Assembly: GCF_003340495.1 (NCBI RefSeq) | Contig: NZ_QASA01000001.1 | Location: 3,906,001-3,970,000, forward strand | Length of the DNA: 64,000 nucleotides | From: Adhaeribacter pallidiroseus | GTDB taxonomy: Bacteria; Bacteroidota; Bacteroidia; Cytophagales; Hymenobacteraceae | Reading direction: 5' to 3' | In this document: positions 1 to 64,000 of the stretch, in pieces | Position numbering within the stretch: position 1 is the first letter of the stretch | Layout of the letters: every line of letters begins with the position of its first letter | Program-made: the position numbers and the translations under genes | Notes under the pieces: model-generated | What the model saw: only the letters and a program-made list of their open reading frames with translations | Told to the model about the DNA's origin: nothing | Database searches by the model: none

Positions 1-477
1 GCCATTAATCATAACCATACCACCTTTTTTGCTTACCGTCAGCGTTTCGCCATTTACGGATTTTAAAGTTTGGCCGTCTTTTAAGTCCTTCGCGCGTAAA
101 GCCCCGGGTACTACGTGCAAGGTAAGAATTGAAGTTAGTTTTTCTTTATTCTCCGGCTTTACTAACTCATCCACAGTGCCAGCGGGTAATTTATCGAAGG
201 CCGCGTTGGTTGGCGCAAACACGGTAAAAGGACCCGTACCACTCAGCGTTTCTACTAAACCAGCCGCTTTTACAGCTGCTACTAAGGTAGTATGATCGCT
301 GGAGCCTAGGGCATTTTCCACAATGTTTTTAGAAGGCACCATCATGGCGCCGCCTACCATTACTCCTTTTTCGGAGCCAGCCGCTTTGGTTTTTGCCATT
401 GCTTGAGCAGAAACTTCAGAAACAGAGATTGCGGAAATTGCCAGCATAAAAGCGCCGGTAAAAATTAATTTTTTCAT
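1..477 (-). CDS. FAS1 (fasciclin) domain protein, 3' end cut by the window edge
   Basis: Reading the minus strand from ATG at 477 gives 159 codons with no stop before the window edge. The N-terminus is a signal peptide (MKKLIFTGAFMLAISAISVS, cleavage probably after VSAQA). The body has fasciclin hallmarks: DHTTLVAAVKAAGL, then GPFTVFAPTNAAFDKLP, then LTSILTLHVVPGAL. FAS1 proteins are secreted or surface proteins often linked to adhesion. The C-terminal end of the domain lies outside the window. Confident of the family; the substrate or partner is unknown. Confidence 0.85.
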   Translation of the reverse strand, partial: MKKLIFTGAFMLAISAISVSEVSAQAMAKTKAAGSEKGVMVGGAMMVPSKNIVENALGSSDHTTLVAAVKAAGLVETLSGTGPFTVFAPTNAAFDKLPAGTVDELVKPENKEKLTSILTLHVVPGALRAKDLKDGQTLKSVNGETLTVSKKGGMVMING

Positions 478-639
478 AATAGGTCTTTGCATTTTTAATT
501 AATATGACGAGACCTACGGACATTCTGACTTACCGGATTGCAACCTAAGCAAAAGATTCTAAGATATAGATAAAGTTACCTGTACCATTAATTTAACAAG
601 AAAACTGGAACAGGAAATTAGTGCTGCCTTCCGGCTTTT

Positions 640-1443
640 TTAATTTTTAAAGAAGCTATCGTGGGCAAACTTGCCGATAATCGCAGTTACTACTATCAGA
701 AAAAACACCCGGATAAACCCTGTTCCTTTCTGAATAGCCAGGCGAGCCCCCAACGAAGAGCCTAAAACATTACAAACTGCCATGGGAATGCCAAGGTGGT
801 ATATTACCTGATTCGTAAAAACAAAGTAAAGCAAGGCCGATAAGTTGGTAGCCACATTTACAATTTTGGCCGAGACCGAGGCAGCCAGAAAATTAAATCC
901 AAACAGCCCGATAAAAATAAACATCAGAAAGCTGCCCGTACCTGGTCCAAAAAATCCATCGTAAAAGCCAATGGCTAGTCCTACCATCATTCCGTACAAC
1001 TTTTCTTTAGTTGCGGTAAGTCGCGGGGCATGTAAACTACCAAAATCTTTCCGCCAAAAGGTATAAATAGCTACTCCAATGAGTAAGATTAAAATTAAGG
1101 GCCGTAACTTATCCGTAGGAATGGCACTTACCGCCCGGGCGCCGATAAAGGAAAAAATAAATGCAGCAATAGCGGTGGGCAAGATATTGTTCCAATGAAT
1201 CTGCACATTTTTCCGGTACCGCAACAAGGCCGCCGCCGTACCGGAAATTCCGGCTAATTTGCCGGTACCTAGCAAGCTGGCAATGGGTTGGTGGGGCAGT
1301 AAAATAAGCATAGCCGGCGTTTGAATGAGGCCGCCGCCACCCACAATGGAATCTATAAAACCCGCCAGAAAAGCAAAAAAGCACAGGTAAATTATTTCAA
1401 CTTCCACGCGTGTATGGTTAAAATCGCTAGATCCGGAAAACAA
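640..1443 (-). CDS. TSUP-family sulfite exporter TauE/SafE-like permease
   Basis: A 267-residue, strongly hydrophobic protein with about eight membrane segments. It has the two half-repeats typical of TauE/SafE (DUF81) permeases: the N-terminal repeat carries AGFIDSIVGGGGLIQTPAML and the second carries GFYDGFFGPGTGSFLMFIFI. Family members sit in the inner membrane and export or take up sulfur-containing anions or similar small organic anions; the substrate cannot be deduced here. The first residues (MFSGSSDFNHTR) are not family-like, so the true start may be a GTG about 12 codons in, at VEVEIIYLC. It is transcribed away from the TetR gene, with a large palindrome between them. Confidence 0.85.
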   Translation of the reverse strand: MFSGSSDFNHTRVEVEIIYLCFFAFLAGFIDSIVGGGGLIQTPAMLILLPHQPIASLLGTGKLAGISGTAAALLRYRKNVQIHWNNILPTAIAAFIFSFIGARAVSAIPTDKLRPLILILLIGVAIYTFWRKDFGSLHAPRLTATKEKLYGMMVGLAIGFYDGFFGPGTGSFLMFIFIGLFGFNFLAASVSAKIVNVATNLSALLYFVFTNQVIYHLGIPMAVCNVLGSSLGARLAIQKGTGFIRVFFLIVVTAIIGKFAHDSFFKN

Positions 1444-1567
1444 AGTTGTAAAAGTAGAAATATTTTATTCTACACTAAACTCACCTGTTCCCTGCCGAAC
1501 AAATTTCTGGAAACTTATTCCGCTTTAAACCTATCGTCAACTTGTTTTAAAAAGTTTTTAATAGTAT

Positions 1568-1648
1568 TACTATCATGAATAAAACATTACTTCTATTTGC
1601 AATAGTTATACTATTACAAATAGAAGTAATGTTTTATTCATGATAGTA
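1568..1648. repeat. 81-bp near-perfect palindrome
   Basis: Arms 1568-1606 and 1610-1648 are reverse complements over 39 bp with one mismatch (C1600/A1616) and a 3-nt loop (TAT). It lies in the gap between the TSUP permease and the TetR regulator, which are transcribed divergently. It could act as a bidirectional terminator-like hairpin, an operator region, or the relic of a small mobile element. The plus strand of the palindrome also encodes a 22-residue hydrophobic ORF (see the separate entry). Confidence 0.9.
1575..1643 (+). other. 22-codon hydrophobic mini-ORF inside the palindrome
   Basis: ATG at 1575 to TGA at 1641-1643 reads MNKTLLLFAIVILLQIEVMF followed by YS. It could be read as a single short membrane segment. 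There is no sign beyond the open frame that it is translated, and the frame may be a by-product of the palindrome. Confidence 0.15.
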
Positions 1649-1686
1649 TATAATAAACAAGCCGGCTTTTAATTACAACTTAACTG

Positions 1687-2370
1687 ATGAGTAACGTCTT
1701 AAAAATTAATCTTAACCATAAATCGTATCTCCGCGATCCGGAGCAAACCACGCTGGGTCAGAAAATTATTGCGGCTAGTATTAAGCTCATCGACCAGATT
1801 GGCTTTGAAGAATTTACCTTTAAAAAATTAGCTGCTGAGATGAATTCCACCGAGGCTTCCGTGTACCGGTATTTTGAGAATAAGCATAAGCTACTTATTT
1901 ACCTGGTATCGTGGTATTGGGTATGGCTAGACTACCAGATTTCTTTTCAAACAAATAATATTTCGGATCCGGCTCAGCGGCTGCGCATCATCATCCAAAC
2001 CTTAACAACGGCAAACAAAGACAGTCTGCAAACTAATTACCTAGACGAAGCTGCGCTGCACCGCATTGTGATTGTTGATGCGCCTAAAGCTTACTTAACA
2101 AAAGAGGTAGACGCTGATAACAAGGAAGGCCTTTTTTTAGAATATAAAGGCTTATGCAAAAAAATTGCGGCGATTATTCAGGAGCTGGCGCCTGGATACC
2201 CCTATCCGCATGCACTTACCAGCACCATGATGGAGGCTACCCACCAGCAAACGTATTTTGCCGAACACCTGCCGTCGCTCACCGATATTCGCCCGAACGC
2301 GGATGATAAAACCTCGGTGGCTGATTTTCTGGAACAGTTGGTTTTTGCCGCCATTGGCTACCTTAAATAG
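1687..2370 (+). CDS. TetR/AcrR family transcriptional regulator
   Basis: A 227-residue protein with a TetR-type N-terminal helix-turn-helix around residues 24-70 (QKIIAASIKLIDQIGFEEFT, then FKKLAAEMNSTEASVYRYF, then ENKHKLL). The C-terminal part is a variable helical ligand-binding domain. It sits about 105 bp upstream of, and codirectional with, the ABC-HlyD-TolC locus, so it probably represses that locus in response to a ligand. This is inference from gene order. The ligand is unknown. Confidence 0.85.
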   Translation: MSNVLKINLNHKSYLRDPEQTTLGQKIIAASIKLIDQIGFEEFTFKKLAAEMNSTEASVYRYFENKHKLLIYLVSWYWVWLDYQISFQTNNISDPAQRLRIIIQTLTTANKDSLQTNYLDEAALHRIVIVDAPKAYLTKEVDADNKEGLFLEYKGLCKKIAAIIQELAPGYPYPHALTSTMMEATHQQTYFAEHLPSLTDIRPNADDKTSVADFLEQLVFAAIGYLK

Positions 2371-2475
2371 GTTACAGGTGGTAAACTGGATGTTTATCAG
2401 ATGTTACAAACTGCCATTAAAACAACCTTAATCTTAATTATAATTTTTGCCACTTATTAACTATTAAGGATACTT

Positions 2476-3345
2476 ATGAACCGTAAACTGCTTCCGGTAA
2501 TTCACGAGTTGTTCGCCAATTTAAGCGGGTACACGGTACACCTGTCCCCGGAAACTTTTGCTGCTTCTGGTGCGCCCGTTCCAGCAACTACTTTTATGCA
2601 ATTGCTGGCCGCCGATGGCCCCCGGCACCATTTATCATACTTACCCGCTCGGTTACCGGCTGCGGCTTTTCTTCAATTGTTGCATCATGCTACTTATCCG
2701 GTTTTATTCTTCCGGATAGCTGCGGGGCAGGTATACCCCGTTGTTATAAAACGAAGCGGCAAACATTTTGAATTGTACCAACTGCAAAGCAATTTACCGG
2801 AACGCCAGACTATTACGAACCTCGAACACTTGCTGGAGAATTGTTTTACGCTGCCAGATACTTCCGCTGGCGAACCTTTGATTCCGTACGTTACTTGTAT
2901 TTTGCAACCGGCTAGTAACCCGGCCAAAACCGGCGGAGCCGCCGGCGACAAAAAGCAACCTTCTCCGTTGCACCGTTTCTTTCAACTACTGGCTCCAGAA
3001 AAACGCGAAATCGGGTATTTATACATTTATGCGGCTATTGCTGGTATTATTAGCTTGTCGCTACCTCTTGGAGTGCAAAGTATTATTGGCTTTATATCAG
3101 CCGGACAAGTAACGGCATCGGTGGTGGTGCTTATTGCGGTAATTGTAGCGGGTACCCTGGTAACCGGAGACCTGCAGCTCATGCAAGTCTGGCTGGTGGA
3201 GTACTTGCAACAACGCTTGTTTAGCCGGATGGCCTTTAACTTTGCCCACCGGGTACCTAAGTTTCAGCTAGAAGGACTTCAACCGCATCACCCGGTAGAA
3301 TTAATGAACCGTTTTTTTGAAACGGTAACGCTGCAAAAAGGCTTA
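2476..3345 (+). pseudogene. Type I secretion-type ABC transporter, N-terminal fragment (interrupted by IS)
   Basis: This is the first 290 codons of an ABC exporter. The open frame runs on to 3357, but its last four codons belong to the inserted IS. Residues 1-130 look like a degenerate peptidase-like N-terminal domain with no catalytic Cys. Two membrane segments follow at roughly residues 182-205 (YIYAAIAGIISLSLPLGVQS) and 212-236. The frame breaks after LQKGL at 3345 and resumes in phase at 4251 (AKILLEFSAAILQILFGLIL), then at 5215. Removing both IS elements rebuilds about 732 codons, a normal length for LapB/HlyB-like exporters. The HlyD and TolC partners follow directly. Confidence 0.85.
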
Positions 3346-4247
3346 GAATATGTTTAAAAATTAGGGAAGGGGAATTTAACAGAATTATAAAATCAAAAAA
3401 GGCAGTAGTCGAGTAACAAAGGGTGTCTAAATCCGAGTTACGATGCCGAAGAAGAAACTAAAGTTTACCCGTCAGCACTTCTGTGCGTTGACTACTGCCC
3501 AAAGGCAAGTTATAAAAGAAATTATTGACAATGGCCGGAAACGTAAACATAATTTGTTGGAGGTAGTGCAAGCCATTCTACGGATTACCCGTACTGGCCT
3601 GCAATGGCGGAACTTGGAAGGAGCTTATCCGCCCTGGCCAGTAGTGTATTACTACTTTCGCAAGTGGCAAGCCGATGGTACTTGGGCCCAAGTGTTAACC
3701 GCCTTGGTGAGAAAGGAGCGCCAAAGGCAAAAACGAGAGGAGCAAGCCTCGGCCGTGGCCGTGGATAGTCAGAGCGTGAAGAAAGCCAGTTTTATTTCCC
3801 TGGAAACAGGGATAGATGGCGGTAAAAACGTGAATGGGCGCAAACGGCATCTAGCCGTGGACACGTTGGGCTTACCGCTGGCCCTACATGTTTCTTCGGC
3901 CCAAGAGCACGATGGGCAAGCAGGGGTGGAACTGCTCTGGCAGCTGGAGCAAGCTTCTAATCGGCTCACCTTGATTCGAGCTGACCAAGCTTATAGCGGC
4001 TACTTTAAAGACTGTGCCCAGCTTTATGAGTGGTCAGTAGAGATCACGCAAAAGCCGGAAAGTCAAAGGGGATTTGTGCCCCAGAAAGGCAGATGGCAGG
4101 TAGAAAGAAGTTTCGCTTGGTTAAACTTCTTTCGCCGTTTGAGCAAGGATTATGAGAAAACTACCGCTTCTTCCCTCTGCTTTCTGCAGCTGGCTTTTAT
4201 TGATATGCTTTTGGCAAGAGTACCTAACTAAATTTTTAAACATACTC
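3346..4247 (+). mobile_element. IS5-family insertion sequence, 902 bp
   Basis: The ends are imperfect inverted repeats: GAATATGTTTAAAAATT at 3346-3362 and its complement at 4231-4247, with one mismatch in 17. It is flanked by a 3-bp duplication TTA (3343-3345 and 4248-4250), which fits the TNA target of several IS5 subgroups. Removing 3346-4250 restores the ABC transporter frame exactly. It carries one transposase gene that is intact, so the insertion may be recent. Confidence 0.9.
3443..4231 (+). CDS. IS5-family transposase (DDE)
   Basis: A 262-residue full-length transposase. The N-terminal part (residues about 10-85) is the IS5-type DUF4096 DNA-binding region (TGLQWRNLEGAYPPWPVVYY). The DDE catalytic core has D in AVAVDSQSVKKA, D in LIRADQAYSG and E in RWQVERSFAWLNFFRR. 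It catalyses cut-and-paste movement of the surrounding element. The stop codon overlaps the right terminal repeat. The reading frame is intact, so it is probably active. Confidence 0.92.
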   Translation: MPKKKLKFTRQHFCALTTAQRQVIKEIIDNGRKRKHNLLEVVQAILRITRTGLQWRNLEGAYPPWPVVYYYFRKWQADGTWAQVLTALVRKERQRQKREEQASAVAVDSQSVKKASFISLETGIDGGKNVNGRKRHLAVDTLGLPLALHVSSAQEHDGQAGVELLWQLEQASNRLTLIRADQAYSGYFKDCAQLYEWSVEITQKPESQRGFVPQKGRWQVERSFAWLNFFRRLSKDYEKTTASSLCFLQLAFIDMLLARVPN

Positions 4248-4250
4248 TTA

Positions 4251-4313
4251 GCTAAGATTTTACTCGAATTTAGCGCGGCTATTCTGCAAATTCTGTTCGG
4301 TTTAATTTTAATA
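4251..4313 (+). pseudogene. ABC transporter, middle fragment between two IS elements
   Basis: These 21 codons (AKILLEFSAAILQILFGLIL plus one) are the continuation of the ABC transporter membrane domain. They are in phase with the N-terminal piece ending at 3345 and the C-terminal piece beginning at 5215. The fragment is a third or fourth membrane helix stranded between the two insertions. Confidence 0.8.
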
Positions 4314-5212
4314 GACTTCTTTCAAAAGTACTTAGATAGTGTCGTAATTAGCAATGGCAGCAAAGAGGTTAAAGCGTAAGCCAAAGCGCTTTCGACGATT
4401 TCTATACTTGGTAGCAAAAATTTTGAATCGTTTAAGAAAACCAAACACGTTTTCAATCTTGATTCGCTGGGAAGACAACGCTCGGTTTTGTTGCTGGTCT
4501 TGCCGCGTTAAAGGATAATGTTTGGAGGCCTTCTTCGGGGTATGGGCTTGCGGGATCAACTTTTTGATTCCTTGATAACCCGAATCCGCTAATAGCAGGA
4601 TAGGAGTTGGGAGTTTAAGCTGGCTGCATTTAAAAAGTTGGAAATCATGCACTGCTCCTTTGGCAAAATGCGTACAAATGATTTTTCCGCTCTTCTTATC
4701 CACTATCATTTGTGTTTTCAGATGATGTTGTTTCTTTTTAGCCGAGTAGTAGCGTCTTTGTTTTTTTGGGGACGTTCGATTCTTGTCTCCGTAGCATCTA
4801 CCAGTACTACTTGGTAACTGATGGAACTTTGGAGAAGGGCTTTTTTGCCAGGTAAGCTAAATTCCCCGGATTGGAGTAAAAGATTTTCCGCTCGTGTAAT
4901 CAAGCGGAAGGCCGTGGCTTCACTCACTTGGTAGCTCTGAGCGATGTGAAAATAGGTCCGGTATTCCCGATTATATTCTAACATCATCAATACTTGATCG
5001 GCCTCCGACAAGCGACTAGGACGACCGAGAACTTTCTTGTTTTTGGCTATTTGTTCGCTTAAAACTGCTTTCATGTGCTCAAAGGTGGCTTTATGCACCC
5101 CTGTTAAGCGCCGGAAAAGAGCTTCGCTTAAAAAGCGGATTTGTTCGTATTTTGTCACCATACCGCAAAGTTCTGCTATTTACTTAATATCTAATTACTT
5201 TTGAAAGAAGTC
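4314..5212 (-). mobile_element. Second IS5-like insertion sequence, 899 bp
   Basis: The terminal inverted repeats are 25 bp with one mismatch: 4314-4338 begins GACTTCTTTCAAAAGTA, and 5188-5212 is its complement. TA flanks both ends (4312-4313 and 5213-5214), so a TA duplication is the simplest reading; a TTA duplication with one-base asymmetry is also possible. Its transposase lies on the minus strand in two overlapping frames. It inserted 66 bp from the first IS in the same gene and is of a different subtype, so these were two separate events. Confidence 0.85.
4332..5161 (-). CDS. IS5-like transposase in two frames (orfA/orfB)
   Basis: orfA (5161 down to 4718) has a helical DNA-binding region and the first catalytic Asp (VVLVDATETRIERP). 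orfB, in the -1 frame down to 4332, has the second Asp (LLLADSGYQGIKKLIP) and the catalytic Glu (IKIENVFGFLKRF). The frames join at a run of seven A's. In the upstream frame it reads A AAA AAC, a classic -1 ribosomal slip site, and slipping yields RPQKNQRRYYSAKKKQHHLK, a family-like junction. A single-base loss from an A8 run would also explain it. The conserved core is otherwise complete. Confidence 0.8.
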
Positions 5213-5214
5213 TA

Positions 5215-6480
5215 TTATCGTTTTATCATTCTTCGTTTATCTTTTTCGGTCTTTTACTAATAGGTATGCTGGCTTTTATTATTGGCAGTACGGGCCACAA
5301 AGGGGTAGATACTAGTTTAATCGAGTCTAAATACAAGTACCAGATGGTAGGATGGCTGCAGCACATGGCCCGTTCGCTGCATTCTTTTAAACTAGGTAAT
5401 ACAGCCAATCTGGGATTGCAAAAAACCGATTATTTAGTAAGCCATTACATTACCGCCCGGCGGCAGCACTTTGGGGTGCTCGTTACGCAATACTGGGGCT
5501 TTATTATTTTTAAAACATTAATTACCGCGGCCTTGCTGATACTGGGTTGCATTTTAGTGGTGCAGCAGCAAATAAACATGGGCCAGTTTGTAGCTTCCGA
5601 GATTATCATCATTTTAATCATGGGTTCGGTAGAAAAACTAATCTTGAAACTAGATGTGGTGTACGATGTATTAACCAGCTTAGAGAAAGTAGCTACCGTA
5701 ACAGAACTGCCCCTCGAAGAAAACCAAGGGCTGCAACTCGATGACGAAATTTCCGAGGGTGGCTTAACGCTCCAAGTAAAGCATTTAGATTTTCAGGCGG
5801 GCGAAGACGCACCGTGGGTCTTAACGGGATTAAACTTCCGGCTGGATGCCGGCAAAATCATAGGCTTTGCCGGCTTAGATGCCGCTAGCCAAAAAGCCAT
5901 GGTCCGGGTACTGCTGGGTATGTTTCCGAATTACCGCGGCAGCATTACCTACAATGGCTTATCGCTCCGCGACCTGGACCCTGCTTCTTTCCGGAGACAA
6001 ATAGGCTGGTTAGCGGAGTCTGACGAGATTATTCCGGGTACGATCCTGGACAATATTCTGTACGGACAGCCAGCCGGTTCGCAATCGGAGCTAATGCAAA
6101 TATTAGAAATTGTTGGGCTCTCCTCGGTTATCCAAAACTTACCCAAAGGACTACATACCTGGCTTACCGGCACTCCTTGGACCTTTTCCAGCAACCTGTA
6201 CGCTAAAATTACGCTGGCCCGCTGCTTGTTACAGAAACCCCGGTTACTCTTTATCGAAGATAGCCGATTAACCATTGAACCCGCAGAAAAAAATAAAATT
6301 TACGAGCGGCTCATTCAGGCGCGGCCCTGCACTTTGGTCTTTATTTCCAATACCGAAGCGGTATTACAGCGTTGCGAACAGATATTATTATTTAGCGATG
6401 GCCGCCTGGCGGCAGAAGGCACTTACGCCGATTTACAGCCTAATTTACATCTGCAGGAAATTGTAAAAGTATCTTTTTAA
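5215..6480 (+). pseudogene. ABC transporter, C-terminal fragment with degenerate nucleotide-binding domain
   Basis: The rest of the interrupted exporter, 421 codons. The first ATG is at 5266, but homology-like sequence (LSFYHSSFIFFGLLLIGML) starts at 5215. Two or three membrane segments are followed by an ABC domain from about 5760. Every ATPase motif is altered: Walker A reads GLDAASQKA (Lys replaced by Gln), the Q-loop position is Glu (WLAESD), the signature is FSSNL, Walker B is LLFIED with D and E exchanged, and the switch His is Asn (FISNTE). It probably could not hydrolyse ATP normally even before the IS insertions. The HlyD gene begins 3 bp after the stop. Confidence 0.8.
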
Positions 6481-6483
6481 TAA

Positions 6484-7857
6484 ATGAACGCTATTAAGAA
6501 ACCCGTTGGGGAACAAGTGCATTATACTACCGCTGATTTGCTGCAAACGCCGGCTCTAGGCCGCAATCTGGCGTATTGGTGCGCCGGCATATTTACTGCC
6601 TTGCTGTTAGCCTTGTTTTTACCCTGGACCCAGAACATCCGCTCCGATGGTACCCTTACTGCTTTAAACCCAGCGGATCGGCCGCAAACTTTACCCAGCG
6701 TTATCTCGGGCCGAGTGGAACGCTGGCACGTGCCCGAAGGGCAATGGGTAACGAAAGGTGATACTATTTTAAGCATTTCGGAGGTTAAAGACAAGTATTT
6801 TGACCCAGCTTTGCTCACCCGATTACAAGAACAAATGGATGCAAAACAAGGTACCCAGCAGGCTACTAACGAAAAAGTAAAAGCCCTGGCTAAACAAATT
6901 AAGGCGTTAGAAGCCGCCCGGCAATTTTCGTTGAACAAAGCCCACAACAAAATTCTGCAAACCACTTATAAACTGCGCTCGGATAGCGCCGACCTGGCAG
7001 CCAGCCAAACGGACTATAAAATTGCCCAAGTACAGCTGGAACGACAAGATGCCTTATACCGCCAAGGCCTTAAATCTTTAACGGAACTAGAAAGCCGCCG
7101 ACTGAAATTTCAGGAAACCCAAGCCAAATTGCTCAGCTACGAAAATAAGTATGCCAGCACCCAGCAGGAATTAGTCAACGCCCGACTGGAAATACAATCC
7201 TTAAATGCCGAATACGCCGAGAAAATAGCTAAAGCCCAATCCGACTTAAGCTCTACGCGCTCTTACTTATTTACGAACGATGGTGAAATAGCTAAACTCC
7301 AAAACGAAATTAGTAGCACGCGCATCCGGTCAGGATTTTATCATTTAAGAGCACCCCAAGATGGGTATGTAGTTAAGGCATTAAAAGCCGGTATTGGCGA
7401 AACTATTAAAGAAGGAGAAGCCGTAGCCACTATTTCGCCACGCCAGCATCAGTTGGCCGTAGAGCTCTATGTGAAGCCCATGGATTTACCGCTCTTGCGG
7501 CGGGGCCAGGAGGTCCGCTTGCAATTCGACGGATGGCCAGCTTTGGTATTCTCGGGTTGGCCCGGAACAGGTTTTGGTACTTTCGGGGGCCGCATTGCTG
7601 TTATAGATAATGTTGGTTCACAGGGTAAATACCGCATATTAGTCGTTCCGGATAAAAAAACGCAGCCCTGGCCGGAGGCATTACGCTTAGGTTCGGGAGT
7701 TTATGGCTGGGCCTTACTCCAGGATGTGCCCCTTTGGTACGAATTGTGGCGCCAACTCAATGGCTTCCCAGCCAACTATCCGGAAACAGGAAACAGCACA
7801 CAAACCAAAAATAAATCTGAAATAAAAAATAATAATGCCGATGAAACGGAAGTGTAG
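6484..7857 (+). CDS. HlyD-family periplasmic adaptor (membrane fusion protein)
   Basis: A 457-residue adaptor that links an inner-membrane exporter to a TolC-type channel. One membrane helix lies near residues 31-47 (GIFTALLLALFLPW). A biotinyl-lipoyl half-motif follows (SGRVERWHVPEGQWVTKGDT), then a long alpha-hairpin coiled coil at about 110-280, then the second lipoyl half and beta barrel (LRAPQDGYVVKALKAGIGET). It starts 3 bp after the ABC gene and overlaps the TolC gene by 23 bp, so it is operonic. The low-complexity tail (about 425-457) is rich in Asn and Lys. Confidence 0.9.
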   Translation: MNAIKKPVGEQVHYTTADLLQTPALGRNLAYWCAGIFTALLLALFLPWTQNIRSDGTLTALNPADRPQTLPSVISGRVERWHVPEGQWVTKGDTILSISEVKDKYFDPALLTRLQEQMDAKQGTQQATNEKVKALAKQIKALEAARQFSLNKAHNKILQTTYKLRSDSADLAASQTDYKIAQVQLERQDALYRQGLKSLTELESRRLKFQETQAKLLSYENKYASTQQELVNARLEIQSLNAEYAEKIAKAQSDLSSTRSYLFTNDGEIAKLQNEISSTRIRSGFYHLRAPQDGYVVKALKAGIGETIKEGEAVATISPRQHQLAVELYVKPMDLPLLRRGQEVRLQFDGWPALVFSGWPGTGFGTFGGRIAVIDNVGSQGKYRILVVPDKKTQPWPEALRLGSGVYGWALLQDVPLWYELWRQLNGFPANYPETGNSTQTKNKSEIKNNNADETEV

Positions 7858-9343
7858 TAAGCTACAGCAGTTAAATGCGTCACTGCTTCAAGCAATTCTT
7901 CGGAGTTGGTATACAGCATACTTGTTACTTGCCAGGTTTGCCAAAATTGCATTGACTTTCTTTTTCATATTTTTTTATAATACGCTTTCTTCCGCCGATA
8001 CCATCCAGGTATTTACCTTACCCGAACTGTACGAACATATTCACCGCTATCATCCGGTAGTCCGGCAAGCCGAGTTGTTACCCCAGCAAGCCCAACAGGA
8101 AGTGCGGCTGGCACGCGGTGCTTTTGACCCGTACCTGAACAGTTATTTTGACCAGAAGGCGTTTAAAAGCCAGGAATATTATTCCAAGTGGAATAGTTTA
8201 GTTAAAATTCCGCTCTGGTTTGGTACCGACTTAAAGCTAGGCTACGAACATAACACCGGCACCTACTTAAACCCGGAAAATAAAACTGATACCGGTGGCC
8301 AAACTTATGCCGGTATTTCTTTGCCAATAGGACAAGGGTGGCTCATGGACCAGCGGCGCGCTACTATTCGCCAGGCCCAGGCTTTTACGCAAGTTGCCGA
8401 AGCCGACAAAATTAAAATTTTGAACAAGCTTTTACTCGAAGCAACTAAAGATTACTGGGAATGGGCCTTTGCTTATCAAAAATGGTTGTTGTATACCCAC
8501 GCGTATGATTTAGCCGTGGTACGCTACCGGGGCGTACGCGAACGTGCCGCCCAGGGCGACTTGGCTGCCATTGATACCGTAGAAGCCCGGATAGAAGTAA
8601 ACAACCGCAAACTCCTGCACCAACAAGCCTGGACCGACTACCAAAATGGCCGTTTAATTTTATCGAACTACTTGTGGCAAGAAGGCCAACCCCCCGTAGA
8701 ACTGGTTACCGCTGCTACTCCGCTGTTGCCGGATGCCTTACACCGACCTGTAACACCCGATTCGTTACAACAGCTCGTGCAGTTTGCCCGCCAGCAGCAT
8801 CCCGAAATTTTAAAATTGCAAGCTAAATTACGGCAACTAGAGATCGAAAAGCGATTAGCTGCCGATAAATTTAAACCAAAGCTTACGCTGGATTATAATT
8901 TTCTCCGGTCAAATTTCGATTTTCCAGTAGAGTCTTTTTCGAGCAATAGCCTGCTGAATAATTATAAACTAGGGGTAAGCTTTCAATACCCGTTACTCTT
9001 ACGGGCAGAACGCGGGAAATTTAAATTATCTAAATTAAAACCAACGGATAACGCCTTAGACCTGCAGCAAACTACCCGCAACCTGGAAACCAGTTTACAA
9101 ACCACTTACAACGAACTTACTTTACTCGAATCGCAGATTAAAACGCAGGAGCAACTGGCGCAACAAGCCGAAATCCTGCGCAACGGCGAACAAATCCGGT
9201 TTGAGAATGGCGAAAGTTCTTTATTTTTAATTAATACCCGCGAGATGAACCTGGTGAATTATCGCCTCAAACTTTGGGAGCTTAAAATTAAATACGCCAA
9301 AACACACGCGTCTCTTTATTGGGCCGCCGGTATGCAGCCGTAA
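7835..9343 (+). CDS. TolC-family outer-membrane efflux protein
   Basis: A 502-residue protein starting inside the end of the HlyD gene. A hydrophobic signal segment lies at about residues 24-50 (IALTFFFIFFYNTLSSADT), after which the mature OEP domain starts (LPELYEHIHRYHPVVRQAEL). The two helical repeats and long coiled-coil stretches are typical of the trimeric trans-periplasmic channel. With the HlyD protein it would form the outer part of a type I export system. An internal ATG could give a shorter, more usual signal peptide. The start is uncertain; the family is clear. Confidence 0.88.
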   Translation: MPMKRKCSKLQQLNASLLQAILRSWYTAYLLLARFAKIALTFFFIFFYNTLSSADTIQVFTLPELYEHIHRYHPVVRQAELLPQQAQQEVRLARGAFDPYLNSYFDQKAFKSQEYYSKWNSLVKIPLWFGTDLKLGYEHNTGTYLNPENKTDTGGQTYAGISLPIGQGWLMDQRRATIRQAQAFTQVAEADKIKILNKLLLEATKDYWEWAFAYQKWLLYTHAYDLAVVRYRGVRERAAQGDLAAIDTVEARIEVNNRKLLHQQAWTDYQNGRLILSNYLWQEGQPPVELVTAATPLLPDALHRPVTPDSLQQLVQFARQQHPEILKLQAKLRQLEIEKRLAADKFKPKLTLDYNFLRSNFDFPVESFSSNSLLNNYKLGVSFQYPLLLRAERGKFKLSKLKPTDNALDLQQTTRNLETSLQTTYNELTLLESQIKTQEQLAQQAEILRNGEQIRFENGESSLFLINTREMNLVNYRLKLWELKIKYAKTHASLYWAAGMQP

Positions 9344-9651
9344 GCCAACTTAAATACGAAAATTTAAAAAAACACGACTAATAAAACTTAAACGGAGCTA
9401 AATTAGAAATGATAAATTAAAGACAAGGCAAAATCTACTTTCTTATATCTTTAACCGGAAGTTGCATTTGAACCAATTAATGGGGAAAGTGCTATCCTCG
9501 TGCTCCTTTTGAATGATGAACGCAGCGTACTAAACCTTAATTTGTAATCCTGTTTTAGGGAATACTCGGATTTGTAATCCGCATTGTTTTTAAAATTAGT
9601 GAGAGAAGGACGAATTGCCGTTTTCACTATATTTGTTTAAACCAAAAATGT
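9344..9651. other. 308-bp intergenic stretch with a 10-bp direct repeat
   Basis: No coding frame is evident. TTTGTAATCC occurs at 9541-9550 and 9571-9580; the second copy is part of the small palindrome GGATTTGTAATCC. The right end holds the promoter box of the next gene. Confidence 0.5.
9628..9635 (+). promoter_or_regulatory. Bacteroidota-type -7 box TATATTTG
   Basis: TATATTTG matches the TAnnTTTG consensus of the Bacteroidota primary sigma factor and lies 17 bp before the Uma2 gene start. No TTG is seen at the usual -33 spacing, so the call is moderate. Confidence 0.5.
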
Positions 9652-10224
9652 ATGTCCGTTCAAACCAAAAACTTTATATCTCCCGAAGAATATTTAGCTG
9701 CTGAGCGGGAGGCTGATTTTAAGAGCGAATATTATCAAGGCGAAGTTTTTGCCTTAGCGGGAGCCGGTAACAACCATAACCTGATTACTGCTAATTTAAT
9801 AATCTCGCTGGGAACTAGTTTTAAAGGTAGAAATTGCCGGGTTTATCCCAGCAACATGCGCTTGCACATTCCGTTAAACGGCTTGTATACTTACCCGGAT
9901 GTACTAGCCGTTTGCGGGGAAAAACAATTCTTAGACGAGAAAAAAGATACCCTATTAAATCCGGTTCTGATCGTAGAAGTATTGTCGCCCTCTACGGCTG
10001 GTTACGACCGGGGTACCAAGTTTATGCTTTACCGCAGCATTCCTGGTTTGCAGCACTATGTGCTGGTCGATTCGCGCTCCTGCCACGTCGAAAAATTCAC
10101 CAAAAACCCCAATAGCACCTGGGTGCTTACCGAAGAAAAAAATATAAATGCGGTACTTACTTTCTCGAACCCAGATTTTGAACTGTCCCTGACCGAAGTT
10201 TACGAAGACACGGAAATTGCCTGA
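9652..10224 (+). CDS. Uma2 family (DUF820) putative endonuclease
   Basis: A 190-residue protein with the PD-(D/E)xK-like core of the Uma2 family: Asp in TYPDVLAVCG, then LIVEVLSPSTAGYDRGTKF with the conserved Glu and Asp, then LQHYVLVDSRSCHVE. Family members are widespread in cyanobacteria and Bacteroidota; their biological role is not settled, and nuclease activity is predicted from the fold. It stands alone with its own promoter. Confidence 0.85.
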   Translation: MSVQTKNFISPEEYLAAEREADFKSEYYQGEVFALAGAGNNHNLITANLIISLGTSFKGRNCRVYPSNMRLHIPLNGLYTYPDVLAVCGEKQFLDEKKDTLLNPVLIVEVLSPSTAGYDRGTKFMLYRSIPGLQHYVLVDSRSCHVEKFTKNPNSTWVLTEEKNINAVLTFSNPDFELSLTEVYEDTEIA

Positions 10225-10305
10225 TCCCAGAACCAATTAGTATTATTAAATGGGCATAAGGGCCTCGAAGCACAGTTAAAATTTAAAAATTTCATCATTT
10301 TTAAC

Positions 10306-11555
10306 CTAAAGCTTTCCACCTACTACCACCGTTTCTTTAAAAGTTTGCACGTTACCCTGCATGTTAAATAACTCAATAAAAAGCACATAATAGCCAATAG
10401 GAGCTTTTTGTTGCTGGCTATTAGTACCATCCCACTGAAAAAATCCTTGATTGGCGAGTAGTTCGTTTTTCACCAATCGTTTAATCAGGCGACCGGCCGT
10501 ATCGTAAACCGTTATGTTGGCTACCATTCCGTTTTTAGCCGCTGCATAGTTAATCGTGGTAAAATCGCGGTCGCCGTCACCGTCCGGGGTAAATACCTTA
10601 GGCTCAATGGTGAACACTTGCGCAGTGGCGTTGGCTTCCTGTACCTGCGAGTTGCGGTAACCCGGCGTGGCGTAACCCACATTGGTAGCTGCCGAGTGAA
10701 AATTACTGGCTACACTCGGCCCATCTAACCTAATTCGTTCCAACGAAACGCCGTTTACATCATCAATTAATTTAAAATGCAGGTCTTCGTGGTAACTCAC
10801 CCGGTCTATCTCCTGCTTTTCAGCATTTATTATTACAACAGTGCCAGCCTCATCGGGAAAGGAAGGCAAGCTGCTTAATTTTAAAAAAGTTTCGGGTTTA
10901 GCTTTAGGGTAATGCTGCTGTACAATATCGGGGCGGGTAGTAAGTACTAAATATTGTTGCGGCGCCACCATCAATGGTACCTGGCTTAAGACTCGGGCAT
11001 CTAAGGCAGTATCAGCTTTTATATTGCCAACTTGCCAGTTTTGCAAGGAAATGTACTTATTGGAGCGATTAACAATTTCTACGAAATCCACACCTCCACT
11101 GCGCGGATTAAACAAGATTTCGTTGATAACCACATCGCCGGCTACCGCCGTTTGGGGAAGAATAAAAGTAGCCTGCACCGGAGTAGCCAAAATGTTGCCG
11201 CTGCAATCGCGGATGTTGGCAACGGTAACCTGATAGGTTTGCCCAGCCTGCAGGTTACCCGCGAGGGCGAGTTCCACGGTGGTGAAATCGGGGCTCAGGA
11301 TCGTAACTTTCGTTACCGCTATTTCGGGAGAAATTTTGTAAAAAGCGGGCAGCACCGACTGCGCGCTATCCAGCTTTTCGTTGAAAGTAAGGGTAAGCGT
11401 TGCGTTATTTTTGATGTAAACCTGTTGGAGTACAGGCGGTAAATTATCTGGATTGCTGGCCTTAACTGAATTTTCTTTTCCCGGAGTACCGCCAGCTGGG
11501 TTAGTGCTGGCTACCCAATTGTTACCGGAAACGCACGGATTCTGTAGATCTATAA
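10306..11555 (-). pseudogene. Lamin-tail domain surface protein, C-terminal fragment (split by the integrative element)
   Basis: An open frame begins at 11598, but the native sequence begins at the att core (IDLQNPCVSGNNWVASTNPA). It holds an Ig-like segment (LTLTFNEKLDSAQSVLPAFY), a lamin-tail domain (VINEILFNPRSGGVDFVEIV) and a C-terminal FlgD/T9SS-like domain (VFTPDGDGDRDFTTINY ... TAGRLIKRL). Its N-terminal half is at 39583-40940: that half ends SLEIIDLQN and this one continues IDLQNPCV. The original protein was about 865 residues and probably secreted by the type IX system. The fragment has no native promoter. Confidence 0.88.
11543..11555. repeat. attL core of the 28-kb integrative element
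   Basis: TGTAGATCTATAA occurs here and at 39583-39595, the two points where the lamin-tail gene is cut. The centre TAGATCTA is palindromic, as expected for a tyrosine-recombinase crossover site. The integrase gene lies about 160 bp inside. Confidence 0.88.
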
Positions 11556-11680
11556 ATACTGGCCATAAACAAACATAATAGATTTCATTAACAACCATAA
11601 CTAATATGGCTTATACTATAAGAATAGGGCTATTATTTTACTATTTAATTAGGTTTGATATATGAATATTATGCAAAGTT

Positions 11681-11701
11681 TTGTACCTTACTTGTACCTT
11701 A
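11681..11701 (+). promoter_or_regulatory. Direct repeats TTGTACCTTA, candidate integrase arm sites (left)
   Basis: TTGTACCTTA occurs at 11681-11690 and 11692-11701, an 11-bp spacing of about one helical turn, just upstream of the likely integrase start. The same 10-mer recurs at 39515-39524 near the right end. Paired subterminal repeats like these are typical integrase arm-binding sites. Function is inferred. Confidence 0.5.
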
Positions 11702-11712
11702 AGAGATACAAA

Positions 11713-12837
11713 ATGACTAAAGTTAAGCTCCGATTAAAGCCAATTAGCAGCGGCCGGCAAACGCTTTACCTGGATATTTATCCACCTATAATTCATCCGG
11801 AAACTGGCAAGCCTACCCGTAGAGATTTTCTTGGTCTGTATATCTTTGAAAAGCCTAAAACTTTAACCGATAAACAGCACAATAAAGAAACTTTACTCCT
11901 TGCGGATAATATTAAGGCAAAGCGGCAGCTTGAAATACAAAGCGGTGATTATGGTTTTTTAATTTCTAAGAAGGCCCCCGTTAGTTTTTTTGGGTTTTAT
12001 AAATCCTTGGTGGATAAACAAAGGCCCGGCACATCGAACCATACTAATTGGTATCATAGCTACACTACCTTTATAGGGTTTGCGGAAGCTAATATTAACT
12101 TAGATCAAATTGATGAGGGTTTCTGCAATAACTATAAAGAGTACTTACTTACAGCTTATATCAATAAGACCCATAAAAAAACATTAAGTCAAAATACTGC
12201 CAGCATTTATTTTGATGTATTTAAAAAAATTCTTAGAGTATCCTACAAACTAGAACTAATTAAGAAGGATCTTAATAGTAAAATTAAGGCAATACCTAGA
12301 GCTGATTCTCAACGGGAGTACTTATCTATTGAGGAGCTGCAGCTATTAAGTCAAACTGCATGCACTTTACCAATTCTAAAAAAAGCCGGTTTATTCTCAG
12401 CGCTTACAGGCTTACGATTTTCAGATTTAAAAAAATTAGTTTGGAGTGAGATAAAATACAGTCAGGCGGAAGGGTATTATATAAGTTTTAGGCAGAAGAA
12501 AACGAAAGGTGTAGAAACTTTGCCTATTTCCGAACAGGCTTACAAACTACTAGGTGAACGAGAGCAGCCAGAAGAAGTGGTATTTCTTAATTTAAATTAT
12601 CATGGTGGCTTGGGGATGCATTTAGAAAGATGGATTAAAGCGGCCGGCATTACAAAACATATCACCTTCCATAGCTTTCGGCATACTTTTGCGACTTTGC
12701 AGCTTTCCTTGGGTACAGATATTTATACGGTTTCTAAGATGCTGGGCCACCGGGAGCTAAAAACCACCCAGATCTATGCTAAGATTATAGATAAATCTAA
12801 GCGGGAAGCGGCTAATAGAATTAAACTCGATCTTTAA
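11713..12837 (+). CDS. Tyrosine-type site-specific recombinase (integrase)
   Basis: Catalyses integration and excision at the att core. The open frame extends up to 11662, but MTKVKLRLKPISSGRQTLYL at 11713 matches the usual N-terminus of Bacteroidota integrases and leaves the repeats upstream untranslated. The protein has 374 residues: arm-binding and SAM-like core-binding domains, then the catalytic domain. Catalytic residues seen are Arg in ALTGLRFSDLKKLVW, HxxR in HSFRHTFATLQL, the GH of MLGHRELKTTQIY and the Tyr nucleophile in TQIYAKI. It is complete and probably active. Confidence 0.93.
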   Translation: MTKVKLRLKPISSGRQTLYLDIYPPIIHPETGKPTRRDFLGLYIFEKPKTLTDKQHNKETLLLADNIKAKRQLEIQSGDYGFLISKKAPVSFFGFYKSLVDKQRPGTSNHTNWYHSYTTFIGFAEANINLDQIDEGFCNNYKEYLLTAYINKTHKKTLSQNTASIYFDVFKKILRVSYKLELIKKDLNSKIKAIPRADSQREYLSIEELQLLSQTACTLPILKKAGLFSALTGLRFSDLKKLVWSEIKYSQAEGYYISFRQKKTKGVETLPISEQAYKLLGEREQPEEVVFLNLNYHGGLGMHLERWIKAAGITKHITFHSFRHTFATLQLSLGTDIYTVSKMLGHRELKTTQIYAKIIDKSKREAANRIKLDL

Positions 12838-12852
12838 TATTCATACAACCTA

Positions 12853-13998
12853 ATGGAAAGTATAGATGAACAGTTTAAGCAAGGAGATAATCTACTTCAA
12901 ATAATTGACCGGTATAATATACAGCGTGAAGAAGACCGTAAATTTTTCTTATACGATAGAAAAAACAAGAAATATGATGAACCTCAACCTATTGATATAT
13001 TAAAAGATATATTGATTGAACATAATTGTGATATAGATGCAGATTCCTTTATATACACTTTAAGCAATTTAAGAATTTGTAGAACATTTTGGAACCTTGC
13101 TGAAGCTGAGGAGATTGAAAATGGTTTTAATGGGTATAAAATCATCGTGCCCATGTATGTACGAAATTGTATCAAGGAGATTAGGCTTCGTAGTGATTAT
13201 ATAGATTCTTTCATCAATAAGGAAAAATATAAATGGTCAAATAATGATCTTGAAATTTTTGATAAGGAGCTCAAAAATTTGTTGGAAGAAAATAGTTATG
13301 ATTTAACTAGTAGACTTAATATCCTCAAAGAGTTATTTGATAAAACCCGTACTCAGATCAATGAAATTCAAGATTTATTTGAAAGGGAATATGAGTACTC
13401 TATACATGATTTTTACAATGGAGATACTTTTAATTTAAATATAGAAGATTTAAATTTTTTCTTTTACGAATGTGAGAAAATAAAAAATGGCACAGATGAA
13501 TTTAGGAATATATATCTACATTTTGAAAAGTACATCAAAAGAAAAAACAAATTAAAGGAATTAAAAAGACTAATTATTGAATCAAGCTTAGAGGTTCAAG
13601 ACACTAATCAGCAACTTAAGTTTAGCAAAAGAGCTTTTGTTACAAGTGTTAATGACACTACAGAATCTAGCTCCTTAGGAACATTAGAACTTTCTGATGT
13701 TTTTGAGCATGTTTCCAAATGCCATTACATTAAAAATTTATTAGTTGAACAAGGGCTATGCCAACCTAACACTTTCATTTGGAAAACTATAGTTGGGTCT
13801 AGAGGTTTTTTGGCAGGCGTTTTAAAGTATTTACATCTACAAGGCTATTACAAGGACAATAAGGCTCTTTCATCCAGTGAAATTAAAATCATTGCTAAAA
13901 ATACATTTGGGGTTCAAATAGGAATTGACAGAATTAAACAGGTTGCACCAAGCTCTATAGAGTTAAAATTCATACCACTAGCTTCAACTATTAAATAA
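12853..13998 (+). CDS. Hypothetical protein of the integrative element
   Basis: 381 residues, AT-rich, charged and mostly helical (many Lys, Glu, Asn). It starts 15 bp after the integrase stop and is codirectional, the position where RteC-like or other element-regulatory proteins are often found. The last 110 residues (ELSDVFEHVSKCHYIKNLLV and GVQIGIDRIKQVAPSSIELK) look like a compact C-terminal domain. I do not recognise the family with confidence. A role in excision control is only a guess from position. Confidence 0.75.
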   Translation: MESIDEQFKQGDNLLQIIDRYNIQREEDRKFFLYDRKNKKYDEPQPIDILKDILIEHNCDIDADSFIYTLSNLRICRTFWNLAEAEEIENGFNGYKIIVPMYVRNCIKEIRLRSDYIDSFINKEKYKWSNNDLEIFDKELKNLLEENSYDLTSRLNILKELFDKTRTQINEIQDLFEREYEYSIHDFYNGDTFNLNIEDLNFFFYECEKIKNGTDEFRNIYLHFEKYIKRKNKLKELKRLIIESSLEVQDTNQQLKFSKRAFVTSVNDTTESSSLGTLELSDVFEHVSKCHYIKNLLVEQGLCQPNTFIWKTIVGSRGFLAGVLKYLHLQGYYKDNKALSSSEIKIIAKNTFGVQIGIDRIKQVAPSSIELKFIPLASTIK

Positions 13999-14008
13999 AT
14001 TTACCAAT

Positions 14009-14038
14009 TACACAGAATACACCAGTGTAATCTGTGTA
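14009..14038. promoter_or_regulatory. 30-bp palindrome upstream of the excisionase-like gene
   Basis: Arms TACACAGAATACAC (14009-14022) and GTGTAATCTGTGTA (14025-14038) pair over 14 bp with one mismatch around a 2-bp centre. It lies 59 bp before the HTH gene and could be an operator for it or for the neighbouring unknown protein. Confidence 0.5.
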
Positions 14039-14105
14039 CCCAAAATTTTGTTTTTTCAGGTTTTTTTATATTTTATTTGTGGCTGTTAACTAATCGTTGT
14101 CAGCT

Positions 14106-14462
14106 ATGAATGATATCCTCTTAACACCTATTAGACTAAATGAGCTAGAAACTCTCATTACTAACTCAGTTCGTAAGGCCTTATTAGAGAGCCACAACAA
14201 TACACAAAAAGAACTTGAAACATTAGATGAAAATCTAACGATCCAACAAGCAGCTACTTTTTTAAACTTAGCAGTACCTACTATTTACGGTATGGTAAGT
14301 CGTCAAGAAATACCATTTAGCAAACCAGGTAAATCTAAGCGTCTTTATTTTTCAAAAAAGGATTTGACGGATTTTATAAAATCCGGTCGCAGGAAAACTA
14401 TTGCCGAAATCGGCCAAGAGGCTGACCGGTATGTCGCTTCTAAAACACAAAAAAAGCGATAG
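14106..14462 (+). CDS. Excisionase-like helix-turn-helix protein
   Basis: About 118-121 residues; ATG codons occur at 14097-region upstream and at 14106 (MNDILLTPIRLNELE), and the start choice is not decisive. Residues about 45-100 form a MerR/excisionase-type DNA-binding domain: LTIQQAATFLNLAVPTIYGM, then VSRQEIPFSKPGKSKRLYFS. Proteins of this kind act as recombination directionality factors or local regulators in Bacteroidota mobile elements. It precedes the replication genes in the same direction. Confidence 0.85.
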   Translation: MNDILLTPIRLNELETLITNSVRKALLESHNNTQKELETLDENLTIQQAATFLNLAVPTIYGMVSRQEIPFSKPGKSKRLYFSKKDLTDFIKSGRRKTIAEIGQEADRYVASKTQKKR

Positions 14463-14513
14463 GCCCACCCGCCAAGATAGTCCTATCGCTAATTCACTTT
14501 AAAATACAAAGAT

Positions 14514-14720
14514 ATGAGCCGTCCTCTATTCGACAAAAAAGAAGTAGAATCTTCTAATGTTAAGTTGCAATCATTTCTAAAAGCAGTTCCCTACCTCACC
14601 TTTTCCGATACCGGATTAAAAAACATTGCCGGCCGTTTTGGGATTACCCTGGAAGAACTTAAAGAGCATATAGCAAACTTCGAAAACGAAAACACCGGGA
14701 AAGGAGGGCAAAATGCATAA
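14514..14720 (+). CDS. Small hypothetical protein upstream of the RepA-like ATPase
   Basis: 68 residues (MSRPLFDKKEVESSNVKLQS ...), ending 8 bp inside the start of the ATPase gene, which suggests translational coupling. The middle (TFSDTGLKNIAGRFGITLEE) may be a short helix-turn-helix. A replication accessory function is inferred from position only. Confidence 0.6.
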   Translation: MSRPLFDKKEVESSNVKLQSFLKAVPYLTFSDTGLKNIAGRFGITLEELKEHIANFENENTGKGGQNA

Positions 14721-15768
14721 TGAAAGCTCCCACATTAACATCGATCCCGATTTTGATTATAGCATTTTTGAAGAAAGTAATGAATCTTCCCAAGAAGTTA
14801 CGGGAGAACAGTTATTAAGTGAGGAAGTAAAAGAAATGGATTATCTAATCCAAAATCTTTTACCCAGAACAGGGATAGCAGCACTGGCCGGAGCTTCCGA
14901 TACAGGTAAAAGCATGCTCCTTAGATATTTATCAATTTGCCTGGTTGCAGGGGTCGAATCATTTCTCGGGTTCTTATTTAACACCGTCCATAGAAGCTGT
15001 ATTTATGTCTCTTCAGAAGATGGTCGTGAAGCCACCTCTTTTCTTCTTCAGCGCCAAGCAAGCCAATATCTGCCGGCCGTACTTCAAAAGCTCAGGTTCA
15101 TATTCGATTATGAAGATTTACTGGAGAAACTTGACTCTAGCTTAACAGCTAAGCCTGCGGATTTAATTATAATAGATTGCTTCTCCGATGTGTTTGGCGG
15201 AGATTTAAAGGATACCCAAAAAATTAGAACATTCTTAAATCCTTATCAAAAGCTTTCTGAAAAACATAAATGCTTTATTTTATTTCTCCATCATACAGGT
15301 AAACGAACTGAGAATTTTGAACCTAGTAAAAACAACCTATTAAGCGGCCAAGGCTTTGAGGCCAAAATGAGGCTTGTTATAGAGCTCAGGGCCGACTTAA
15401 TGAACCCTACTCAAAGACATCTTTGCATTGTTAAGGGCAACTACCTCCCTGCTCGATTTAAGAAGGAAAGCTTTGTCCTGGACTTCGATGAGCAAAACTT
15501 CACTTTCTCCAACACCGGGGATCGGACACCTTTCGAGTTACTGGTAAAACAACCAGAAGGAGATAATAGCCGCACTAAATACGAACAAGCTAAAGCCCTG
15601 AAAGAACATGGGCATAGCTATGAGAAAATAGCGCAAATGATAGGTTATGGTAGCAAAGGCAGTGTTTCAAAGCTGTTTGATAAAGCCGAAAAAAATGGCT
15701 GGGATACTGATGTTTCCTCTCCTGTTTCCAATGGAAACAAAGGAAACGATAACGGAAACGATCTATAA
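14713..15768 (+). CDS. RepA-like AAA family ATPase (replicative helicase type)
   Basis: 351 residues. Walker A is IAALAGASDTGKSMLLRYLS (about residues 55-75), then SCIYVSSEDGREATSFLLQR as in RepA/DnaB-like helicases, and Walker B is ADLIIIDCFSDVFGG. A sensor-like segment FILFLHHTGKR follows. The C-terminus has a short HTH-like stretch (HSYEKIAQMIGYGSKGSVSK) and a low-complexity tail (NGNKGNDNGNDL) encoded by GGAAAC repeats. It probably acts with the downstream DUF6371 protein to replicate the excised element. Confidence 0.85.
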   Translation: MHNESSHINIDPDFDYSIFEESNESSQEVTGEQLLSEEVKEMDYLIQNLLPRTGIAALAGASDTGKSMLLRYLSICLVAGVESFLGFLFNTVHRSCIYVSSEDGREATSFLLQRQASQYLPAVLQKLRFIFDYEDLLEKLDSSLTAKPADLIIIDCFSDVFGGDLKDTQKIRTFLNPYQKLSEKHKCFILFLHHTGKRTENFEPSKNNLLSGQGFEAKMRLVIELRADLMNPTQRHLCIVKGNYLPARFKKESFVLDFDEQNFTFSNTGDRTPFELLVKQPEGDNSRTKYEQAKALKEHGHSYEKIAQMIGYGSKGSVSKLFDKAEKNGWDTDVSSPVSNGNKGNDNGNDL

Positions 15769-15817
15769 ACAAATCGTTTCCTGTTTCCTACGCCTTAGTG
15801 TTTGGAAACAGGAAACG
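15709..15817. repeat. GGAAAC/GTTTCC iteron-like cluster
   Basis: Nine copies of GGAAAC or its complement occur in about 110 bp, in both orientations, spanning the end of the ATPase gene and the gap before the DUF6371 gene. The cluster includes palindrome copy 1. Iteron arrays at a rep gene often mark a replication origin; that role is inferred. Confidence 0.55.
15775..15817 (+). repeat. 43-bp palindromic repeat, copy 1
   Basis: Perfect 14-bp arms CGTTTCCTGTTTCC and GGAAACAGGAAACG flank a 15-nt spacer. It is the exact reverse complement of copy 2 at 30931-30973 over all 43 bp. It lies between the RepA-like ATPase and the DUF6371 gene. Confidence 0.92.
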
Positions 15818-15834
15818 CAAAAAAGCCAAAAATT

Positions 15835-16821
15835 ATGAACCAACACAGATATATACTAGATCCTAAAGGCAGGAAACATACTTGTATTAGCTGCGGTCAA
15901 AAAAGAGCTGTTCGGTATATAGACAAACAAACTTCGCAGTATTTACCGGATCACTACTCAAGATGTGACAGGGAGATAAATTGCACCTATCACCTCAATC
16001 CTTATAAAGATGGATTTGTTAAAGCTTTAGAGGAAAATGGCGATTTAAAGCGTTTCCTGTTTCCGCGCACTAAGGGAAAGGAAACAGGAAACGCTAAGAG
16101 ACAAGATTTAATTAAGCCCTCATTCACTGATAAAACTGTATTTATTCAAACACTGACTAACTATCAATCTAATAGTTTTTGCTCTTTCTTGATAAATCTA
16201 TTTGGTTCGGAATTAACAACTACTCTTGTAAGTAAATATTTTGTTGGTACTTCTGACCACTGGCCCAACAGTACAATATTCTGGCAAATTGACACTAAGG
16301 GCAAGATTAGAGGCGGCAAAGTAATGTTGTATAACCCGGAAACAGGGAAACGAATTAAGGCGCCTTTCAATCATATTAGTTGGGTACACTCTACCTTAAA
16401 AGATGAAAATTACAAACTACAACAGTGTTTATTCGGGGAACACCTTCTAAAAACAGATCCACATAAACCAGTTGCCTTAGTTGAATCTGAAAAGACTGCC
16501 ATCATTGCCAGCCCCTACCTGCCAGAGTTTATCTGGCTTGCTACCGGAGGCTTAAGCAATTTCACCCTTGAGAAATGCAAAGTATTGGCCGGCCGCAACG
16601 TGGCCTTATACCCGGACCTGAACGCTTACGATAAGTGGAATAATAAGGCCTTGGAATTTGCGCACCTAGCTAAATTCAAGATATCCGATTTCCTGGAAAC
16701 TACCGCCACCGAGGAAGAACGGTGCCAAGGTTTAGACCTAGCAGATTACCTTATTCGCTATGATTACAACGAGTATCAATTCATACAAGAATATCCATCA
16801 ACTATTAAACAAGCAGCTTAA
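15835..16821 (+). CDS. DUF6371 primase-like protein
   Basis: 328 residues from ATG 15835; an in-frame ATG at 15802 lies inside the palindromic repeat and adds METGNAKKPKI, so the later start is preferred. The N-terminal zinc-ribbon-like segment has CISCGQKRAVRYID and CDREINCTYHLNPYKDGF. The C-terminal half is Toprim-like (VALVESEKTAIIASPYLPEF, IWLATGG, VALYPDLNAYDKW). It probably primes DNA synthesis for the element. A copy of the 43-bp palindrome is embedded in frame at 16051-16093 (residues about 73-87). Confidence 0.82.
   Translation: MNQHRYILDPKGRKHTCISCGQKRAVRYIDKQTSQYLPDHYSRCDREINCTYHLNPYKDGFVKALEENGDLKRFLFPRTKGKETGNAKRQDLIKPSFTDKTVFIQTLTNYQSNSFCSFLINLFGSELTTTLVSKYFVGTSDHWPNSTIFWQIDTKGKIRGGKVMLYNPETGKRIKAPFNHISWVHSTLKDENYKLQQCLFGEHLLKTDPHKPVALVESEKTAIIASPYLPEFIWLATGGLSNFTLEKCKVLAGRNVALYPDLNAYDKWNNKALEFAHLAKFKISDFLETTATEEERCQGLDLADYLIRYDYNEYQFIQEYPSTIKQAA
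16051..16093 (+). repeat. 43-bp palindromic repeat, copy 3 (inside a coding sequence)
   Basis: The same perfect 14-bp arms as copies 1 and 2 flank a diverged 15-nt spacer (GCGCACTAAGGGAAA). It shares CACTAAGG and the following GCTAA with copy 2. It is translated as RFLFPRTKGKETGNAK within the DUF6371 protein. Confidence 0.9.
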
Positions 16822-16857
16822 AACTGTAAACATGATTAATTCATTATAACTCTTATT

Positions 16858-17037
16858 ATGGGTCGTTTAAAACCAGCTATACTAAAACAAATAAAGCAAA
16901 GAGAACCATCAAAGAACCCTAGGTTCATTATTGAAAAGGGAGGTGATCTAGTGCGCCACATACCCCAGGACCCGAGTTTGCGCGGTAGCCTAACTAAGTC
17001 TAATACTTATAAACCGGAATCTAATGGTTTAGATTAG
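16858..17037 (+). CDS. Small basic hypothetical protein (59 aa)
   Basis: ATG 16858 to TAG 17035-17037 encodes MGRLKPAILKQIKQREPSKN followed by PRFIIEKGGDLVRHIPQDPS and a short tail. It is codirectional with the replication genes and lies 37 bp after the DUF6371 stop. The sequence is protein-like and basic at the N-terminus. Function unknown. Confidence 0.5.
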   Translation: MGRLKPAILKQIKQREPSKNPRFIIEKGGDLVRHIPQDPSLRGSLTKSNTYKPESNGLD

Positions 17038-17085
17038 AATGAAAATATTATTTAAAAAGTGGGGTATCGAAAAAAGTGTAGCACA

Positions 17086-17424
17086 ATGGGAGTTGAGTAT
17101 CGAAACGGGAAACCGTATCTGTATAAAAAGGTAAGAAAGAACGGAAAAGTTATTTCCGAATATGTATGTGGGGGCGCCTTGATTTGGGCCCTTGTTGACC
17201 TTCAAGAGTACGACCAACTGAAAAATAATGAGATAAAAGAAGCTACGCGGAAGGAAAAAGACCTGCAACTGCAAGCAGATCGAGAAATATACATGCTGGA
17301 GAAATCCTTAAAAGAAATAATGAATCAAGTAGCTGTAGCTAACGGCTACCATAAACTTAACGGACAATGGAGAAGGAAACGCCAAAAACAACGGAGAGTA
17401 AAACCCGATTCGACCAACTACTAA
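17086..17424 (+). CDS. Hypothetical protein of the mobile element
   Basis: About 112 residues from ATG 17086 (MGVEYRNGKPYLYKKVRKNG); an upstream in-frame ATG at 17059 is less natural. An N-terminal beta-rich part is followed by a basic coiled-coil region (about 50-90) and a Lys/Arg-rich tail. It overlaps the next gene by 58 bp in another frame. Function unknown. Confidence 0.6.
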   Translation: MGVEYRNGKPYLYKKVRKNGKVISEYVCGGALIWALVDLQEYDQLKNNEIKEATRKEKDLQLQADREIYMLEKSLKEIMNQVAVANGYHKLNGQWRRKRQKQRRVKPDSTNY

Positions 17425-17894
17425 AACTTTGTAATGATCACGAAAACCCCAATGAAGAATACAGGGAAGAATTACATGATCTTATTCATTCTAATCAGGA
17501 CTTTAGAAAGCGCATGCAACTTCATGAGGGCTGGTATCCTATGGTGTTGAGAGCGAGGATTGAAAAACTAAATTTTAGCGATACGCTGAAGGAGGTGCTT
17601 TATGTAAAATGTGCTCAGCTTCGAGAGGAGCTAGGTTATGCAACTTCTAATAAATTGGAAAAGCTGGCAATTGAGCAGATCGTCCTTTGTTGGGTTAACC
17701 ATCATCACACTGACCTTGGTCATGCGGATAATCTTACTAAACCTCATAGTAAGGACATTGGTTTGTATTGGGAAAAACGGTTAGCATATTCCAGCCGGCG
17801 TTACGAGCGGGCTTTAGAATTGCTTTCTAAAATGCGGAAAATGAAATTGGTTGTTCAAGTAAATAACGCCACTAATCAGATTGTAAGCAATTAA
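17367..17894 (+). CDS. Hypothetical helical protein of the mobile element
   Basis: 175 residues (MEKETPKTTESKTRFDQLLK ...), helical and charged, with a central IEQIVLCWVNHHHTDLGHAD and a basic C-terminal SSRRYERALELLSKMRKMK. It overlaps the upstream gene, so the two were probably cotranscribed. I do not recognise the family with certainty. It ends 16 bp before the convergent KAP gene stop. Confidence 0.65.
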   Translation: MEKETPKTTESKTRFDQLLKLCNDHENPNEEYREELHDLIHSNQDFRKRMQLHEGWYPMVLRARIEKLNFSDTLKEVLYVKCAQLREELGYATSNKLEKLAIEQIVLCWVNHHHTDLGHADNLTKPHSKDIGLYWEKRLAYSSRRYERALELLSKMRKMKLVVQVNNATNQIVSN

Positions 17895-17910
17895 CCATTA
17901 ACTACAATTA

Positions 17911-20159
17911 TTAGGTTAGCTCACTTTTATTTTTATACCAATATACGAATTGATGAATTAGGTTTTCATCTGTCTGCAAATGGTTAAGACTTATATAGGT
18001 CTCAACAGTTAAAGTTGGGACCCTTAGGAGCTTACATATAGTTTTATAAATAACACTTGGATCAAGAATTTTAATTAACCAATCATAAGATTGTTCATTG
18101 AAATCGCCATAAAAAGGTTCAGGATGGGCTGAGCTGTGAATAAATGGAACAAAGACCTTGAGTAAGTATCTTACAGTGTCTGGCTTTAATTCCAAGTGAT
18201 CTGATACATATTCAAATAATGCAGTTTTATCAAATTCAATTGCTAAAACCTCTAACATAAACTTAGATTCATAAGTATAAGTCTCCCAAATTGGTTTAGG
18301 AGATGAATTCTTTTTAGCTCGATCAATTAGATTTCCAGCCAGTTCTTTATTTTGCTCATGTTCAAATATTCTTCCTGCTTCATCTTGATCGTTCCTGCAG
18401 CAATCAAATACCTCATAAGCAAATCTAAATGAAGTTGACTCTTGTATAATCCATTTGACAAGATCAAATCTTAATTCTTCACCAACCTGGTTCTTTATTA
18501 ACTGAGAAATAAAAATTGCTGCCTGAGAGAATGGACTAGAATAACCAAAAATAGATCGATCATCACGTGGGAAATAATCGCCAAGCTGGCCAAATATTTT
18601 AACAAGAGCTACTGATGTAACATTGTCAAAGTTTTTCTCTTTAAATCTAAATTTTTGTAGGAAGTTTTTGGGCAAAGAAGATTTTAAGAGTTTAATTGTA
18701 GGTTCCACCATTTTGATATATTCCTCATGCCCAATTTTTTCCAAAAGAGAATCAAATTCTACATCGGATACATCACCTTCTATAACCGTGTAGGTGAAAT
18801 ATCTATTAAAATATTGATTTGATGATATTCTTTTTTGGATATATCGAGAATCTGAATTATTTCTACTCGAATCGTAAAACCATCCTTTCGCCCATACATT
18901 TTTCAAATTGGGGAATAAATCTATTAAAGCTCCTTTAGCATTTGCTACTTCGTCTAGGCTATATCCCTTGGCAAAGTATTCAAATAAGGACTTAAACTTG
19001 CTGGTCTTTTCATCTTCTTGCCCCTGTTTCCCTGAACGAACTTCATAATGACCTATAAAATACTCAGGTTGATTTCTAGCAAATTCATACATTTCAGGAT
19101 AAAATACTCGCAACGCTTCGACAAGAAGTAAATCTACATAATTAACTTCTCCCTTTAAAAGAGGTAAGGAAAATGATAAAGTGTTTCCATATCTAACTGC
19201 TAAGCGAGGGGTATTTAGTCTTATCAAGTAGTTTGATGAAAATTTATTTGCAAATTCTTTTAATTCTTGACCAGTCATCTCAATCCTACTAGTATTGATT
19301 GATTGCTCTACCAACTGAAAACAATAATCTTTAAGTGCTGAACTTTGAGCTAGTGGTAGCTTTAGTGGAATTTGAACAATTTTTTCTAGAAAATTTAAAC
19401 CAGCTTTTTGATCACCGGCCCCAAACCTCTCTCCTATTGCTGAGGCTACCATGTGCTCATCGAAAGAAAGGACATAAGTAGTGTATGCAAAATCTCCTGT
19501 TAATTTGACTAACCGGAAAATAGCATGAATTTCTGTTTTTTCGAGACGATCAATGTCATCTATAAAAATTATAATTCTTTTTCTATTATCGGTGAGTAGT
19601 TTCTCAATTCTTATTTTTAATTCATCAACATCAACATTGGAAAGTGCATTACCTATAGTTTCAGCCACTTCGCCTGCCCCAAAAACCGAAACTATTTTTC
19701 CATATTTTTGAATTATATCTCCAATTGATTCTTTTCTAGTTTTTAATGGCTCTTTTGGGTTATCCAATTTATATGCTACCCTCTTATACCAGCTCGTTAA
19801 ACCCTTTTGTTTTTCAGATTTGCTTAAAGTTTCCTCTGTCGTATTTTCAGGTATAGAGTCCTTTAATTCTTTTGCCAAGGTATTAAAAAAGGAAGTAAGG
19901 AGTGCAGCTTCATCCGTGAAGCGCCAAGGGTTAAAAGTAAAATGGATTATAGTACCCTTTTGGAAGTCAAGTTCGCGCTTTATGAAATTTAATACGGATG
20001 TTTTACCTTCCCCCAAGCACCATAAAGTCCAATAACAATACTATCGCTACTGTTCCTTTCTATTATGGTCTCGGCAATCCTTTTAGAGAAACTATATCTT
20101 TGAAATTTATCTTCATTCTCTTCATTAATTGGCTTATCTGATAAATATGTTTCTTCCAT
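17911..20159 (-). pseudogene. KAP-family P-loop NTPase, frameshifted in Walker A
   Basis: The longest open frame starts at 20016 with MGEGKTSVLNFIKREL, which is half a Walker A motif. The other half lies upstream in another frame from ATG 20159 (MEETYLSDKPINEENEDKFQ ... SIVIGLYGAWG). Adding one base to the C5 run at 20010-20014 restores GAWGEGKTSVL and about 750 residues. Walker B is IIIFIDDIDRL. KAP NTPases are often membrane-linked, and some act in phage exclusion, so a defence role is plausible but inferred. The loss is either a true inactivation or a homopolymer error. Confidence 0.82.
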
Positions 20160-20379
20160 TTAAAATAATTTGGTCTTTAAAATCTTAATATAAGTCATTA
20201 AACTGGAAAAACTAATACAAAAACCATAGCCATTACTCCAATTCTATTCTTAAAAACTTTTTAAAATCGACCTTCTAACAAAGAAAAAAGTGGCAATTAA
20301 TACAATTTAACTATCTAATTTACTGTATTTTAAACTAAATTTTACGTAAATTTAAGTAGGATAAAATAGAAGAAAGCGT
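20160..20379. other. AT-rich divergent intergenic region
   Basis: 220 bp between the KAP gene and the tape-measure gene, strongly AT-rich. It probably holds both promoters, but I see no exact TAnnTTTG box. Confidence 0.35.
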
Positions 20380-22791
20380 ATGGCAACATTAGCTAGTTTA
20401 AACGTTGTAGTAGGTGCGGAAATCCGGGCCTTTGAAACAGGTATGGGCCGGGTGGGTGACGTACTAGGGCAAGTAGGCCGGGAAGCTTCTGCTGCCGGTG
20501 CTAGTATCGGGGGCGCTTTAACTGGGGGCTTTGACAAGGCCGCGAACGCTGCTAATAACGCCGCTACCAGCTTTGCGAATGTAACAAAGAATTTTAAATC
20601 ATTAGGAAGTAGCATATCTTCGGTTGGTGAAGGTTTTACTAAATATTTAACCGCTCCTTTAACTTTGTTCGGTGTCGGTGCTGTAAAATCAGCCGGTGAT
20701 ACCGAAGCCTTAAAATTAGGCTTAGAAGCGGTAACCGGTTCAGCAGAAAAAGCAGGCAAAAGATTTAAAGAACTCCAAGAATTAGCCAAGCTACCCGGAT
20801 TGGGTTTAGAGCAAGCCGTAGAAGCCGATATAAGTTTACAAGCCACCGGATTAGCAGCCGAAACCAGTGCCAAGTCTATTAAGCAGTTTGGTAATGCGAT
20901 TGCATCAGTTGGTAAAGGCCCGGAACAGTTAAAGCAAGCCTTGTACGGGGTACAACAATTAGCTAATACTGATTTTCCTTTAGGCGAGGATTTAAATATT
21001 ATCAAAGAAGCCGTTCCGCAAGTATCTAAGTTATTAAAAGAAGCTTTTGGTACTGCCCGTTCCGAGGAATTGCAAAAGTTAGGCGTTTCCTCGCAAGAAG
21101 TTTTAAGTACAATCCTAACCGGCTTAGAAAAATTGCCCCGCGTAGCCGGTGGCATCAATAATACATTTACCAATGTTTTTGATGGTATAAAGCAGAACTT
21201 GAGCGCCTTTGGTGAATCCATCGTTAAAAACTTAAATGTGCAGGCAATTGCCCAGGGCTTTTCTGCGGCATTAGATAGTATTACCAATGCCTTCACTAAT
21301 CTAAGCCCTAGCGTTCAAAAGGGTATTCTCGTTTTTGCTGGCTTGGCAGCGGCAATTGGCCCAATTGCTCTTGCAATCGGAGGGGTAATAAGTATATTGC
21401 CTACATTAGCGGCCGGATTCGCAGTAATAACAGGGCCAATAGGGTTAGCAGTTGGAGCGATAGCCGCAGGAGCGTACTTAATCATTTCAAATTGGGAATC
21501 CGTAACAGCCTACTTTAAAAATAGTGGATTAGCCTCCGTTTTTTCAGAATTAGGTAATGCAATTTCGGGTAGTATAAATGCTTTAGTTGACTACATTAAA
21601 GACTTTGCTAATAGTGTAAAACCTATTTGGGAGGGGGTAACAACTTTTCTAGGTTCAGCTTTAGGTCAAGGGTTAAAATTTGCAGGAACCGTACTAAGTT
21701 CTGCATTCAATGTATTTACCCGGGTTTTGCAAACTTTTGGTGCAGTATTTAGAGGTGATTGGCAAGCGGTATTTAATGGCATTGGTAATATTACTGTATC
21801 TGTTTTTAATGGAATTACTAAAATATTAACCGGTTTCGCTTCAGGTGCTATTCGCATTGTAGGCAGCATTGCAAAGGCATTAGGTACCAAAACTTTAGCT
21901 AACACTTTTGAAGGAGGCGCCGCCGCGGTTGAGAAATTCGGTAAAAGCTTGCAACTGGCTTACTACGGAAATGAAACCTTAGTAAAATCTAATGAATCAG
22001 TTGCAAAATCATTTGAACAAGTAACCAAAGCTGCTCAGCAGACTTTTATTCGTACTCCTAAAGTTGCCAAAGGTAAGGATCCTAAGAAGCAGGATCCGGG
22101 AATAAAAGACTTGAATTATCATTTATCTACTACTGGGTTTAATAAAGCGATAGATGATATTGAAGCTTTAAACGATAAAGTGGGTAATGGTAAAGGTTAT
22201 GAAGTACCTATAAAACTCTCTTTACCTCAAAATATTGCTGCTGAATTTGGTGCATTTAAAGCCAATATAGCCGCTCAAATGACCGGCGTAGGTGATGTAG
22301 TCTTGGAAACTACCGGCTTAGTACAACAAGCATTGGGTGACACCTTTGCTTTAATCGGAGAAACTTTAGGGCAGGCTATTTCGGGAAATTTCCAAGGTAT
22401 ACAGTCGTTTTTTAAAGGATTTTTAAATATAGTATTTGACTTTGCGGCAACTCTCGGTAAAACCTTAATCGGTTTGGGGCTAGCTACTTTAAGCTTAAAG
22501 CAATTAGGAATTAATCCTGTGGCCGCTGTCATAGCTGGAACCGCCTTGATTGCTTTGGCTGGTGCAGCGAAATCTTTACTGGGTAAAGGCCCTAACTTTT
22601 CTGGCGGTGGGAGTTCAGGTGGTGGTGGCTCTGCAACAGGTAGCCGGCCGGCCTACAATAGTCCGGCATCTGGCTCAAATTACCAAGCGCCGCAAAGTGC
22701 CACAAGTAGCACACAAGAATTTAAAATTAGAGGAACCGATTTAGTTGCCGTTATAAAACAAACTGCTTTTAATAAAGACCGCGTGGGGTAG
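20380..22791 (+). CDS. Phage tail tape measure protein (orphan)
   Basis: 803 residues. The N-terminal part is Ala/Gly-rich and helical (VGQ/EAS-type TMP start: MGRVGDVLGQVGREASAAGA). A conserved TMP segment follows at about 80-280 (LTAPLTLFGVGAVKSAGDTE ... FPLGEDLNIIKEAVPQVSKL). Hydrophobic stretches lie at about 310-375. The C-terminal end is Gly/Ser-rich. In phages it sets tail length and is injected with the DNA. No tail, capsid or portal gene is nearby, so this is a stranded or co-opted gene. The frame is fully open. Confidence 0.82.
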   Translation: MATLASLNVVVGAEIRAFETGMGRVGDVLGQVGREASAAGASIGGALTGGFDKAANAANNAATSFANVTKNFKSLGSSISSVGEGFTKYLTAPLTLFGVGAVKSAGDTEALKLGLEAVTGSAEKAGKRFKELQELAKLPGLGLEQAVEADISLQATGLAAETSAKSIKQFGNAIASVGKGPEQLKQALYGVQQLANTDFPLGEDLNIIKEAVPQVSKLLKEAFGTARSEELQKLGVSSQEVLSTILTGLEKLPRVAGGINNTFTNVFDGIKQNLSAFGESIVKNLNVQAIAQGFSAALDSITNAFTNLSPSVQKGILVFAGLAAAIGPIALAIGGVISILPTLAAGFAVITGPIGLAVGAIAAGAYLIISNWESVTAYFKNSGLASVFSELGNAISGSINALVDYIKDFANSVKPIWEGVTTFLGSALGQGLKFAGTVLSSAFNVFTRVLQTFGAVFRGDWQAVFNGIGNITVSVFNGITKILTGFASGAIRIVGSIAKALGTKTLANTFEGGAAAVEKFGKSLQLAYYGNETLVKSNESVAKSFEQVTKAAQQTFIRTPKVAKGKDPKKQDPGIKDLNYHLSTTGFNKAIDDIEALNDKVGNGKGYEVPIKLSLPQNIAAEFGAFKANIAAQMTGVGDVVLETTGLVQQALGDTFALIGETLGQAISGNFQGIQSFFKGFLNIVFDFAATLGKTLIGLGLATLSLKQLGINPVAAVIAGTALIALAGAAKSLLGKGPNFSGGGSSGGGGSATGSRPAYNSPASGSNYQAPQSATSSTQEFKIRGTDLVAVIKQTAFNKDRVG

Positions 22792-22958
22792 GTAAGAGTA
22801 TGATATATAATCCAACCCTATATACGGGCGGTGCTTTACCTCTAGCCAGTGCATGGCTTACTAAATAATCAACCAATGTCAGCAAACTATTGGGCTTGGT
22901 CTAATAAATAGGACACGCAAAAAAATCTTGACTTACCAACTAGATTTACTAATGCAGG
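22792..22958. other. Short region with debris after the tape-measure gene
   Basis: A 22-codon frame from about 22801 (MIYNPTLYTGGALPLASAWL) may be a truncated start of a lost phage gene. Nothing else is seen. Confidence 0.25.
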
Positions 22959-23402
22959 CTACTTTACTGAATAAGTAACCGGGTACTGACCGAAAGAATT
23001 AATTACTTTTAGAATATCCTGGTAAACAACCATATTCGGACTACCTTTCATTCCACCATATTGCCAGTCAGATAAATCGGTAGCTTTTGTACCGGCTAAG
23101 GGACTGGCTTTTATGCCTAATTTTAATCTTACCACGACTTGCCCACTATCTGATACGGATGAATTGACCACAAAAGTGCAGTTTAACCTACTTGTATCTT
23201 TTTGGCCGGTGCTAATAGTGTAAAATGTAGGATCAGACTTATCAATTGTGAAGCCGTTAGCGGCCAGGTGTTTACCCCAGGCGGTGAAAGCCTCAGCAAC
23301 GGGTAAGCTGGTGGCAATAGTGATCGTGTTATCTTTCTTGGCTTGCGCGTATGCGGATAAGGAGAATAAAACAAAGAATAAGAGGGTGCAGAATCTTTTC
23401 AT
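22959..23402 (-). CDS. Secreted hypothetical protein
   Basis: 147 residues with a clear signal peptide (MKRFCTLLFFVLFSLSAYAQ). The mature part is a single small alpha/beta domain (TIATSLPVAEAFTAWGKHLA ... QDILKVINSFGQYPV). I do not recognise the family. It is convergent with the tape-measure gene. Confidence 0.65.
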   Translation of the reverse strand: MKRFCTLLFFVLFSLSAYAQAKKDNTITIATSLPVAEAFTAWGKHLAANGFTIDKSDPTFYTISTGQKDTSRLNCTFVVNSSVSDSGQVVVRLKLGIKASPLAGTKATDLSDWQYGGMKGSPNMVVYQDILKVINSFGQYPVTYSVK

Positions 23403-24286
23403 TATGGGGAAATATTAAGGGAATGCCAATATATGGAAAAGAAATAGTCCAATCAATAAATACCATTAACAGTGATAAACCAGTTATACTGTAATGCTAG
23501 AATACTATTTTTAGTCTATGAGTTCTCGTCAAATGTAGAAGAATTAGTTGCTAGCATTTCGGCTCAAAATTTAACGAATTTAACGAGCTAAAAAGAACGA
23601 ACCACTTGCTAAGGTTTAACCATAATCCAATGAATCCAACTTGCTAAAAAGGACAAGTAGTGAAGCTAGCCAATTCGCATTTTGGATCCATCTTATTGAA
23701 TAAGTACGATTATAAATTCTCATAAGAATTGAGTTCTCTTGCATAATAAAAAGGGCCGGTTAATAGGATTGTAAAGAGTTTATGTAACCGTAAAAAAGGT
23801 GAGAAAAGGTGAGGAAAAACTACACACGCGTGTAGTAATGCAATAATTACCTGAAGAGTTGGCTACTGATCGGAACGGCAACAGCTTAAACGAACCGGCA
23901 AAGAACAACAACCACGGTTGGGACCCGCTTCGGTATGTGGCTTTAAATCACTTGCAGGTAGCCACCGCCCCTAACCGGATAATGTCTAGGAGTTTGGGGC
24001 AGAGGAGTAGTAACAGACATTATATGTGATTGATAATAGGAAAAGAAATAGGGATAGGGAGTTTAGGTAGAGTAAGGTAAAATATTTAAGGAGGCGGATC
24101 AGTTATAGGCGATTGGGAAGGGATATCTTTATAAAAATGGAGCATTCAGTATAGAAACGATAAATTTTTAATTTATTATTAGATAAATAGTTATAAAAAC
24201 AAGAAAATACTTAAATATAGGTATTGCGATGTAGGTTTTTTTCCTAATATTTAAGAATCGTTTAACTCTCAATTCTTAAATTTTTT
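23403..24286. other. 884-bp stretch without an intact gene
   Basis: It holds a terminase remnant at 23847-24029 and an AT-rich tail that probably carries the promoter of the alginate-lyase-like gene. ACACACGCGTGTAG near 23822 is a short palindrome. Nothing else is supported. Confidence 0.5.
23847..24029 (+). pseudogene. Phage terminase large subunit, C-terminal remnant
   Basis: A 60-codon frame with no start, directly after an in-frame TAA, reads LPEELATDRNGNSLNEPAKN then NNHGWDPLRYVALNHL. This resembles the end of phage terminase large subunits, where a D-x-x-G-N-x-L-x-x-P stretch is followed by NH-x-x-D-x-x-RY. The upstream ATPase and nuclease domains are gone. Confidence 0.5.
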
Positions 24287-25558
24287 ATGAAACACAATTT
24301 CCGCGCTAAGAAGGTAATCAGTATTGGATTGCTTTTTATTTTTACATTACTTAATGGTTGTAAGTTTGATACGGTTCCAGAGCCTATAGAAACGAATCAA
24401 ACAAATTCTTCTAACTTAACTAATTTTATTCATCCTGGTATTGTTAATACGCAAGCAAGTTTAAACTCGATCACTCAGCTTAATGACCCTTCAACGGCTC
24501 GTACTTCCTCCTATAACAACCAGGTAGCTGCATTTAACAACCAATTTGTTTACAGTGATGTTCAAGCTTATTTGAATGCGTTGCCAACTAATGCAACTGT
24601 AATGGTGAGAGCCACTGGCAGCGTACCCCTCTCAGTAGATCCACAACAAAGAGAAGGTACAATGAGGCAACATTCCGTGCTGGCATATTCCTACGCATTA
24701 GCTTACGTCCGGACCGGTCAATCCTATTTTGCAGATAGAGCAAAATTTATAATTAACCGATGGGCTTCCAAATTTGGTGAGTTTGATTACTACAAAGTTC
24801 ATGAAGATGGTAAACCGGATACACAAGATGAGCAAATGGCCCTACAAGCCGCTTGGGTAGCCCCAAATTTTGCGGCAGCCGCTGAAATTATAAGATATTA
24901 TAAAATAGGTGGAACTCAGGCACCCGTTGGTTTTTCCTCCACTGAATTAACGAATCTTGCTGCCTTTTTCAATACCCTCAATGGTTATCTAAATACATAC
25001 ATATTGGTAACCGGTCCCTTAAATGTAAGTGGTAAATTTCAAAATAAATACAAATCGAATTGGGGTACTTCTGCGGCTTATGCTCAAATGGCGATGGGTG
25101 TCTATTTAGAAAGTTCTACTATTTATCAGAGCGGTTATGATTACATTAAAGATTTAATGCCCTATGTAATAGCTAATGATGGTGCTATGCCAGAGTTTTG
25201 TACGACAGATTGTTGGCACCCCCAGTATACATTAACGGGTCTAGCATATGCAGCTGAAATTGCACGCATTCACAGTGATAATAGCATATTTGAATTCAAT
25301 AGTCGGCTTATGAACAAGGGATTTAATTATGCAGCGGATAGATATGATGGTGATGCTGATACCTGTCACGAATGTAGTACTGATACGTCAGATAATGGAA
25401 AACACAAAGAAGTTTATCCTGGCGTAGAACTGGGTTATCGGTATTATAATTTATCCAAAATAGGTACATTACGCACAGAATATGTTACTCATTTTGGCAA
25501 AGCAGATTATAACTTTTTTGGATTTACAACTTTTACTCATTATGGAGTAGCGCTATAA
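24287..25558 (+). CDS. Alginate lyase-family lipoprotein
   Basis: 423 residues with a lipoprotein signal (IGLLFIFTLLNGC, lipobox Cys at about 25). The body fits the (alpha/alpha) toroid of alginate lyases: QHSVLAYSYALAYVRTGQSY, then KSNWGTSAAYAQMAMGVYLE, then DCWHPQYTLTGLAYAAEIAR, which carries the conserved His. It would cleave uronate polysaccharides, probably in the periplasm or at the surface. It is cargo in the element with no polysaccharide-utilisation partners (no SusC/SusD) nearby. A rho-independent terminator follows. Substrate unproven. Confidence 0.8.
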   Translation: MKHNFRAKKVISIGLLFIFTLLNGCKFDTVPEPIETNQTNSSNLTNFIHPGIVNTQASLNSITQLNDPSTARTSSYNNQVAAFNNQFVYSDVQAYLNALPTNATVMVRATGSVPLSVDPQQREGTMRQHSVLAYSYALAYVRTGQSYFADRAKFIINRWASKFGEFDYYKVHEDGKPDTQDEQMALQAAWVAPNFAAAAEIIRYYKIGGTQAPVGFSSTELTNLAAFFNTLNGYLNTYILVTGPLNVSGKFQNKYKSNWGTSAAYAQMAMGVYLESSTIYQSGYDYIKDLMPYVIANDGAMPEFCTTDCWHPQYTLTGLAYAAEIARIHSDNSIFEFNSRLMNKGFNYAADRYDGDADTCHECSTDTSDNGKHKEVYPGVELGYRYYNLSKIGTLRTEYVTHFGKADYNFFGFTTFTHYGVAL

Positions 25559-25579
25559 ATCTTCAATAACAATATCATT

Positions 25580-25609
25580 AAAAAGCCACTCTTCCGGGTG
25601 GCTTTTTTA
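25580..25609 (+). terminator. Rho-independent terminator of the alginate-lyase-like gene
   Basis: AAAAGCCAC, a short loop and GGTGGCTTTTTT form a GC-rich stem followed by a T run, 22 bp after the stop codon. Confidence 0.85.
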
Positions 25610-25764
25610 TTAACCTAAAAATATAAAATCACAATCCTCTATATTTTCGCTGTTTATTCGGCTTGGGTCGCCATTTCTTATAAATCCATTCCCAAATGGT
25701 CCAGATGGCAATTATTACATAGATAAAAAGAATAAAAGCTATAGGTCATAACCACTATTTCATT

Positions 25765-26019
25765 TCAATAATCAATTAATTGGGTTAAATCTATTGTCTC
25801 CAGGTAGGGATCTAACATGTCTTGGTTGCTAAATCCTCTTACCATAAAGAATTTAGAAGTAGCCGTTTTGTACCAAATTTCAGCATAAAATTTACCTATA
25901 GCGTACAGAACAATACTGTAATCACCGCTGACACGAATTTGAATAAATTGACCTTGATCTAAAACAAGAGCTACTTTCTGCTCCTGATTGCACCGATTGA
26001 ATTGGACTATATTGAACAT
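25765..26019 (-). CDS. Small hypothetical protein
   Basis: 84 residues (MFNIVQFNRCNQEQKVALVL ...), with beta-rich segments and no membrane helix or signal peptide. No family recognised. Upstream, at 25620-25760 on the minus strand, a membrane-like reading frame (AFILFIYVIIAIWTIWEW) lacks a start codon and may be debris. Confidence 0.5.
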   Translation of the reverse strand: MFNIVQFNRCNQEQKVALVLDQGQFIQIRVSGDYSIVLYAIGKFYAEIWYKTATSKFFMVRGFSNQDMLDPYLETIDLTQLIDY

Positions 26020-26157
26020 GGCATATTAGTTTAATATATAAAATACTAAATATTATGCCATACTTTGCTTTGCTTCTAAAAAATAACTTAAAACAACCTT
26101 AATTATTATATTAATAGTACTATTTTGAATTAGAAATGAAACGGATGGGATTGCGAT

Positions 26158-26820
26158 TTAAATAGTGTCTTTTTTCCCTTCAATAAACCAAGAAGCCACA
26201 TAGGCGGTAAAGGTACCGAACAAACCCACTCCCACCGTCATTAGCAGCGCAGCAATAAGTCGGCCTTCGGTTGTTACCGGAAATTTGTCGCCATAGCCCA
26301 CGGTAGTTATAGTCACATACGCCCACCACAAGGCATCTTCCGCCGTCTTAATGTTACTATTGGGATCCGTTTCTACCTGAAGAATAGCAATGGCTGAAAA
26401 GATGACCATGAGCACGGCAATAGTGGCAACAGCGGAAAAGGTACCTTGTACTCTATTCTTAAAGATATGATTTACTAAGTGTTTTGTTGAACGAAATGCT
26501 CTTAAGATTCGCAGTAATCTTATCAGCCGGATAGCTCTACCAGCTCGTAAGAAGTCCACAGCGGGAATACTGGAAATCAGATCAATCCAGCCCCAGCGCA
26601 TAAATTTAATTTTATCTTCCGCCTGATAGAATCGGTAAGTAAAGTCAGCCAGGAAGAATACACAAATAGCATTATCTAGTAAGCTAAGTATTTGGGAGAT
26701 TTCAGTAGGTAGTTTAAAAACGGTTTCGATAACCAATGCACCCAGAACATAAATGGATAAAACTATGATCAATAAATTAAGCAATCCTAATCTAGGCTCC
26801 GTACTTTGAGGCTTTTCCAT
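26158..26820 (-). CDS. Voltage-gated-type potassium channel
   Basis: 220 residues. Six membrane segments are predicted, with an S4-like segment carrying regularly spaced Arg (RAGRAIRLIRLLRILRAFRS) and a pore loop with the K+ selectivity filter (TITTVGYGDKFPV). It is compact, with almost no cytoplasmic C-terminal domain. It sits in the inner membrane and conducts K+. It is cargo of the element and stands alone. Confidence 0.9.
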   Translation of the reverse strand: MEKPQSTEPRLGLLNLLIIVLSIYVLGALVIETVFKLPTEISQILSLLDNAICVFFLADFTYRFYQAEDKIKFMRWGWIDLISSIPAVDFLRAGRAIRLIRLLRILRAFRSTKHLVNHIFKNRVQGTFSAVATIAVLMVIFSAIAILQVETDPNSNIKTAEDALWWAYVTITTVGYGDKFPVTTEGRLIAALLMTVGVGLFGTFTAYVASWFIEGKKDTI

Positions 26821-26829
26821 TTATCCTAA

Positions 26830-27033
26830 ATGAACTATGCTGTTGAAGGTAATAAACGTGCGGCTAAGCTTTATTTTGATGTGATAGGTAAGCTTAATCT
26901 AAGTGATGAAAGCAAACCGGCTGTAATAAACCAACAGAATAACTACATTCAGCTCAACAGCATTTCTATTAGCCAAAATACGGTGAAGCAGTTGTAGCCG
27001 GAACAGATAAACCAGATTGAGTTAATTATATTT
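26830..27033 (+). pseudogene. Phage terminase small subunit remnant (possible)
   Basis: ATG 26830 gives 55 residues ending at TAG 26995 (KLYFDVIGKLNLSDESKPAV, then NNYIQLNSISISQNTVKQL). The same frame continues after the amber codon with PEQINQIELIIF, which looks like the usual end of small terminases (PEQ-x-x-QIE). The N-terminal DNA-binding part is missing. Assignment is by resemblance only. Confidence 0.35.
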
Positions 27034-27216
27034 TTTTATAATCATATAGGTCTCTTCATAATAGAAACATGGTTTGGCATAAACTTTACATGTGTGTTTA
27101 TCAACCCTTACCAGCCGACCATCTACTCCAATTGTGAAACCATTAAATCTAACATCAATAAAACCATCCGCGCTTATAGACCATAATCCAATCACTGAAT
27201 GTAATATTTTGTACAA
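27022..27216 (-). CDS. Possible small protein (TTG start)
   Basis: 64 codons from a TTG that directly follows an in-frame stop. The middle (FIDVRFNGFTIGVDGRLVRV) is protein-like, so this may be the tail of a lost gene. No family recognised; weak. Confidence 0.25.
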   Translation of the reverse strand: MYKILHSVIGLWSISADGFIDVRFNGFTIGVDGRLVRVDKHTCKVYAKPCFYYEETYMIIKKYN

Positions 27217-27329
27217 TCATGAGTATGGGTAATTCCTGTGCTACTAAGGATATATGTCCTATCTGGTCTGAAAGTCCAGGTAAAATCAGTCATAGGAGCA
27301 TTCTGCAATATCCAATTATCGCCTTTTAC

Positions 27330-27971
27330 TTACTTAGTATTCACATGGTTAGGAAAATGCTCTTGTAACATTTTGGCCACTTTCCCTTCTGGGTTAAGCG
27401 GTTTCACTTTTTTCAGGATTACCTTGCGGTATGTAATAGATAACCTTCTTCCCCGATGTTTTACCTGACCCTCCACCATATCTTTTTTGCGGGGAGGAAT
27501 GGAGTGATTCCATTTATATCTGGCATCATCTTGCATCACATATACCGAGCGCCGGGGAACCTCCACATCTACCACGTCCCCACCGGCAATTTTGATAAAA
27601 CGCATGATGCACCCACTGCCCAGATTAACCCCACAAATTTGGTTTTCGAAATAGTTCCGATCTTTATGCGGGCGGAGTCCCTCTCCCGGCGCATATTCAT
27701 TGATGATAACCTGGTCGGGTGGAATCGAGACAATATGCTGTTCTACCAGGTTTTCGGATAATTGATGAATGAGCAACGGCATCGGAACCGGAAAGGGTAT
27801 GAGACTATAAGGCTTTTCCAATTCATTGCGGTACCCATAGTATTGCAACCTTCTATCGTAATCCACCACCCAGGTTTGGTGATCAATTTCCTGGATCAAT
27901 TCCGCCTCCATGGCTTCACTGATAAAATCAGGGTAAAGGAGCAAACCTGGTACTGGTGTTTCCATTTTCAA
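27330..27971 (-). CDS. AlkB-like 2-oxoglutarate/Fe(II) dioxygenase
   Basis: 213 residues. The iron ligands are seen as HxD in GLRPHKDRNYF and the distal His in RYKWNHSIP; the 2-oxoglutarate-binding Arg lies in RRLSITYRKV. These proteins oxidatively remove alkyl groups from nucleic-acid bases. The spacing resembles bacterial AlkB/ALKBH8-like proteins. It lies in the same element as the SRAP and polymerase genes, so a DNA-damage response role fits. The substrate (DNA or RNA) is not shown by the sequence. Confidence 0.85.
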   Translation of the reverse strand: MKMETPVPGLLLYPDFISEAMEAELIQEIDHQTWVVDYDRRLQYYGYRNELEKPYSLIPFPVPMPLLIHQLSENLVEQHIVSIPPDQVIINEYAPGEGLRPHKDRNYFENQICGVNLGSGCIMRFIKIAGGDVVDVEVPRRSVYVMQDDARYKWNHSIPPRKKDMVEGQVKHRGRRLSITYRKVILKKVKPLNPEGKVAKMLQEHFPNHVNTK

Positions 27972-28094
27972 TTAGATTAGCAAGTTCGTTGTAAAAAGGT
28001 AAGAGGCAAATGATTTACAAAGGGTAACGACTCTTAGGAAGTTAAGTTGGCAAAGTGGCACCAAAAATCAGCAGGAAATTCGTTAAAACACCCC

Positions 28095-28131
28095 AATAAA
28101 ACAGCCACTCTCCCCGGATAGCTGTTTTATT
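28095..28131. terminator. Hairpin, probable terminator
   Basis: AATAAAACAGC (28095-28105) and GCTGTTTTATT (28121-28131) form an 11-bp stem just downstream of the minus-strand 62-residue gene. The T run is short, so strength is uncertain. Confidence 0.5.
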
Positions 28132-28144
28132 TCCTTTTATTGAT

Positions 28145-28333
28145 TTAAAAACTTCCTAGGGCAACAGGCAAGCTCTTATCTCGCTCTACCGGGGTTCTTA
28201 CTTTATTTATCGTCCGGTATAATCTAGCACAGGCAAGGTAAAAGGCCACGAGTAGAGCGCCGTATATCACAATCCGGGCTAAGGTCATGCGGATAATTTT
28301 ACCTTTGCGTGTCAGGTTATTATAGAGTTTCAT
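28145..28333 (-). CDS. Small membrane protein (62 aa)
   Basis: A basic N-terminus (MKLYNNLTRKGKIIRMTLAR) leads into one membrane helix (IVIYGALLVAFYLACARLYR). No family recognised. A hairpin follows the stop. Confidence 0.45.
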   Translation of the reverse strand: MKLYNNLTRKGKIIRMTLARIVIYGALLVAFYLACARLYRTINKVRTPVERDKSLPVALGSF

Positions 28334-28512
28334 AGTTTAGCTATTTATAAATTTGGAAACTAGTAAATACTACTGGTAGTTCATCCACCTTATCAGTTTG
28401 TAATACAAATCCTAGATATGCATTGGATTTTGGCTCGAGTAAGAAAGAAAATATTTCTCGAGAAGAATTATATGTTGCTTGCGGCTGGTATAGATACTAA
28501 ATAGTAAGCGGC

Positions 28513-30915
28513 ATGAATAAACTATTTACCCTAATAACACTACTTTGGCTGTACCTGCAAGGTTCTGCTGTTTTTGGACAGGAGTGGCAATGGGTGAAAA
28601 AGGCGGGGGGTAAAGGGACCGATTGGGTCACCAGCATTGGGGTAGATGCGGCCGGGAACAGTTATATTACCGGGGCCTTCGAAGACACCATTCACTTTGG
28701 GGATTTGATCCTGAAGAACAGGGTTAATGATATTTACAAAATCTACTATGATATCTTTCTAACCAAATATGATACGGATGGCCAGGAAGTATGGACTCGC
28801 CAGGCTGGCGGTGGTAATTCCGAGTGGGGCCGCGCCATCGCCGTTGACCCAGCAGGGAATAGCTATCTAACCGGCAGCCTGGAGGGGAAAGCTGTTTTTG
28901 GTAATATTAATCTTCCAGATAAAGGGTTCGGAACGTATCTAGCTAAATACGATACCAACGGCAAGGTTTTATGGGCAACCAACACGAGTAGTACTCTGGC
29001 GGAAGGATATGGGATAGCTGTAGATAATCAGGGGAATAGTTATGTTACCGGGTGGTTTCAGGAAAGAATCGCTTTTGGTTCTATTATCTTGACTGGCCCG
29101 GAACTGATTGAAAAACCGTTTCTTGCCAAATACAACCCCAGTGGCGAGGTAGTCTGGGCGAAAACGTTTAGTGGCGAAGGTATCGGTTTGAGTAATGATG
29201 TAGCAGTAGATGCTCAAGGAAATAGTTATATCACCGGATATTTTGACGGAAAGGTTTCTTTTGGAACTAAGCCACTACAAGCAATTGGAAACAGTGATGC
29301 TTTTTTAGTCAAGTATGATCCCAGTGGCAATGTAATCTGGGCTCGTCAGGCAAGTACAAGTTCAGGTCCGTATGCGATGGGGGAAGCCATTGCCTTGGAT
29401 AAAACCGGAAACTGCTATCTGACCGGGCTCTTTGTGAATGAATTAACCTTGAATGACCTCATCTTAAATGGCAGTGGACAAGAAGATGTGTTCATAGCCA
29501 AATATGATGCGAACGGGAAGGTTATTTGGGCTACCAAAACTGGGGGAGCAGGTGCGGATATAGGCAAGAGCATTACCGTGGATGCGACTGGTCAAGTTAC
29601 GATTGCGGGTAGTTTCAATCAACTAGTTCAAGTAGGCGCTACCACCTTGAACAGTGTACAGGATGAAGATATTTTCCTGGCGCACTATAATGCCAATGGC
29701 GAGCCAGTCTGGGCTTTGCAGGCGGGAGGTTTAAATGTAGACGGATTGTACCTTGATCTTGCCCAGGATGGTCAAGGAAATAGTTATTTGACAGGAGCAT
29801 TCGATGAAACCGTAGATTTTGGAGCTAAAGAAATAACCGCTATCGGCTCACCAGATTTGTTTATCACCAAGGCCAGGCCACCCGCCGCCGCTACAATGAA
29901 TCTTTCTTCCTTGCCAACGACCAGTATTTGTGCGGGTTCTACTATAGCCATTCCGTTTACGACTACGGGTTACTGGGCGGAAGGAACTAGTTTTTTGGTA
30001 GAACTTTCGGATGCCAGTGGTTCGTTTGTTGCACCAATAGTGATCGGTACGGGTCCAACTAGCCCGATAGAGGCAAATATTCCTCTAGAAATTATAGCCG
30101 GTAGTGGTTACCGGATGCGGATCATCGCCTCTACGGGTTTGATGAGCGCAGATAATGGCCTTGATCTGACTATCACGGCCCTGCCAGAGGTAAGTGCTGG
30201 AGCGGACGAAACGGTGTGTGCTTCAGCTAGTAGTTTCTCGTTGAGCGGCTTTAGTCCGGCCGGAGGTACCTGGTCGGGTACGGGGGTAAATGCACCCGGC
30301 GTATTTACGCCTGCGCTGGCCCAAGTCGGTACCCATACCCTTACCTATTCGGTACAAAAAGGTGCTTGTAGCTTCAGCAGCACTAAAACGATTACCGTGG
30401 TAGTTCCCACTAGTATTATGGCAGCCATTGTCCCTACGGAATGTAGTTCGGTTTCTACTACCCAAGCCTATGCTCCTTTTCAAGCCACCTTTACCAACCA
30501 GACTAAAGGCGCTACTGGTTTTTTATGGGACTTTGGGGATGGGAACACATCGAATGAAGAAGCACCTACTCACGCCTATACCCAAGAAGGAAAATATAAA
30601 GTCACTTTAACCGCGTTGTTTGGGAATGAGTGTAGCCAAACTAAGGAAATTACGGAGGTGGTAATACGCAAAAAGCAAGACTTACCAAATGTATTTACGC
30701 CGAACCGGGATGGTTTAAACGACACCTTTGCTTTTAATATTACTTGTTTATCCGTAAACCTGAAAGTATTCAATCGGTCGGGAACACTCGTATATGAGCA
30801 GGCTAATTATCAAAATACCTGGGATGGGGGCAGTCTGTCGGATGGCATATATTATTACCAACTTACCACAACTAAGGGTTCCAGTTGGAAAGGCTGGGTA
30901 GAAATTATCCGGTAA
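28513..30915 (+). CDS. Secreted SBBP-repeat protein with PKD and gliding-type C-terminal domain
   Basis: 800 residues. A signal peptide (MNKLFTLITLLWLYLQGSAV) is followed by about eight beta-propeller-like repeats of the form DAAGNSYITGAF ... FLTKYDTDGQEVWTRQAGG to about residue 450. Then come Ig-like regions, a PKD domain (FLWDFGDGNTSNEEAPTHAY) and a CHU_C/T9SS sorting domain (NVFTPNRDGLNDTFAFN ... YYYQLTTTKG). It is probably exported by the type IX system and anchored at the surface. The 43-bp palindrome lies 15 bp after its stop. Confidence 0.88.
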   Translation: MNKLFTLITLLWLYLQGSAVFGQEWQWVKKAGGKGTDWVTSIGVDAAGNSYITGAFEDTIHFGDLILKNRVNDIYKIYYDIFLTKYDTDGQEVWTRQAGGGNSEWGRAIAVDPAGNSYLTGSLEGKAVFGNINLPDKGFGTYLAKYDTNGKVLWATNTSSTLAEGYGIAVDNQGNSYVTGWFQERIAFGSIILTGPELIEKPFLAKYNPSGEVVWAKTFSGEGIGLSNDVAVDAQGNSYITGYFDGKVSFGTKPLQAIGNSDAFLVKYDPSGNVIWARQASTSSGPYAMGEAIALDKTGNCYLTGLFVNELTLNDLILNGSGQEDVFIAKYDANGKVIWATKTGGAGADIGKSITVDATGQVTIAGSFNQLVQVGATTLNSVQDEDIFLAHYNANGEPVWALQAGGLNVDGLYLDLAQDGQGNSYLTGAFDETVDFGAKEITAIGSPDLFITKARPPAAATMNLSSLPTTSICAGSTIAIPFTTTGYWAEGTSFLVELSDASGSFVAPIVIGTGPTSPIEANIPLEIIAGSGYRMRIIASTGLMSADNGLDLTITALPEVSAGADETVCASASSFSLSGFSPAGGTWSGTGVNAPGVFTPALAQVGTHTLTYSVQKGACSFSSTKTITVVVPTSIMAAIVPTECSSVSTTQAYAPFQATFTNQTKGATGFLWDFGDGNTSNEEAPTHAYTQEGKYKVTLTALFGNECSQTKEITEVVIRKKQDLPNVFTPNRDGLNDTFAFNITCLSVNLKVFNRSGTLVYEQANYQNTWDGGSLSDGIYYYQLTTTKGSSWKGWVEIIR

Positions 30916-30930
30916 ACCCGTATTAATTAC

Positions 30931-30973
30931 CGTTTCCTGTTTCCAAACACTAAGGCGTAGGAAACAGGAAACG
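30931..30973 (-). repeat. 43-bp palindromic repeat, copy 2
   Basis: An exact reverse complement of copy 1 (15775-15817), including the 15-nt spacer, with arms CGTTTCCTGTTTCC/GGAAACAGGAAACG. It lies between two convergent genes (the SBBP protein and the DnaE-type polymerase), where it could also act as a terminator hairpin. Confidence 0.92.
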
Positions 30974-30999
30974 CTAAAACTGTACAAGGCTTTTCTGAG

Positions 31000-33969
31000 C
31001 TAGGTGATATCCGCCAGTTTCAAGTTTGTGGCGGGCTGGTGTTTCTCCTGAAAAGGCAGTTTGTCCATCTTTTCTACTTCCATACTGGGGAACCCAAACT
31101 CTGCTGTAATCTTTCCTAGCAGCAGGTACACGCCAGGGCCTTTAAAGGGCCAGTCTTTTAAGGATGGAGGAAAGTTAACGGTATCAAAGAAGTTATTCTG
31201 CGTATCCAGAAAAGTACCAAACTGCATGAGTTCTCCCCGGATGGTGCGGACTTGTTTCGTTGTGACTAATATACCCAACATGCGTACTTTCCTTCCGGTA
31301 TACTGCGCCATGGCAGCCGCTAGTACATCCCCCCGGTATTTCGTTTTCAGCAGATCAAAATAAGACAGGCTCACCGGGAAGCCCAGCAGTTCTAACTCAT
31401 CCCAGGCTTTATCTACCAACGTATAGGTTAAACTGGGTAAATGAAAATGTTTCTGCGGCGCTTGAAATAAAACCGCTTCCGCATCCAGGTTGCTTTTATG
31501 ACCGAGCAAGTAAAGTGCTTCCCAGAGCAAGTGTACTTTACTCTGACCCGTAAAGCGAAAAGCATCGATGCGGATCAGGATTTCTACCTGTTCTTTGGTA
31601 ATCTGCGTACGCTTGATAAAATCTTCTAGGCTAGTATAATGTCCCTGTTGAAGGCGCTCCGTTACGATTCTTTGACATGCTTGCTGCTCCAGGTTCTGGA
31701 TATGCACTAGGCCCAGGTAAATGTCCTGCTGGTAAATAGTGGTGGTAAAGAGGCTATGATTCACGCAGGGTAAGTGAATCATAGCACCCGCTTTCCGGGC
31801 TTCCTGCACGTACACCCACGTTTGGTAAAACCCGCCAAAGTTGTTAATCACGGCTACCATAAACTCCAGCGGGTAGTAGGTCTTCAAAAATAAGCTCTGA
31901 TAGCTTTCCACGGCGAATGAAGCCGAGTGCGCTTTAGAAAAGGAATAACCCGCGAACGATTCAACCTGCCGCCAGACCTCGCGGGTAATGGCTTCCGGGT
32001 AGCCTTTCTCCCGGCAGTTACTAAAAAACTTATCGACTAACTTCTGAAATTCTTGCTTGGAGCGGGACTTACCGCTCATGCCCCGACGTAATACATCGGC
32101 ATCGGCCAGGTCTAAGCCGGCAAAGTGGTGGCAAACTTTTAAAACATCTTCTTGGTAAACCATTACCCCATAGGTTTCTTTCAACTGTTCCCCCAGCACC
32201 GGATGAATGTGCTCAATCTTGTCCGGGTGGTGAAAGCGCTGGATATACGCCTTCATCATGCCCGATTTGGCCACGCCCGGCCGGATAATGGAACTAGCCG
32301 CTACTAAAGACAAATAATTATCACAGTGCAGTTTTTTGAGCAAACCCCGCATGGCTGGGCTTTCAATGTAGAAGCAGCCGATGGTATCCCCGGATTTTAA
32401 CTGTTGCCGGACTTTCTCGTCGGTTTTAAAGCGGGCTACTTCGTGCGCATCAATCTTGAGTTTCTGGTTTTGCTGCACCAGGTGCACACATTCCTTGATG
32501 TGGCCAATACCCCGCTGGCTTAAGATGTCGAGCTTCTCAAAGCCGATGCTTTCCGCTACGTACATGTCCCACTGGCTGGTCGGCATGTTTTTGGGTGGTA
32601 AATCCAAAGCGGTGTAACAAGTCAAGGGTTGCTCGGAAATAAGTACGCCGCCCGCATGAATGGAGCGTACGTTGGGAAAGTCGGTGAGCAATTTGCCGTA
32701 TCGGAAGATTTGCTGCGTATACTGGTTTTGATTCGCTCCCGCTGCGGGATTAGCTACTAAAGCATCGAGTTCACTTTTAGGCAACCCGTACACCTTACCT
32801 AGTTCCCGCAAAATAGCGTTTTGCTGAAAGGTACTCATGGCTCCTAAAAGAGCGGTATGTTCCCGGCCGTAGCGTTTAAAGATGTAATCGAGTACCTCGT
32901 CCCGTTCGTCCCAGCTGTAATCAATGTCAAAATCAGGGGGCGAGGTGCGCTTGGGATTGAGAAAGCGTTCGAAGTACAAGTCCAGTTCTATGGGATCTAC
33001 GTCGGTGATACGTAAACAATAGGCTACCACGCTGTTCGCCCCACTGCCCCGGCCAATGTGGTAAAAACCGCGACTCATGGAGTAGCGGATCACGTCCCAA
33101 GTAATGAGGAAATAAGCACTAAAGCCAAGTTTATCAATAATAGTTAGCTCGTGTTCTACCCGTTGCCGGGCTACTTTATGCGTAGCCCCATAGCGCTGGC
33201 GCAAGCCGTCCTGGGCTAATTTTTCCAATAGCAGTTTATCGTCGTAAGCGGTGGCAGAAAAAAGGAATTTGTTCTTGCGGCTGCTGAAGTCGAAAGTAAA
33301 ACTGGCTTGTGCGACCAGCTTTTCCAAATTGCTAATCAAACTAGGAAAACGCTCGTAACTTTTGCGTAACTGATTAGCCGGTAGAAAAGCGGCATCCTCA
33401 TTTAGAGCATGCTCCGGAGTAAGTTGGCTGAGTAAGATGTTATGGTCAATGGCCCGTAAGTGGCGGTGCAAGGCGTATCCTTCTGGGTTCTCGTAAGTAA
33501 ATACCGGTTGCATCACTAGCTTATCCGGATAGTGCCGCAGGTTAGAGAATTGCAGCTTGTTGAGTTCGTGGGGCCGCACTCCAATGTATTCATTCTCTTG
33601 AAGCGCTTGGCTAGTACCCAGGGCAAAAGGATAAATAACCATTACCTGGTTAAAAGCAGGTGGTTTATCGGGTAATGCTTCTTGCAGCAGTTGATAGTGG
33701 CTCAAAAAAATATTTAGCTCTTGAAAACCCGCTTGGTTTAAAGCCACGCCGGTGTATAGCAGTTGATTATCCCGCCGAAATTCTATGCCTACTACAGGCT
33801 GGATACCGAGTTCGCGGCAGGCGGCTACAAAAGGAAACACGCCCGAGGTATTATTAATGTCTGTTAAGATTAAAGCTTTATAGCCTTGCTTCACGGCAGT
33901 AGCCACTACCTCTTCCACCGAGAGGGTACCGTAACGCAGACTGTAGTACGAATGAACAAAGGCCATCAT
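31000..33969 (-). CDS. dnaE2: DnaE-type DNA polymerase III alpha subunit (error-prone, ImuC/DnaE2-like)
   Basis: 989 residues, shorter than replicative DnaE. The order is a PHP domain (HSYYSLRYGTLSVEEV ... LTDINNTSG, with some metal ligands lost), the polymerase core with catalytic Asp residues in SPPDFDIDYSWDERD, fingers, a helix-hairpin-helix region and an OB-like end (RKVRMLGILVTTKQVRTIRG). Its start overlaps the stop of the Y-family polymerase as ATGA, so translation is coupled. Accessory DnaE proteins with Y-family partners extend from lesions and cause induced mutagenesis; that role here is inferred from gene order. The symbol is a best guess. Confidence 0.85.
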   Translation of the reverse strand: MMAFVHSYYSLRYGTLSVEEVVATAVKQGYKALILTDINNTSGVFPFVAACRELGIQPVVGIEFRRDNQLLYTGVALNQAGFQELNIFLSHYQLLQEALPDKPPAFNQVMVIYPFALGTSQALQENEYIGVRPHELNKLQFSNLRHYPDKLVMQPVFTYENPEGYALHRHLRAIDHNILLSQLTPEHALNEDAAFLPANQLRKSYERFPSLISNLEKLVAQASFTFDFSSRKNKFLFSATAYDDKLLLEKLAQDGLRQRYGATHKVARQRVEHELTIIDKLGFSAYFLITWDVIRYSMSRGFYHIGRGSGANSVVAYCLRITDVDPIELDLYFERFLNPKRTSPPDFDIDYSWDERDEVLDYIFKRYGREHTALLGAMSTFQQNAILRELGKVYGLPKSELDALVANPAAGANQNQYTQQIFRYGKLLTDFPNVRSIHAGGVLISEQPLTCYTALDLPPKNMPTSQWDMYVAESIGFEKLDILSQRGIGHIKECVHLVQQNQKLKIDAHEVARFKTDEKVRQQLKSGDTIGCFYIESPAMRGLLKKLHCDNYLSLVAASSIIRPGVAKSGMMKAYIQRFHHPDKIEHIHPVLGEQLKETYGVMVYQEDVLKVCHHFAGLDLADADVLRRGMSGKSRSKQEFQKLVDKFFSNCREKGYPEAITREVWRQVESFAGYSFSKAHSASFAVESYQSLFLKTYYPLEFMVAVINNFGGFYQTWVYVQEARKAGAMIHLPCVNHSLFTTTIYQQDIYLGLVHIQNLEQQACQRIVTERLQQGHYTSLEDFIKRTQITKEQVEILIRIDAFRFTGQSKVHLLWEALYLLGHKSNLDAEAVLFQAPQKHFHLPSLTYTLVDKAWDELELLGFPVSLSYFDLLKTKYRGDVLAAAMAQYTGRKVRMLGILVTTKQVRTIRGELMQFGTFLDTQNNFFDTVNFPPSLKDWPFKGPGVYLLLGKITAEFGFPSMEVEKMDKLPFQEKHQPATNLKLADIT

Positions 33970-35129
33970 AACTTTTTACCCGTTAATCCAGCCGCTCGTT
34001 TAACCGCTTCGGCGCCGTAGCGATGGCGGATCTTGTCCATCGCCTGGTAGAGGTTCACCAGCTCCGTAGTATCTTCAAATAAATCAATCTGCTGAAAGCC
34101 TTGCACCAGATGGCTTAATCTTACCCCCAGTAAGCGAATCAGCATGCGCCGGTTATAGAGCTTCTGGAACAACTCTTTGGCTTTGCGGATGAGGATGTGA
34201 TCGGCGGCGTTGTAGGGGATCATCATCTGCTGGGTATGCGTATCAAAGTTGGCGTAGCGAATCTTCACCGTAATACAACTGGTTAGCTTCTCCTGTTGCC
34301 GCAGTTCAAAAGCCAGCTTTTCCACCATCGACACCAGCAAGTTATTCAGGTAAGCAACATCAGTGGTATCCGTGCTAAAAGTGCGCTCGGTACTAATGGA
34401 CTTTTGCTCCGAATAAGGCACCACGGGCGCTAAATCAATGCCGTTGGCCTTTTCCCAAATAGAGATACCTTCTTTACCCAATACTTTCCGGATCACGTCG
34501 GGAGGAATCATGGTGAGCACTTCAATGGTGGGTACGCCCATGTTGCGCAAGAGCTGGTAGTTCTTCTCGCCCACGCCGGGTATTTTGCGGAGAGAAAGTG
34601 GCGAGAGAAAAGGTTTTACCTGTTCCTGTTGGACTTGTAAGGTGCCGTTGGGTTTGGCCTGGCCCGTGGCAATCTTGCTAACGGTTTTGTTAACCGATAA
34701 ACCAAAGGAAATGGGTAAACCCGTTTCTTTCATAATCAAGTTCCGAAGTTCGTTCGTCCACTTCCAGGTACCAAAGAAACGGTCCAGGCCGGTGACGTCC
34801 AGGTAGTGCTCGTCAATCGAAGCTTTCTCGTAGATATCGGCTTTAGCGGCAATCACTTGGGTAACGTCGGCCGAGTACTTGCTGTAGGCTTCCATATCGC
34901 CCCGCATAATGAGGGCTTCCCCGCAGAGTTGCTTGGCCATCCGGATCGGCATGCCGGCGTGTACCCCGTAACGCCTCGTTTCGTAACTGCAACTGGCTAC
35001 CACACCCCGATCGGATAAGCCGCCGATGATTACCGGTTTACCCACCAGTTGGGAGTTCCGTAATCGCTCCACCGACACGAAGAACGTATCCAGGTCAAAG
35101 TGCGCAATGGTGCGATTTTCCGGCAGCAT
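33966..35129 (-). CDS. dinB: Y-family DNA polymerase (DinB/Pol IV type)
   Basis: 387 residues. Catalytic motifs are complete: AHFDLDTFFVSVERL at the N-terminus and KASIDEHYLDVTGLD. A steric-gate-like FF, a helix-hairpin-helix (SLRKIPGVGEKNYQLLRNMG) and the little-finger domain follow. A beta-clamp binding motif QQIDLFED lies near residue 350. It inserts bases opposite damaged DNA. It lies between SRAP and the DnaE-type gene and overlaps the latter by 4 bp. It could equally be described as an ImuB-like partner, but its active site is intact, unlike ImuB. Confidence 0.9.
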   Translation of the reverse strand: MLPENRTIAHFDLDTFFVSVERLRNSQLVGKPVIIGGLSDRGVVASCSYETRRYGVHAGMPIRMAKQLCGEALIMRGDMEAYSKYSADVTQVIAAKADIYEKASIDEHYLDVTGLDRFFGTWKWTNELRNLIMKETGLPISFGLSVNKTVSKIATGQAKPNGTLQVQQEQVKPFLSPLSLRKIPGVGEKNYQLLRNMGVPTIEVLTMIPPDVIRKVLGKEGISIWEKANGIDLAPVVPYSEQKSISTERTFSTDTTDVAYLNNLLVSMVEKLAFELRQQEKLTSCITVKIRYANFDTHTQQMMIPYNAADHILIRKAKELFQKLYNRRMLIRLLGVRLSHLVQGFQQIDLFEDTTELVNLYQAMDKIRHRYGAEAVKRAAGLTGKKL

Positions 35130-35265
35130 ATATCACGAAACAGCTAAGAATACTATTGGGTAGATACTAATAATGTTAGCAATAACGTAATAAAATATAC
35201 AAAAGCTAAATATTTGAGAATTATTTTTCTAAATACCCCTAAAAACTAATATATTTAGTTGATTG

Positions 35266-35955
35266 CTATTGCGGATTGGGGAAAGCGGCAATGCTGGGAA
35301 TGGGTCGGGCTTGCATTTTAGCAGCATCAAAAGGTTGTAACAAATCTAGTAATTCTTGTTTACTAAGATCATTAGATAACCACAGTTTTTCTATATCGCG
35401 ATCCAGGATTACGGGCATGCGTTCCGGATGAATGGGTTTGACCAGTTCGTTGGCCCGGGTGGTAATGATGGTAAAAGAACGTACTACTTCGCCGGAGCTG
35501 GTATCTACCCACTCATCCCACAAGCCGGCAAAAGCCAGTAAGTTTTCATCCTTCAGGTTGATGAAATAGATTTCTTTTTGCTTTTTGGTTTTCGGTTTGG
35601 TGATCACTTGACCGAACATATCTTTTTCTACTGGCGTAACGTCTTTCCACTCGTAGAAACCCGAAGCGGGTACCAGACAGCGCTTAGTAGTGATCAGGCT
35701 CCGGAAAGAAGGTTTCCAGGTCAGCTCTTCGGATTTCGCGTTAAAGGTATCGTATTTAAAATCTCTGGTCGGAGCCCAATGCGGCAGAATGGACCACTTC
35801 ATAAAAGTTAAATGCTTGGGATCAGTGTTGGTAATTACGGGCAGCACATCACCCGGCCGGGCATCGTAGGAAGGTTGGTAAGGTTCTTCTATTCGCACAT
35901 CAAAGCGTTCTTCAATGGCTTCTAAATCTTCGGTTTCGGAATAGCGGCCGCACAT
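35266..35955 (-). CDS. SRAP (SOS response-associated peptidase, YedK/HMCES-like)
   Basis: 229 residues starting MCGRYSETEDLE; Cys2 is the residue that forms a thiazolidine cross-link with abasic sites after Met removal. Other conserved residues are seen in FNAKSE (Asn), SGFYEW (Glu) and IHPERMPVIL (His). It protects abasic sites in single-stranded DNA. It is the first gene of a probable SRAP-polymerase-polymerase operon (136-bp gap to the next gene). The upstream 36020-36085 region has AT-rich palindromes that could be operators. Confidence 0.92.
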   Translation of the reverse strand: MCGRYSETEDLEAIEERFDVRIEEPYQPSYDARPGDVLPVITNTDPKHLTFMKWSILPHWAPTRDFKYDTFNAKSEELTWKPSFRSLITTKRCLVPASGFYEWKDVTPVEKDMFGQVITKPKTKKQKEIYFINLKDENLLAFAGLWDEWVDTSSGEVVRSFTIITTRANELVKPIHPERMPVILDRDIEKLWLSNDLSKQELLDLLQPFDAAKMQARPIPSIAAFPNPQ

Positions 35956-36019
35956 AATTTTTGTGTTATAGTCTTTTGAAATATAGAAAGCGCAACAACT
36001 AATAATCTGCCATCCCTGT

Positions 36020-36085
36020 AAGTAGCCACAATTTAAAATATTAATATATTAATTTTAATATATAATAAATTATTATATTAGAACA
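36020..36085. promoter_or_regulatory. AT-rich palindromes upstream of the SRAP operon
   Basis: TATTAATATATTAAT-type inverted repeats, overlapping TTAATATATAATAAATTATT, lie between SRAP and the divergent 40-residue ORF. They could be operator or promoter DNA. No known SOS box of this phylum was recognised. Confidence 0.3.
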
Positions 36086-36106
36086 TACTTTTCTAAAAAT
36101 AATGTT

Positions 36107-36229
36107 ATGGCTACAATAGATTTATTATTCCTTTTATGGCTTGGTTGCCTCATTCCACTTGCTATCTTCCTTTACTGGAAAGAAGAACGTCGTTTTAAAA
36201 AACAGGCAGATAAAAGAATGATTATCTAA
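36107..36229 (+). CDS. Small single-span membrane protein (40 aa)
   Basis: ATG 36107 to TAA 36227-36229 encodes one hydrophobic helix (DLLFLLWLGCLIPLAIFLYW) followed by a basic tail (KEERRFKKQADKRMII). It is divergent from SRAP. Not recognised; a small stress-type membrane peptide is possible. Confidence 0.4.
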   Translation: MATIDLLFLLWLGCLIPLAIFLYWKEERRFKKQADKRMII

Positions 36230-36283
36230 AAATATTAATCGACCCTTCTATTCTTAAGCAGCACTTAAAATTCCTCAAAAATC

Positions 36284-36607
36284 ATGAATTATCCAACCAT
36301 TACAATCTACACCAATAAAGCACCGGGAATCATGCAAGATTTGCTGCTTTCCCAATTTGATGAAATAAGCGGTATTGAAAAAGAAATTTACCATGACTTA
36401 AACCAGTTAAAAGGCAATAAAGTCAAATTAGACAATCTTATTAATCATTTAAGTAATCAGGGAATATTGAGGTTCAAGGAAAAAACAGAAGGTAGTATTA
36501 TCTATGAAGTTATAGAATACTCCTGGAGATATTATGAATTTACTAAAGCTACTCCCACCTTAAAAAATATAATAATGAACCTGATTGTATTTAAAAAGGT
36601 ATTTTAA
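36284..36607 (+). CDS. Hypothetical protein (107 aa)
   Basis: 107 residues with a helical middle (SGIEKEIYHDLNQLKGNKVK, then LDNLINHLSNQGILRFKEKT) that looks like a small winged helix-turn-helix. A DNA-binding role is possible, not shown. AT-rich, as are its neighbours. Confidence 0.5.
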   Translation: MNYPTITIYTNKAPGIMQDLLLSQFDEISGIEKEIYHDLNQLKGNKVKLDNLINHLSNQGILRFKEKTEGSIIYEVIEYSWRYYEFTKATPTLKNIIMNLIVFKKVF

Positions 36608-36628
36608 GATGGGTTTTTTGTTAATTCT

Positions 36629-36718
36629 TTACCGGCCACCCTTCTGAATCCGCTTAACTATTATCAGATAAACGCCGGCCGCAATAAAGACATAAGCAAT
36701 CCAGTCGTACCATTCCAT
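36629..36718 (-). CDS. Very small membrane peptide (29 aa)
   Basis: ATG at 36718 to TAA at 36629 encodes MEWYDWIAYVFIAAGVYLII then VKRIQKGGR. The helix plus basic tail is a plausible small membrane protein, but the length makes this weak. Confidence 0.3.
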   Translation of the reverse strand: MEWYDWIAYVFIAAGVYLIIVKRIQKGGR

Positions 36719-36795
36719 GTTTTAGGTGTTTAAATTAATAGTTCATATAATCTTTAAAAGGTATTTACTATATTTAACAGGTTTATGTCATTACC

Positions 36796-37530
36796 ATGGA
36801 ACAAATTGAATACTTATTTAAAGGAGATTCATATATTTATTTTAATCCAAAGCTAATAATTTATGTAGATTATGATGATGAGTTTCCATCAATAAAATTT
36901 GAATATTTAACCGGTGTAAGTTGGACAATTACTAAGCCTGAGGATGCGGTAACTATTCCCCAGGAGAAATTTGAGAAGTATTTCAAAAAATCGCTCACTC
37001 ATTTTGTCACGGCTGATTGGGGAAACCAGGCAGAGTACTATTCAATTATAGAGAACCAAAGAATAGAAATAATTTTATTCACTACAGATCCTAAAAACAA
37101 GTTTGTTATAAATATTATTTTTAGCTATGATCCTAAAGGGCCGGATTTATACCTAGGTAAAGAGAGATCCTTTTCCAAAAGAAAGGGCTATAGAACCAAA
37201 GGTACTGCTATAAGCGATGAACAGTTTAAAGCAGCTTTACAAGCATCTATGGTTTACATTCAGGATACCAACTCATATTACGATAATATGGATCAATTTG
37301 AGGGAAAATTAAGAGCCATTTTGAATAAAGAAGATATAACAGTAGATTTTCAAACAATCAATACACTGGAATACCTTCAGCAACTCGAACAAAAGAAAGC
37401 TCAATTACAACATGAACTTATTGAAAACGACGAGTATACTATTTTAGAAAGATCCACCTTAAGAGGTCAACTAACAGGCATTGAATATGCTATACAAGTC
37501 TACAATTTATTCCAAATAAACAAAGCTTAA
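36796..37530 (+). CDS. Hypothetical protein (244 aa)
   Basis: 244 residues, beta-rich N-terminus (MEQIEYLFKGDSYIYFNPKL) and a coiled-coil C-terminus (TLEYLQQLEQKKAQLQHELI). No signal or membrane segment. Its stop is 1 bp from the convergent XRE gene stop. No family recognised. Confidence 0.6.
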   Translation: MEQIEYLFKGDSYIYFNPKLIIYVDYDDEFPSIKFEYLTGVSWTITKPEDAVTIPQEKFEKYFKKSLTHFVTADWGNQAEYYSIIENQRIEIILFTTDPKNKFVINIIFSYDPKGPDLYLGKERSFSKRKGYRTKGTAISDEQFKAALQASMVYIQDTNSYYDNMDQFEGKLRAILNKEDITVDFQTINTLEYLQQLEQKKAQLQHELIENDEYTILERSTLRGQLTGIEYAIQVYNLFQINKA

Positions 37531-37531
37531 T

Positions 37532-37879
37532 CTATTCAATCTTTACATTGTTACTTTTTAACAATTCTAGGTAAGTATTAGACTTAGCCCGTTCCAACTC
37601 CAGCAGCTTCCAGCAATTAGCGGCTTCTATACTACCTTCTACTACCGGCTCGGTCCGGATCATTTCCCCTACTCCACAGGCCAGCCAATGGCCATCTAGT
37701 TCAGGAAAAGCATTTAATAATTTGATAAAGCCTTCTAATGTAGGAAGTGTTTTATCATTTTCAATATGTGAGATTTGCCCACGTCCTACCCCTATTACTT
37801 CCCCTAAATCTTCCCCACTCATCTTTTTTAACTTTCTAAACTCTTTTAATCGGCTTCCAAAGGTTGTTTGTATATTCAT
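37532..37879 (-). CDS. XRE-family helix-turn-helix regulator
   Basis: About 115 residues from ATG 37879 (MNIQTTFGSRLKEFRKLKKM); an upstream in-frame ATG at 37918 adds an atypical hydrophobic stretch. The HTH is GSRLKEFRKLKKMSGEDLGE then VIGVGRGQISHIENDKTLPT. The C-terminal part has a short helix (ANCWKLLELERAKSNTYLEL). It faces away from two paralogous genes across a shared promoter region, so it probably regulates them and itself. Confidence 0.82.
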   Translation of the reverse strand: MNIQTTFGSRLKEFRKLKKMSGEDLGEVIGVGRGQISHIENDKTLPTLEGFIKLLNAFPELDGHWLACGVGEMIRTEPVVEGSIEAANCWKLLELERAKSNTYLELLKSNNVKIE

Positions 37880-37922
37880 GTTAAACTTCTTAAATAAATG
37901 TATAATTAATTGCAACAATAAT

Positions 37923-37953
37923 TTGCTTTGTATAGTATAACATCATATATTTG
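37923..37953 (+). promoter_or_regulatory. Promoter TTG-N20-TATATTTG
   Basis: TTG at 37923-37925 and TATATTTG at 37946-37953 fit the Bacteroidota -33/-7 consensus with 20-bp spacing. ACAATAAT occurs at 37915-37922 and 37956-37963, on both sides of the promoter, and could be binding sites for the divergent XRE protein. Confidence 0.65.
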
Positions 37954-38019
37954 TTACAATAATACGAATTTAAAGCAAATATGTCTAACATAATTAAACA
38001 AATCTTAATTTTAACATTC

Positions 38020-38598
38020 ATGAAAACTACACTAATCGAAAACCAGCATTCTAATACTCTATTAGAGGAACTCCGTCAAACAGCAATTGAGGCATTTGAA
38101 AAGAAGGCCTTAGATTCGATTAGCCTAAGTTCTGCCTTAAGGCTTACCCGCCGGGATGATCCATCAAAGCCTAATCCTTTATCCCAGGATGAAATTTTAG
38201 ATTTAGAATCTCGAATCAAATACTTAAAAGGCAGGATTGAAAGTGCATCTACTTATGACCTACCTAACGGTAAGGTACCTGCAGCCGGAACCTGCCGGAC
38301 TATAGATTTGGATGAAAATGATTTAAGTGACATTAACATTATTTATAAACCAGATAAAGATCGTTCACCGGTAATATTTAACGCAACTCCTCTACTACAC
38401 GCCATAGTTGAAGAAACCTCACCAGAAGAAGTAGCTCAAGCCATAGATCAAAGTATGGAGTTCATGATAGGATACTTAGGTTATACCGGCTGGCACATGA
38501 ATGACAACATAGCCGGCATATATGCAACTCTCAGAAAAGTAAGAAATAGTATCATAGCAGGATATGCTAATTGTGTGCTAACTCCTTACATCGATTGA
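38020..38598 (+). CDS. Hypothetical protein, first of two tandem paralogs
   Basis: 192 residues from ATG 38020 (MKTTLIENQHSNTLLEELRQ); an in-frame ATG at 37981 is less likely because the paralog starts with MKTT too. The N-terminus (LLEELRQTAIEAFEKKALDS) closely matches the gene at 38672. The middle and C-terminal part are diverged. No family recognised. It is the first gene downstream of the promoter shared with the XRE regulator. Confidence 0.7.
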   Translation: MKTTLIENQHSNTLLEELRQTAIEAFEKKALDSISLSSALRLTRRDDPSKPNPLSQDEILDLESRIKYLKGRIESASTYDLPNGKVPAAGTCRTIDLDENDLSDINIIYKPDKDRSPVIFNATPLLHAIVEETSPEEVAQAIDQSMEFMIGYLGYTGWHMNDNIAGIYATLRKVRNSIIAGYANCVLTPYID

Positions 38599-38671
38599 AA
38601 TCCAGAACATTACTTAAGCATACCTTTAACTTAAATCAATTCTAATAAATTTTTAAATACTCATAATAGCC

Positions 38672-39253
38672 ATGAAAACCACAGTAACAGAAAATCCGGC
38701 AGAAGAATCATTGCGCGAAGAATTACGCCAAACTGCAATTTCGGCATTTGAAAATGATGCTATTGACGCTATTAGTCTAAAATCAGCCTTACAGCTAAGC
38801 TGTAGTGAAGAAGCCGCAAACATTCCACCGTATTTAGTAGGTAATAAAACAAACTTGCAGCGCCGAATCGAAGCCATCCAGGCGCAAATACATCAAGCCG
38901 AGGTACTTAAAGCTAAGCCCGAGTCTGAACAGCATGCTAAGTTTATATTTCACCTTTATAGAGAACCCATTGACATTCGCCCCATACTAGAGTTAATTGA
39001 ACATTACGGTATTACAAAAATTGCAAGCATCGTAGATACCGTAATGTTCAAATTTATACATCAGATGCCTGAAAACGCCTTTGATGAAGATTCAAAAGAA
39101 AATTTCTTTACAATGCGCCGAATCCGGGATGCTTTTTTGACTGCCGGTAATATTATTGAGTTAGATAGTTGGTTAGAGCGTCGATCTAAAGAAGTAAAGG
39201 AACAGGACAAAGTTGAGTTTAACGAAAGATACTTCGGTAACATTGCCAGCTAA
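38672..39253 (+). CDS. Hypothetical protein, second of two tandem paralogs
   Basis: 193 residues. It shares the pattern MKTT ... LREELRQTAISAFENDAIDA with the previous gene and the later IESIQAQI/IKYLKGRI coiled segment. The C-terminal half is diverged (IASIVDTVMFKFIHQMPENA). Tandem duplication is the simplest explanation. Function unknown. Confidence 0.7.
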   Translation: MKTTVTENPAEESLREELRQTAISAFENDAIDAISLKSALQLSCSEEAANIPPYLVGNKTNLQRRIEAIQAQIHQAEVLKAKPESEQHAKFIFHLYREPIDIRPILELIEHYGITKIASIVDTVMFKFIHQMPENAFDEDSKENFFTMRRIRDAFLTAGNIIELDSWLERRSKEVKEQDKVEFNERYFGNIAS

Positions 39254-39260
39254 TACCACG

Positions 39261-39497
39261 ATGCAGATTATAGCCGAATATGAGAACCGGATCACCTACC
39301 TGGACAATGTGGAAGGGTGGCCGGTTCGCTTTTACAAAGACAAGAAATCAAACCAACTTTACGTGAACTCCTACGACATTGCCCGGGTGCTGGGTTATGA
39401 GAACGCCCACGAGCTGCTTAGTTCAGATGATGCTTTAGACCAGATCCTACAGCATCAGAAAGAACATCCGGAAGAGCCGTTTTTTATGAAGTGGTGA
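39261..39497 (+). CDS. Hypothetical protein with a BRO-N-like segment
   Basis: About 78 residues from ATG 39261 (MQIIAEYENRITYLDNVEGW). The segment QLYVNSYDIARVLGYENAHE resembles the start of BRO/antirepressor DNA-binding domains, but only weakly. An upstream in-frame ATG (39213) lies within the previous gene. It is the last gene before the right end of the element. Confidence 0.5.
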   Translation: MQIIAEYENRITYLDNVEGWPVRFYKDKKSNQLYVNSYDIARVLGYENAHELLSSDDALDQILQHQKEHPEEPFFMKW

Positions 39498-39514
39498 GCA
39501 TTATTGCTCCTTAT

Positions 39515-39524
39515 TTGTACCTTA
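39515..39524 (+). promoter_or_regulatory. TTGTACCTTA, candidate integrase arm site (right)
   Basis: The same 10-mer as the tandem pair near the left end (11681-11701), here about 60 bp inside the right core repeat. Its placement fits an integrase arm-binding site. Confidence 0.45.
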
Positions 39525-39582
39525 AAAATCATTTTTGCAATTAATAACCTGATTGTCAATTCATTAAATATATAAAGTATTT

Positions 39583-39595
39583 TGTAGATCTATAA
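39583..39595. repeat. attR core of the 28-kb integrative element
   Basis: TGTAGATCTATAA, identical to 11543-11555. Joining the element ends across it gives AGTATTTTG-TAGATCTA-TAAATACT, a near-palindromic attP-like site with AGTATTT/AAATACT flanks. Confidence 0.88.
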
Positions 39596-40940
39596 TTTCC
39601 AAGCTCCAACCGCCCTCGGCTTTATCTTTTTCGCGGTACCAGGCCGGCGTATAATTTACCTTATCAATTAGTTTTCCGGTTTGGTCGAATAGTTCTACGG
39701 CATCGCCGCCATCATTTAAAGAGGGAAAAGTTTTTAAACCAATTACTTTACCAAAAGACTTAAACTCCAGGGTATCGGCCGCCCGGCATACAATCCGGTA
39801 CTCGCCCGGTGCCAAAGATACAGTTGGGAAAACGCCCGTCGAAGTGGTGGCATCGGAGTACTTCCAGTTAACCAGGTTAAAAGTTTTGCCGCTGGCATTG
39901 TAAATTTCAAAATATTCGCTCTCGGGTAAATTTACGGCAGGCGAATAATCCGCCAGAATTTCGGTAATGCGCAGGTCGCCGGCCAGGGCAATTACCGGCC
40001 GCAAATACGTAAAAGAACGGCTTTCGGCGGTGTTCTGGGTGTTACCGTATAAATCCTGCACATTATTCACCGTGAGGGTATTGGTATTATTAGCAAACTC
40101 TTCGGCAAAGGTAAGGTGCACCAAAGCCTCGTTGCCAGTATCGCGAATAGCCGTGGTGGGATGAACAGTGGCTGGTTTAAGCGTATAATTGGTTGCTAGT
40201 TGAGCCGACGCGGCCGTAACGGGTTCGCTAAAGTTTACATCTAAGGTATTACTACCCGTGCGATTAATACCAAGTAAAGCCGGCGCTTTGGTATCGCGGA
40301 TGCGGATATCGTCGAAAAAGATTTTTTTGGCATTGGCGGACGAATATTCTGCAAAAATTCCAAAATAATTGGCTTGCCGGTACGTAGAGTCAGTAACACT
40401 ACCCTGCGCCAGGTAATTGGTACCCGCCCCGGAGAAGTCAGCGTGCAGTTGCCACTCGCCGGCCGCATTGCGGGTAACTTTAACCCGTACGGTGTTGGTG
40501 GTACTGCTGGCCAAAGTTTTATCGGTGCCATTAATAATGATGACGGGCGTTTTACCCGAATCTTTGCGATACAGGCTAACTTCATCGGCGGTACCGCCCA
40601 AGCGCACAAAGTAGCCCTTGTTTTTACCACTTAAGTTAACCGAATCTGATAATAAGAAAACATCGGCGTAGTTACTGCCCGAAGTAGCAAAATTCAATTG
40701 TGCCCAGAACTCCCACGACACATCTACCGCCGACCGGGAAGGGGTAGCTAATTGTAATTTGGTGCCCGTTACCGCGGGTCCGTTACTTTGCAGCTGTTTG
40801 GCCGGGTTTACCAGAAAAGAATTTACATCGCCCAGCCAGGTAGGATTATGCAAAAAATCGCCATCGGTAAAATCATCTTGTAACTGACTAAAACTTAAAA
40901 ATGGCTGCAGAAATAAAAAGAAAAGTAAAATTTTTCGCAT
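39583..40940 (-). pseudogene. Lamin-tail domain surface protein, N-terminal fragment (split by the integrative element)
   Basis: The open frame runs from ATG 40940 to a stop at 39564 inside the element. A signal peptide (MRKILLFFLFLQPFLSFSQ) leads into a concanavalin-like domain (DDFTDGDFLHNPTWLGDV ...), an Ig-like domain (LLGINRTGSNTLDVNFSEPV) and a lamin-tail domain (LRITEILADYSPAVNLPESE). The last native residues are SLEIIDLQN, matching the start of the fragment at 10306-11555. The product would be a truncated secreted protein without its T9SS sorting domain. Confidence 0.88.
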
Positions 40941-41086
40941 AGCAAGCGATTAGTCCTAAAAATATATTTTATTTGCGCCGCGTTTTGCCCCGGGTAAAAG
41001 CTTATGTTAAAGTGTTATAAGCTGTAAACAGGGAATACGGAACGTATAGCTAACATTTTTTAAATTTTTTAATTCAATTAAAACCC

Positions 41087-42076
41087 ATGAAAGTAGCAGT
41101 AGTAGGTGCCACCGGCCTGGTAGGCGGTGAAATCTTAAAAGTTTTGGAGGAACGCAATTTCCCCGTAGACGAAGTATTATTAGTAGCCTCGGAAAAATCA
41201 ATTGGTACCAAGAAAACTTTTAAGGGTAAAGAGCTAACTGTTATGGGAGTGAAAGAAGCAATTGCGGCCAAACCCGAAATTGCCATTTTCTCGGCGGGTG
41301 GCAGTACCTCTTTGGCCGAGGCGCCTAATTTTGCCGCCGCCGGCATTACCGTAATTGATAATTCTTCGGCCTGGCGCATGGACCCCACCAAAAAACTAGT
41401 AGTGCCGGAAATTAATGCCAAAGAGTTAACCAAGGCCGATAAAATTATTGCTAACCCCAATTGCTCCACGATCCAGATGGTGGTGGCCTTAAACGAGCTG
41501 CACAAAGCGTTTAAAATCAAACGCATTGTAGTGTCTACGTACCAGTCGGTTACGGGTACCGGCAAAAAAGCAGTAGACCAGTTGATGAACGAACGAGCCG
41601 GTAAAGCAGGCGAAATGGCTTACCCGTACAAGATAGATTTAAACGTAATCCCGCACATTGATGTGTTTACCGAAAACGGTTACACCAAAGAAGAAATGAA
41701 AATGGTAAAAGAAACCAAAAAAATCTTCGGCGACGACAGCGTAAAAGTAACTGCCACTACCGTCCGGATTCCGGTGATGGGCGGCCACTCGGAGTCGGTA
41801 AATGTAGAATTTGCTAAAGATTTTACTTTGGAAGAGGTGTATGCCATTCTGGAGAAAACGCCCGGCGTAATTGTGGTGGACGACGTGAAAAATTTAAAAT
41901 ACCCGATGCCCCAAGATGCGCATCAGAAAGACGAAGTACTCGTAGGCCGCATCCGCCTGGATGAAACGCAGGAACGCACGTTAAACATGTGGATTGTGGC
42001 GGATAACTTACGCAAAGGTGCCGCCACCAATGCGGTACAAATTGCCGAGTACTTACTCGCCCACGATTTAGTGTAA
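41087..42076 (+). CDS. asd: Aspartate-semialdehyde dehydrogenase
   Basis: 329 residues. Reduces aspartyl phosphate to aspartate semialdehyde for lysine, diaminopimelate, threonine and methionine synthesis. The Rossmann motif is KVAVVGATGLVGGEILKVLE; the catalytic Cys is in ANPNCSTIQMV; the SAW motif is DNSSAWRMD; the His base is in MGGHSESVNVEF. Full length for the family. It stands alone with a strong terminator after it. Confidence 0.96.
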   Translation: MKVAVVGATGLVGGEILKVLEERNFPVDEVLLVASEKSIGTKKTFKGKELTVMGVKEAIAAKPEIAIFSAGGSTSLAEAPNFAAAGITVIDNSSAWRMDPTKKLVVPEINAKELTKADKIIANPNCSTIQMVVALNELHKAFKIKRIVVSTYQSVTGTGKKAVDQLMNERAGKAGEMAYPYKIDLNVIPHIDVFTENGYTKEEMKMVKETKKIFGDDSVKVTATTVRIPVMGGHSESVNVEFAKDFTLEEVYAILEKTPGVIVVDDVKNLKYPMPQDAHQKDEVLVGRIRLDETQERTLNMWIVADNLRKGAATNAVQIAEYLLAHDLV

Positions 42077-42100
42077 TTTTTTAAATTTTTTCTTTTGTAT

Positions 42101-42131
42101 AAAGCCCCAACCATTCCGTTGGGGCTTTTTT
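42101..42131 (+). terminator. Rho-independent terminator after asd
   Basis: AAAGCCCCAAC and GTTGGGGCTTT form an 11-bp stem followed by TTTT, 25 bp after the stop. Confidence 0.9.
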
Positions 42132-42146
42132 ATTTACAGAAGGAAA

Positions 42147-42955
42147 TCAAATTAAAATGGATTCCGCAAAATGGCGGAGCGCATTTTGAGTGTCAAAAGG
42201 TTTTTCGAACATGCCCATGTGGCCAGTATTGGCCAGAAATACAACGGTGGCCTTGACTGGGATGGCGCATTGCGCCAGGGTTTGTTCTAAAGTAACGGCC
42301 TGGTCGTCTTTACCCGCAATAAACAACACGGGGTAACGGGCATCTTTTAAAACTTTCAATCTTTTTTTGCGGTTACGCATGCCTTTTACCGCACCCAAAA
42401 CTGCCTCCGTAGAAGTACTTTTACCAATAGTAGTCAGCATTTTGATTTCTTTCGAAAAAAACTTGCGCCGGGCCGGCGAAAACAATGGCGCTACAAAGGA
42501 ATTCATGAACACCTCCAGGCCATTTTTTTAATAAATTTAATGGTTTTGGTGCGGGCTTCTTTTTTTTCCTTCGAGTCGGGTAAGGCACTGGAATGAAACA
42601 AACACAAGCCACTGAGCATACCGCGGTATTTTTCGGCAAAAGCTAAGGCGGCGTACCCCCCCATGGAATGGCCCACCAAAACGCATTTTTTAATTTCCAA
42701 GGCTTTGAGTACCTGGTACACGTAAGCCGCTGCCTCTTCCATGGAATAGCTAGCGCGGGGAGCAGTATTTTTACCAAATCCGGGCAAATCAATCGCAATA
42801 ACTCGGTAAGTTTCCCGGAAAGGTTGAATAAAAGCCTCCCATATTTCTTTACTCTCACAGAACCCGTGCAAAAATACGAGTACTTTGCCCGCGCCACCAG
42901 AATCCGTAATGGTTTGCTCCTCTATGTCTTTCATCTTTTTAGGTGCATTAATCAT
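42147..42955 (-). pseudogene. Alpha/beta hydrolase, frameshifted
   Basis: The first half (42955-42503) carries the oxyanion region VLVFLHGFCESKEIWEAF and the nucleophile elbow LVGHSMGGYAALAF (Ser). The second half (from about 42520 down to 42147) carries the acid region VLFIAGKDDQAV and the catalytic His in LANTGHMGMFE. The frames meet at a T7 run (42523-42529); one more base restores FIKKNGLEVFMNSF and a complete 269-residue hydrolase. Either a pseudogene or a homopolymer error. Substrate unknown. Confidence 0.82.
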
Positions 42956-42957
42956 GA

Positions 42958-42990
42958 AAAAACCCGTAAAAATTTCTTCTTACGGGTTTA
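42958..42990 (-). terminator. Terminator of the collagen-like lipoprotein gene
   Basis: On the minus strand, AAACCCGTAA, a 10-nt loop and TTACGGGTTT are followed by a T run. It ends within a few bases of the hydrolase start codon (42955). Confidence 0.8.
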
Positions 42991-43045
42991 TCAAACGAAA
43001 ACTTTGGATTATTGACCAGAATTAAGCTCTCGAATAATTAAGATT

Positions 43046-43702
43046 TTATTTCAGCTTTAACGTTTTTACGTTTGCGTCTTTAATTTTAAAATATTTTACT
43101 ACTGCGTTATAATCATTTAAATCAACCGGAAATTTACTCAAATCAGCCTTGGTAAGTGGTTTACCGGTAGTACGACCGCCTACTCTACCCGGAATTAGAA
43201 CAATTCTGTACACATTATTATTTGTAAAACGGGTGTAGTCTTTTCCTGGTTCAGCCAGGTTAAATCCAGCTTCTAGAGATAAAATTAATCCCAAGTTTGA
43301 GTAAGCATAATTAAAGGTGATTGGTGAGCCATCTACATAATAAGTTTGTGGTAGTGCACTCCAAAAGGGTATATCTTGACCATTACTCTGCCCAACTCTT
43401 GTTAGTAAATAAGCTAACACAATATCCGTTTCTCCAACTTCTATATCATTGGCCGCAAAATCTATTCCTATCTCATAGTTTCCATCATCGTCAGCCTCAA
43501 AATTGGGCGCCGGAAAATCAAACACCTGAGCAGTATCAGCAGAAGTACCAGGAGGGCCTTGCGGACCAACAGGGCCTTGGGCACCAGGGGTTCCAGCGGG
43601 ACCAGCTGGTCCGGGAGCGCCATCTTTCCCATCATCGCCTTTGCAGGATGCCAGGCAAACTAATATAGAGAAAGCCAAAAAAAGTTGTAAGATTTTTTTC
43701 AT
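43046..43702 (-). CDS. Lipoprotein with a short collagen-like Gly-X-Y segment
   Basis: 218 residues. A lipoprotein signal (FLAFSILVCLASC) is followed directly by about ten Gly-X-Y triplets (GAPGPAGPAGTPGAQGPVGP ...) at about residues 22-52. A beta-rich C-terminal domain follows (NYEIGIDFAANDIEVGETDI). Bacterial collagen-like tracts can trimerise and are common next to lipoboxes in Bacteroidota lipoproteins. Function unknown. Confidence 0.8.
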   Translation of the reverse strand: MKKILQLFLAFSILVCLASCKGDDGKDGAPGPAGPAGTPGAQGPVGPQGPPGTSADTAQVFDFPAPNFEADDDGNYEIGIDFAANDIEVGETDIVLAYLLTRVGQSNGQDIPFWSALPQTYYVDGSPITFNYAYSNLGLILSLEAGFNLAEPGKDYTRFTNNNVYRIVLIPGRVGGRTTGKPLTKADLSKFPVDLNDYNAVVKYFKIKDANVKTLKLK

Positions 43703-44066
43703 AAGGTTGCGTGTTTATGTTGCCCCTAATAATAAAAAATAAAAATGAAAATATTCTAATTCTTATTAGAAATAGATAACATTTTTTTTCAGATTTGAAA
43801 CACTGCTTTTTGCCTTATTGCAATTGCTTAAATAAGCTTTATAGCAAATTAAACAGCAAAGTCTATAAAAAAGAAACTCTTCGAACTTAAAAAATTTAAA
43901 ATTTTTAAAATTTGTAACAGAATTGTACCCCAGCGTTACGCGCCAGAAATCAAATGATAGTAGGAAATTGATTTTGCTTGCTTAAACATTGGTATAAACC
44001 TGTTATAAAAACAAAGGAGACAATCAAAATTCGTCTCCTTTGTTTTTAATTAAATCCGATTAGATC
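43703..44066. other. 364-bp AT-rich intergenic region with a terminator
   Basis: It holds the upstream region of the collagen-like lipoprotein gene and the dxs terminator at 44007-44047. No gene is seen. Confidence 0.5.
44007..44047. terminator. Bidirectional-type terminator downstream of dxs
   Basis: AAAAACAAAGGAGAC and GTCTCCTTTGTTTTT form a 15-bp stem around an 11-nt loop, with A and T runs on both sides, 20 bp after the dxs stop. Confidence 0.85.
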
Positions 44067-45982
44067 TTAAACCGCAACTGCTTGAAAAAGTAAATGCCTG
44101 ACCATTTTCTCCATACCCGATGGGTCGAAGCCGCATTCCCGGTGTAGTTCTAGTTGCGAACCGTGCTCGATAATGGCATCCGGAATACCTAAACGTTTTA
44201 TTTGGGGATGGTAGTTGTTATCAGCCATAAATTCCAGAACAGCACTACCGAAACCGCCTTGCAAACAACCGTCTTCAACCGTTAAAATTTTATCGTATTT
44301 CTGGGCAATTTGGTGCAGTAGTTTTTCGTCCAGCGGTTTAGCAAAGCGCATATCGTAGTGGCCGATTTTTACGTTTTCTTTTTGCAAATTACGGCATACT
44401 TCCACGGCGTAATTTCCGACCGGGCCAATGGTTAAAATGGCCAACTCCTCGCCTTCTTGGATTGCACGACCGGTGCCTACCGTAATTTTCTTGAGCGGGG
44501 TGCGCCATTCGGGCATTACACCTTCGCCACGAGGATAACGGATACTAAACGGCCCCATATCGGGTTGCGAAGCAGTGTACATTAAATTGCGTAATTCGGA
44601 CTCGTTCATCGGCGAGGAAACCACCATATTGGGTACGCAGCGCATATAAGCAATGTCGTAAGAACCATGGTGGGTGGGCCCGTCGGCGCCCGCGAAACCA
44701 GCCCGGTCCAGGCAAAAAACCACGTTTAAGTTCTGCAGCGCCACATCGTGAATTACCTGATCGTAGGCGCGCTGCATAAAGGAAGAATAAATATTACAGA
44801 ATGGTATTAATCCCTGCGTAGCTAAACCCGCCGAAAAAGTAACCGCGTGCTGCTCGGCAATACCCACGTCAAAAGCCCGGTCGGGCATGGCGGCCATCAT
44901 AATATTTAAAGAACAACCCGAGGGCATCGCCGGCGTAATACCCATTATTTTACTGTTTTGTTCGGCCAACTCTACCATGGTATGGCCAAATACGTCCTGG
45001 TACTTTGGCGGCTGCGGGGTATCGTGGTGTACTTTGTAAATTTCACCGGTTATTTTATCAAACGTACCCGGCGCATGCCATTTGGTTTGGTCTTTTTCGG
45101 CCAAAGCAAAACCTTTACCTTTTACCGTTAAACAATGCAGCAGTTTCGGGCCCGGAATATCTTTTAAATCGCGAAGAACGGATGTCAGATGATTGATGTC
45201 GTGCCCGTCAATGGGACCAAAGTAGCGGAATTTTAAAGATTCAAATAAATTGCTTTGTTTCAACAAGGCCGCCTTAATCCCACTTTCTACTTTAGAAGCA
45301 ATAGCCTGGGCATTGGGCCCGAACTTACTGATTTTACCGAGTATATTCCAGATATCGTCGCGCAGTTTATTGTAAGTCCGCGAAGTGGTGATATCGGTTA
45401 AATACTCTTTTAGCGCTCCCACATTAGGGTCGATGGACATGCAGTTGTCGTTGAGAATAACGAGCAAATTGGTATTGGTAACCCCGCGTGGTTGAGCGCT
45501 TCGAAAGCCATACCGGCGGTTAAAGCGCCATCGCCGATTACCGCAATGTGCTGTCGGTTAACTTCTCCTTTGTATTGCGATGCTACCGCCATACCCAGGG
45601 CCGCCGAAATAGACGTAGATGAATGGCCCACGCCAAAAGTATCGTATGCACTTTCTTTGCGTTTCGGAAAACCCGACAAACCGCCGTATTTCCGGTTGGT
45701 GTAAAAAGTATCACGCCGGCCCGTTAAAATTTTGTGCCCGTAAGCCTGGTGCCCCACATCCCAGACCAGTTGATCTTCGGGAGTATTAAAAATATAGTGC
45801 AAGGCCACCGTTAGTTCTACCACCCCCAGACTAGCGCCAAAATGGCCGCCGTAAATAGAAACATTATCGATAATAAACTGGCGGAGTTCCTGGCAAACTT
45901 CTAAAAGCTGTTCAGGAGGTAATTTCCGGAGGTCGGCGGGCGAATCAATGGCAGCTAAAAGCTTTCCGGGCTTTATGAACAT
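44067..45982 (-). pseudogene. dxs: 1-deoxy-D-xylulose-5-phosphate synthase, single-base frameshift
   Basis: Makes DXP from pyruvate and glyceraldehyde 3-phosphate, the first step of the MEP isoprenoid pathway. The first frame (45982-45483) has [20 protein letters not shown] and the TPP motif [19 protein letters not shown]. The second (to 44067) has [31 protein letters not shown] and the C-terminal transketolase domain. They join at a C4 run (45482-45485); adding one base gives [16 protein letters not shown] and a normal length of about 638 residues. An essential gene in this state suggests a sequence error unless another copy exists. Confidence 0.88.
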
Positions 45983-46273
45983 GGGCTAATTCTTGAATGG
46001 TATAAGCAGAACAAGGTGGCGCGTAATAAGTTTGCGCGCTTGTACGCGTACTTACGAATAATTCGCAAAATTAGTCATTTTATTTGAGCCGCTATCAGCA
46101 ATATACCAGCTTGTTCCGGAATTTTTAATTTTTCAGGGCGCCATAACGCGCTTGGGCTTTGTTTAAACGCGCAAAAAGAATATTTTTTTTAAAATAATAA
46201 ACGTAACTGGTTGGCTGTGGTTTATTTTCCAATTTCTGCCAGAACTGCCATTTGTGCTTCGGCAAGCCCAGGT
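45983..46273. other. 291-bp intergenic region
   Basis: Contains the upstream region of dxs. No gene, repeat or clear promoter box is seen. Confidence 0.4.
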
Positions 46274-47251
46274 TTATAATTTTTTCCGGTTCGGTAATTT
46301 ATAAGTTAAACCTATACCCAAAGTTTCTTTAAACTGAACGCGGGGTCCTTTTTTATCAACTACGCCGTCTTCGTCCGAATCTACTTCGGTCATAATATCG
46401 TCGTCGTAAATAAGGTGGGTAAACAAGCTTACCGAAATGAGTTTATTTACTTTCATGTTAATGGTATTTTGCCAGTTCACATCAATGTTGCGGGGATTGC
46501 GGTTGTAATTCGAAAATAAATCAAGCTGGGTTAAAAAAGTAATATTTTCCATCAGCGGCGTCCGGAAACGCGCATTCAGGTAACCCCCAAATTCGCGTCG
46601 GAACCGGTCGCCAGTCCCCGGAATAATGGCCCCGGCGGTATCGCGCCTGGCGGGTTGCACCCCAAACGCTCCCGCATCAGCCAATGTTTGATCCCGGACA
46701 ATGGTTACCTTACCCGTTACCGCCGACACAAACACCGAAAAATTTTCGCGGGGTTTATAATCGATGCCCAACGATGTCAGAATAAAAGCCGGAGCTAAAA
46801 AGCGGGAAACTAAAACATTGGTTTCTTTATCCAGGGTGCGGGTAAACTGGCTCCGGAAATTTAGCTGCGCGGCGTAATACCAGGCTTTAGATATATTACG
46901 GCCGTACTTAGAGGTAAGATCAATTTGATCATCACTTTTCTTCAAGCGTTCTTTATTTATTTTAGCTAAACCATAAACAAAATTATAGGTGTTGTTCCAG
47001 GAACTGCGGGCATCCTTGTAATTAATAGTGGTGGTAACCAGCCCTAACCCGGACACCGAACTTTGCCCGCCCGTGGCCCAGTTCGATAAGCTAACCTGGT
47101 TAAAATTAAGCGTACCCGTTCCGCCAAACTTCCAAGGCCTGGCTTTGGCTACCGTATCTACCGGGGTTATTACCGTTACCGGAGCGGTTTGACCGGTTAC
47201 TTTAAAAAAAGAAAAAAGCAATAAACAACTTAACAACCAATGTTTTTTCAT
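46274..47251 (-). CDS. DUF3078 domain outer-membrane protein
   Basis: About 325 residues from ATG 47251 (MKKHWLLSCLLLFSFFKVTG), a clean signal peptide; an upstream in-frame ATG at 47281 adds ten atypical residues. The mature part has the DUF3078 pattern KFGGTGTLNFNQVSLSNWAT then GGQSSVSGLG and alternating beta strands that suggest an outer-membrane barrel (YAAQLNFRSQFT, LISVSLFTHLIYDDD). Function of the family is unknown. Confidence 0.85.
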   Translation of the reverse strand: MKKHWLLSCLLLFSFFKVTGQTAPVTVITPVDTVAKARPWKFGGTGTLNFNQVSLSNWATGGQSSVSGLGLVTTTINYKDARSSWNNTYNFVYGLAKINKERLKKSDDQIDLTSKYGRNISKAWYYAAQLNFRSQFTRTLDKETNVLVSRFLAPAFILTSLGIDYKPRENFSVFVSAVTGKVTIVRDQTLADAGAFGVQPARRDTAGAIIPGTGDRFRREFGGYLNARFRTPLMENITFLTQLDLFSNYNRNPRNIDVNWQNTINMKVNKLISVSLFTHLIYDDDIMTEVDSDEDGVVDKKGPRVQFKETLGIGLTYKLPNRKKL

Positions 47252-47300
47252 GCAGGCAGCATGTGGTAAGCGCGGCGTCAAAATAAAATAAATTTAAAAA

Positions 47301-47717
47301 TTAAGATCGGCTTTTAAGTATATCCCGGATATCGGTAAGCAGTAGTTCTTCTTTGGTAAAGGTAGGCGTAGCCGGTGCGGCCTCTTCTTTTCGTTTCATG
47401 GTATTTATTGCTTTTACTAAAGCAAATATAGCTAATGCTATAATTAAAAAATCTACCAGACTCTGAATAAAATTCCCGTAATTAATAGAAGCGCCTTCGG
47501 TAATTACTTTACCACCTTGTATCACAGGTTCGCTCAGCACATACTTTAAACTTTTAAAGTCAATCCCCCCGATGGCTAACCCAATCGGCGGCATTAAAAT
47601 ATCATTTACCAGCGAAGTTACAATTTTACCAAAGGCGGCTCCTATAATTATACCAACGGCTAAATCAATAACATTTCCTTTAACCGCAAATTGTTTAAAT
47701 TCTGATAATAGGCTCAT
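47301..47717 (-). CDS. mscL: Large-conductance mechanosensitive channel
   Basis: 138 residues, normal for MscL. The N-terminal amphipathic helix and first membrane helix read [20 protein letters not shown] then [15 protein letters not shown]; the second helix is [20 protein letters not shown]. The C-terminal helix is acidic ([14 protein letters not shown]). It releases solutes on hypo-osmotic shock from the inner membrane. Confidence 0.96.
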
Positions 47718-47850
47718 ATACTAGTAAAATTAAGTGAAACGGATGGGTCTGTAATTAATTCAAATATAACAGAGAATACCTGATTTCAAAATGAATGGCG
47801 CTAGCACCAGAGTCAAGAGAAGTGCAATTATTTAATTCCGGGTACTAAGT

Positions 47851-47882
47851 TTGATAATCCATGGGGGTTTTAATTATATTTG
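47851..47882 (+). promoter_or_regulatory. Promoter TTG-N21-TATATTTG
   Basis: TTG at 47851-47853 and TATATTTG at 47875-47882 match the Bacteroidota promoter consensus, 39 bp before the enoyl-CoA hydratase start. Confidence 0.7.
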
Positions 47883-47921
47883 CGCCGGATTTGGACCTGA
47901 ATATAGAAGTCCGGACACTTT

Positions 47922-48704
47922 ATGACAACTTATAACAACCTCAAACTGAACCTGCAGGAAGGTATACTAACCATTACCATCAGCCGGGTGGCTAAGCTTA
48001 ATGCCTTAAACATTGAAACCGTAGAGGAAATTCAAACGGCCATGCAGGAAGCGTACGATAACGATGAGGTAAAAGGCATAATTTTTACCGGTGAAGGGGA
48101 TAAAGCCTTTGCGGCAGGGGCCGATATCGGCGAAATTTCGCAGCTAAACGAAGTGATCGGGCGCCGTTTTGCCGAACGGGGCCAGGATATTTTTGCCATG
48201 ATTGAAGAATCCACGAAGCCGGTAATTGCGGCCGTAAACGGGTTTGCGCTGGGCGGTGGCTGCGAATTAGCCATGGCCTGCCATATCCGGGTAGCCAGCC
48301 ATAATGCCCGTTTTGGCCAGCCCGAAGTAAACCTGGGCCTGATACCCGGCTACGGCGGTACGCAGCGATTGACGCAATTAGTGGGCAAAGGCAAAGCGAT
48401 GGAACTCATGATGACCGGCGACATGATTACGGCCGATGATGCCTTAAGATTAGGCTTAGCCAACCACGTAACTACGCCGGGCATGCTCATGGAAAAATGC
48501 CTGGAAATTATGCGCAAAATTACGTCTAAAGCGCCATTAGCCGTAGGTATGATTGTGGACTGCGTAAATGCCTGGTACGACAAAGAAGAACACGGCTATC
48601 AAACCGAAGCCAATTCCTTTAGCCGCTGCTGCGGTTCCGATGATTTCGTAGAAGGAATCAATGCTTTTTTTCAAAAACGCAAACCTCATTTCAAAGGGAA
48701 CTAA
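47922..48704 (+). CDS. Enoyl-CoA hydratase/isomerase
   Basis: 260 residues of the crotonase fold. The oxyanion-hole region is AFAAGADIGEISQL. The two Glu positions of enoyl-CoA hydratases are both present: ALGGGCELAMACHI and GQPEVNLGLIPGYGGTQRL. It hydrates trans-2-enoyl-CoA in fatty-acid degradation or a related route. It is transcribed alone from its own promoter. Confidence 0.92.
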   Translation: MTTYNNLKLNLQEGILTITISRVAKLNALNIETVEEIQTAMQEAYDNDEVKGIIFTGEGDKAFAAGADIGEISQLNEVIGRRFAERGQDIFAMIEESTKPVIAAVNGFALGGGCELAMACHIRVASHNARFGQPEVNLGLIPGYGGTQRLTQLVGKGKAMELMMTGDMITADDALRLGLANHVTTPGMLMEKCLEIMRKITSKAPLAVGMIVDCVNAWYDKEEHGYQTEANSFSRCCGSDDFVEGINAFFQKRKPHFKGN

Positions 48705-48871
48705 CTAGGTTGCAGGTTACAGGTTAAAAATTTAAAAAATCAGAATTTCTTTCCTAAAATAATAGCAAGTCTATCTACTATCAACCTTGCTTATTTTATT
48801 AATTATTAACTTCTATGGACTATCGTCTAAAATCAATTTAACTCTTCAACAATTCAACAATTTCATCTGTG

Positions 48872-48895
48872 GTCTATGGACTATGGACCATGGAC
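48872..48895 (+). repeat. Short tandem repeat of CTATGGAC
   Basis: Three near-copies (CTATGGAC, CTATGGAC, CATGGAC) lie just before the flippase start; the adjoining CAACAATT is also doubled at 48846-48862. Likely simple replication slippage. Confidence 0.5.
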
Positions 48896-48904
48896 TAAAC
48901 CAGC

Positions 48905-50401
48905 ATGAGTGTAGCGAAGAAATTAGTAGGGCAAACGGCGGCTTACGGCTTGAGCAGCATTATTGGGCGCACCCTTAATTTTCTGCTTTTTCCGCTTTAT
49001 TTAGGCATTTTTGCACCCGAAGATTACGGCGTGATTAATGGTTTATACGCTTACGTCGGTTTTTTTAATATTTTATTCGCCTTTGGCCTTGAAACTGCTT
49101 TTTTCCGGTACGCCAATCAACCCGGAGCCGATCGCCAGCAATTGTTTAACCGCGTACTCAGCTTTATCATCTGTTCGAGTGTTTTGTTGACTTCGGTTAT
49201 TCTCATTTTTATAAATCCCATTTCCCGGCTCATTAAGTTTCCGAATCAGCAATTATTTATCGGCTGGTTAGCGGTTATTCTGGCGGTTGATGCGATTACC
49301 AGCATTCCGTTTGCCCGGCTGCGCCTGGAAAACAAAGCGGCTAAATTCGCGGGCATTAAAATGCTGAACGTGTTAATTACCGTGGCCGCCAATGTTTTTA
49401 TTTATTGGTTTTGCTATAATGTTTACCAGGAAAACTTTTTAGCTAACCTAAAGCCCGTTATTTCAAAATTTTACTTTCCGGAGTGGAAGTTGGGCTATAT
49501 TTTTCTGATTAACCTGGTTGCTAATTTACTATTAATTCCGCTCCTATGGCGGGAGTTTAGCACCTTCCGTTTTTCGCTGGACTTCACTTTTATGATACCG
49601 CTGCTGCGGTATGGTTATCCCATCATGCTCATGGGTTTTGCCGGCATCGTAAACGAACTTCTCGACCGGATTTTACTGCTGGAATTATTACCCACTAACT
49701 TTTATCCGGGTTTAACCAGCAAAGGCGCCCTGGGCGTGTACGGCGGTTGTTACAAATTGGCCACCTTCATGACTTTAGCCATTCAGGCTTTCCGCTACGC
49801 CGGCGAACCTTTCTTTTTCGCACAGGCAAAGGAGAAAAACTCGGCCAACACCTTTGCTTTGGTAACCAAGTGGTTCGTTATTGTGTGCGCCTTTATTTTC
49901 TTATTCATCAGCGTTAACCTCGAAGATTTTAAATTTTTACTGCGTCAGCCCAGTTACTACCAGGGTATGGCGGTAATTCCTATTTTGTTGCTGGCCAATT
50001 TATTTTTAGGAGTTTATTATAACGTATCTACCTGGTTCAAACTGACGGATAAAACGTATTTCGGCACTTTTATCAGCTTTGGCGGGGCCGCTATAACCAT
50101 CATTTTAAATATTGCGCTTATTCCGGTGCTGGGCTACATAGGTTGCGCCTGGGCTACTTTAGTTTGTTATTTTTCTATGGCCGTAACATGTTATTATTTT
50201 GGTCAGAAATACTATCCCGTACCGTACCCAATAATTACCATGGCGGGCTACCTAGCTTTGGCAATTGGTTTAGTTTATGCTTCCTGGTATGTTTCTGTAA
50301 GCGATTTTTTATGGCGGCATCTTTTTCATCTGGGCCTTTGCGGCATTTACCTGGTCATAATCGTTCTGATCGAAAAGCCTGCCTTGCGGTTAAGCCGTTA
50401 G
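48905..50401 (+). CDS. Polysaccharide flippase (Wzx/MATE-like)
   Basis: 498 residues with about 14 membrane segments and the start motif VAKKLVGQTAAYGLSSIIGR then TLNFLLFPLYLGIF, typical of polysaccharide biosynthesis flippases. It flips lipid-linked oligosaccharide units across the inner membrane. Downstream are dut and a sugar nucleotidyltransferase on the same strand, consistent with surface polysaccharide synthesis. Confidence 0.9.
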   Translation: MSVAKKLVGQTAAYGLSSIIGRTLNFLLFPLYLGIFAPEDYGVINGLYAYVGFFNILFAFGLETAFFRYANQPGADRQQLFNRVLSFIICSSVLLTSVILIFINPISRLIKFPNQQLFIGWLAVILAVDAITSIPFARLRLENKAAKFAGIKMLNVLITVAANVFIYWFCYNVYQENFLANLKPVISKFYFPEWKLGYIFLINLVANLLLIPLLWREFSTFRFSLDFTFMIPLLRYGYPIMLMGFAGIVNELLDRILLLELLPTNFYPGLTSKGALGVYGGCYKLATFMTLAIQAFRYAGEPFFFAQAKEKNSANTFALVTKWFVIVCAFIFLFISVNLEDFKFLLRQPSYYQGMAVIPILLLANLFLGVYYNVSTWFKLTDKTYFGTFISFGGAAITIILNIALIPVLGYIGCAWATLVCYFSMAVTCYYFGQKYYPVPYPIITMAGYLALAIGLVYASWYVSVSDFLWRHLFHLGLCGIYLVIIVLIEKPALRLSR

Positions 50402-50532
50402 CATTTAAGATAGCCAAATCTTAATTTAACAAAACAATTACTGGTAAAATATCTGGCGAATCAGTATTTTATTTTAATTTCATCGTCGTTTGCAGTAACT
50501 CTGTTGTTCCTAAATCAGTAAGAACCACACCC

Positions 50533-50967
50533 ATGTTAGTAAATATTATCAATCAATCGAAGCATGCTTTACCTTCGTACCAAACCAGTAGTTCGGCCGG
50601 AATGGATTTACGGGCTAATTTAGAGGAAGCCGTATTGTTAAAACCGTTGCAACGCGCTTTAATCCCGACGGGATTATTTATAGAATTGCCGGTTGGTTAC
50701 GAAGCGCAAATCCGGCCCCGGAGCGGCCTGGCTTTTAAACACGGTATTTCCATTGTTAATAGTCCGGGCACCATTGATGCCGATTACCGGGGCGAAATAA
50801 AAGTATTATTGGTTAACTTATCGGACCAGGAATTTGCCGTCGAAAACGGAGAACGCATTGCGCAAATGGTAGTGGCCCGGCACGAAACGGTAGAATGGCA
50901 GGAAGCTGATGAACTTACCAATACCGAACGCGGTGCCGGCGGTTACGGCAGCACGGGCGTAAAGTAG
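50533..50967 (+). CDS. dut: dUTP diphosphatase
   Basis: 144 residues with all five dUTPase motifs: [41 protein letters not shown] and the C-terminal [10 protein letters not shown]. It hydrolyses dUTP to dUMP and keeps uracil out of DNA. Trimeric type. Full length. Confidence 0.97.
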
Positions 50968-51076
50968 CTGGTAATAAATGCTAAATTGCCGGATATTTGA
51001 ATTGCTGCTGTTTAATTATTAAAAAATTTAAAAATCTAACATCTAAACTAATATCTAACATCTAAAAATCTAACTT

Positions 51077-52084
51077 ATGAGAATTATTGTTCCAATGGCC
51101 GGCATGGGCAAACGCATGCGTCCGCATACTTTAACGGTTCCTAAACCATTGGTACCGATCGCCGGCAAACCGATTGTGCAACGTTTGGTAGAAGATATCG
51201 CCAAAGTTTGTCAGGAGCCCATTGAAGAAGTAGCTTTTATTATTGGTTACTTCGGATCAGCGGTGGAACAAAAATTAATGGAAATTGCGGCTTCGGTTGG
51301 GGCCAAAGGTACTATTTCGTACCAGGAAGAACCCCTGGGCACTGCCCATGCCATCTTGTGCGCGAAAGAATCTTTAGAAGGCCAGGTGGTAGTGGCTTTT
51401 GCCGATACGTTATTCAAAGCCGATTTTACTCTGGATACATCGGCCGATGGTACGATTTGGGTGCAGCAAGTAGAAGATCCCCGGCCATATGGTGTCGTAA
51501 AATTAAATGAGCAAGGCCAGATCACCGACTTTGTAGAAAAACCCGACACTTTTATTTCGGATTTAGCCATTATAGGTATTTATTACTTTAAGGATGGCGC
51601 TTACCTACGCGATGAGTTGCAATACTTGCTCGATAATAACATCAAAGATAAAGGCGAGTTCCAGTTAACCAATGCCTTGGAAAACATGAAAAACAAAGGC
51701 ACCATTTTCGTGCCGGGTAAAATTTCCGAATGGTTAGACTGCGGCAACAAAGATGCTACGGTTTACACCAACCAGCGCTACCTGGAGTACATTAAAGGCG
51801 AAGAAGGTTTAGTAGCTTCTTCGGTGAAAGTTACCAACTCGGTTATCATTGAACCCGTTTATATTGGCGAAAATGCGGTATTAAACAATTCGGTGGTAGG
51901 TCCGCACGTTTCTATTGGAAAGAACACTACTGTTTCTGATACCGTTATCAGTAATTCCATTGTGCAGGAAAATACGGTGATTAAAGGTGCCAATATTAAA
52001 AATTCTATGCTGGGCAGCTTTGTTTCTTTTACCGGAACGCCCACGGATTTAAGTTTAGGTGATTATAATGTTTTGAAGGAGTAA
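51077..52084 (+). CDS. Sugar nucleotidyltransferase
   Basis: 335 residues. Nucleotide-binding signature VPMAGMGKRMRPHTLTVPKP at the start, then EEPLGTAHAILCAKE and the metal-binding Asp in VVAFADTLF. The C-terminal part is a left-handed beta helix of hexapeptide-like repeats (VYIGENAVLNNSVVGPHVSI). It makes NDP-sugars (glucose-1-phosphate thymidylyl- or mannose-1-phosphate guanylyltransferase-like). The exact sugar is not clear. The TPR gene starts 6 bp after the stop. Confidence 0.9.
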   Translation: MRIIVPMAGMGKRMRPHTLTVPKPLVPIAGKPIVQRLVEDIAKVCQEPIEEVAFIIGYFGSAVEQKLMEIAASVGAKGTISYQEEPLGTAHAILCAKESLEGQVVVAFADTLFKADFTLDTSADGTIWVQQVEDPRPYGVVKLNEQGQITDFVEKPDTFISDLAIIGIYYFKDGAYLRDELQYLLDNNIKDKGEFQLTNALENMKNKGTIFVPGKISEWLDCGNKDATVYTNQRYLEYIKGEEGLVASSVKVTNSVIIEPVYIGENAVLNNSVVGPHVSIGKNTTVSDTVISNSIVQENTVIKGANIKNSMLGSFVSFTGTPTDLSLGDYNVLKE

Positions 52085-52090
52085 TAGATT

Positions 52091-53878
52091 TTGAATGATT
52101 TAGTTAAGATATTTTTGATTGCTGTATTCTGTTGGGGCTTAAGTACCCAGCAGAGTTACGGCCAAAGTAAACGCCAACGCAAAAAAGCGGAAAAAGCAGC
52201 AAAGGTAGAATCGGCGGAAAACCCAACCGAACCCTTGCTGGCCGATGCCCGTCAAAAAGAGGCGGGTGAATCTTTTTTTGTGGATGGTGTTAAATTTTTG
52301 ATGCTGGAGCAATACGATAAAGCCCTGGAGCGCTTCCAGCGATCGTATGCTTTAACGCCGGGCAATGCGGCGCTTAATTATAAACTTGCCGAAACCCACA
52401 TGTTAGCGGGCCGCTTAACCGAAGCCTTGCCTTTTGCCCAGGCGGCAGTTACCCTTGATGCCGCTAATCCGTATTATTATCTGCTTTTAGCCCAATTATA
52501 CACCGGCGGACAACGCTACGACGAGGCTATAAAAGTGTTAATGAAACTTACCAAAGACATTCCGGATACCGAACAATATTTATTTAACCTGGCCGATTTA
52601 TACCTGGCCAAAAACAAGTTTGATGATGCTTTAAAAACCTACGATAAAATCGAAAAAAAATACGGTTTTATTGAAGAAGTATCATTTAAAAAACAACAAA
52701 TCTACTTAAAGCAAAATAACCTCGAAAAAGCGCTAAAAGAAGGCGAAACCCTTATTGCCAGCGACCCTACCGAGGTGCGCTACCCCTTGGCTCAGGCCGA
52801 AGTGCTGGCCAATAATAAAAAAATTGACCAAGCGGTGCAAATGGTAAATAAAGCCTTGAGCATTGATCAAAACAATGCGCAGGCTCGTTTAATGCTCGCC
52901 GAACTGTTGCGCCAAAAAGGTCAATTGAACGAAGCCGTAACCGAGTTACAAACCGCTTTTGGCAATCCGGATTTAGATATTGATGCGAAAGTTAAAATCT
53001 TAATCGAATACATCCGGCAATTACCGCAACCAGCTAGCAAAAATCAAACCTTACTTAACACCACGCTTAACCTGGCCGAACAAACTTTAAAAGCCCATCC
53101 GCAAGAAGCTAAAGCATACGCGGTGGCCGGCGACGTGCAAAACTTGGCTAACAAGAAAACAGAAGCCCGGAACAACTACATTAAAGCCGTTCAACTGGAT
53201 AATTCGCATTTCAGCATTTGGAACCAACTGGTAGCCCTGGATGCCGAATTAAATCAAACGGATTCATTACTGGCGCACACTGAAAAAGCATTAGAACTAT
53301 TCCCGAACCAGGCTGTATTTTGGTTTTATAACGGCACTTCCTATTTATTTAAAAAAAATTACTCCCGGGCGGTAAAATCTCTGGAGTATGGCAAAAAACT
53401 ATCTTTGGATAAGCCGGAACTGGTAATGCAATTTAATATGCGGCTAGGCGACAGCTATAATTCGCTGAAAGAATACACCAAATCGGATGAAGCTTACGAA
53501 GCCGTACTGGTACAGGATCCTAATAATCCGCAGGTATTAAATAATTACAGTTATTTCTTATCGCTGCGCAACCAGGATCTGGCTAAAGCGAAATCCTTAT
53601 CGAGTAAGTTAATTAACTTATTCCCGAACGAAGAAACGTATCTGGATACACACGCCTGGGTTTTGTATAAGTTAAAAGAATATCCGCAAGCCTTAAAGTT
53701 TTTTGAAAAAATTGCGGCAACTACTAAAAATGGTACTATTGTGGAACATTACGGCGATGTACTTTTTCAGCTAGGTCAAAAAGACAAAGCCGTACAACAA
53801 TGGCAACGTGCCAAAAGCCTGGGCGAATACTCCAGTTTTATCGACAAAAAGATTAAAGATCAAAAACTCTATGAATAA
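52091..53878 (+). CDS. TPR-repeat secreted or periplasmic protein
   Basis: 595 residues from a TTG start 6 bp after the previous stop. A signal peptide (IFLIAVFCWGLSTQQSYGQ) is followed by a basic stretch and about twelve TPR repeats from residue 60 on (EQYDKALERFQRSYALTPGN; EYPQALKFFEKIA). It probably acts as a scaffold in the envelope. Its stop overlaps the next start by 8 bp, so the two are coupled. Confidence 0.87.
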   Translation: MNDLVKIFLIAVFCWGLSTQQSYGQSKRQRKKAEKAAKVESAENPTEPLLADARQKEAGESFFVDGVKFLMLEQYDKALERFQRSYALTPGNAALNYKLAETHMLAGRLTEALPFAQAAVTLDAANPYYYLLLAQLYTGGQRYDEAIKVLMKLTKDIPDTEQYLFNLADLYLAKNKFDDALKTYDKIEKKYGFIEEVSFKKQQIYLKQNNLEKALKEGETLIASDPTEVRYPLAQAEVLANNKKIDQAVQMVNKALSIDQNNAQARLMLAELLRQKGQLNEAVTELQTAFGNPDLDIDAKVKILIEYIRQLPQPASKNQTLLNTTLNLAEQTLKAHPQEAKAYAVAGDVQNLANKKTEARNNYIKAVQLDNSHFSIWNQLVALDAELNQTDSLLAHTEKALELFPNQAVFWFYNGTSYLFKKNYSRAVKSLEYGKKLSLDKPELVMQFNMRLGDSYNSLKEYTKSDEAYEAVLVQDPNNPQVLNNYSYFLSLRNQDLAKAKSLSSKLINLFPNEETYLDTHAWVLYKLKEYPQALKFFEKIAATTKNGTIVEHYGDVLFQLGQKDKAVQQWQRAKSLGEYSSFIDKKIKDQKLYE

Positions 53879-54638
53879 ACCCCTTCATATTCTGTACGCA
53901 ATATGTTTGGTTGTCTGTTTTTCCGCTTGTAAACGAAATAACATCTCCGGTTCTTCCTCGGCGACTCCCGAAAAAATAAATAAAGTAAACGTCATTAATC
54001 TCGACTTTAATAACTTATCGGCCAAAGGCCGCATGCAGTTCGAAAACGACGGCGAAAAAATTAATACGGGTATTACCATCCGGATGCAAAAAGACAGCAT
54101 CATCTGGATTTCGGTAGTACCCGCTTTGGGTATTGAGGTAGCGCGGGTCCGGATTACCCCCGATTCTGTGGCTTTAATTAACCGGTTAGAAAAAACCTAT
54201 TTTTCAGATAATGTGCAAGCCTTAAAATCTCGTTTTAACGTGGATTTAACGTTTAACATGGTGCAGGCTTTATTGATTGGCAATTACGTACCCGGCGAAA
54301 ACGGCAACGAAAAACTGATTGACCGGGATCCTATTCAACATACCCGTCAGAACTTGGGAGCAGCCATACTCGATCAATTTATTTCGATCGAGTCGTTTAA
54401 ATTAAAAAAACTCCAGATTTCGGACCCGGAATCGCCCAACACCATTACCGTGGATTATTCTGATTTTGAAAATGTGGGCGGTAAGCCGGTAGCGAAGTCT
54501 ACGCTGGTGGTAGCAAATACCGTTAAAGAAAATCAGACCAAAAAAATGGTAGCCTCCATTAATTACAACAAAATAGAAATCAATAGCAACGATTTAGCTT
54601 TCCCGTTTGCCATTCCGAATGATTACCGGCGAAAATAA
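53871..54638 (+). CDS. DUF4292 lipoprotein
   Basis: 255 residues from ATG 53871, which overlaps the TPR gene stop (ATGAATAA). A lipobox signal (AICLVVCFSACKR) is followed by the DUF4292 domain (NFNNLSAKGRMQFENDGEKI-like, DSIIWISVVPALGIEVARVR). The fold resembles LolA/LolB-type lipid-binding proteins, so a lipoprotein or lipid handling role is possible (inference). Confidence 0.87.
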   Translation: MNKPLHILYAICLVVCFSACKRNNISGSSSATPEKINKVNVINLDFNNLSAKGRMQFENDGEKINTGITIRMQKDSIIWISVVPALGIEVARVRITPDSVALINRLEKTYFSDNVQALKSRFNVDLTFNMVQALLIGNYVPGENGNEKLIDRDPIQHTRQNLGAAILDQFISIESFKLKKLQISDPESPNTITVDYSDFENVGGKPVAKSTLVVANTVKENQTKKMVASINYNKIEINSNDLAFPFAIPNDYRRK

Positions 54639-54836
54639 ATATAAGCTTTAATATGCTGGTTGTTGCCTGTAAGATTTTTAATTTTGCTTTTAGTAAGAAG
54701 TTAAGCCTTTCGTTTTTTTAATTTTTTGTAATCCAGTAGCTTTATTTTTTTAGCTACCTGTTATGGAGCCTACATGGATTCGTCAGTAAGCGGGTTTCTT
54801 ACTTCTTCTTTTATATTTGCTACCATTTATTTTTGA

Positions 54837-56114
54837 ATGCAGGTTCGGTTTAAATCTTATTTACTTTTCTTTCTTCTTTTTGTAACGCTTGTATATCAAA
54901 CCGAAGCGCAGCAACGATCATCGCGGACGCGTAAACCAAAATCGAAAGCGCAACTCGAACGCGAAAAGCGCGAAAACCTAAACCGGATACAAGAAGCCAA
55001 CCGCATTCTGGAGCAAACCAAACAACAAAAAGAAGCTTCGCTGGGCCAACTGAATGCGATTAAAGAAAAAATTACCGTTCAGAAAAAAGTAATCACCAAT
55101 ATCTCTTCGGAATTAAATTACATTGAATCGGATGTAAAGCAAACGGAATCGGTAGTGGGCAACATGCAAACCGATTTGCAAAAGCTGAAAGCCGAATACG
55201 CCACCATGATTTACGGCGCATCCAAAACGGCTAATAGTTATAATAAACTCATGTTTTTGTTTGCGGCCGATTCTTTTAACCAATTTATCCGGCGCCTTAC
55301 CTACCTGCGGCAATACTCCGAATCGCGCAAGAAACAAGTAGCTGAAATTAACCGGGTTACTACCAACTTAGGGCAAAAACTCACCGTGCTGAACCGGCAG
55401 AAAAAGCAAAAGAAAACCTTGCTAAACGTGCAGGTGAAAGAAAACTATAACCTGCTTAGTTTAAAAGACCAGCAGGACAACATGGTGCAGCAGTTAAGTC
55501 AGAAAGAAAAAGAACTGCGCGAGGAAGTAAATCGCCGGCAGGCGGCCGTCCGGAAACTGGATAATGTAATTGCCAACATGGTACGGGAAGAAATTGCCCG
55601 GGCGGCCCGGGTTGCCAAAAGTAGAGCGGGTGCAGAAGGAGGAACCGCCACCCGCACTTCCACCAATAAGGTAACCTTAACTCCCGAAACGGCGCTGCTT
55701 TCCTCTAATTTTGGAGGGAATAAAGGTCGCTTTTCCTGGCCGGTGGAACGGGGCTTTATTTCGCAGCGCTTTGGGGTACACGCGCATCCGGTTCTTAGAA
55801 ATGTATCTACCCGTAACAACGGCATCGATATTCAAACAAATGCCGGGGAAAGTGTCCGGTCTATTTTTTCGGGTATTGTACGGGCAGTGCTGGAAGTGCC
55901 GCCTTACCATACGGTAGTCATGATTCAGCACGGCGAATATTTTACCACCTTTACCAAATTAAAATCAGCCAATGTAAGCGAAGGCCAGAAAGTGGATGCC
56001 AAAGAAGTAATTGGCACCGTTTACACCAACCCGGATGGTACCACCGAACTACACTTTGAAATTTGGCGCAATACCACCAAATTAAATCCAGAAACCTGGC
56101 TGTTAACAAGATAG
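54837..56114 (+). CDS. EnvC-like LytM/M23-domain murein hydrolase activator
   Basis: 425 residues. A signal peptide (YLLFFLLFVTLVYQTEAQ) leads into two long coiled coils (about 35-130 and 145-260), then a C-terminal LytM domain. The zinc ligands are not all kept: the usual HxGxDI site reads NNGIDI and the usual YAHL site reads TFTKL, while LHFEIWRN is kept. It is therefore probably a non-catalytic activator of cell-wall amidases at division, as in EnvC. TATATTTG at 54812-54819 may be its -7 box. Confidence 0.87.
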   Translation: MQVRFKSYLLFFLLFVTLVYQTEAQQRSSRTRKPKSKAQLEREKRENLNRIQEANRILEQTKQQKEASLGQLNAIKEKITVQKKVITNISSELNYIESDVKQTESVVGNMQTDLQKLKAEYATMIYGASKTANSYNKLMFLFAADSFNQFIRRLTYLRQYSESRKKQVAEINRVTTNLGQKLTVLNRQKKQKKTLLNVQVKENYNLLSLKDQQDNMVQQLSQKEKELREEVNRRQAAVRKLDNVIANMVREEIARAARVAKSRAGAEGGTATRTSTNKVTLTPETALLSSNFGGNKGRFSWPVERGFISQRFGVHAHPVLRNVSTRNNGIDIQTNAGESVRSIFSGIVRAVLEVPPYHTVVMIQHGEYFTTFTKLKSANVSEGQKVDAKEVIGTVYTNPDGTTELHFEIWRNTTKLNPETWLLTR

Positions 56115-56452
56115 CTAAGCGTTATAATTAATAACCAAATACGAATACTAGCGCATAGCGAACAGGCGTTTTATTTTTACTGTATCATTCATGTATAAGC
56201 TACAGTAAACTCTGGATGTTTCGCGGGGAGAAAGCTGGTAAATTCTAAGTTCAGGTATTTTTTAAAAAATTACTTTTACTTAAATCTATTTAGCTCATCT
56301 GGTTCGTAAATGATCAAACTATCCGGAATAAAAAGTCCGCGTTACAGAAAATACTTGCAAAGTTGGGCACCATTTTAAAGTTTAATCTCTTTTATACCTA
56401 AAATTGAAATATTAATTTAATTTTGTAATTCTAACATTTAAATATTAAAGTT
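56115..56452. other. 338-bp intergenic region
   Basis: AT-rich upstream region of the tatA pair. No gene, repeat or clear promoter box recognised. Confidence 0.35.
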
Positions 56453-56671
56453 ATGGCAATGAATAATGTGTTGGCTTTTATTGGCGGTTTGGGCACCAGC
56501 GAAGTAATGGTTATTATGTTGGTAATCTTGTTACTTTTTGGCGCAAAGCGTATCCCTGAATTAGCCAAAGGCTTAGGTAAAGGTATCCGGGAATTTAAGG
56601 ATGCTACCAAAGAAATTAAAAATGAAGTAGAGAACGCCGTAAAAGACGATACGCACCCTACTTCTAAATAA
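56453..56671 (+). CDS. tatA: Sec-independent translocase TatA/E-type subunit, first copy
   Basis: 72 residues: a short membrane helix ([20 protein letters not shown]), the FG hinge, then an amphipathic helix ([20 protein letters not shown]) and an acidic tail. TatA oligomers form the pore for folded proteins. The second tatA follows after 8 bp. Confidence 0.92.
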
Positions 56672-56679
56672 AGTAGCCC

Positions 56680-56889
56680 GTGTTTGTACATACAGTGTTT
56701 GCTTTTCTGGGAGTAACCGAGGTAATTTTAATTATCGCCGTATTAATACTATTTTTCGGTGCCAGCCGCATCCCCGGTATTGGCCGTGGTTTGGGTAAGG
56801 GAATTCGCGAGTTTAAGGATGCCACCAAAGGAAAAGAAACCCATTCGGAAAAAGAAGTAAAAAATAGAAACGAACCCCCATTAGTTTGA
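56680..56889 (+). CDS. tatA: Sec-independent translocase TatA/E-type subunit, second copy
   Basis: 69 residues from a GTG start. The layout matches the first copy (TEVILIIAVLILFFGASRIP then [20 protein letters not shown]), so the pair arose by tandem duplication. Its stop overlaps the gatA start as TTGA, suggesting translational coupling. Confidence 0.9.
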   Translation: MFVHTVFAFLGVTEVILIIAVLILFFGASRIPGIGRGLGKGIREFKDATKGKETHSEKEVKNRNEPPLV

Positions 56890-58328
56890 AGCGTTACAAT
56901 AGCTTATCGGAAGTACACCAGGATTTAGCCAATGGTACCACTACCTGCCGCGACCTGGTGCACTACTATTTAGACAATATCGAGCGTAAAAAACATTTAA
57001 ACGCCTACCTAGAAGTTTATGCCGCCGAAGCTTTAGCCAAAGCCGATGAGGTAGATCAAAAGTTAGCCCATGGTACCGCTGGTCGTTTGGCCGGTATGGT
57101 GCTGGGCTTAAAAGATGTACTGGCTTACCAAGGCCATTCGCTGCAATCGTCGAGTAAAATCCTCACTGGTTTTAAATCATTATTCACGGCTACTGCGGTA
57201 CAACGATTGTTAGACGAAGATGCCATTATAATTGGTCGCCAGAACTGCGACGAATTTGCCATGGGCGCTTCGAACGAAACCTCCGCCTTTGGGCCAACTT
57301 TGAACGAAGCCGATCCTACCCGGGTTCCGGGTGGTTCTTCCGGTGGTTCGGCCGTAGCCGTTCAAGCTGATTTGTGTTTAGCTTCCATTGGTTCCGATAC
57401 GGGTGGTTCGGTGCGTCAGCCGGCGGCTTTTTGCGGCGTTATTGGTTTAAAGCCTACTTACTCCCGTATTTCGCGCTATGGCTTAATAGCTTACGCTTCT
57501 TCCTTCGACCAGATCGGTCCGATAACCCGGAGTGTAGACGATGCCGCTTTGCTGCTCGAAATTATGGCGGGAGCCGATGACTATGACAGCACGGCGAGTC
57601 GGCGCGAAGTACCCGCTTACAGCCAACTCCTGGAAAATGAAAGTGAGCAAAAATACCGGATTGGTTATATCAGCGATACTTTAGAGAACGAAGGTTTAGA
57701 CTCCGAAATCCGGGAAACCATACAGGGAGCTATCCAAAACCTGCGCGAAGATGGTCATACCGTAGAATCGGTGGATTTTCATTATTTAGATTACATTGTT
57801 CCTACCTATTATATTTTAACTACCGCTGAAGCTAGTTCTAACTTATCCCGCTTTGATGGGGTAAAATACGGCTATCGCAGCGGCGAGGCCACCGACTTGC
57901 TATCGATGTACAAAAAATCGCGAGCGGAAGGTTTTGGCCACGAAGTACAAAAACGCATTATGCTGGGTACTTTTGTACTAAGCGCTGATTACTACGATGC
58001 TTATTACACCAAAGCGCAAAAAGTAAGAAGAATCATTAAAGAAAAAACCGAAGAGCTTCTGGAGCAATTTGATTTTTTAATTATGCCTACTTCGCCAACC
58101 ACTGCTTTTCCCTTGGGCGGTAACCCTACGGATCCTTTAGCCATTTACTTGGCGGATATTTTTACGGTACAAGCTTCCTTGGCGGGAGTGCCGGCTATTT
58201 CGGTTCCGGTAGGTGCTGATAAGCAGGGTTTACCCATTGGCATGCAAATTCTAACCAAGTCATTTGCCGAAACCAAGCTGCTGGCTTTTTCTAAATCCGT
58301 CACGGAAAAAATCATAATTACTACTTAG
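56886..58328 (+). CDS. gatA: Asp-tRNA(Asn)/Glu-tRNA(Gln) amidotransferase subunit A
   Basis: 480 residues from a TTG start overlapping the tatA stop. The amidase triad is present: Lys in MVLGLKDVLAYQ, the cis-Ser in GSDTGGSVRQPAAFCG and the Ser in VPGGSSGGSAVAVQ. It releases ammonia from glutamine for tRNA-dependent Gln or Asn synthesis with GatB and GatC, which are not in the window. Confidence 0.95.
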   Translation: MKRYNSLSEVHQDLANGTTTCRDLVHYYLDNIERKKHLNAYLEVYAAEALAKADEVDQKLAHGTAGRLAGMVLGLKDVLAYQGHSLQSSSKILTGFKSLFTATAVQRLLDEDAIIIGRQNCDEFAMGASNETSAFGPTLNEADPTRVPGGSSGGSAVAVQADLCLASIGSDTGGSVRQPAAFCGVIGLKPTYSRISRYGLIAYASSFDQIGPITRSVDDAALLLEIMAGADDYDSTASRREVPAYSQLLENESEQKYRIGYISDTLENEGLDSEIRETIQGAIQNLREDGHTVESVDFHYLDYIVPTYYILTTAEASSNLSRFDGVKYGYRSGEATDLLSMYKKSRAEGFGHEVQKRIMLGTFVLSADYYDAYYTKAQKVRRIIKEKTEELLEQFDFLIMPTSPTTAFPLGGNPTDPLAIYLADIFTVQASLAGVPAISVPVGADKQGLPIGMQILTKSFAETKLLAFSKSVTEKIIITT

Positions 58329-58338
58329 CCATTGAAAT

Positions 58339-59895
58339 ATGCGGATAAATCTTTTTACTCTTTCCCTAATACTAACTGGCCTGTTGTTTTCCTTGACGAG
58401 TAAGGCCAATTTTTTAAAAAAAGAGCAAAAAAGAGGTATTCCGACTGATACTTTATACCCTACTGCCCTAACGGATACGGTTCGCTTAGCCGATACCACC
58501 CGATTAGAAGAAATTCTGGGTTTTGCCCTGCCGGATTCGGTGCCGATGGTAACCAACGAGCTTATTTTGGATCGGCTTAGTTGCTTGCAGAAAGAGATAC
58601 CCTTGCAATTTAACCCCTACGTTAGGGGGTTTGTGGATTATTTCACCATCCGTAACCGCAAATATTCCCGCCGGATCTTATCCCGGGAAAATGTTTATTT
58701 TCCTTTATTCGAGCGCTACTTAGCTAAGTATAATCTACCGGTAGAACTGAAGTACCTGGCCGTAGTAGAATCGGCTTTAATGCCGCGGGCCGTTTCCCAT
58801 GCCGCTGCTGTGGGCTTATGGCAGTTTATACCTTCGGCAGCATCCGACTACAAGTTAAAAATTAACGCTTACATTGATGAGCGCATGGACCCCGAAAAGG
58901 CTACGGACGCGGCTTGCCGGTATTTGCGTAATTTGCATCGTATGTTTGGGGGAAATTGGGAACTAGCTCTAGCCGCTTATAATTGTGGGCCGGGTAATGT
59001 ACGCAAAGCCATTAAACGCGCCGGTGGCCAAGCCGACTTCTGGGCAATTTTCCCATACTTACCCAAAGAAACCCGGGGTTACGTACCTTCTTTAACGGCC
59101 ATTATATACACCATGAACCACGCGGTAGAGCACGAGATACAAGCCGACACCTTGCTATACGCCACCCTAACCGATACCATTGTCGTTAACCATTCCCTGG
59201 ATTTAAAAAAATTATCGCAGCAGCTTAGTTTAGACCCGGACGAATTACCCAAACTAAATCCGGAAGTAAAAAAGGCTATTCTACCGGCTACCATTCGAAG
59301 TTATGCTTTAAAAGTGCCAGCCACACATAAAAACCAGTTAGTGGCTAACCGCACTTCTATTCTGGATTCATGTAAACTGCCCGGGGTTGTAACTCCCTCC
59401 TACCAGAATATTGCTTTAGCGCAGAAATCCGCTTCTTTGCCTATAACCACAACTTCCTCTACTTCCGACTCGGCAGATACGGATTCTTTGCAGCAAAAAG
59501 AATATATAGTGGCCGTTGGTGATAATTTATCCCGGATTGCTCAAAAAAACAATGTAACAATAGCGCAATTACTTAGCTGGAACAATCTAAATTCGGATGA
59601 TAAACTATTCGCCCGGCAGAAGTTAGTGCTGTTTACTCCGGCTTCTTCCAATAATCTGTTAGCTAATAACACAACTTCGGCAGAACCAGAAGTAAAAATT
59701 CAATTAGCTTCATTCCGGAAAAGTAGCGGTAAGAAAACGTTACCAAAAGTAAAAAAAACTCATACGGTACAGCCAAACGACACGTTGTGGAGTATTTCCA
59801 GACGGTACAACGACATACCCGTAGAAAAAATTAAAAAATTAAATAAACTAAAAAATAACAGCCTACGTCCCGGTATGAAACTGGTAATCAGCTAA
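58339..59895 (+). CDS. Lytic transglycosylase with LysM repeats (MltD-like)
   Basis: 518 residues. A signal peptide (LFTLSLILTGLLFSLTSKA) is followed by an SLT domain with catalytic Glu in LAVVESALMPRAVSHAAAVG then LWQFIP and the NCGPGNVRKAI motif. Two LysM modules follow, at about 392-435 (YIVAVGDNLSRIAQKNNVTI) and 474-517 (HTVQPNDTLWSISRRYNDIP). It cleaves peptidoglycan in the periplasm. It starts 10 bp after gatA. Confidence 0.93.
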   Translation: MRINLFTLSLILTGLLFSLTSKANFLKKEQKRGIPTDTLYPTALTDTVRLADTTRLEEILGFALPDSVPMVTNELILDRLSCLQKEIPLQFNPYVRGFVDYFTIRNRKYSRRILSRENVYFPLFERYLAKYNLPVELKYLAVVESALMPRAVSHAAAVGLWQFIPSAASDYKLKINAYIDERMDPEKATDAACRYLRNLHRMFGGNWELALAAYNCGPGNVRKAIKRAGGQADFWAIFPYLPKETRGYVPSLTAIIYTMNHAVEHEIQADTLLYATLTDTIVVNHSLDLKKLSQQLSLDPDELPKLNPEVKKAILPATIRSYALKVPATHKNQLVANRTSILDSCKLPGVVTPSYQNIALAQKSASLPITTTSSTSDSADTDSLQQKEYIVAVGDNLSRIAQKNNVTIAQLLSWNNLNSDDKLFARQKLVLFTPASSNNLLANNTTSAEPEVKIQLASFRKSSGKKTLPKVKKTHTVQPNDTLWSISRRYNDIPVEKIKKLNKLKNNSLRPGMKLVIS

Positions 59896-59920
59896 GCTTT
59901 CATTTTTTTAAATTTTCTCT

Positions 59921-59950
59921 AATATCAGGTCTAACGCCTGATATTTTTTG
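59921..59950 (+). terminator. Rho-independent terminator after the MltD-like gene
   Basis: AATATCAGG and CCTGATATT form a 9-bp stem followed by TTTTT, 26 bp after the stop. Confidence 0.85.
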
Positions 59951-60112
59951 TTTCAGCCGAAATGAAAATACCTATTCTGGTTACTCAGCCTTGGCTAGCA
60001 CAATAACTACTAAAAGTAAATAGCTTAAACCGCTGCTTTTGCTTAATTTTACCTAAATACAGAAGTCTGATTTAACTTTTTTATTTACTGGGCCCTGCTA
60101 AATTATTCCGCT

Positions 60113-62440
60113 ATGATTAAAATAAATAAACAAGATGCCCTTAATTATCATCAACAAGGCCAGCCAGGCAAAATAGAGGTAGTACCCACCAAAATGCTTT
60201 CTTCGCAATTAGATTTAGCCTTAGCTTACTCGCCTGGGGTAGCGGAGCCTTGTAAAGAAATTGCTTTAAATAAAGAAGATGCTTATAAATATACTTCTAA
60301 AGGTAATTTGGTGGGCGTAATCTCGAATGGTACAGCGGTGTTGGGCTTAGGTAATATTGGCCCGGATGCTGCTAAACCCGTGATGGAAGGAAAAGGTGTT
60401 TTATTTAAAAAATTTGCAGGCATAGACGTATTTGACATTGAAATTGACTGTACCGACCCCGAGGAATTTATCCGGATTGTGCGTTCGCTGGAGCCAACCT
60501 TTGGTGGTATAAATTTAGAAGACATTAAAGCTCCGGAAAGTTTTAAAATAGAGGTAGCCTTAAAGGAGCAGATGAATATTCCGCTCATGCACGACGATCA
60601 GCACGGTACCGCCATTATCTCCAGTGCGGCTTTACTTAATGCTTTGGAATTAGTACATAAAAAGATTCAGGATGTTCAGATAGTCATGAACGGGGCCGGA
60701 GCCGCCGCCATTGCCTGTACAAAATTATATTTGGCCTTAGGCGCGAAAATTGACCATATTGTCATGTTCGATAAAGATGGCATCATCAGCCCCCAGCGGA
60801 ATGATTTAGATATTTACCGGGCCCAGTTTGTAACTACCCGCCAAATTAACACCTTAGCCGAAGCCATGACCGAAGCCGATGTATTTATTGGTCTTTCGGC
60901 GGGTAATGTGCTCTCGCCGGAACACGTAAAGTTAATGGCTAAAAACCCCATTATTTTTGCTTTAGCCAATCCCGATCCGGAAATTGCCTACGATGTAGCT
61001 ATGGCCGTTCGCGAAGATTTAATCATGGCTACCGGCCGTTCTGATCATCCGAACCAAGTAAATAACGTACTGGGCTTTCCTTACATTTTCCGGGGAGCTT
61101 TGGATGTACGGGCTACCGAAATAAACGAAGCCATGAAACTGGCAGCCGTACACGCCTTATCGGAATTGGCGAAAGAACCCGTACCCGAAATAATAAATAA
61201 AGCTTACGCTGATAAAACCATTGCCTTTGGTCGGGAATATTTAATTCCTAAACCACTTGATCCCCGGCTGATCACAACAGTATCCCCGGCCGTAGCCAAG
61301 GCAGCTATGGATTCGGGTGTAGCGAAAACACCCATTCTGGATTGGGTAAAATACGACCAGGAATTACAAGAACGCATCGGCATTAATCAAAAGTTAATGA
61401 CCCGCATCATTAACCAGGCTAAAACCAATCCGAAACGCATTGTTTTTGCCGAAGCGGACCATTACAAAATTTTAAAAGCGGCCCAGATTGTTCAGGATCA
61501 GAAAATAGCGCAACCAATTTTACTGGGTAACCAGAAGCGCATTGAAGCTCTAATTGCTGAAAATGCATTAGACTTAGATGGGGCTATTATTATAGATCCG
61601 GCGAAAGAAATTAAAAAACACGAAAAATTTGCCCGCATTCTGTACGATAAACGCAAGCGGAAAGGACTTACTTTGTACGATGCCCGCAAAATGGTGCGAA
61701 GCCGGACTTATTTTGGAGCTTTAATGGTAGATACCAATGAAGCTGATGCTTTAATTTCGGGTTTAACGAAAGATTACTCCCAAACCATCTTACCGGCCCT
61801 GCAAGTTATCGGGGTAGAAGAGAATGTGAACCGGGTAGCCGGCATGTATATTATCCAGAATAAAAAAGAACCTTACTTTTTAGCCGATACTACGGTTAAT
61901 ATTAACCCAACCGCGGAGGAATTAGTAGGCATTATTGGGCTAACCGCTCGCGCCGTCCGTTTTTTTGATGTGGAACCCCGCATGGCCATTCTTTCTTATT
62001 CTAACTTTGGCTCTAATCAGGGCGAAATACCTGCTAAAACAATTCTGGCGACCAAGCTGGCTAAAGAAAAATATCCTAACTTGCTGATTGACGGAGAAAT
62101 GCAAGCAAATACGGCGGTTAATAAAAGCTTGCTGCAAGAGCATTATCCATTCAGTGAATTAGCTGAAAAAGGGGCTAATACGCTTATATTTCCGGATTTA
62201 ACTTCCGGAAATATCGCCTATAAATTGCTGCAAGAAATAGGTGGAGCCGAAGCAATTGGCCCGATTTTGATGGGTATGCACAAGCCCGTCCATATTTTAC
62301 AGCTCGGATCATCCACCCGGGATATTGTGAACATGGTAGCCATTGCGGTAGTAGACGCACAAAATCATGAGGTCCGTTATAACAACCGCAAAAATAATTC
62401 TCCTGAACCAGTTACAAGTAGTACGGGAGCTCTTAATTAA
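60113..62440 (+). CDS. maeB: NADP-dependent malic enzyme with phosphotransacetylase-like domain
   Basis: 775 residues, the normal length of the fused form. The N-terminal malic domain (residues 1-430) has LALAYSPGVAEPCKEIA, the metal-binding MHDDQHGTAII and the nucleotide-binding IVMNGAGAAAIACTKLY. The C-terminal domain (about 440-760) resembles phosphate acetyltransferase (RIVFAEADHYKILKAAQIVQ, MGMHKPVHILQLGSSTRDIV) and regulates the enzyme allosterically in known homologues. It oxidatively decarboxylates malate to pyruvate. Confidence 0.95.
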   Translation: MIKINKQDALNYHQQGQPGKIEVVPTKMLSSQLDLALAYSPGVAEPCKEIALNKEDAYKYTSKGNLVGVISNGTAVLGLGNIGPDAAKPVMEGKGVLFKKFAGIDVFDIEIDCTDPEEFIRIVRSLEPTFGGINLEDIKAPESFKIEVALKEQMNIPLMHDDQHGTAIISSAALLNALELVHKKIQDVQIVMNGAGAAAIACTKLYLALGAKIDHIVMFDKDGIISPQRNDLDIYRAQFVTTRQINTLAEAMTEADVFIGLSAGNVLSPEHVKLMAKNPIIFALANPDPEIAYDVAMAVREDLIMATGRSDHPNQVNNVLGFPYIFRGALDVRATEINEAMKLAAVHALSELAKEPVPEIINKAYADKTIAFGREYLIPKPLDPRLITTVSPAVAKAAMDSGVAKTPILDWVKYDQELQERIGINQKLMTRIINQAKTNPKRIVFAEADHYKILKAAQIVQDQKIAQPILLGNQKRIEALIAENALDLDGAIIIDPAKEIKKHEKFARILYDKRKRKGLTLYDARKMVRSRTYFGALMVDTNEADALISGLTKDYSQTILPALQVIGVEENVNRVAGMYIIQNKKEPYFLADTTVNINPTAEELVGIIGLTARAVRFFDVEPRMAILSYSNFGSNQGEIPAKTILATKLAKEKYPNLLIDGEMQANTAVNKSLLQEHYPFSELAEKGANTLIFPDLTSGNIAYKLLQEIGGAEAIGPILMGMHKPVHILQLGSSTRDIVNMVAIAVVDAQNHEVRYNNRKNNSPEPVTSSTGALN

Positions 62441-62603
62441 GTAATGATTATAATGGCTAAAAAAAGGGGTGGTTTAGCACCCATCACAGAACTATTTGCC
62501 CTTGTGCTTATTTTATGATTAAGGCCTGAAACCAACGCTTAACAGATAATTTTTAAAAATTTATGCTGGATGCTAACTACAATAAGCCTATACAAAGTTA
62601 TAT

Positions 62604-63194
62604 ATGATTGCGTACATTGATGGTAAATTAACTTACAAAGACCCAACTTTTGTAATCATTGAAGTTGGTGGCGTAGGTTATCAAATAAAGATTTCTTTAA
62701 ACACGTATGCGGGTTTAACCGAAGGGGAACGTTGCAAATTATTTACTTTCCTGCATATAAAAGAAGATGCGCATACTTTATACGGATTTAGCGAGCTGTC
62801 CGAAAAAAATATTTTCCTGCATCTTATTTCTATTTCGGGGGTAGGGCCCAATACCGGTCTGATGATTCTTTCTTCTTTAAGCGTTGCCGAAATTCAGCAA
62901 GCTATTGTGCGCGAAGATGTACCTACTATTCAACGTATTAAAGGAATTGGCGTTAAAACGGCTCAGCGTTTAATATTAGAATTAAAAGACAAGCTGAAAA
63001 AAGAAGTACTCTTGGACCAGACAAACGTTTCGGTAACCGCACACAATACCAATCAAAATGAGGCGTTATCTGCTTTGATAACCTTAGGTTTTGCTCGAAC
63101 CGTTGCCGAGAAAACGCTTGATGCCATTATTAAGCGCGAAGGCAATCACCTGACGGTGGAGGCATTAATCAAACTTGCTTTAAAATCTTCCTGA
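62604..63194 (+). CDS. ruvA: Holliday junction DNA helicase subunit RuvA
   Basis: 196 residues: OB-fold domain (MIAYIDGKLTYKDPTFVIIE), two helix-hairpin-helix motifs (LISISGVGPNTGLMILSSLS; IQRIKGIGVKTAQRLILELK) and the C-terminal RuvB-binding domain (NEALSALITLGFARTVAEKT). It binds four-way junctions and recruits RuvB. The sprA gene follows, an order common in Bacteroidota. Confidence 0.97.
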   Translation: MIAYIDGKLTYKDPTFVIIEVGGVGYQIKISLNTYAGLTEGERCKLFTFLHIKEDAHTLYGFSELSEKNIFLHLISISGVGPNTGLMILSSLSVAEIQQAIVREDVPTIQRIKGIGVKTAQRLILELKDKLKKEVLLDQTNVSVTAHNTNQNEALSALITLGFARTVAEKTLDAIIKREGNHLTVEALIKLALKSS

Positions 63195-63215
63195 AGAAAT
63201 ATATTTACATTTCGC

Positions 63216-64000
63216 TTGAATAAAAGTAGACATCACGTAGTTATTGCGTCTGTTGCGGTTGTTACTATGTTCGCCTGGCTTTCCGAAGCCGGAACATTAA
63301 CCGGCAATAATGCTTTAAACCTAAATGCGCTAAAAAGTTTAGTAGCCGATACTATAGTTACCGATACCGTAACGAGCGAAGGTTATCGCAAATCCAGGCG
63401 CCCCGACTTTCGGCCGAAAGACCGGATCGGCGATCCTTTTTCTAACCGTACCTCCCGGTCGCCCATGTTGCTCAAAAATCCGGACAACATTGATTTAAAT
63501 GTAGATCTGGACGACAGTCTCCGTTATTTTGAAATAAAAGAAAAAGTAGGCGATCTAAATTTTAGAAATCCTACTATCATGACGTACGAAGAGTACACAA
63601 GGTTTCAGCAACAGCAAGCGATCCGTAATTATTGGCGGAGCAAAGCCGAAGGTGGCGTAACCGGCGAGAAAGCATCTGGCCGTTCTTTACTTAGTCCTAA
63701 GATTGCCGTAGTTAGCCCCTTGTTCGATCGTATTTTTGGCGGCAATTTCGTAGACATTCAAACCAATGGAAATGCGGGCTTAAAATTTGGCGCCCGGTTT
63801 AGCCGCAACTTTAATCAATCGTTACCACTGCGCCGGCAACGAACCGGTGATTTTGAATTTGATCAGAACTTAGCTATTAACGTAACAGGCCGGATTGGGG
63901 AGAAACTCAAACTTAATTTTAATTGGGATACGAAAGCCAACTTTGAGTTTGAGAACAACATTAAAATGGATTATACCGGCTACGAAGAAGAAATAATCCG
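63216..64000 (+). CDS. sprA: SprA (T9SS translocon/gliding protein), N-terminal part
   Basis: 261 codons before the window edge. The frame begins at TTG 63216 (NKSRHHVVIASVAVVTMFAW), a signal-like segment; this start is the best guess. The following region matches the beginning of SprA: RYFEIKEKVGDLNFRNPTIM then TYEEYTRFQQQQAIRNYW and the repeated GLKFGARFSRNFNQSLPLRR strands. SprA is the huge outer-membrane channel of the type IX secretion system. It follows ruvA by 21 bp. The rest lies beyond the window. Confidence 0.88.
   Translation, partial: MNKSRHHVVIASVAVVTMFAWLSEAGTLTGNNALNLNALKSLVADTIVTDTVTSEGYRKSRRPDFRPKDRIGDPFSNRTSRSPMLLKNPDNIDLNVDLDDSLRYFEIKEKVGDLNFRNPTIMTYEEYTRFQQQQAIRNYWRSKAEGGVTGEKASGRSLLSPKIAVVSPLFDRIFGGNFVDIQTNGNAGLKFGARFSRNFNQSLPLRRQRTGDFEFDQNLAINVTGRIGEKLKLNFNWDTKANFEFENNIKMDYTGYEEEII

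Follow-up and report, generated by a model that had tools for sequence, protein, structure and literature searches.

Results

Structure of the element and its target gene

An integrative element of 28,040 bp lies between two identical 13-bp cores on contig NZ_QASA01000001.1 of Adhaeribacter pallidiroseus, inside the 64-kb stretch of DNA that was analysed (the window), and splits a gene for a lamin-tail/T9SS protein, both halves of which were recognised in Pfam (Table 1). The 6,425,974-base genome has exactly two copies of the core (TGTAGATCTATAA), each at an element junction; the core pattern read backwards has no occurrence there. Inside the core an 8-bp palindrome (TAGATCTA) was read by eye. 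When the flanks were joined in a script, they gave an open 865-aa frame encoding the lamin-tail/T9SS protein. The 13-bp repeat by itself is only moderately surprising, as 8 of 1000 first-order Markov resamplings also produced an exact match of at least 13 bp between the end zones of ±300 bp; the boundaries are convincing because the flanks rejoin in frame and the core matches the genome at the two junctions only. A 10-bp repeat (TTGTACCTTA) has three copies in the window, all at the element ends (0.29 expected; three reached in 0 of 100 shuffles), and may provide the arm sites of the integrase. No tRNA or tmRNA was found in the window, Rfam likewise gave no match, and a plain tRNA-site island was rejected on these grounds. 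Thus the original prediction of a 28-kb element that splits a protein-coding gene rather than a tRNA, with halves rejoining in frame at an identical core with a palindromic centre, is borne out.

That prediction had also looked to relatives for an intact homologue longer than either fragment and for the core in an uninterrupted gene. In six of the seven other genomes of the genus (G001, G002, G004-G007), the N half of the lamin-tail gene lies within a single frame of 864-872 aa, which supplies the former. The N-half identity is 80% in G004 and 76% in G006, and alignment of both halves to these two genes reaches the core or one residue past it. The gene is uninterrupted there, but only 9 of the 13 core bases are conserved in each, which rules out recurrence of the exact core. 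Across the 59 genomes searched, the N half was matched in 55 (own genome counted); a shorter match in G014 suggested another interruption, which an unsplit 609-aa open frame ruled out.

Table 1. Features of the element and its interrupted target gene, in window coordinates
Feature	Position	Strand	Basis
3' half of lamin-tail gene (LTD, Big_5, CHU_C T9SS sorting domain)	10306..11542	-	Pfam; in-frame rejoin
attL core TGTAGATCTATAA	11543..11555	+	exact match, genome-wide count
Tyrosine integrase	11662..12837	+	Phage_integrase 3.2e-21, Phage_int_SAM_5 2e-16 (Pfam)
Two TTGTACCTTA 10-bp repeats, candidate integrase arm sites	11681..11701	+	repeat count
Protein without assignment, 381 aa	12853..13998	+	no match in Pfam, PHROG, PADLOC
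HTH_17 (AlpA/excisionase-like) regulator	14097..14462	+	Pfam 1.9e-11; PHROG HTH/excisionase
AAA_25 ATPase, probable replication protein	14713..15768	+	Pfam 4.3e-24; PHROG primase/helicase families
DUF6371 protein, zinc ribbon, putatively primase-like	15802..16821	+	Pfam 1.7e-66
Two ORFs without assignment (121 and 175 aa)	17059..17894	+	no PHROG or PADLOC match
KAP NTPase, PifA-like, frame broken at Walker A region (~20016-20060)	17911..20016	-	KAP 4.8e-43 (Pfam); PADLOC PifA 2.4e-64; frames compared
Tape measure protein, 803 aa	20380..22791	+	TMP_3 6.1e-16, 59.1 bits vs cut-off 41; PHROG tail TMP 7e-23
147-aa protein adjoining TMP	22959..23402	-	64% to G003 element ORF
Alginate-lyase-like protein, cargo	24287..25558	+	Pfam 1.7e-11
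Ion channel, cargo	26158..26820	-	Pfam Ion_trans 2.5e-23
55-aa gene piece	26830..26994	+	phmmer 1.2e-11 and 2.6e-10 to L067, L146 proteins
2OG-Fe(II) oxygenase (AlkB-like), cargo	27330..27971	-	Pfam 8.1e-19
SBBP/PKD/CHU_C secreted protein, cargo	28513..30915	+	Pfam
DnaE-type polymerase, 989 aa, damage cassette	31000..33969	-	Pfam DNA_pol3_alpha 2.1e-65
Y-family (ImuB/DinB-like) polymerase	33966..35129	-	Pfam IMS 5.3e-42
SRAP (SOS-associated peptidase)	35266..35955	-	Pfam 8.9e-59; 70% to G003 element
HTH_3 repressor-like regulator	37532..37918	-	75% to G003 element
Two related ORFs (205 and 193 aa), near right end	37981..39253	+	both homologous to one G003 element ORF
Terminal gene	39213..39497	+	weak Bro-N/anti-repressor similarity, below cut-off; same position in G003, G006 elements
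Third TTGTACCTTA, right end, candidate integrase arm site	39515..39524	+	repeat count
attR core TGTAGATCTATAA	39583..39595	+	exact match, genome-wide count
5' half of interrupted lamin-tail-domain protein gene (Big_5, LTD)	39596..40940	-	Pfam LTD 6e-16; 80%/76% to uninterrupted G004/G006 genes

Gene content

Alignment to relatives begins only at residue ~15, so the integrase probably starts near 11713. A repeat search around 14400-14800 returned no origin-like repeats. The element combines replication genes, phage pieces and DNA-damage genes, and no relaxase was found among its 23 ORFs scanned in Pfam, as had been claimed; the 'phage pieces' are in fact a complete-looking tape measure protein (TMP) gene, whose place is taken in relatives by other TMPs and TerS. 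No structural gene besides TMP was recognised in the 23 element ORFs (Pfam) and in 10 (PHROGs), and PHROG and sequence comparison found no TerS in the element.

The window TMP shares 37-41% identity with ORFs on the IMG/VR contigs L227-L229. In L227 the TMP follows shortly after a tail tube protein, whereas the window TMP stands alone. The idea that the 147-aa ORF is common to the window and phage L229 was dropped, since its match to the ORF beside the L229 TMP is weak (31% over 36 aa, E 0.003). Direct TMP comparison grouped the window with L227/L229, and G003 with L113, L089 and, via L113, G006; no match at E 1e-3 linked the window group to the G003 group, or either to G008. By BLASTP, the G003 and G008 TMPs have a weak match (24% over 100 aa, E 8e-4), and the window and G003 TMPs match some common PHROG TMP profiles (phrog_58, 1272, 991). 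The relatives' TMPs occupy the same region and come from three groups too divergent for good alignment. The TMP slot looks exchangeable, because divergent TMP groups follow one core; fast divergence could mimic such exchange, given the shared profiles and the weak BLASTP match.

The integrase, replication and TMP genes of the window copy are open, and the KAP/PifA-like gene is frameshifted. The 55-aa piece matches residues ~149-202 of a 223/225-aa protein encoded directly after DUF6371 in L067 and L146, and looks like the remnant of a broken gene. That protein was left unnamed rather than called a TerS, since it belongs to a PHROG family without function (L067) and has only weak HTH-like matches in Pfam (both). 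The error-prone polymerase cassette is open in the element and broken in a chromosomal copy, and the element's ImuB-type polymerase is the sole open member of its subfamily found in the host. Neither the KAP frameshift nor this contrast between the cassettes had been remarked on in the original prediction. The element appears cargo-laden and partly broken, and it may be immobile, because the KAP/PifA-like gene is frameshifted and no TerS was found.

Elsewhere in the genome, a second DUF6371 gene (2.696 Mb) was rejected as another element after ORF comparison: apart from DUF6371 itself, none of the 29 listed ORFs around it had a match in the window element, in the G003 element or in the TMP and TerS of G003 and G008. 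Near 2.312 Mb there is a terminase match (phrog_2 2.4e-22; Pfam 0.0019, below cut-off). A 969-aa ORF of the host's resident prophage, taken by eye for a TMP, received no support from Pfam.

Related elements

Two congeners have related elements, one of them in the very same gene, which had been overlooked. In G003, the seventh other genome of the genus, the lamin-tail gene is split by an element of ~27.4 kb, ~260 bp from the window site and with a different integrase. It carries int, HTH, a replication gene, DUF6371, a TMP of 1123 aa and two TerS; TerL, portal and capsid are absent among the scanned ORFs, a set that leaves out a 1311-aa ORF. The ends of this element rest on homology breakpoints: no perfect att repeat was found, a 9-bp AGTAGTGGC is at the breakpoint (by eye), and a longer 12-mer is off it. 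IMG/VR lists the element as viral (L145, identical over 15,855 bp). In G006, a related 48-kb element inside another coding gene has TerL, TerS and a phage-type primase/helicase, and appears nearer to a defective prophage. Its target, read by eye as an outer-membrane protein, was not confirmed as such in Pfam (N part, no match; C part, PorP_SprF 0.0091, below cut-off).

The four best matches of the integrase (G009, G018, G026, G040; 54-60% identical) are in Bacteroidota elements just downstream of a gene reading as mnmE, confirmed in Pfam for G026. Their HTH is homologous to the window's, and G009 and G040 share DUF6371 with it; unlike them, the window element interrupts a coding sequence. Seed search found no TMP in G009, G026 or G040 (G018 was outside the pool). 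The G026 element (about 7.0 kb, 20-bp repeats) has a TerS and lacks both DUF6371 and TMP. In G008, the relative sits where a VWA gene and a TPR gene adjoin, and apparently leaves both uncut. Coding-gene disruption is thus not a rule for this integrase type.

Between 10-bp repeats (AAGATATGAA), the G008 element measures 13,640 bp, with core, TMP (716 aa) and TerS (3.4e-32) collinear. The same core genes are present in Pontibacter virosus L113 (TMP 1143 aa, TerS 6.8e-35) and in Epilithonimonas tenax L089 (TMP 1446 aa, TerS not found); a search for att repeats gave nothing convincing in either. The scanned ORFs of G008 and L113 include neither TerL nor portal nor capsid. L160, an 8.8-kb contig with a 123-bp terminal overlap, has the same core with a prohead protease, an HK97-type capsid and TerS. 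Int-HTH-replication-DUF6371 cores thus recur in compact TerS elements and in contigs with circular overlaps. By seed search, a TMP is present in 2 of 80 DUF6371 genome loci (L089, L113), and most of these loci have neither TMP nor TerS by the profiles used. A pooled PHROG scan of 35 further ORFs from relatives matched 41 families, and the 25 listed include neither TerL nor portal nor capsid; one of the 35 ORFs matches the TerS family phrog_24579 at 2.9e-6, the ORF being unspecified. DUF6371 is also present in phage csAssE-Sib and on 11 plasmid records, four of them predicted conjugative.

Discussion

We propose that the window contains a phage-satellite-like integrative element, now cargo-laden and partly decayed, a reading to which we give a probability of a little under one half. 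The element has an integrase with a specific att site, a regulator and a replication module of its own by domain matches, and no complete virion gene set, TMP being the sole structural gene in the scanned ORFs. A packaging gene such as TerS, missing from the window, was found in G003, G008, G026, L113 and L160. Relatives that combine int, HTH, replication gene and DUF6371 with TMP and TerS, and in whose scanned ORFs no head genes or TerL were found, support the proposal. Against it count the size of 28 kb, about twice that of G008, with no TerS found; the minority of TMP-bearing relatives; DUF6371 in csAssE-Sib and plasmids; and the G006 relative with its TerL and phage-type primase/helicase. 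The original prediction was right about an integrative element in a coding gene and missed the satellite-like relatives and the TMP/TerS context.

A rather unlikely alternative is a decayed prophage, in which a temperate phage integrated here, shed the head genes and most of the tail genes, kept integrase, replication and TMP, and later gained cargo. The similarity of the window TMP to L227-L229, with the tail tube protein in L227, points this way; the gene piece and the frameshift show decay, and both TerL and TerS are present in the G006 relative. The TerL, portal and capsid of a complete prophage are absent from the scanned window ORFs (Pfam, PHROGs). The collinear 13.6-kb arrangement of G008, with head genes absent from the scanned ORFs, and the similar L113 argue against decay, and different TMP groups after the same core would require parallel decay of different phages by coincidence only. 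The shared PHROG profiles slightly weaken the satellite reading, as well as the wider satellite family considered below, and slightly strengthen this alternative and the next.

It is unlikely that the element is an integrative mobilizable element with an oriT only, conjugating in trans and carrying TMP as passive cargo. The many DUF6371 loci without TMP or TerS and the plasmid records are consistent with this; against it stand the lack of a relaxase among the 23 element ORFs scanned, the recurrence of TMP and TerS among relatives, and the low likelihood that long tail genes would be kept open as passive cargo. A defence island, with the TMP as a decoy poisoning the tail assembly of an incoming phage rather than a tail part, is very unlikely: a KAP/PifA-like gene does adjoin the TMP, and interference with tail assembly is recognised as a mode of phage defence (PMC11364771), but that gene is frameshifted and the TMPs are long (716-1446 aa) and occur with TerS in G003, G008 and L113.

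If the element is satellite-like, its tyrosine integrase would recombine the 13-bp core of the circle with its identical counterpart in the lamin-tail gene, and the excised circle would be copied by the AAA_25/DUF6371 module, as domains and the relatives' circular overlaps suggest. The element would leave the cell inside helper-phage particles, with its TMP built into tails whose other parts come from the helper, as in PLE satellites. Tail length, and perhaps the specificity of DNA entry, would then be set by the satellite, and the lineage could adapt to different helpers by swapping its TMP, TerS or capsid gene while retaining its core. A reason for the window copy to persist may be its ImuB-type polymerase, the sole open member of that subfamily found in the host.

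More doubtful is a Bacteroidota-wide satellite family with an integrase/HTH/DUF6371 core, repeatedly taking divergent TMPs from different phages into one slot for helper-matched chimeric tails, sitting in this genus inside coding genes (surface-protein genes included) and able to take over the host's SOS polymerase cassette. If true, it would add a remote lineage in which one core goes with different TMPs, in at least one element of 13.6 kb, and one could test whether the exchange of TMPs serves the length of the tail, escape from the helper or entry into the host. The lamin-tail gene, a surface-protein gene hit in two congeners by related elements whose integrases differ, also offers a natural experiment on the choice of a coding target. 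The matches listed from the openly licensed (CC0/BY/BY-SA) PMC literature included no account of Bacteroidota phage satellites.

Among known systems, PICIs have an integrase, an AlpA-like regulator and a replication module. The window element likewise has these three, G008 and L113 likewise have TerS with no TerL found, and L160 resembles the capsid-forming type. The window element differs from PICIs in its DUF6371 replication module, its 28-kb size and the lack of a detected TerS. The replication module of PLEs also differs from that of the window element. PLEs belong to a different phylum and have a known helper; the likeness would be that of a satellite with its own TMP. In the available text of PMC12987554 (2026), PLE satellites of Vibrio cholerae have their own TMP and chimeric tails, transduction is reduced without tmp, and the benefit of the tail change is left open. 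The same text describes a tail assembly chaperone in PLEs and a hub protein in PLE11, neither recognised in the window element, and states that TMPs in satellites other than PLEs had not been reported previously; its Extended Data Fig. 10 legend mentions cf-PICIs with putative tmp genes. Thus, as far as that text goes, satellite-borne TMPs are already documented for PLEs and figured for cf-PICIs.

Results

The insert in the window is, as good as certainly, an integrative element. The original prediction was that the interrupted lamin-tail/T9SS gene rejoins in frame at an identical 13-bp core, and this was borne out: when the flanks were rejoined by script, an open frame of 865 aa was obtained, its C-terminus being of T9SS type and its halves holding two lamin-tail domains, and the core occurs exactly twice in the 6.43-Mb genome. 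Because a shared match of at least 13 bp between the end zones arose in 8 of 1000 Markov resamplings, what makes the repeat weighty is the rejoined frame, the gene it lies in and its count of two in the genome. In the proposed search of relatives for an uninterrupted gene, six of the seven congeneric genomes showed a single frame of 864-872 aa, and the seventh, G003, a split gene. Homologues in G004 and G006 align with both halves as far as the core or one residue past it; the core was recovered there in part, with 9 of 13 bases present in each genome but the exact 13 bp absent. The integrase lies at the left end, oriented inward, and repeats of TTGTACCTTA near both ends (3 observed in the window, 0.29 expected; three or more in 0 of 100 shuffles) are candidate integrase arm sites.

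Coordinates of the main features (window positions unless prefixed; G000, host genome)
Feature	Position	Length	Remark
Core repeat, left and right	11543-11555; 39583-39595	13 bp	TGTAGATCTATAA
Candidate arm sites	11681, 11692 (left end); 39515 (right end)		TTGTACCTTA
KAP NTPase (PifA/QatA-like)	17911-20161		frame broken at Walker A region
Element SRAP/ImuB/DnaE genes	31000-35955		all open
Second chromosomal SRAP/ImuB/DnaE set	G000:C1:3357753-3359977		fragmented
Prophage-like region	G000:C1:2302389-2329442		
G006 relative	G006:C1:5519839-5568129	48.3 kb	flanked by TGCAAACGCATATAGA
G004 SRAP/ImuB/DnaE cassette	G004:C2:34916-39886		on 116.7-kb contig

The core genes encode an integrase, HTH_17, AAA_25 and DUF6371, and downstream of them lies an 803-aa tape measure protein (TMP; TMP_3 59.1 bits, cut-off 41, and PHROG TMP families). 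Two ORFs of unknown function and a PifA-type KAP NTPase separate the TMP gene from the core; the frame break in the NTPase may reflect either decay or a sequencing error in a G run. The cargo comprises an alginate-lyase-like protein, an ion channel, an AlkB-like oxygenase, an SBBP/CHU_C secreted protein, DnaE-type and ImuB-like polymerases, and SRAP. The predicted mix of replication, phage and DNA-damage genes was found; scans of 23 element ORFs in Pfam and 10 in PHROGs detected no relaxase, large terminase (TerL), portal or capsid. No small terminase (TerS) was recognised in the window copy, which may therefore be stranded. Composition divides the element into parts of unlike G+C, about 31-42% over 12-28 kb and the right end versus 44-49% over 28-36 kb of the window.

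Pieces of the second SRAP/ImuB/DnaE set share 77-83% DNA identity with the element copy, and in a genome-wide search covering ImuB only, the other open ImuB matches in the host had 27-33% identity. The single ImuB copy above 80% in G006 is located on its element, the G003 copy sits outside the G003 element (which has SRAP only), and G004 has one copy on the 116.7-kb contig and one on its large contig. ORFs neighbouring the cassette on the 116.7-kb contig appear plasmid/conjugation-like by eye. It is reasonable to infer from these sequences that a mobile copy replaced the host cassette.

G003 carries an element of about 27.4 kb in the same lamin-tail gene, about 260 bp away from the window's site, with a different integrase (24% identity to that of the window element); its breakpoints fall in an 18-bp overlap, and no clean att repeat was found. 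Since the common element segments (about 69-76% DNA identity) are as diverged as the flanking genes (68-78%) and the sites differ, the two elements are likely separate insertions. Some targeting preference for the gene is also likely: if insertion were uniform over about 6.5 Mb, the odds of the same 2.6-kb gene being hit again would be about 4 in 10,000 (simple arithmetic). The coding gene that holds the G006 element continues in frame on the other side; this target resembles an outer-membrane protein by eye, with Pfam support not above cut-off. For the flanking repeat TGCAAACGCATATAGA, a shared match of 16 was reached in 0 of 1000 resamplings. Genes of the G006 element include those for TerS and TerL, a primase/helicase, and a 2210-aa protein that resembles a TMP (PHROG TMP only 1.5e-4; 5e-77 against the TMP of L113, a Pontibacter virosus locus). 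Ten of its proteins were scanned and gave no portal or capsid family; a 139-aa ORF matches a head-morphogenesis PHROG (5.3e-11), among other families. Three of the 8 genus genomes have the 94-aa terminal gene, which in each case lies next to the right end of an element within a coding gene.

Alignment A1 was used to collect DUF6371 relatives: 80 of the 470 confirmed genome loci were retained, together with 80 loci on viral contigs, and the window, G003, G008, G026, G040 and G009 were added to the pool. Two types of TerS were picked up by iterative profiles, one in 9 and the other in 17 pool sequences; some of the viral contigs may be phages, as a TerL-sized ORF adjoins TerS in several. Nine TMP seeds searched against 772 pool ORFs of at least 350 aa matched in the window, G003 (= L145), G008, L113, L089 (= L152; Epilithonimonas tenax), L215 and L218. 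TMP carriage is thus a minority state among DUF6371 genome loci, detected in at least 2 of 80 (L089, L113), a lower bound as many loci are incomplete.

The G008 element is compact and collinear: 13,640 bp between 10-bp repeats, with a VWA gene stop on one side and a TPR gene start on the other, in the order integrase, unknown, HTH, a 509-aa protein in the replication slot, DUF6371, 221 aa, TMP, 109 aa and TerS. Related integrases occur at the mnmE 3' end on G026:C4 and G040:C1, where 20-bp and 16-bp repeats bound about 7.0 kb and 12.65 kb; the G026 element has TerS and neither DUF6371 nor TMP. The 8.8-kb contig L160 (IMG/VR 3300012942_000311) has the same replication core with a prohead protease, an HK97-type capsid and TerS. 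Its 123-bp terminal overlap suggests a circle, and it is a candidate capsid-forming satellite. Overlaps of 114-127 bp were present in 5 of 10 viral contigs tested (L147, L148, L149, L151, L160).

Discussion

The window and G003 elements are clearly homologous in core and right-end genes (DUF6371 54%, SRAP 70%, terminal gene 92%). Direct comparison at E 1e-3 gave no match between their TMPs: the partners of the window TMP are L227 and L229, IMG/VR contigs carrying tail genes, while G003 pairs with L113 and L089, and L113 with G006, and the G008 TMP has no partner. From this it appears that TMP was replaced repeatedly at one slot. Fast TMP divergence is a possible alternative to such exchange. 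TMPs of different groups are probably remote relatives, since G003 and G008 match weakly by BLASTP (24% over 100 aa, E 8e-4) and the window and G003 TMPs both match phrog_58, 1272 and 991.

Satellite ancestry of the window element is likely, and its helper-dependent packaging and chimeric tails are putative. The prophage-like region of the host has a terminase match (phrog_2 2.4e-22; Pfam 0.0019, below cut-off). It is possibly a helper, possibly a mere neighbour; its 969-aa ORF, a TMP by eye only, gave no match to the element TMP at 1e-3.

In the literature searched, we found no published account of Bacteroidota satellites of DUF6371-core build. PMC11389934 lists known satellite families, with Bacteroides appearing there only for mobilizable units (NBU) and not for satellites. 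The window copy has no recognised TerS, one feature of PICI membership. According to PMC12987554, no satellite besides PLE had been reported to encode a TMP, the legend of its Extended Data Fig. 10 describes cf-PICIs with putative tmp genes, and PLE satellites use a TMP of their own to assemble chimeric tails.
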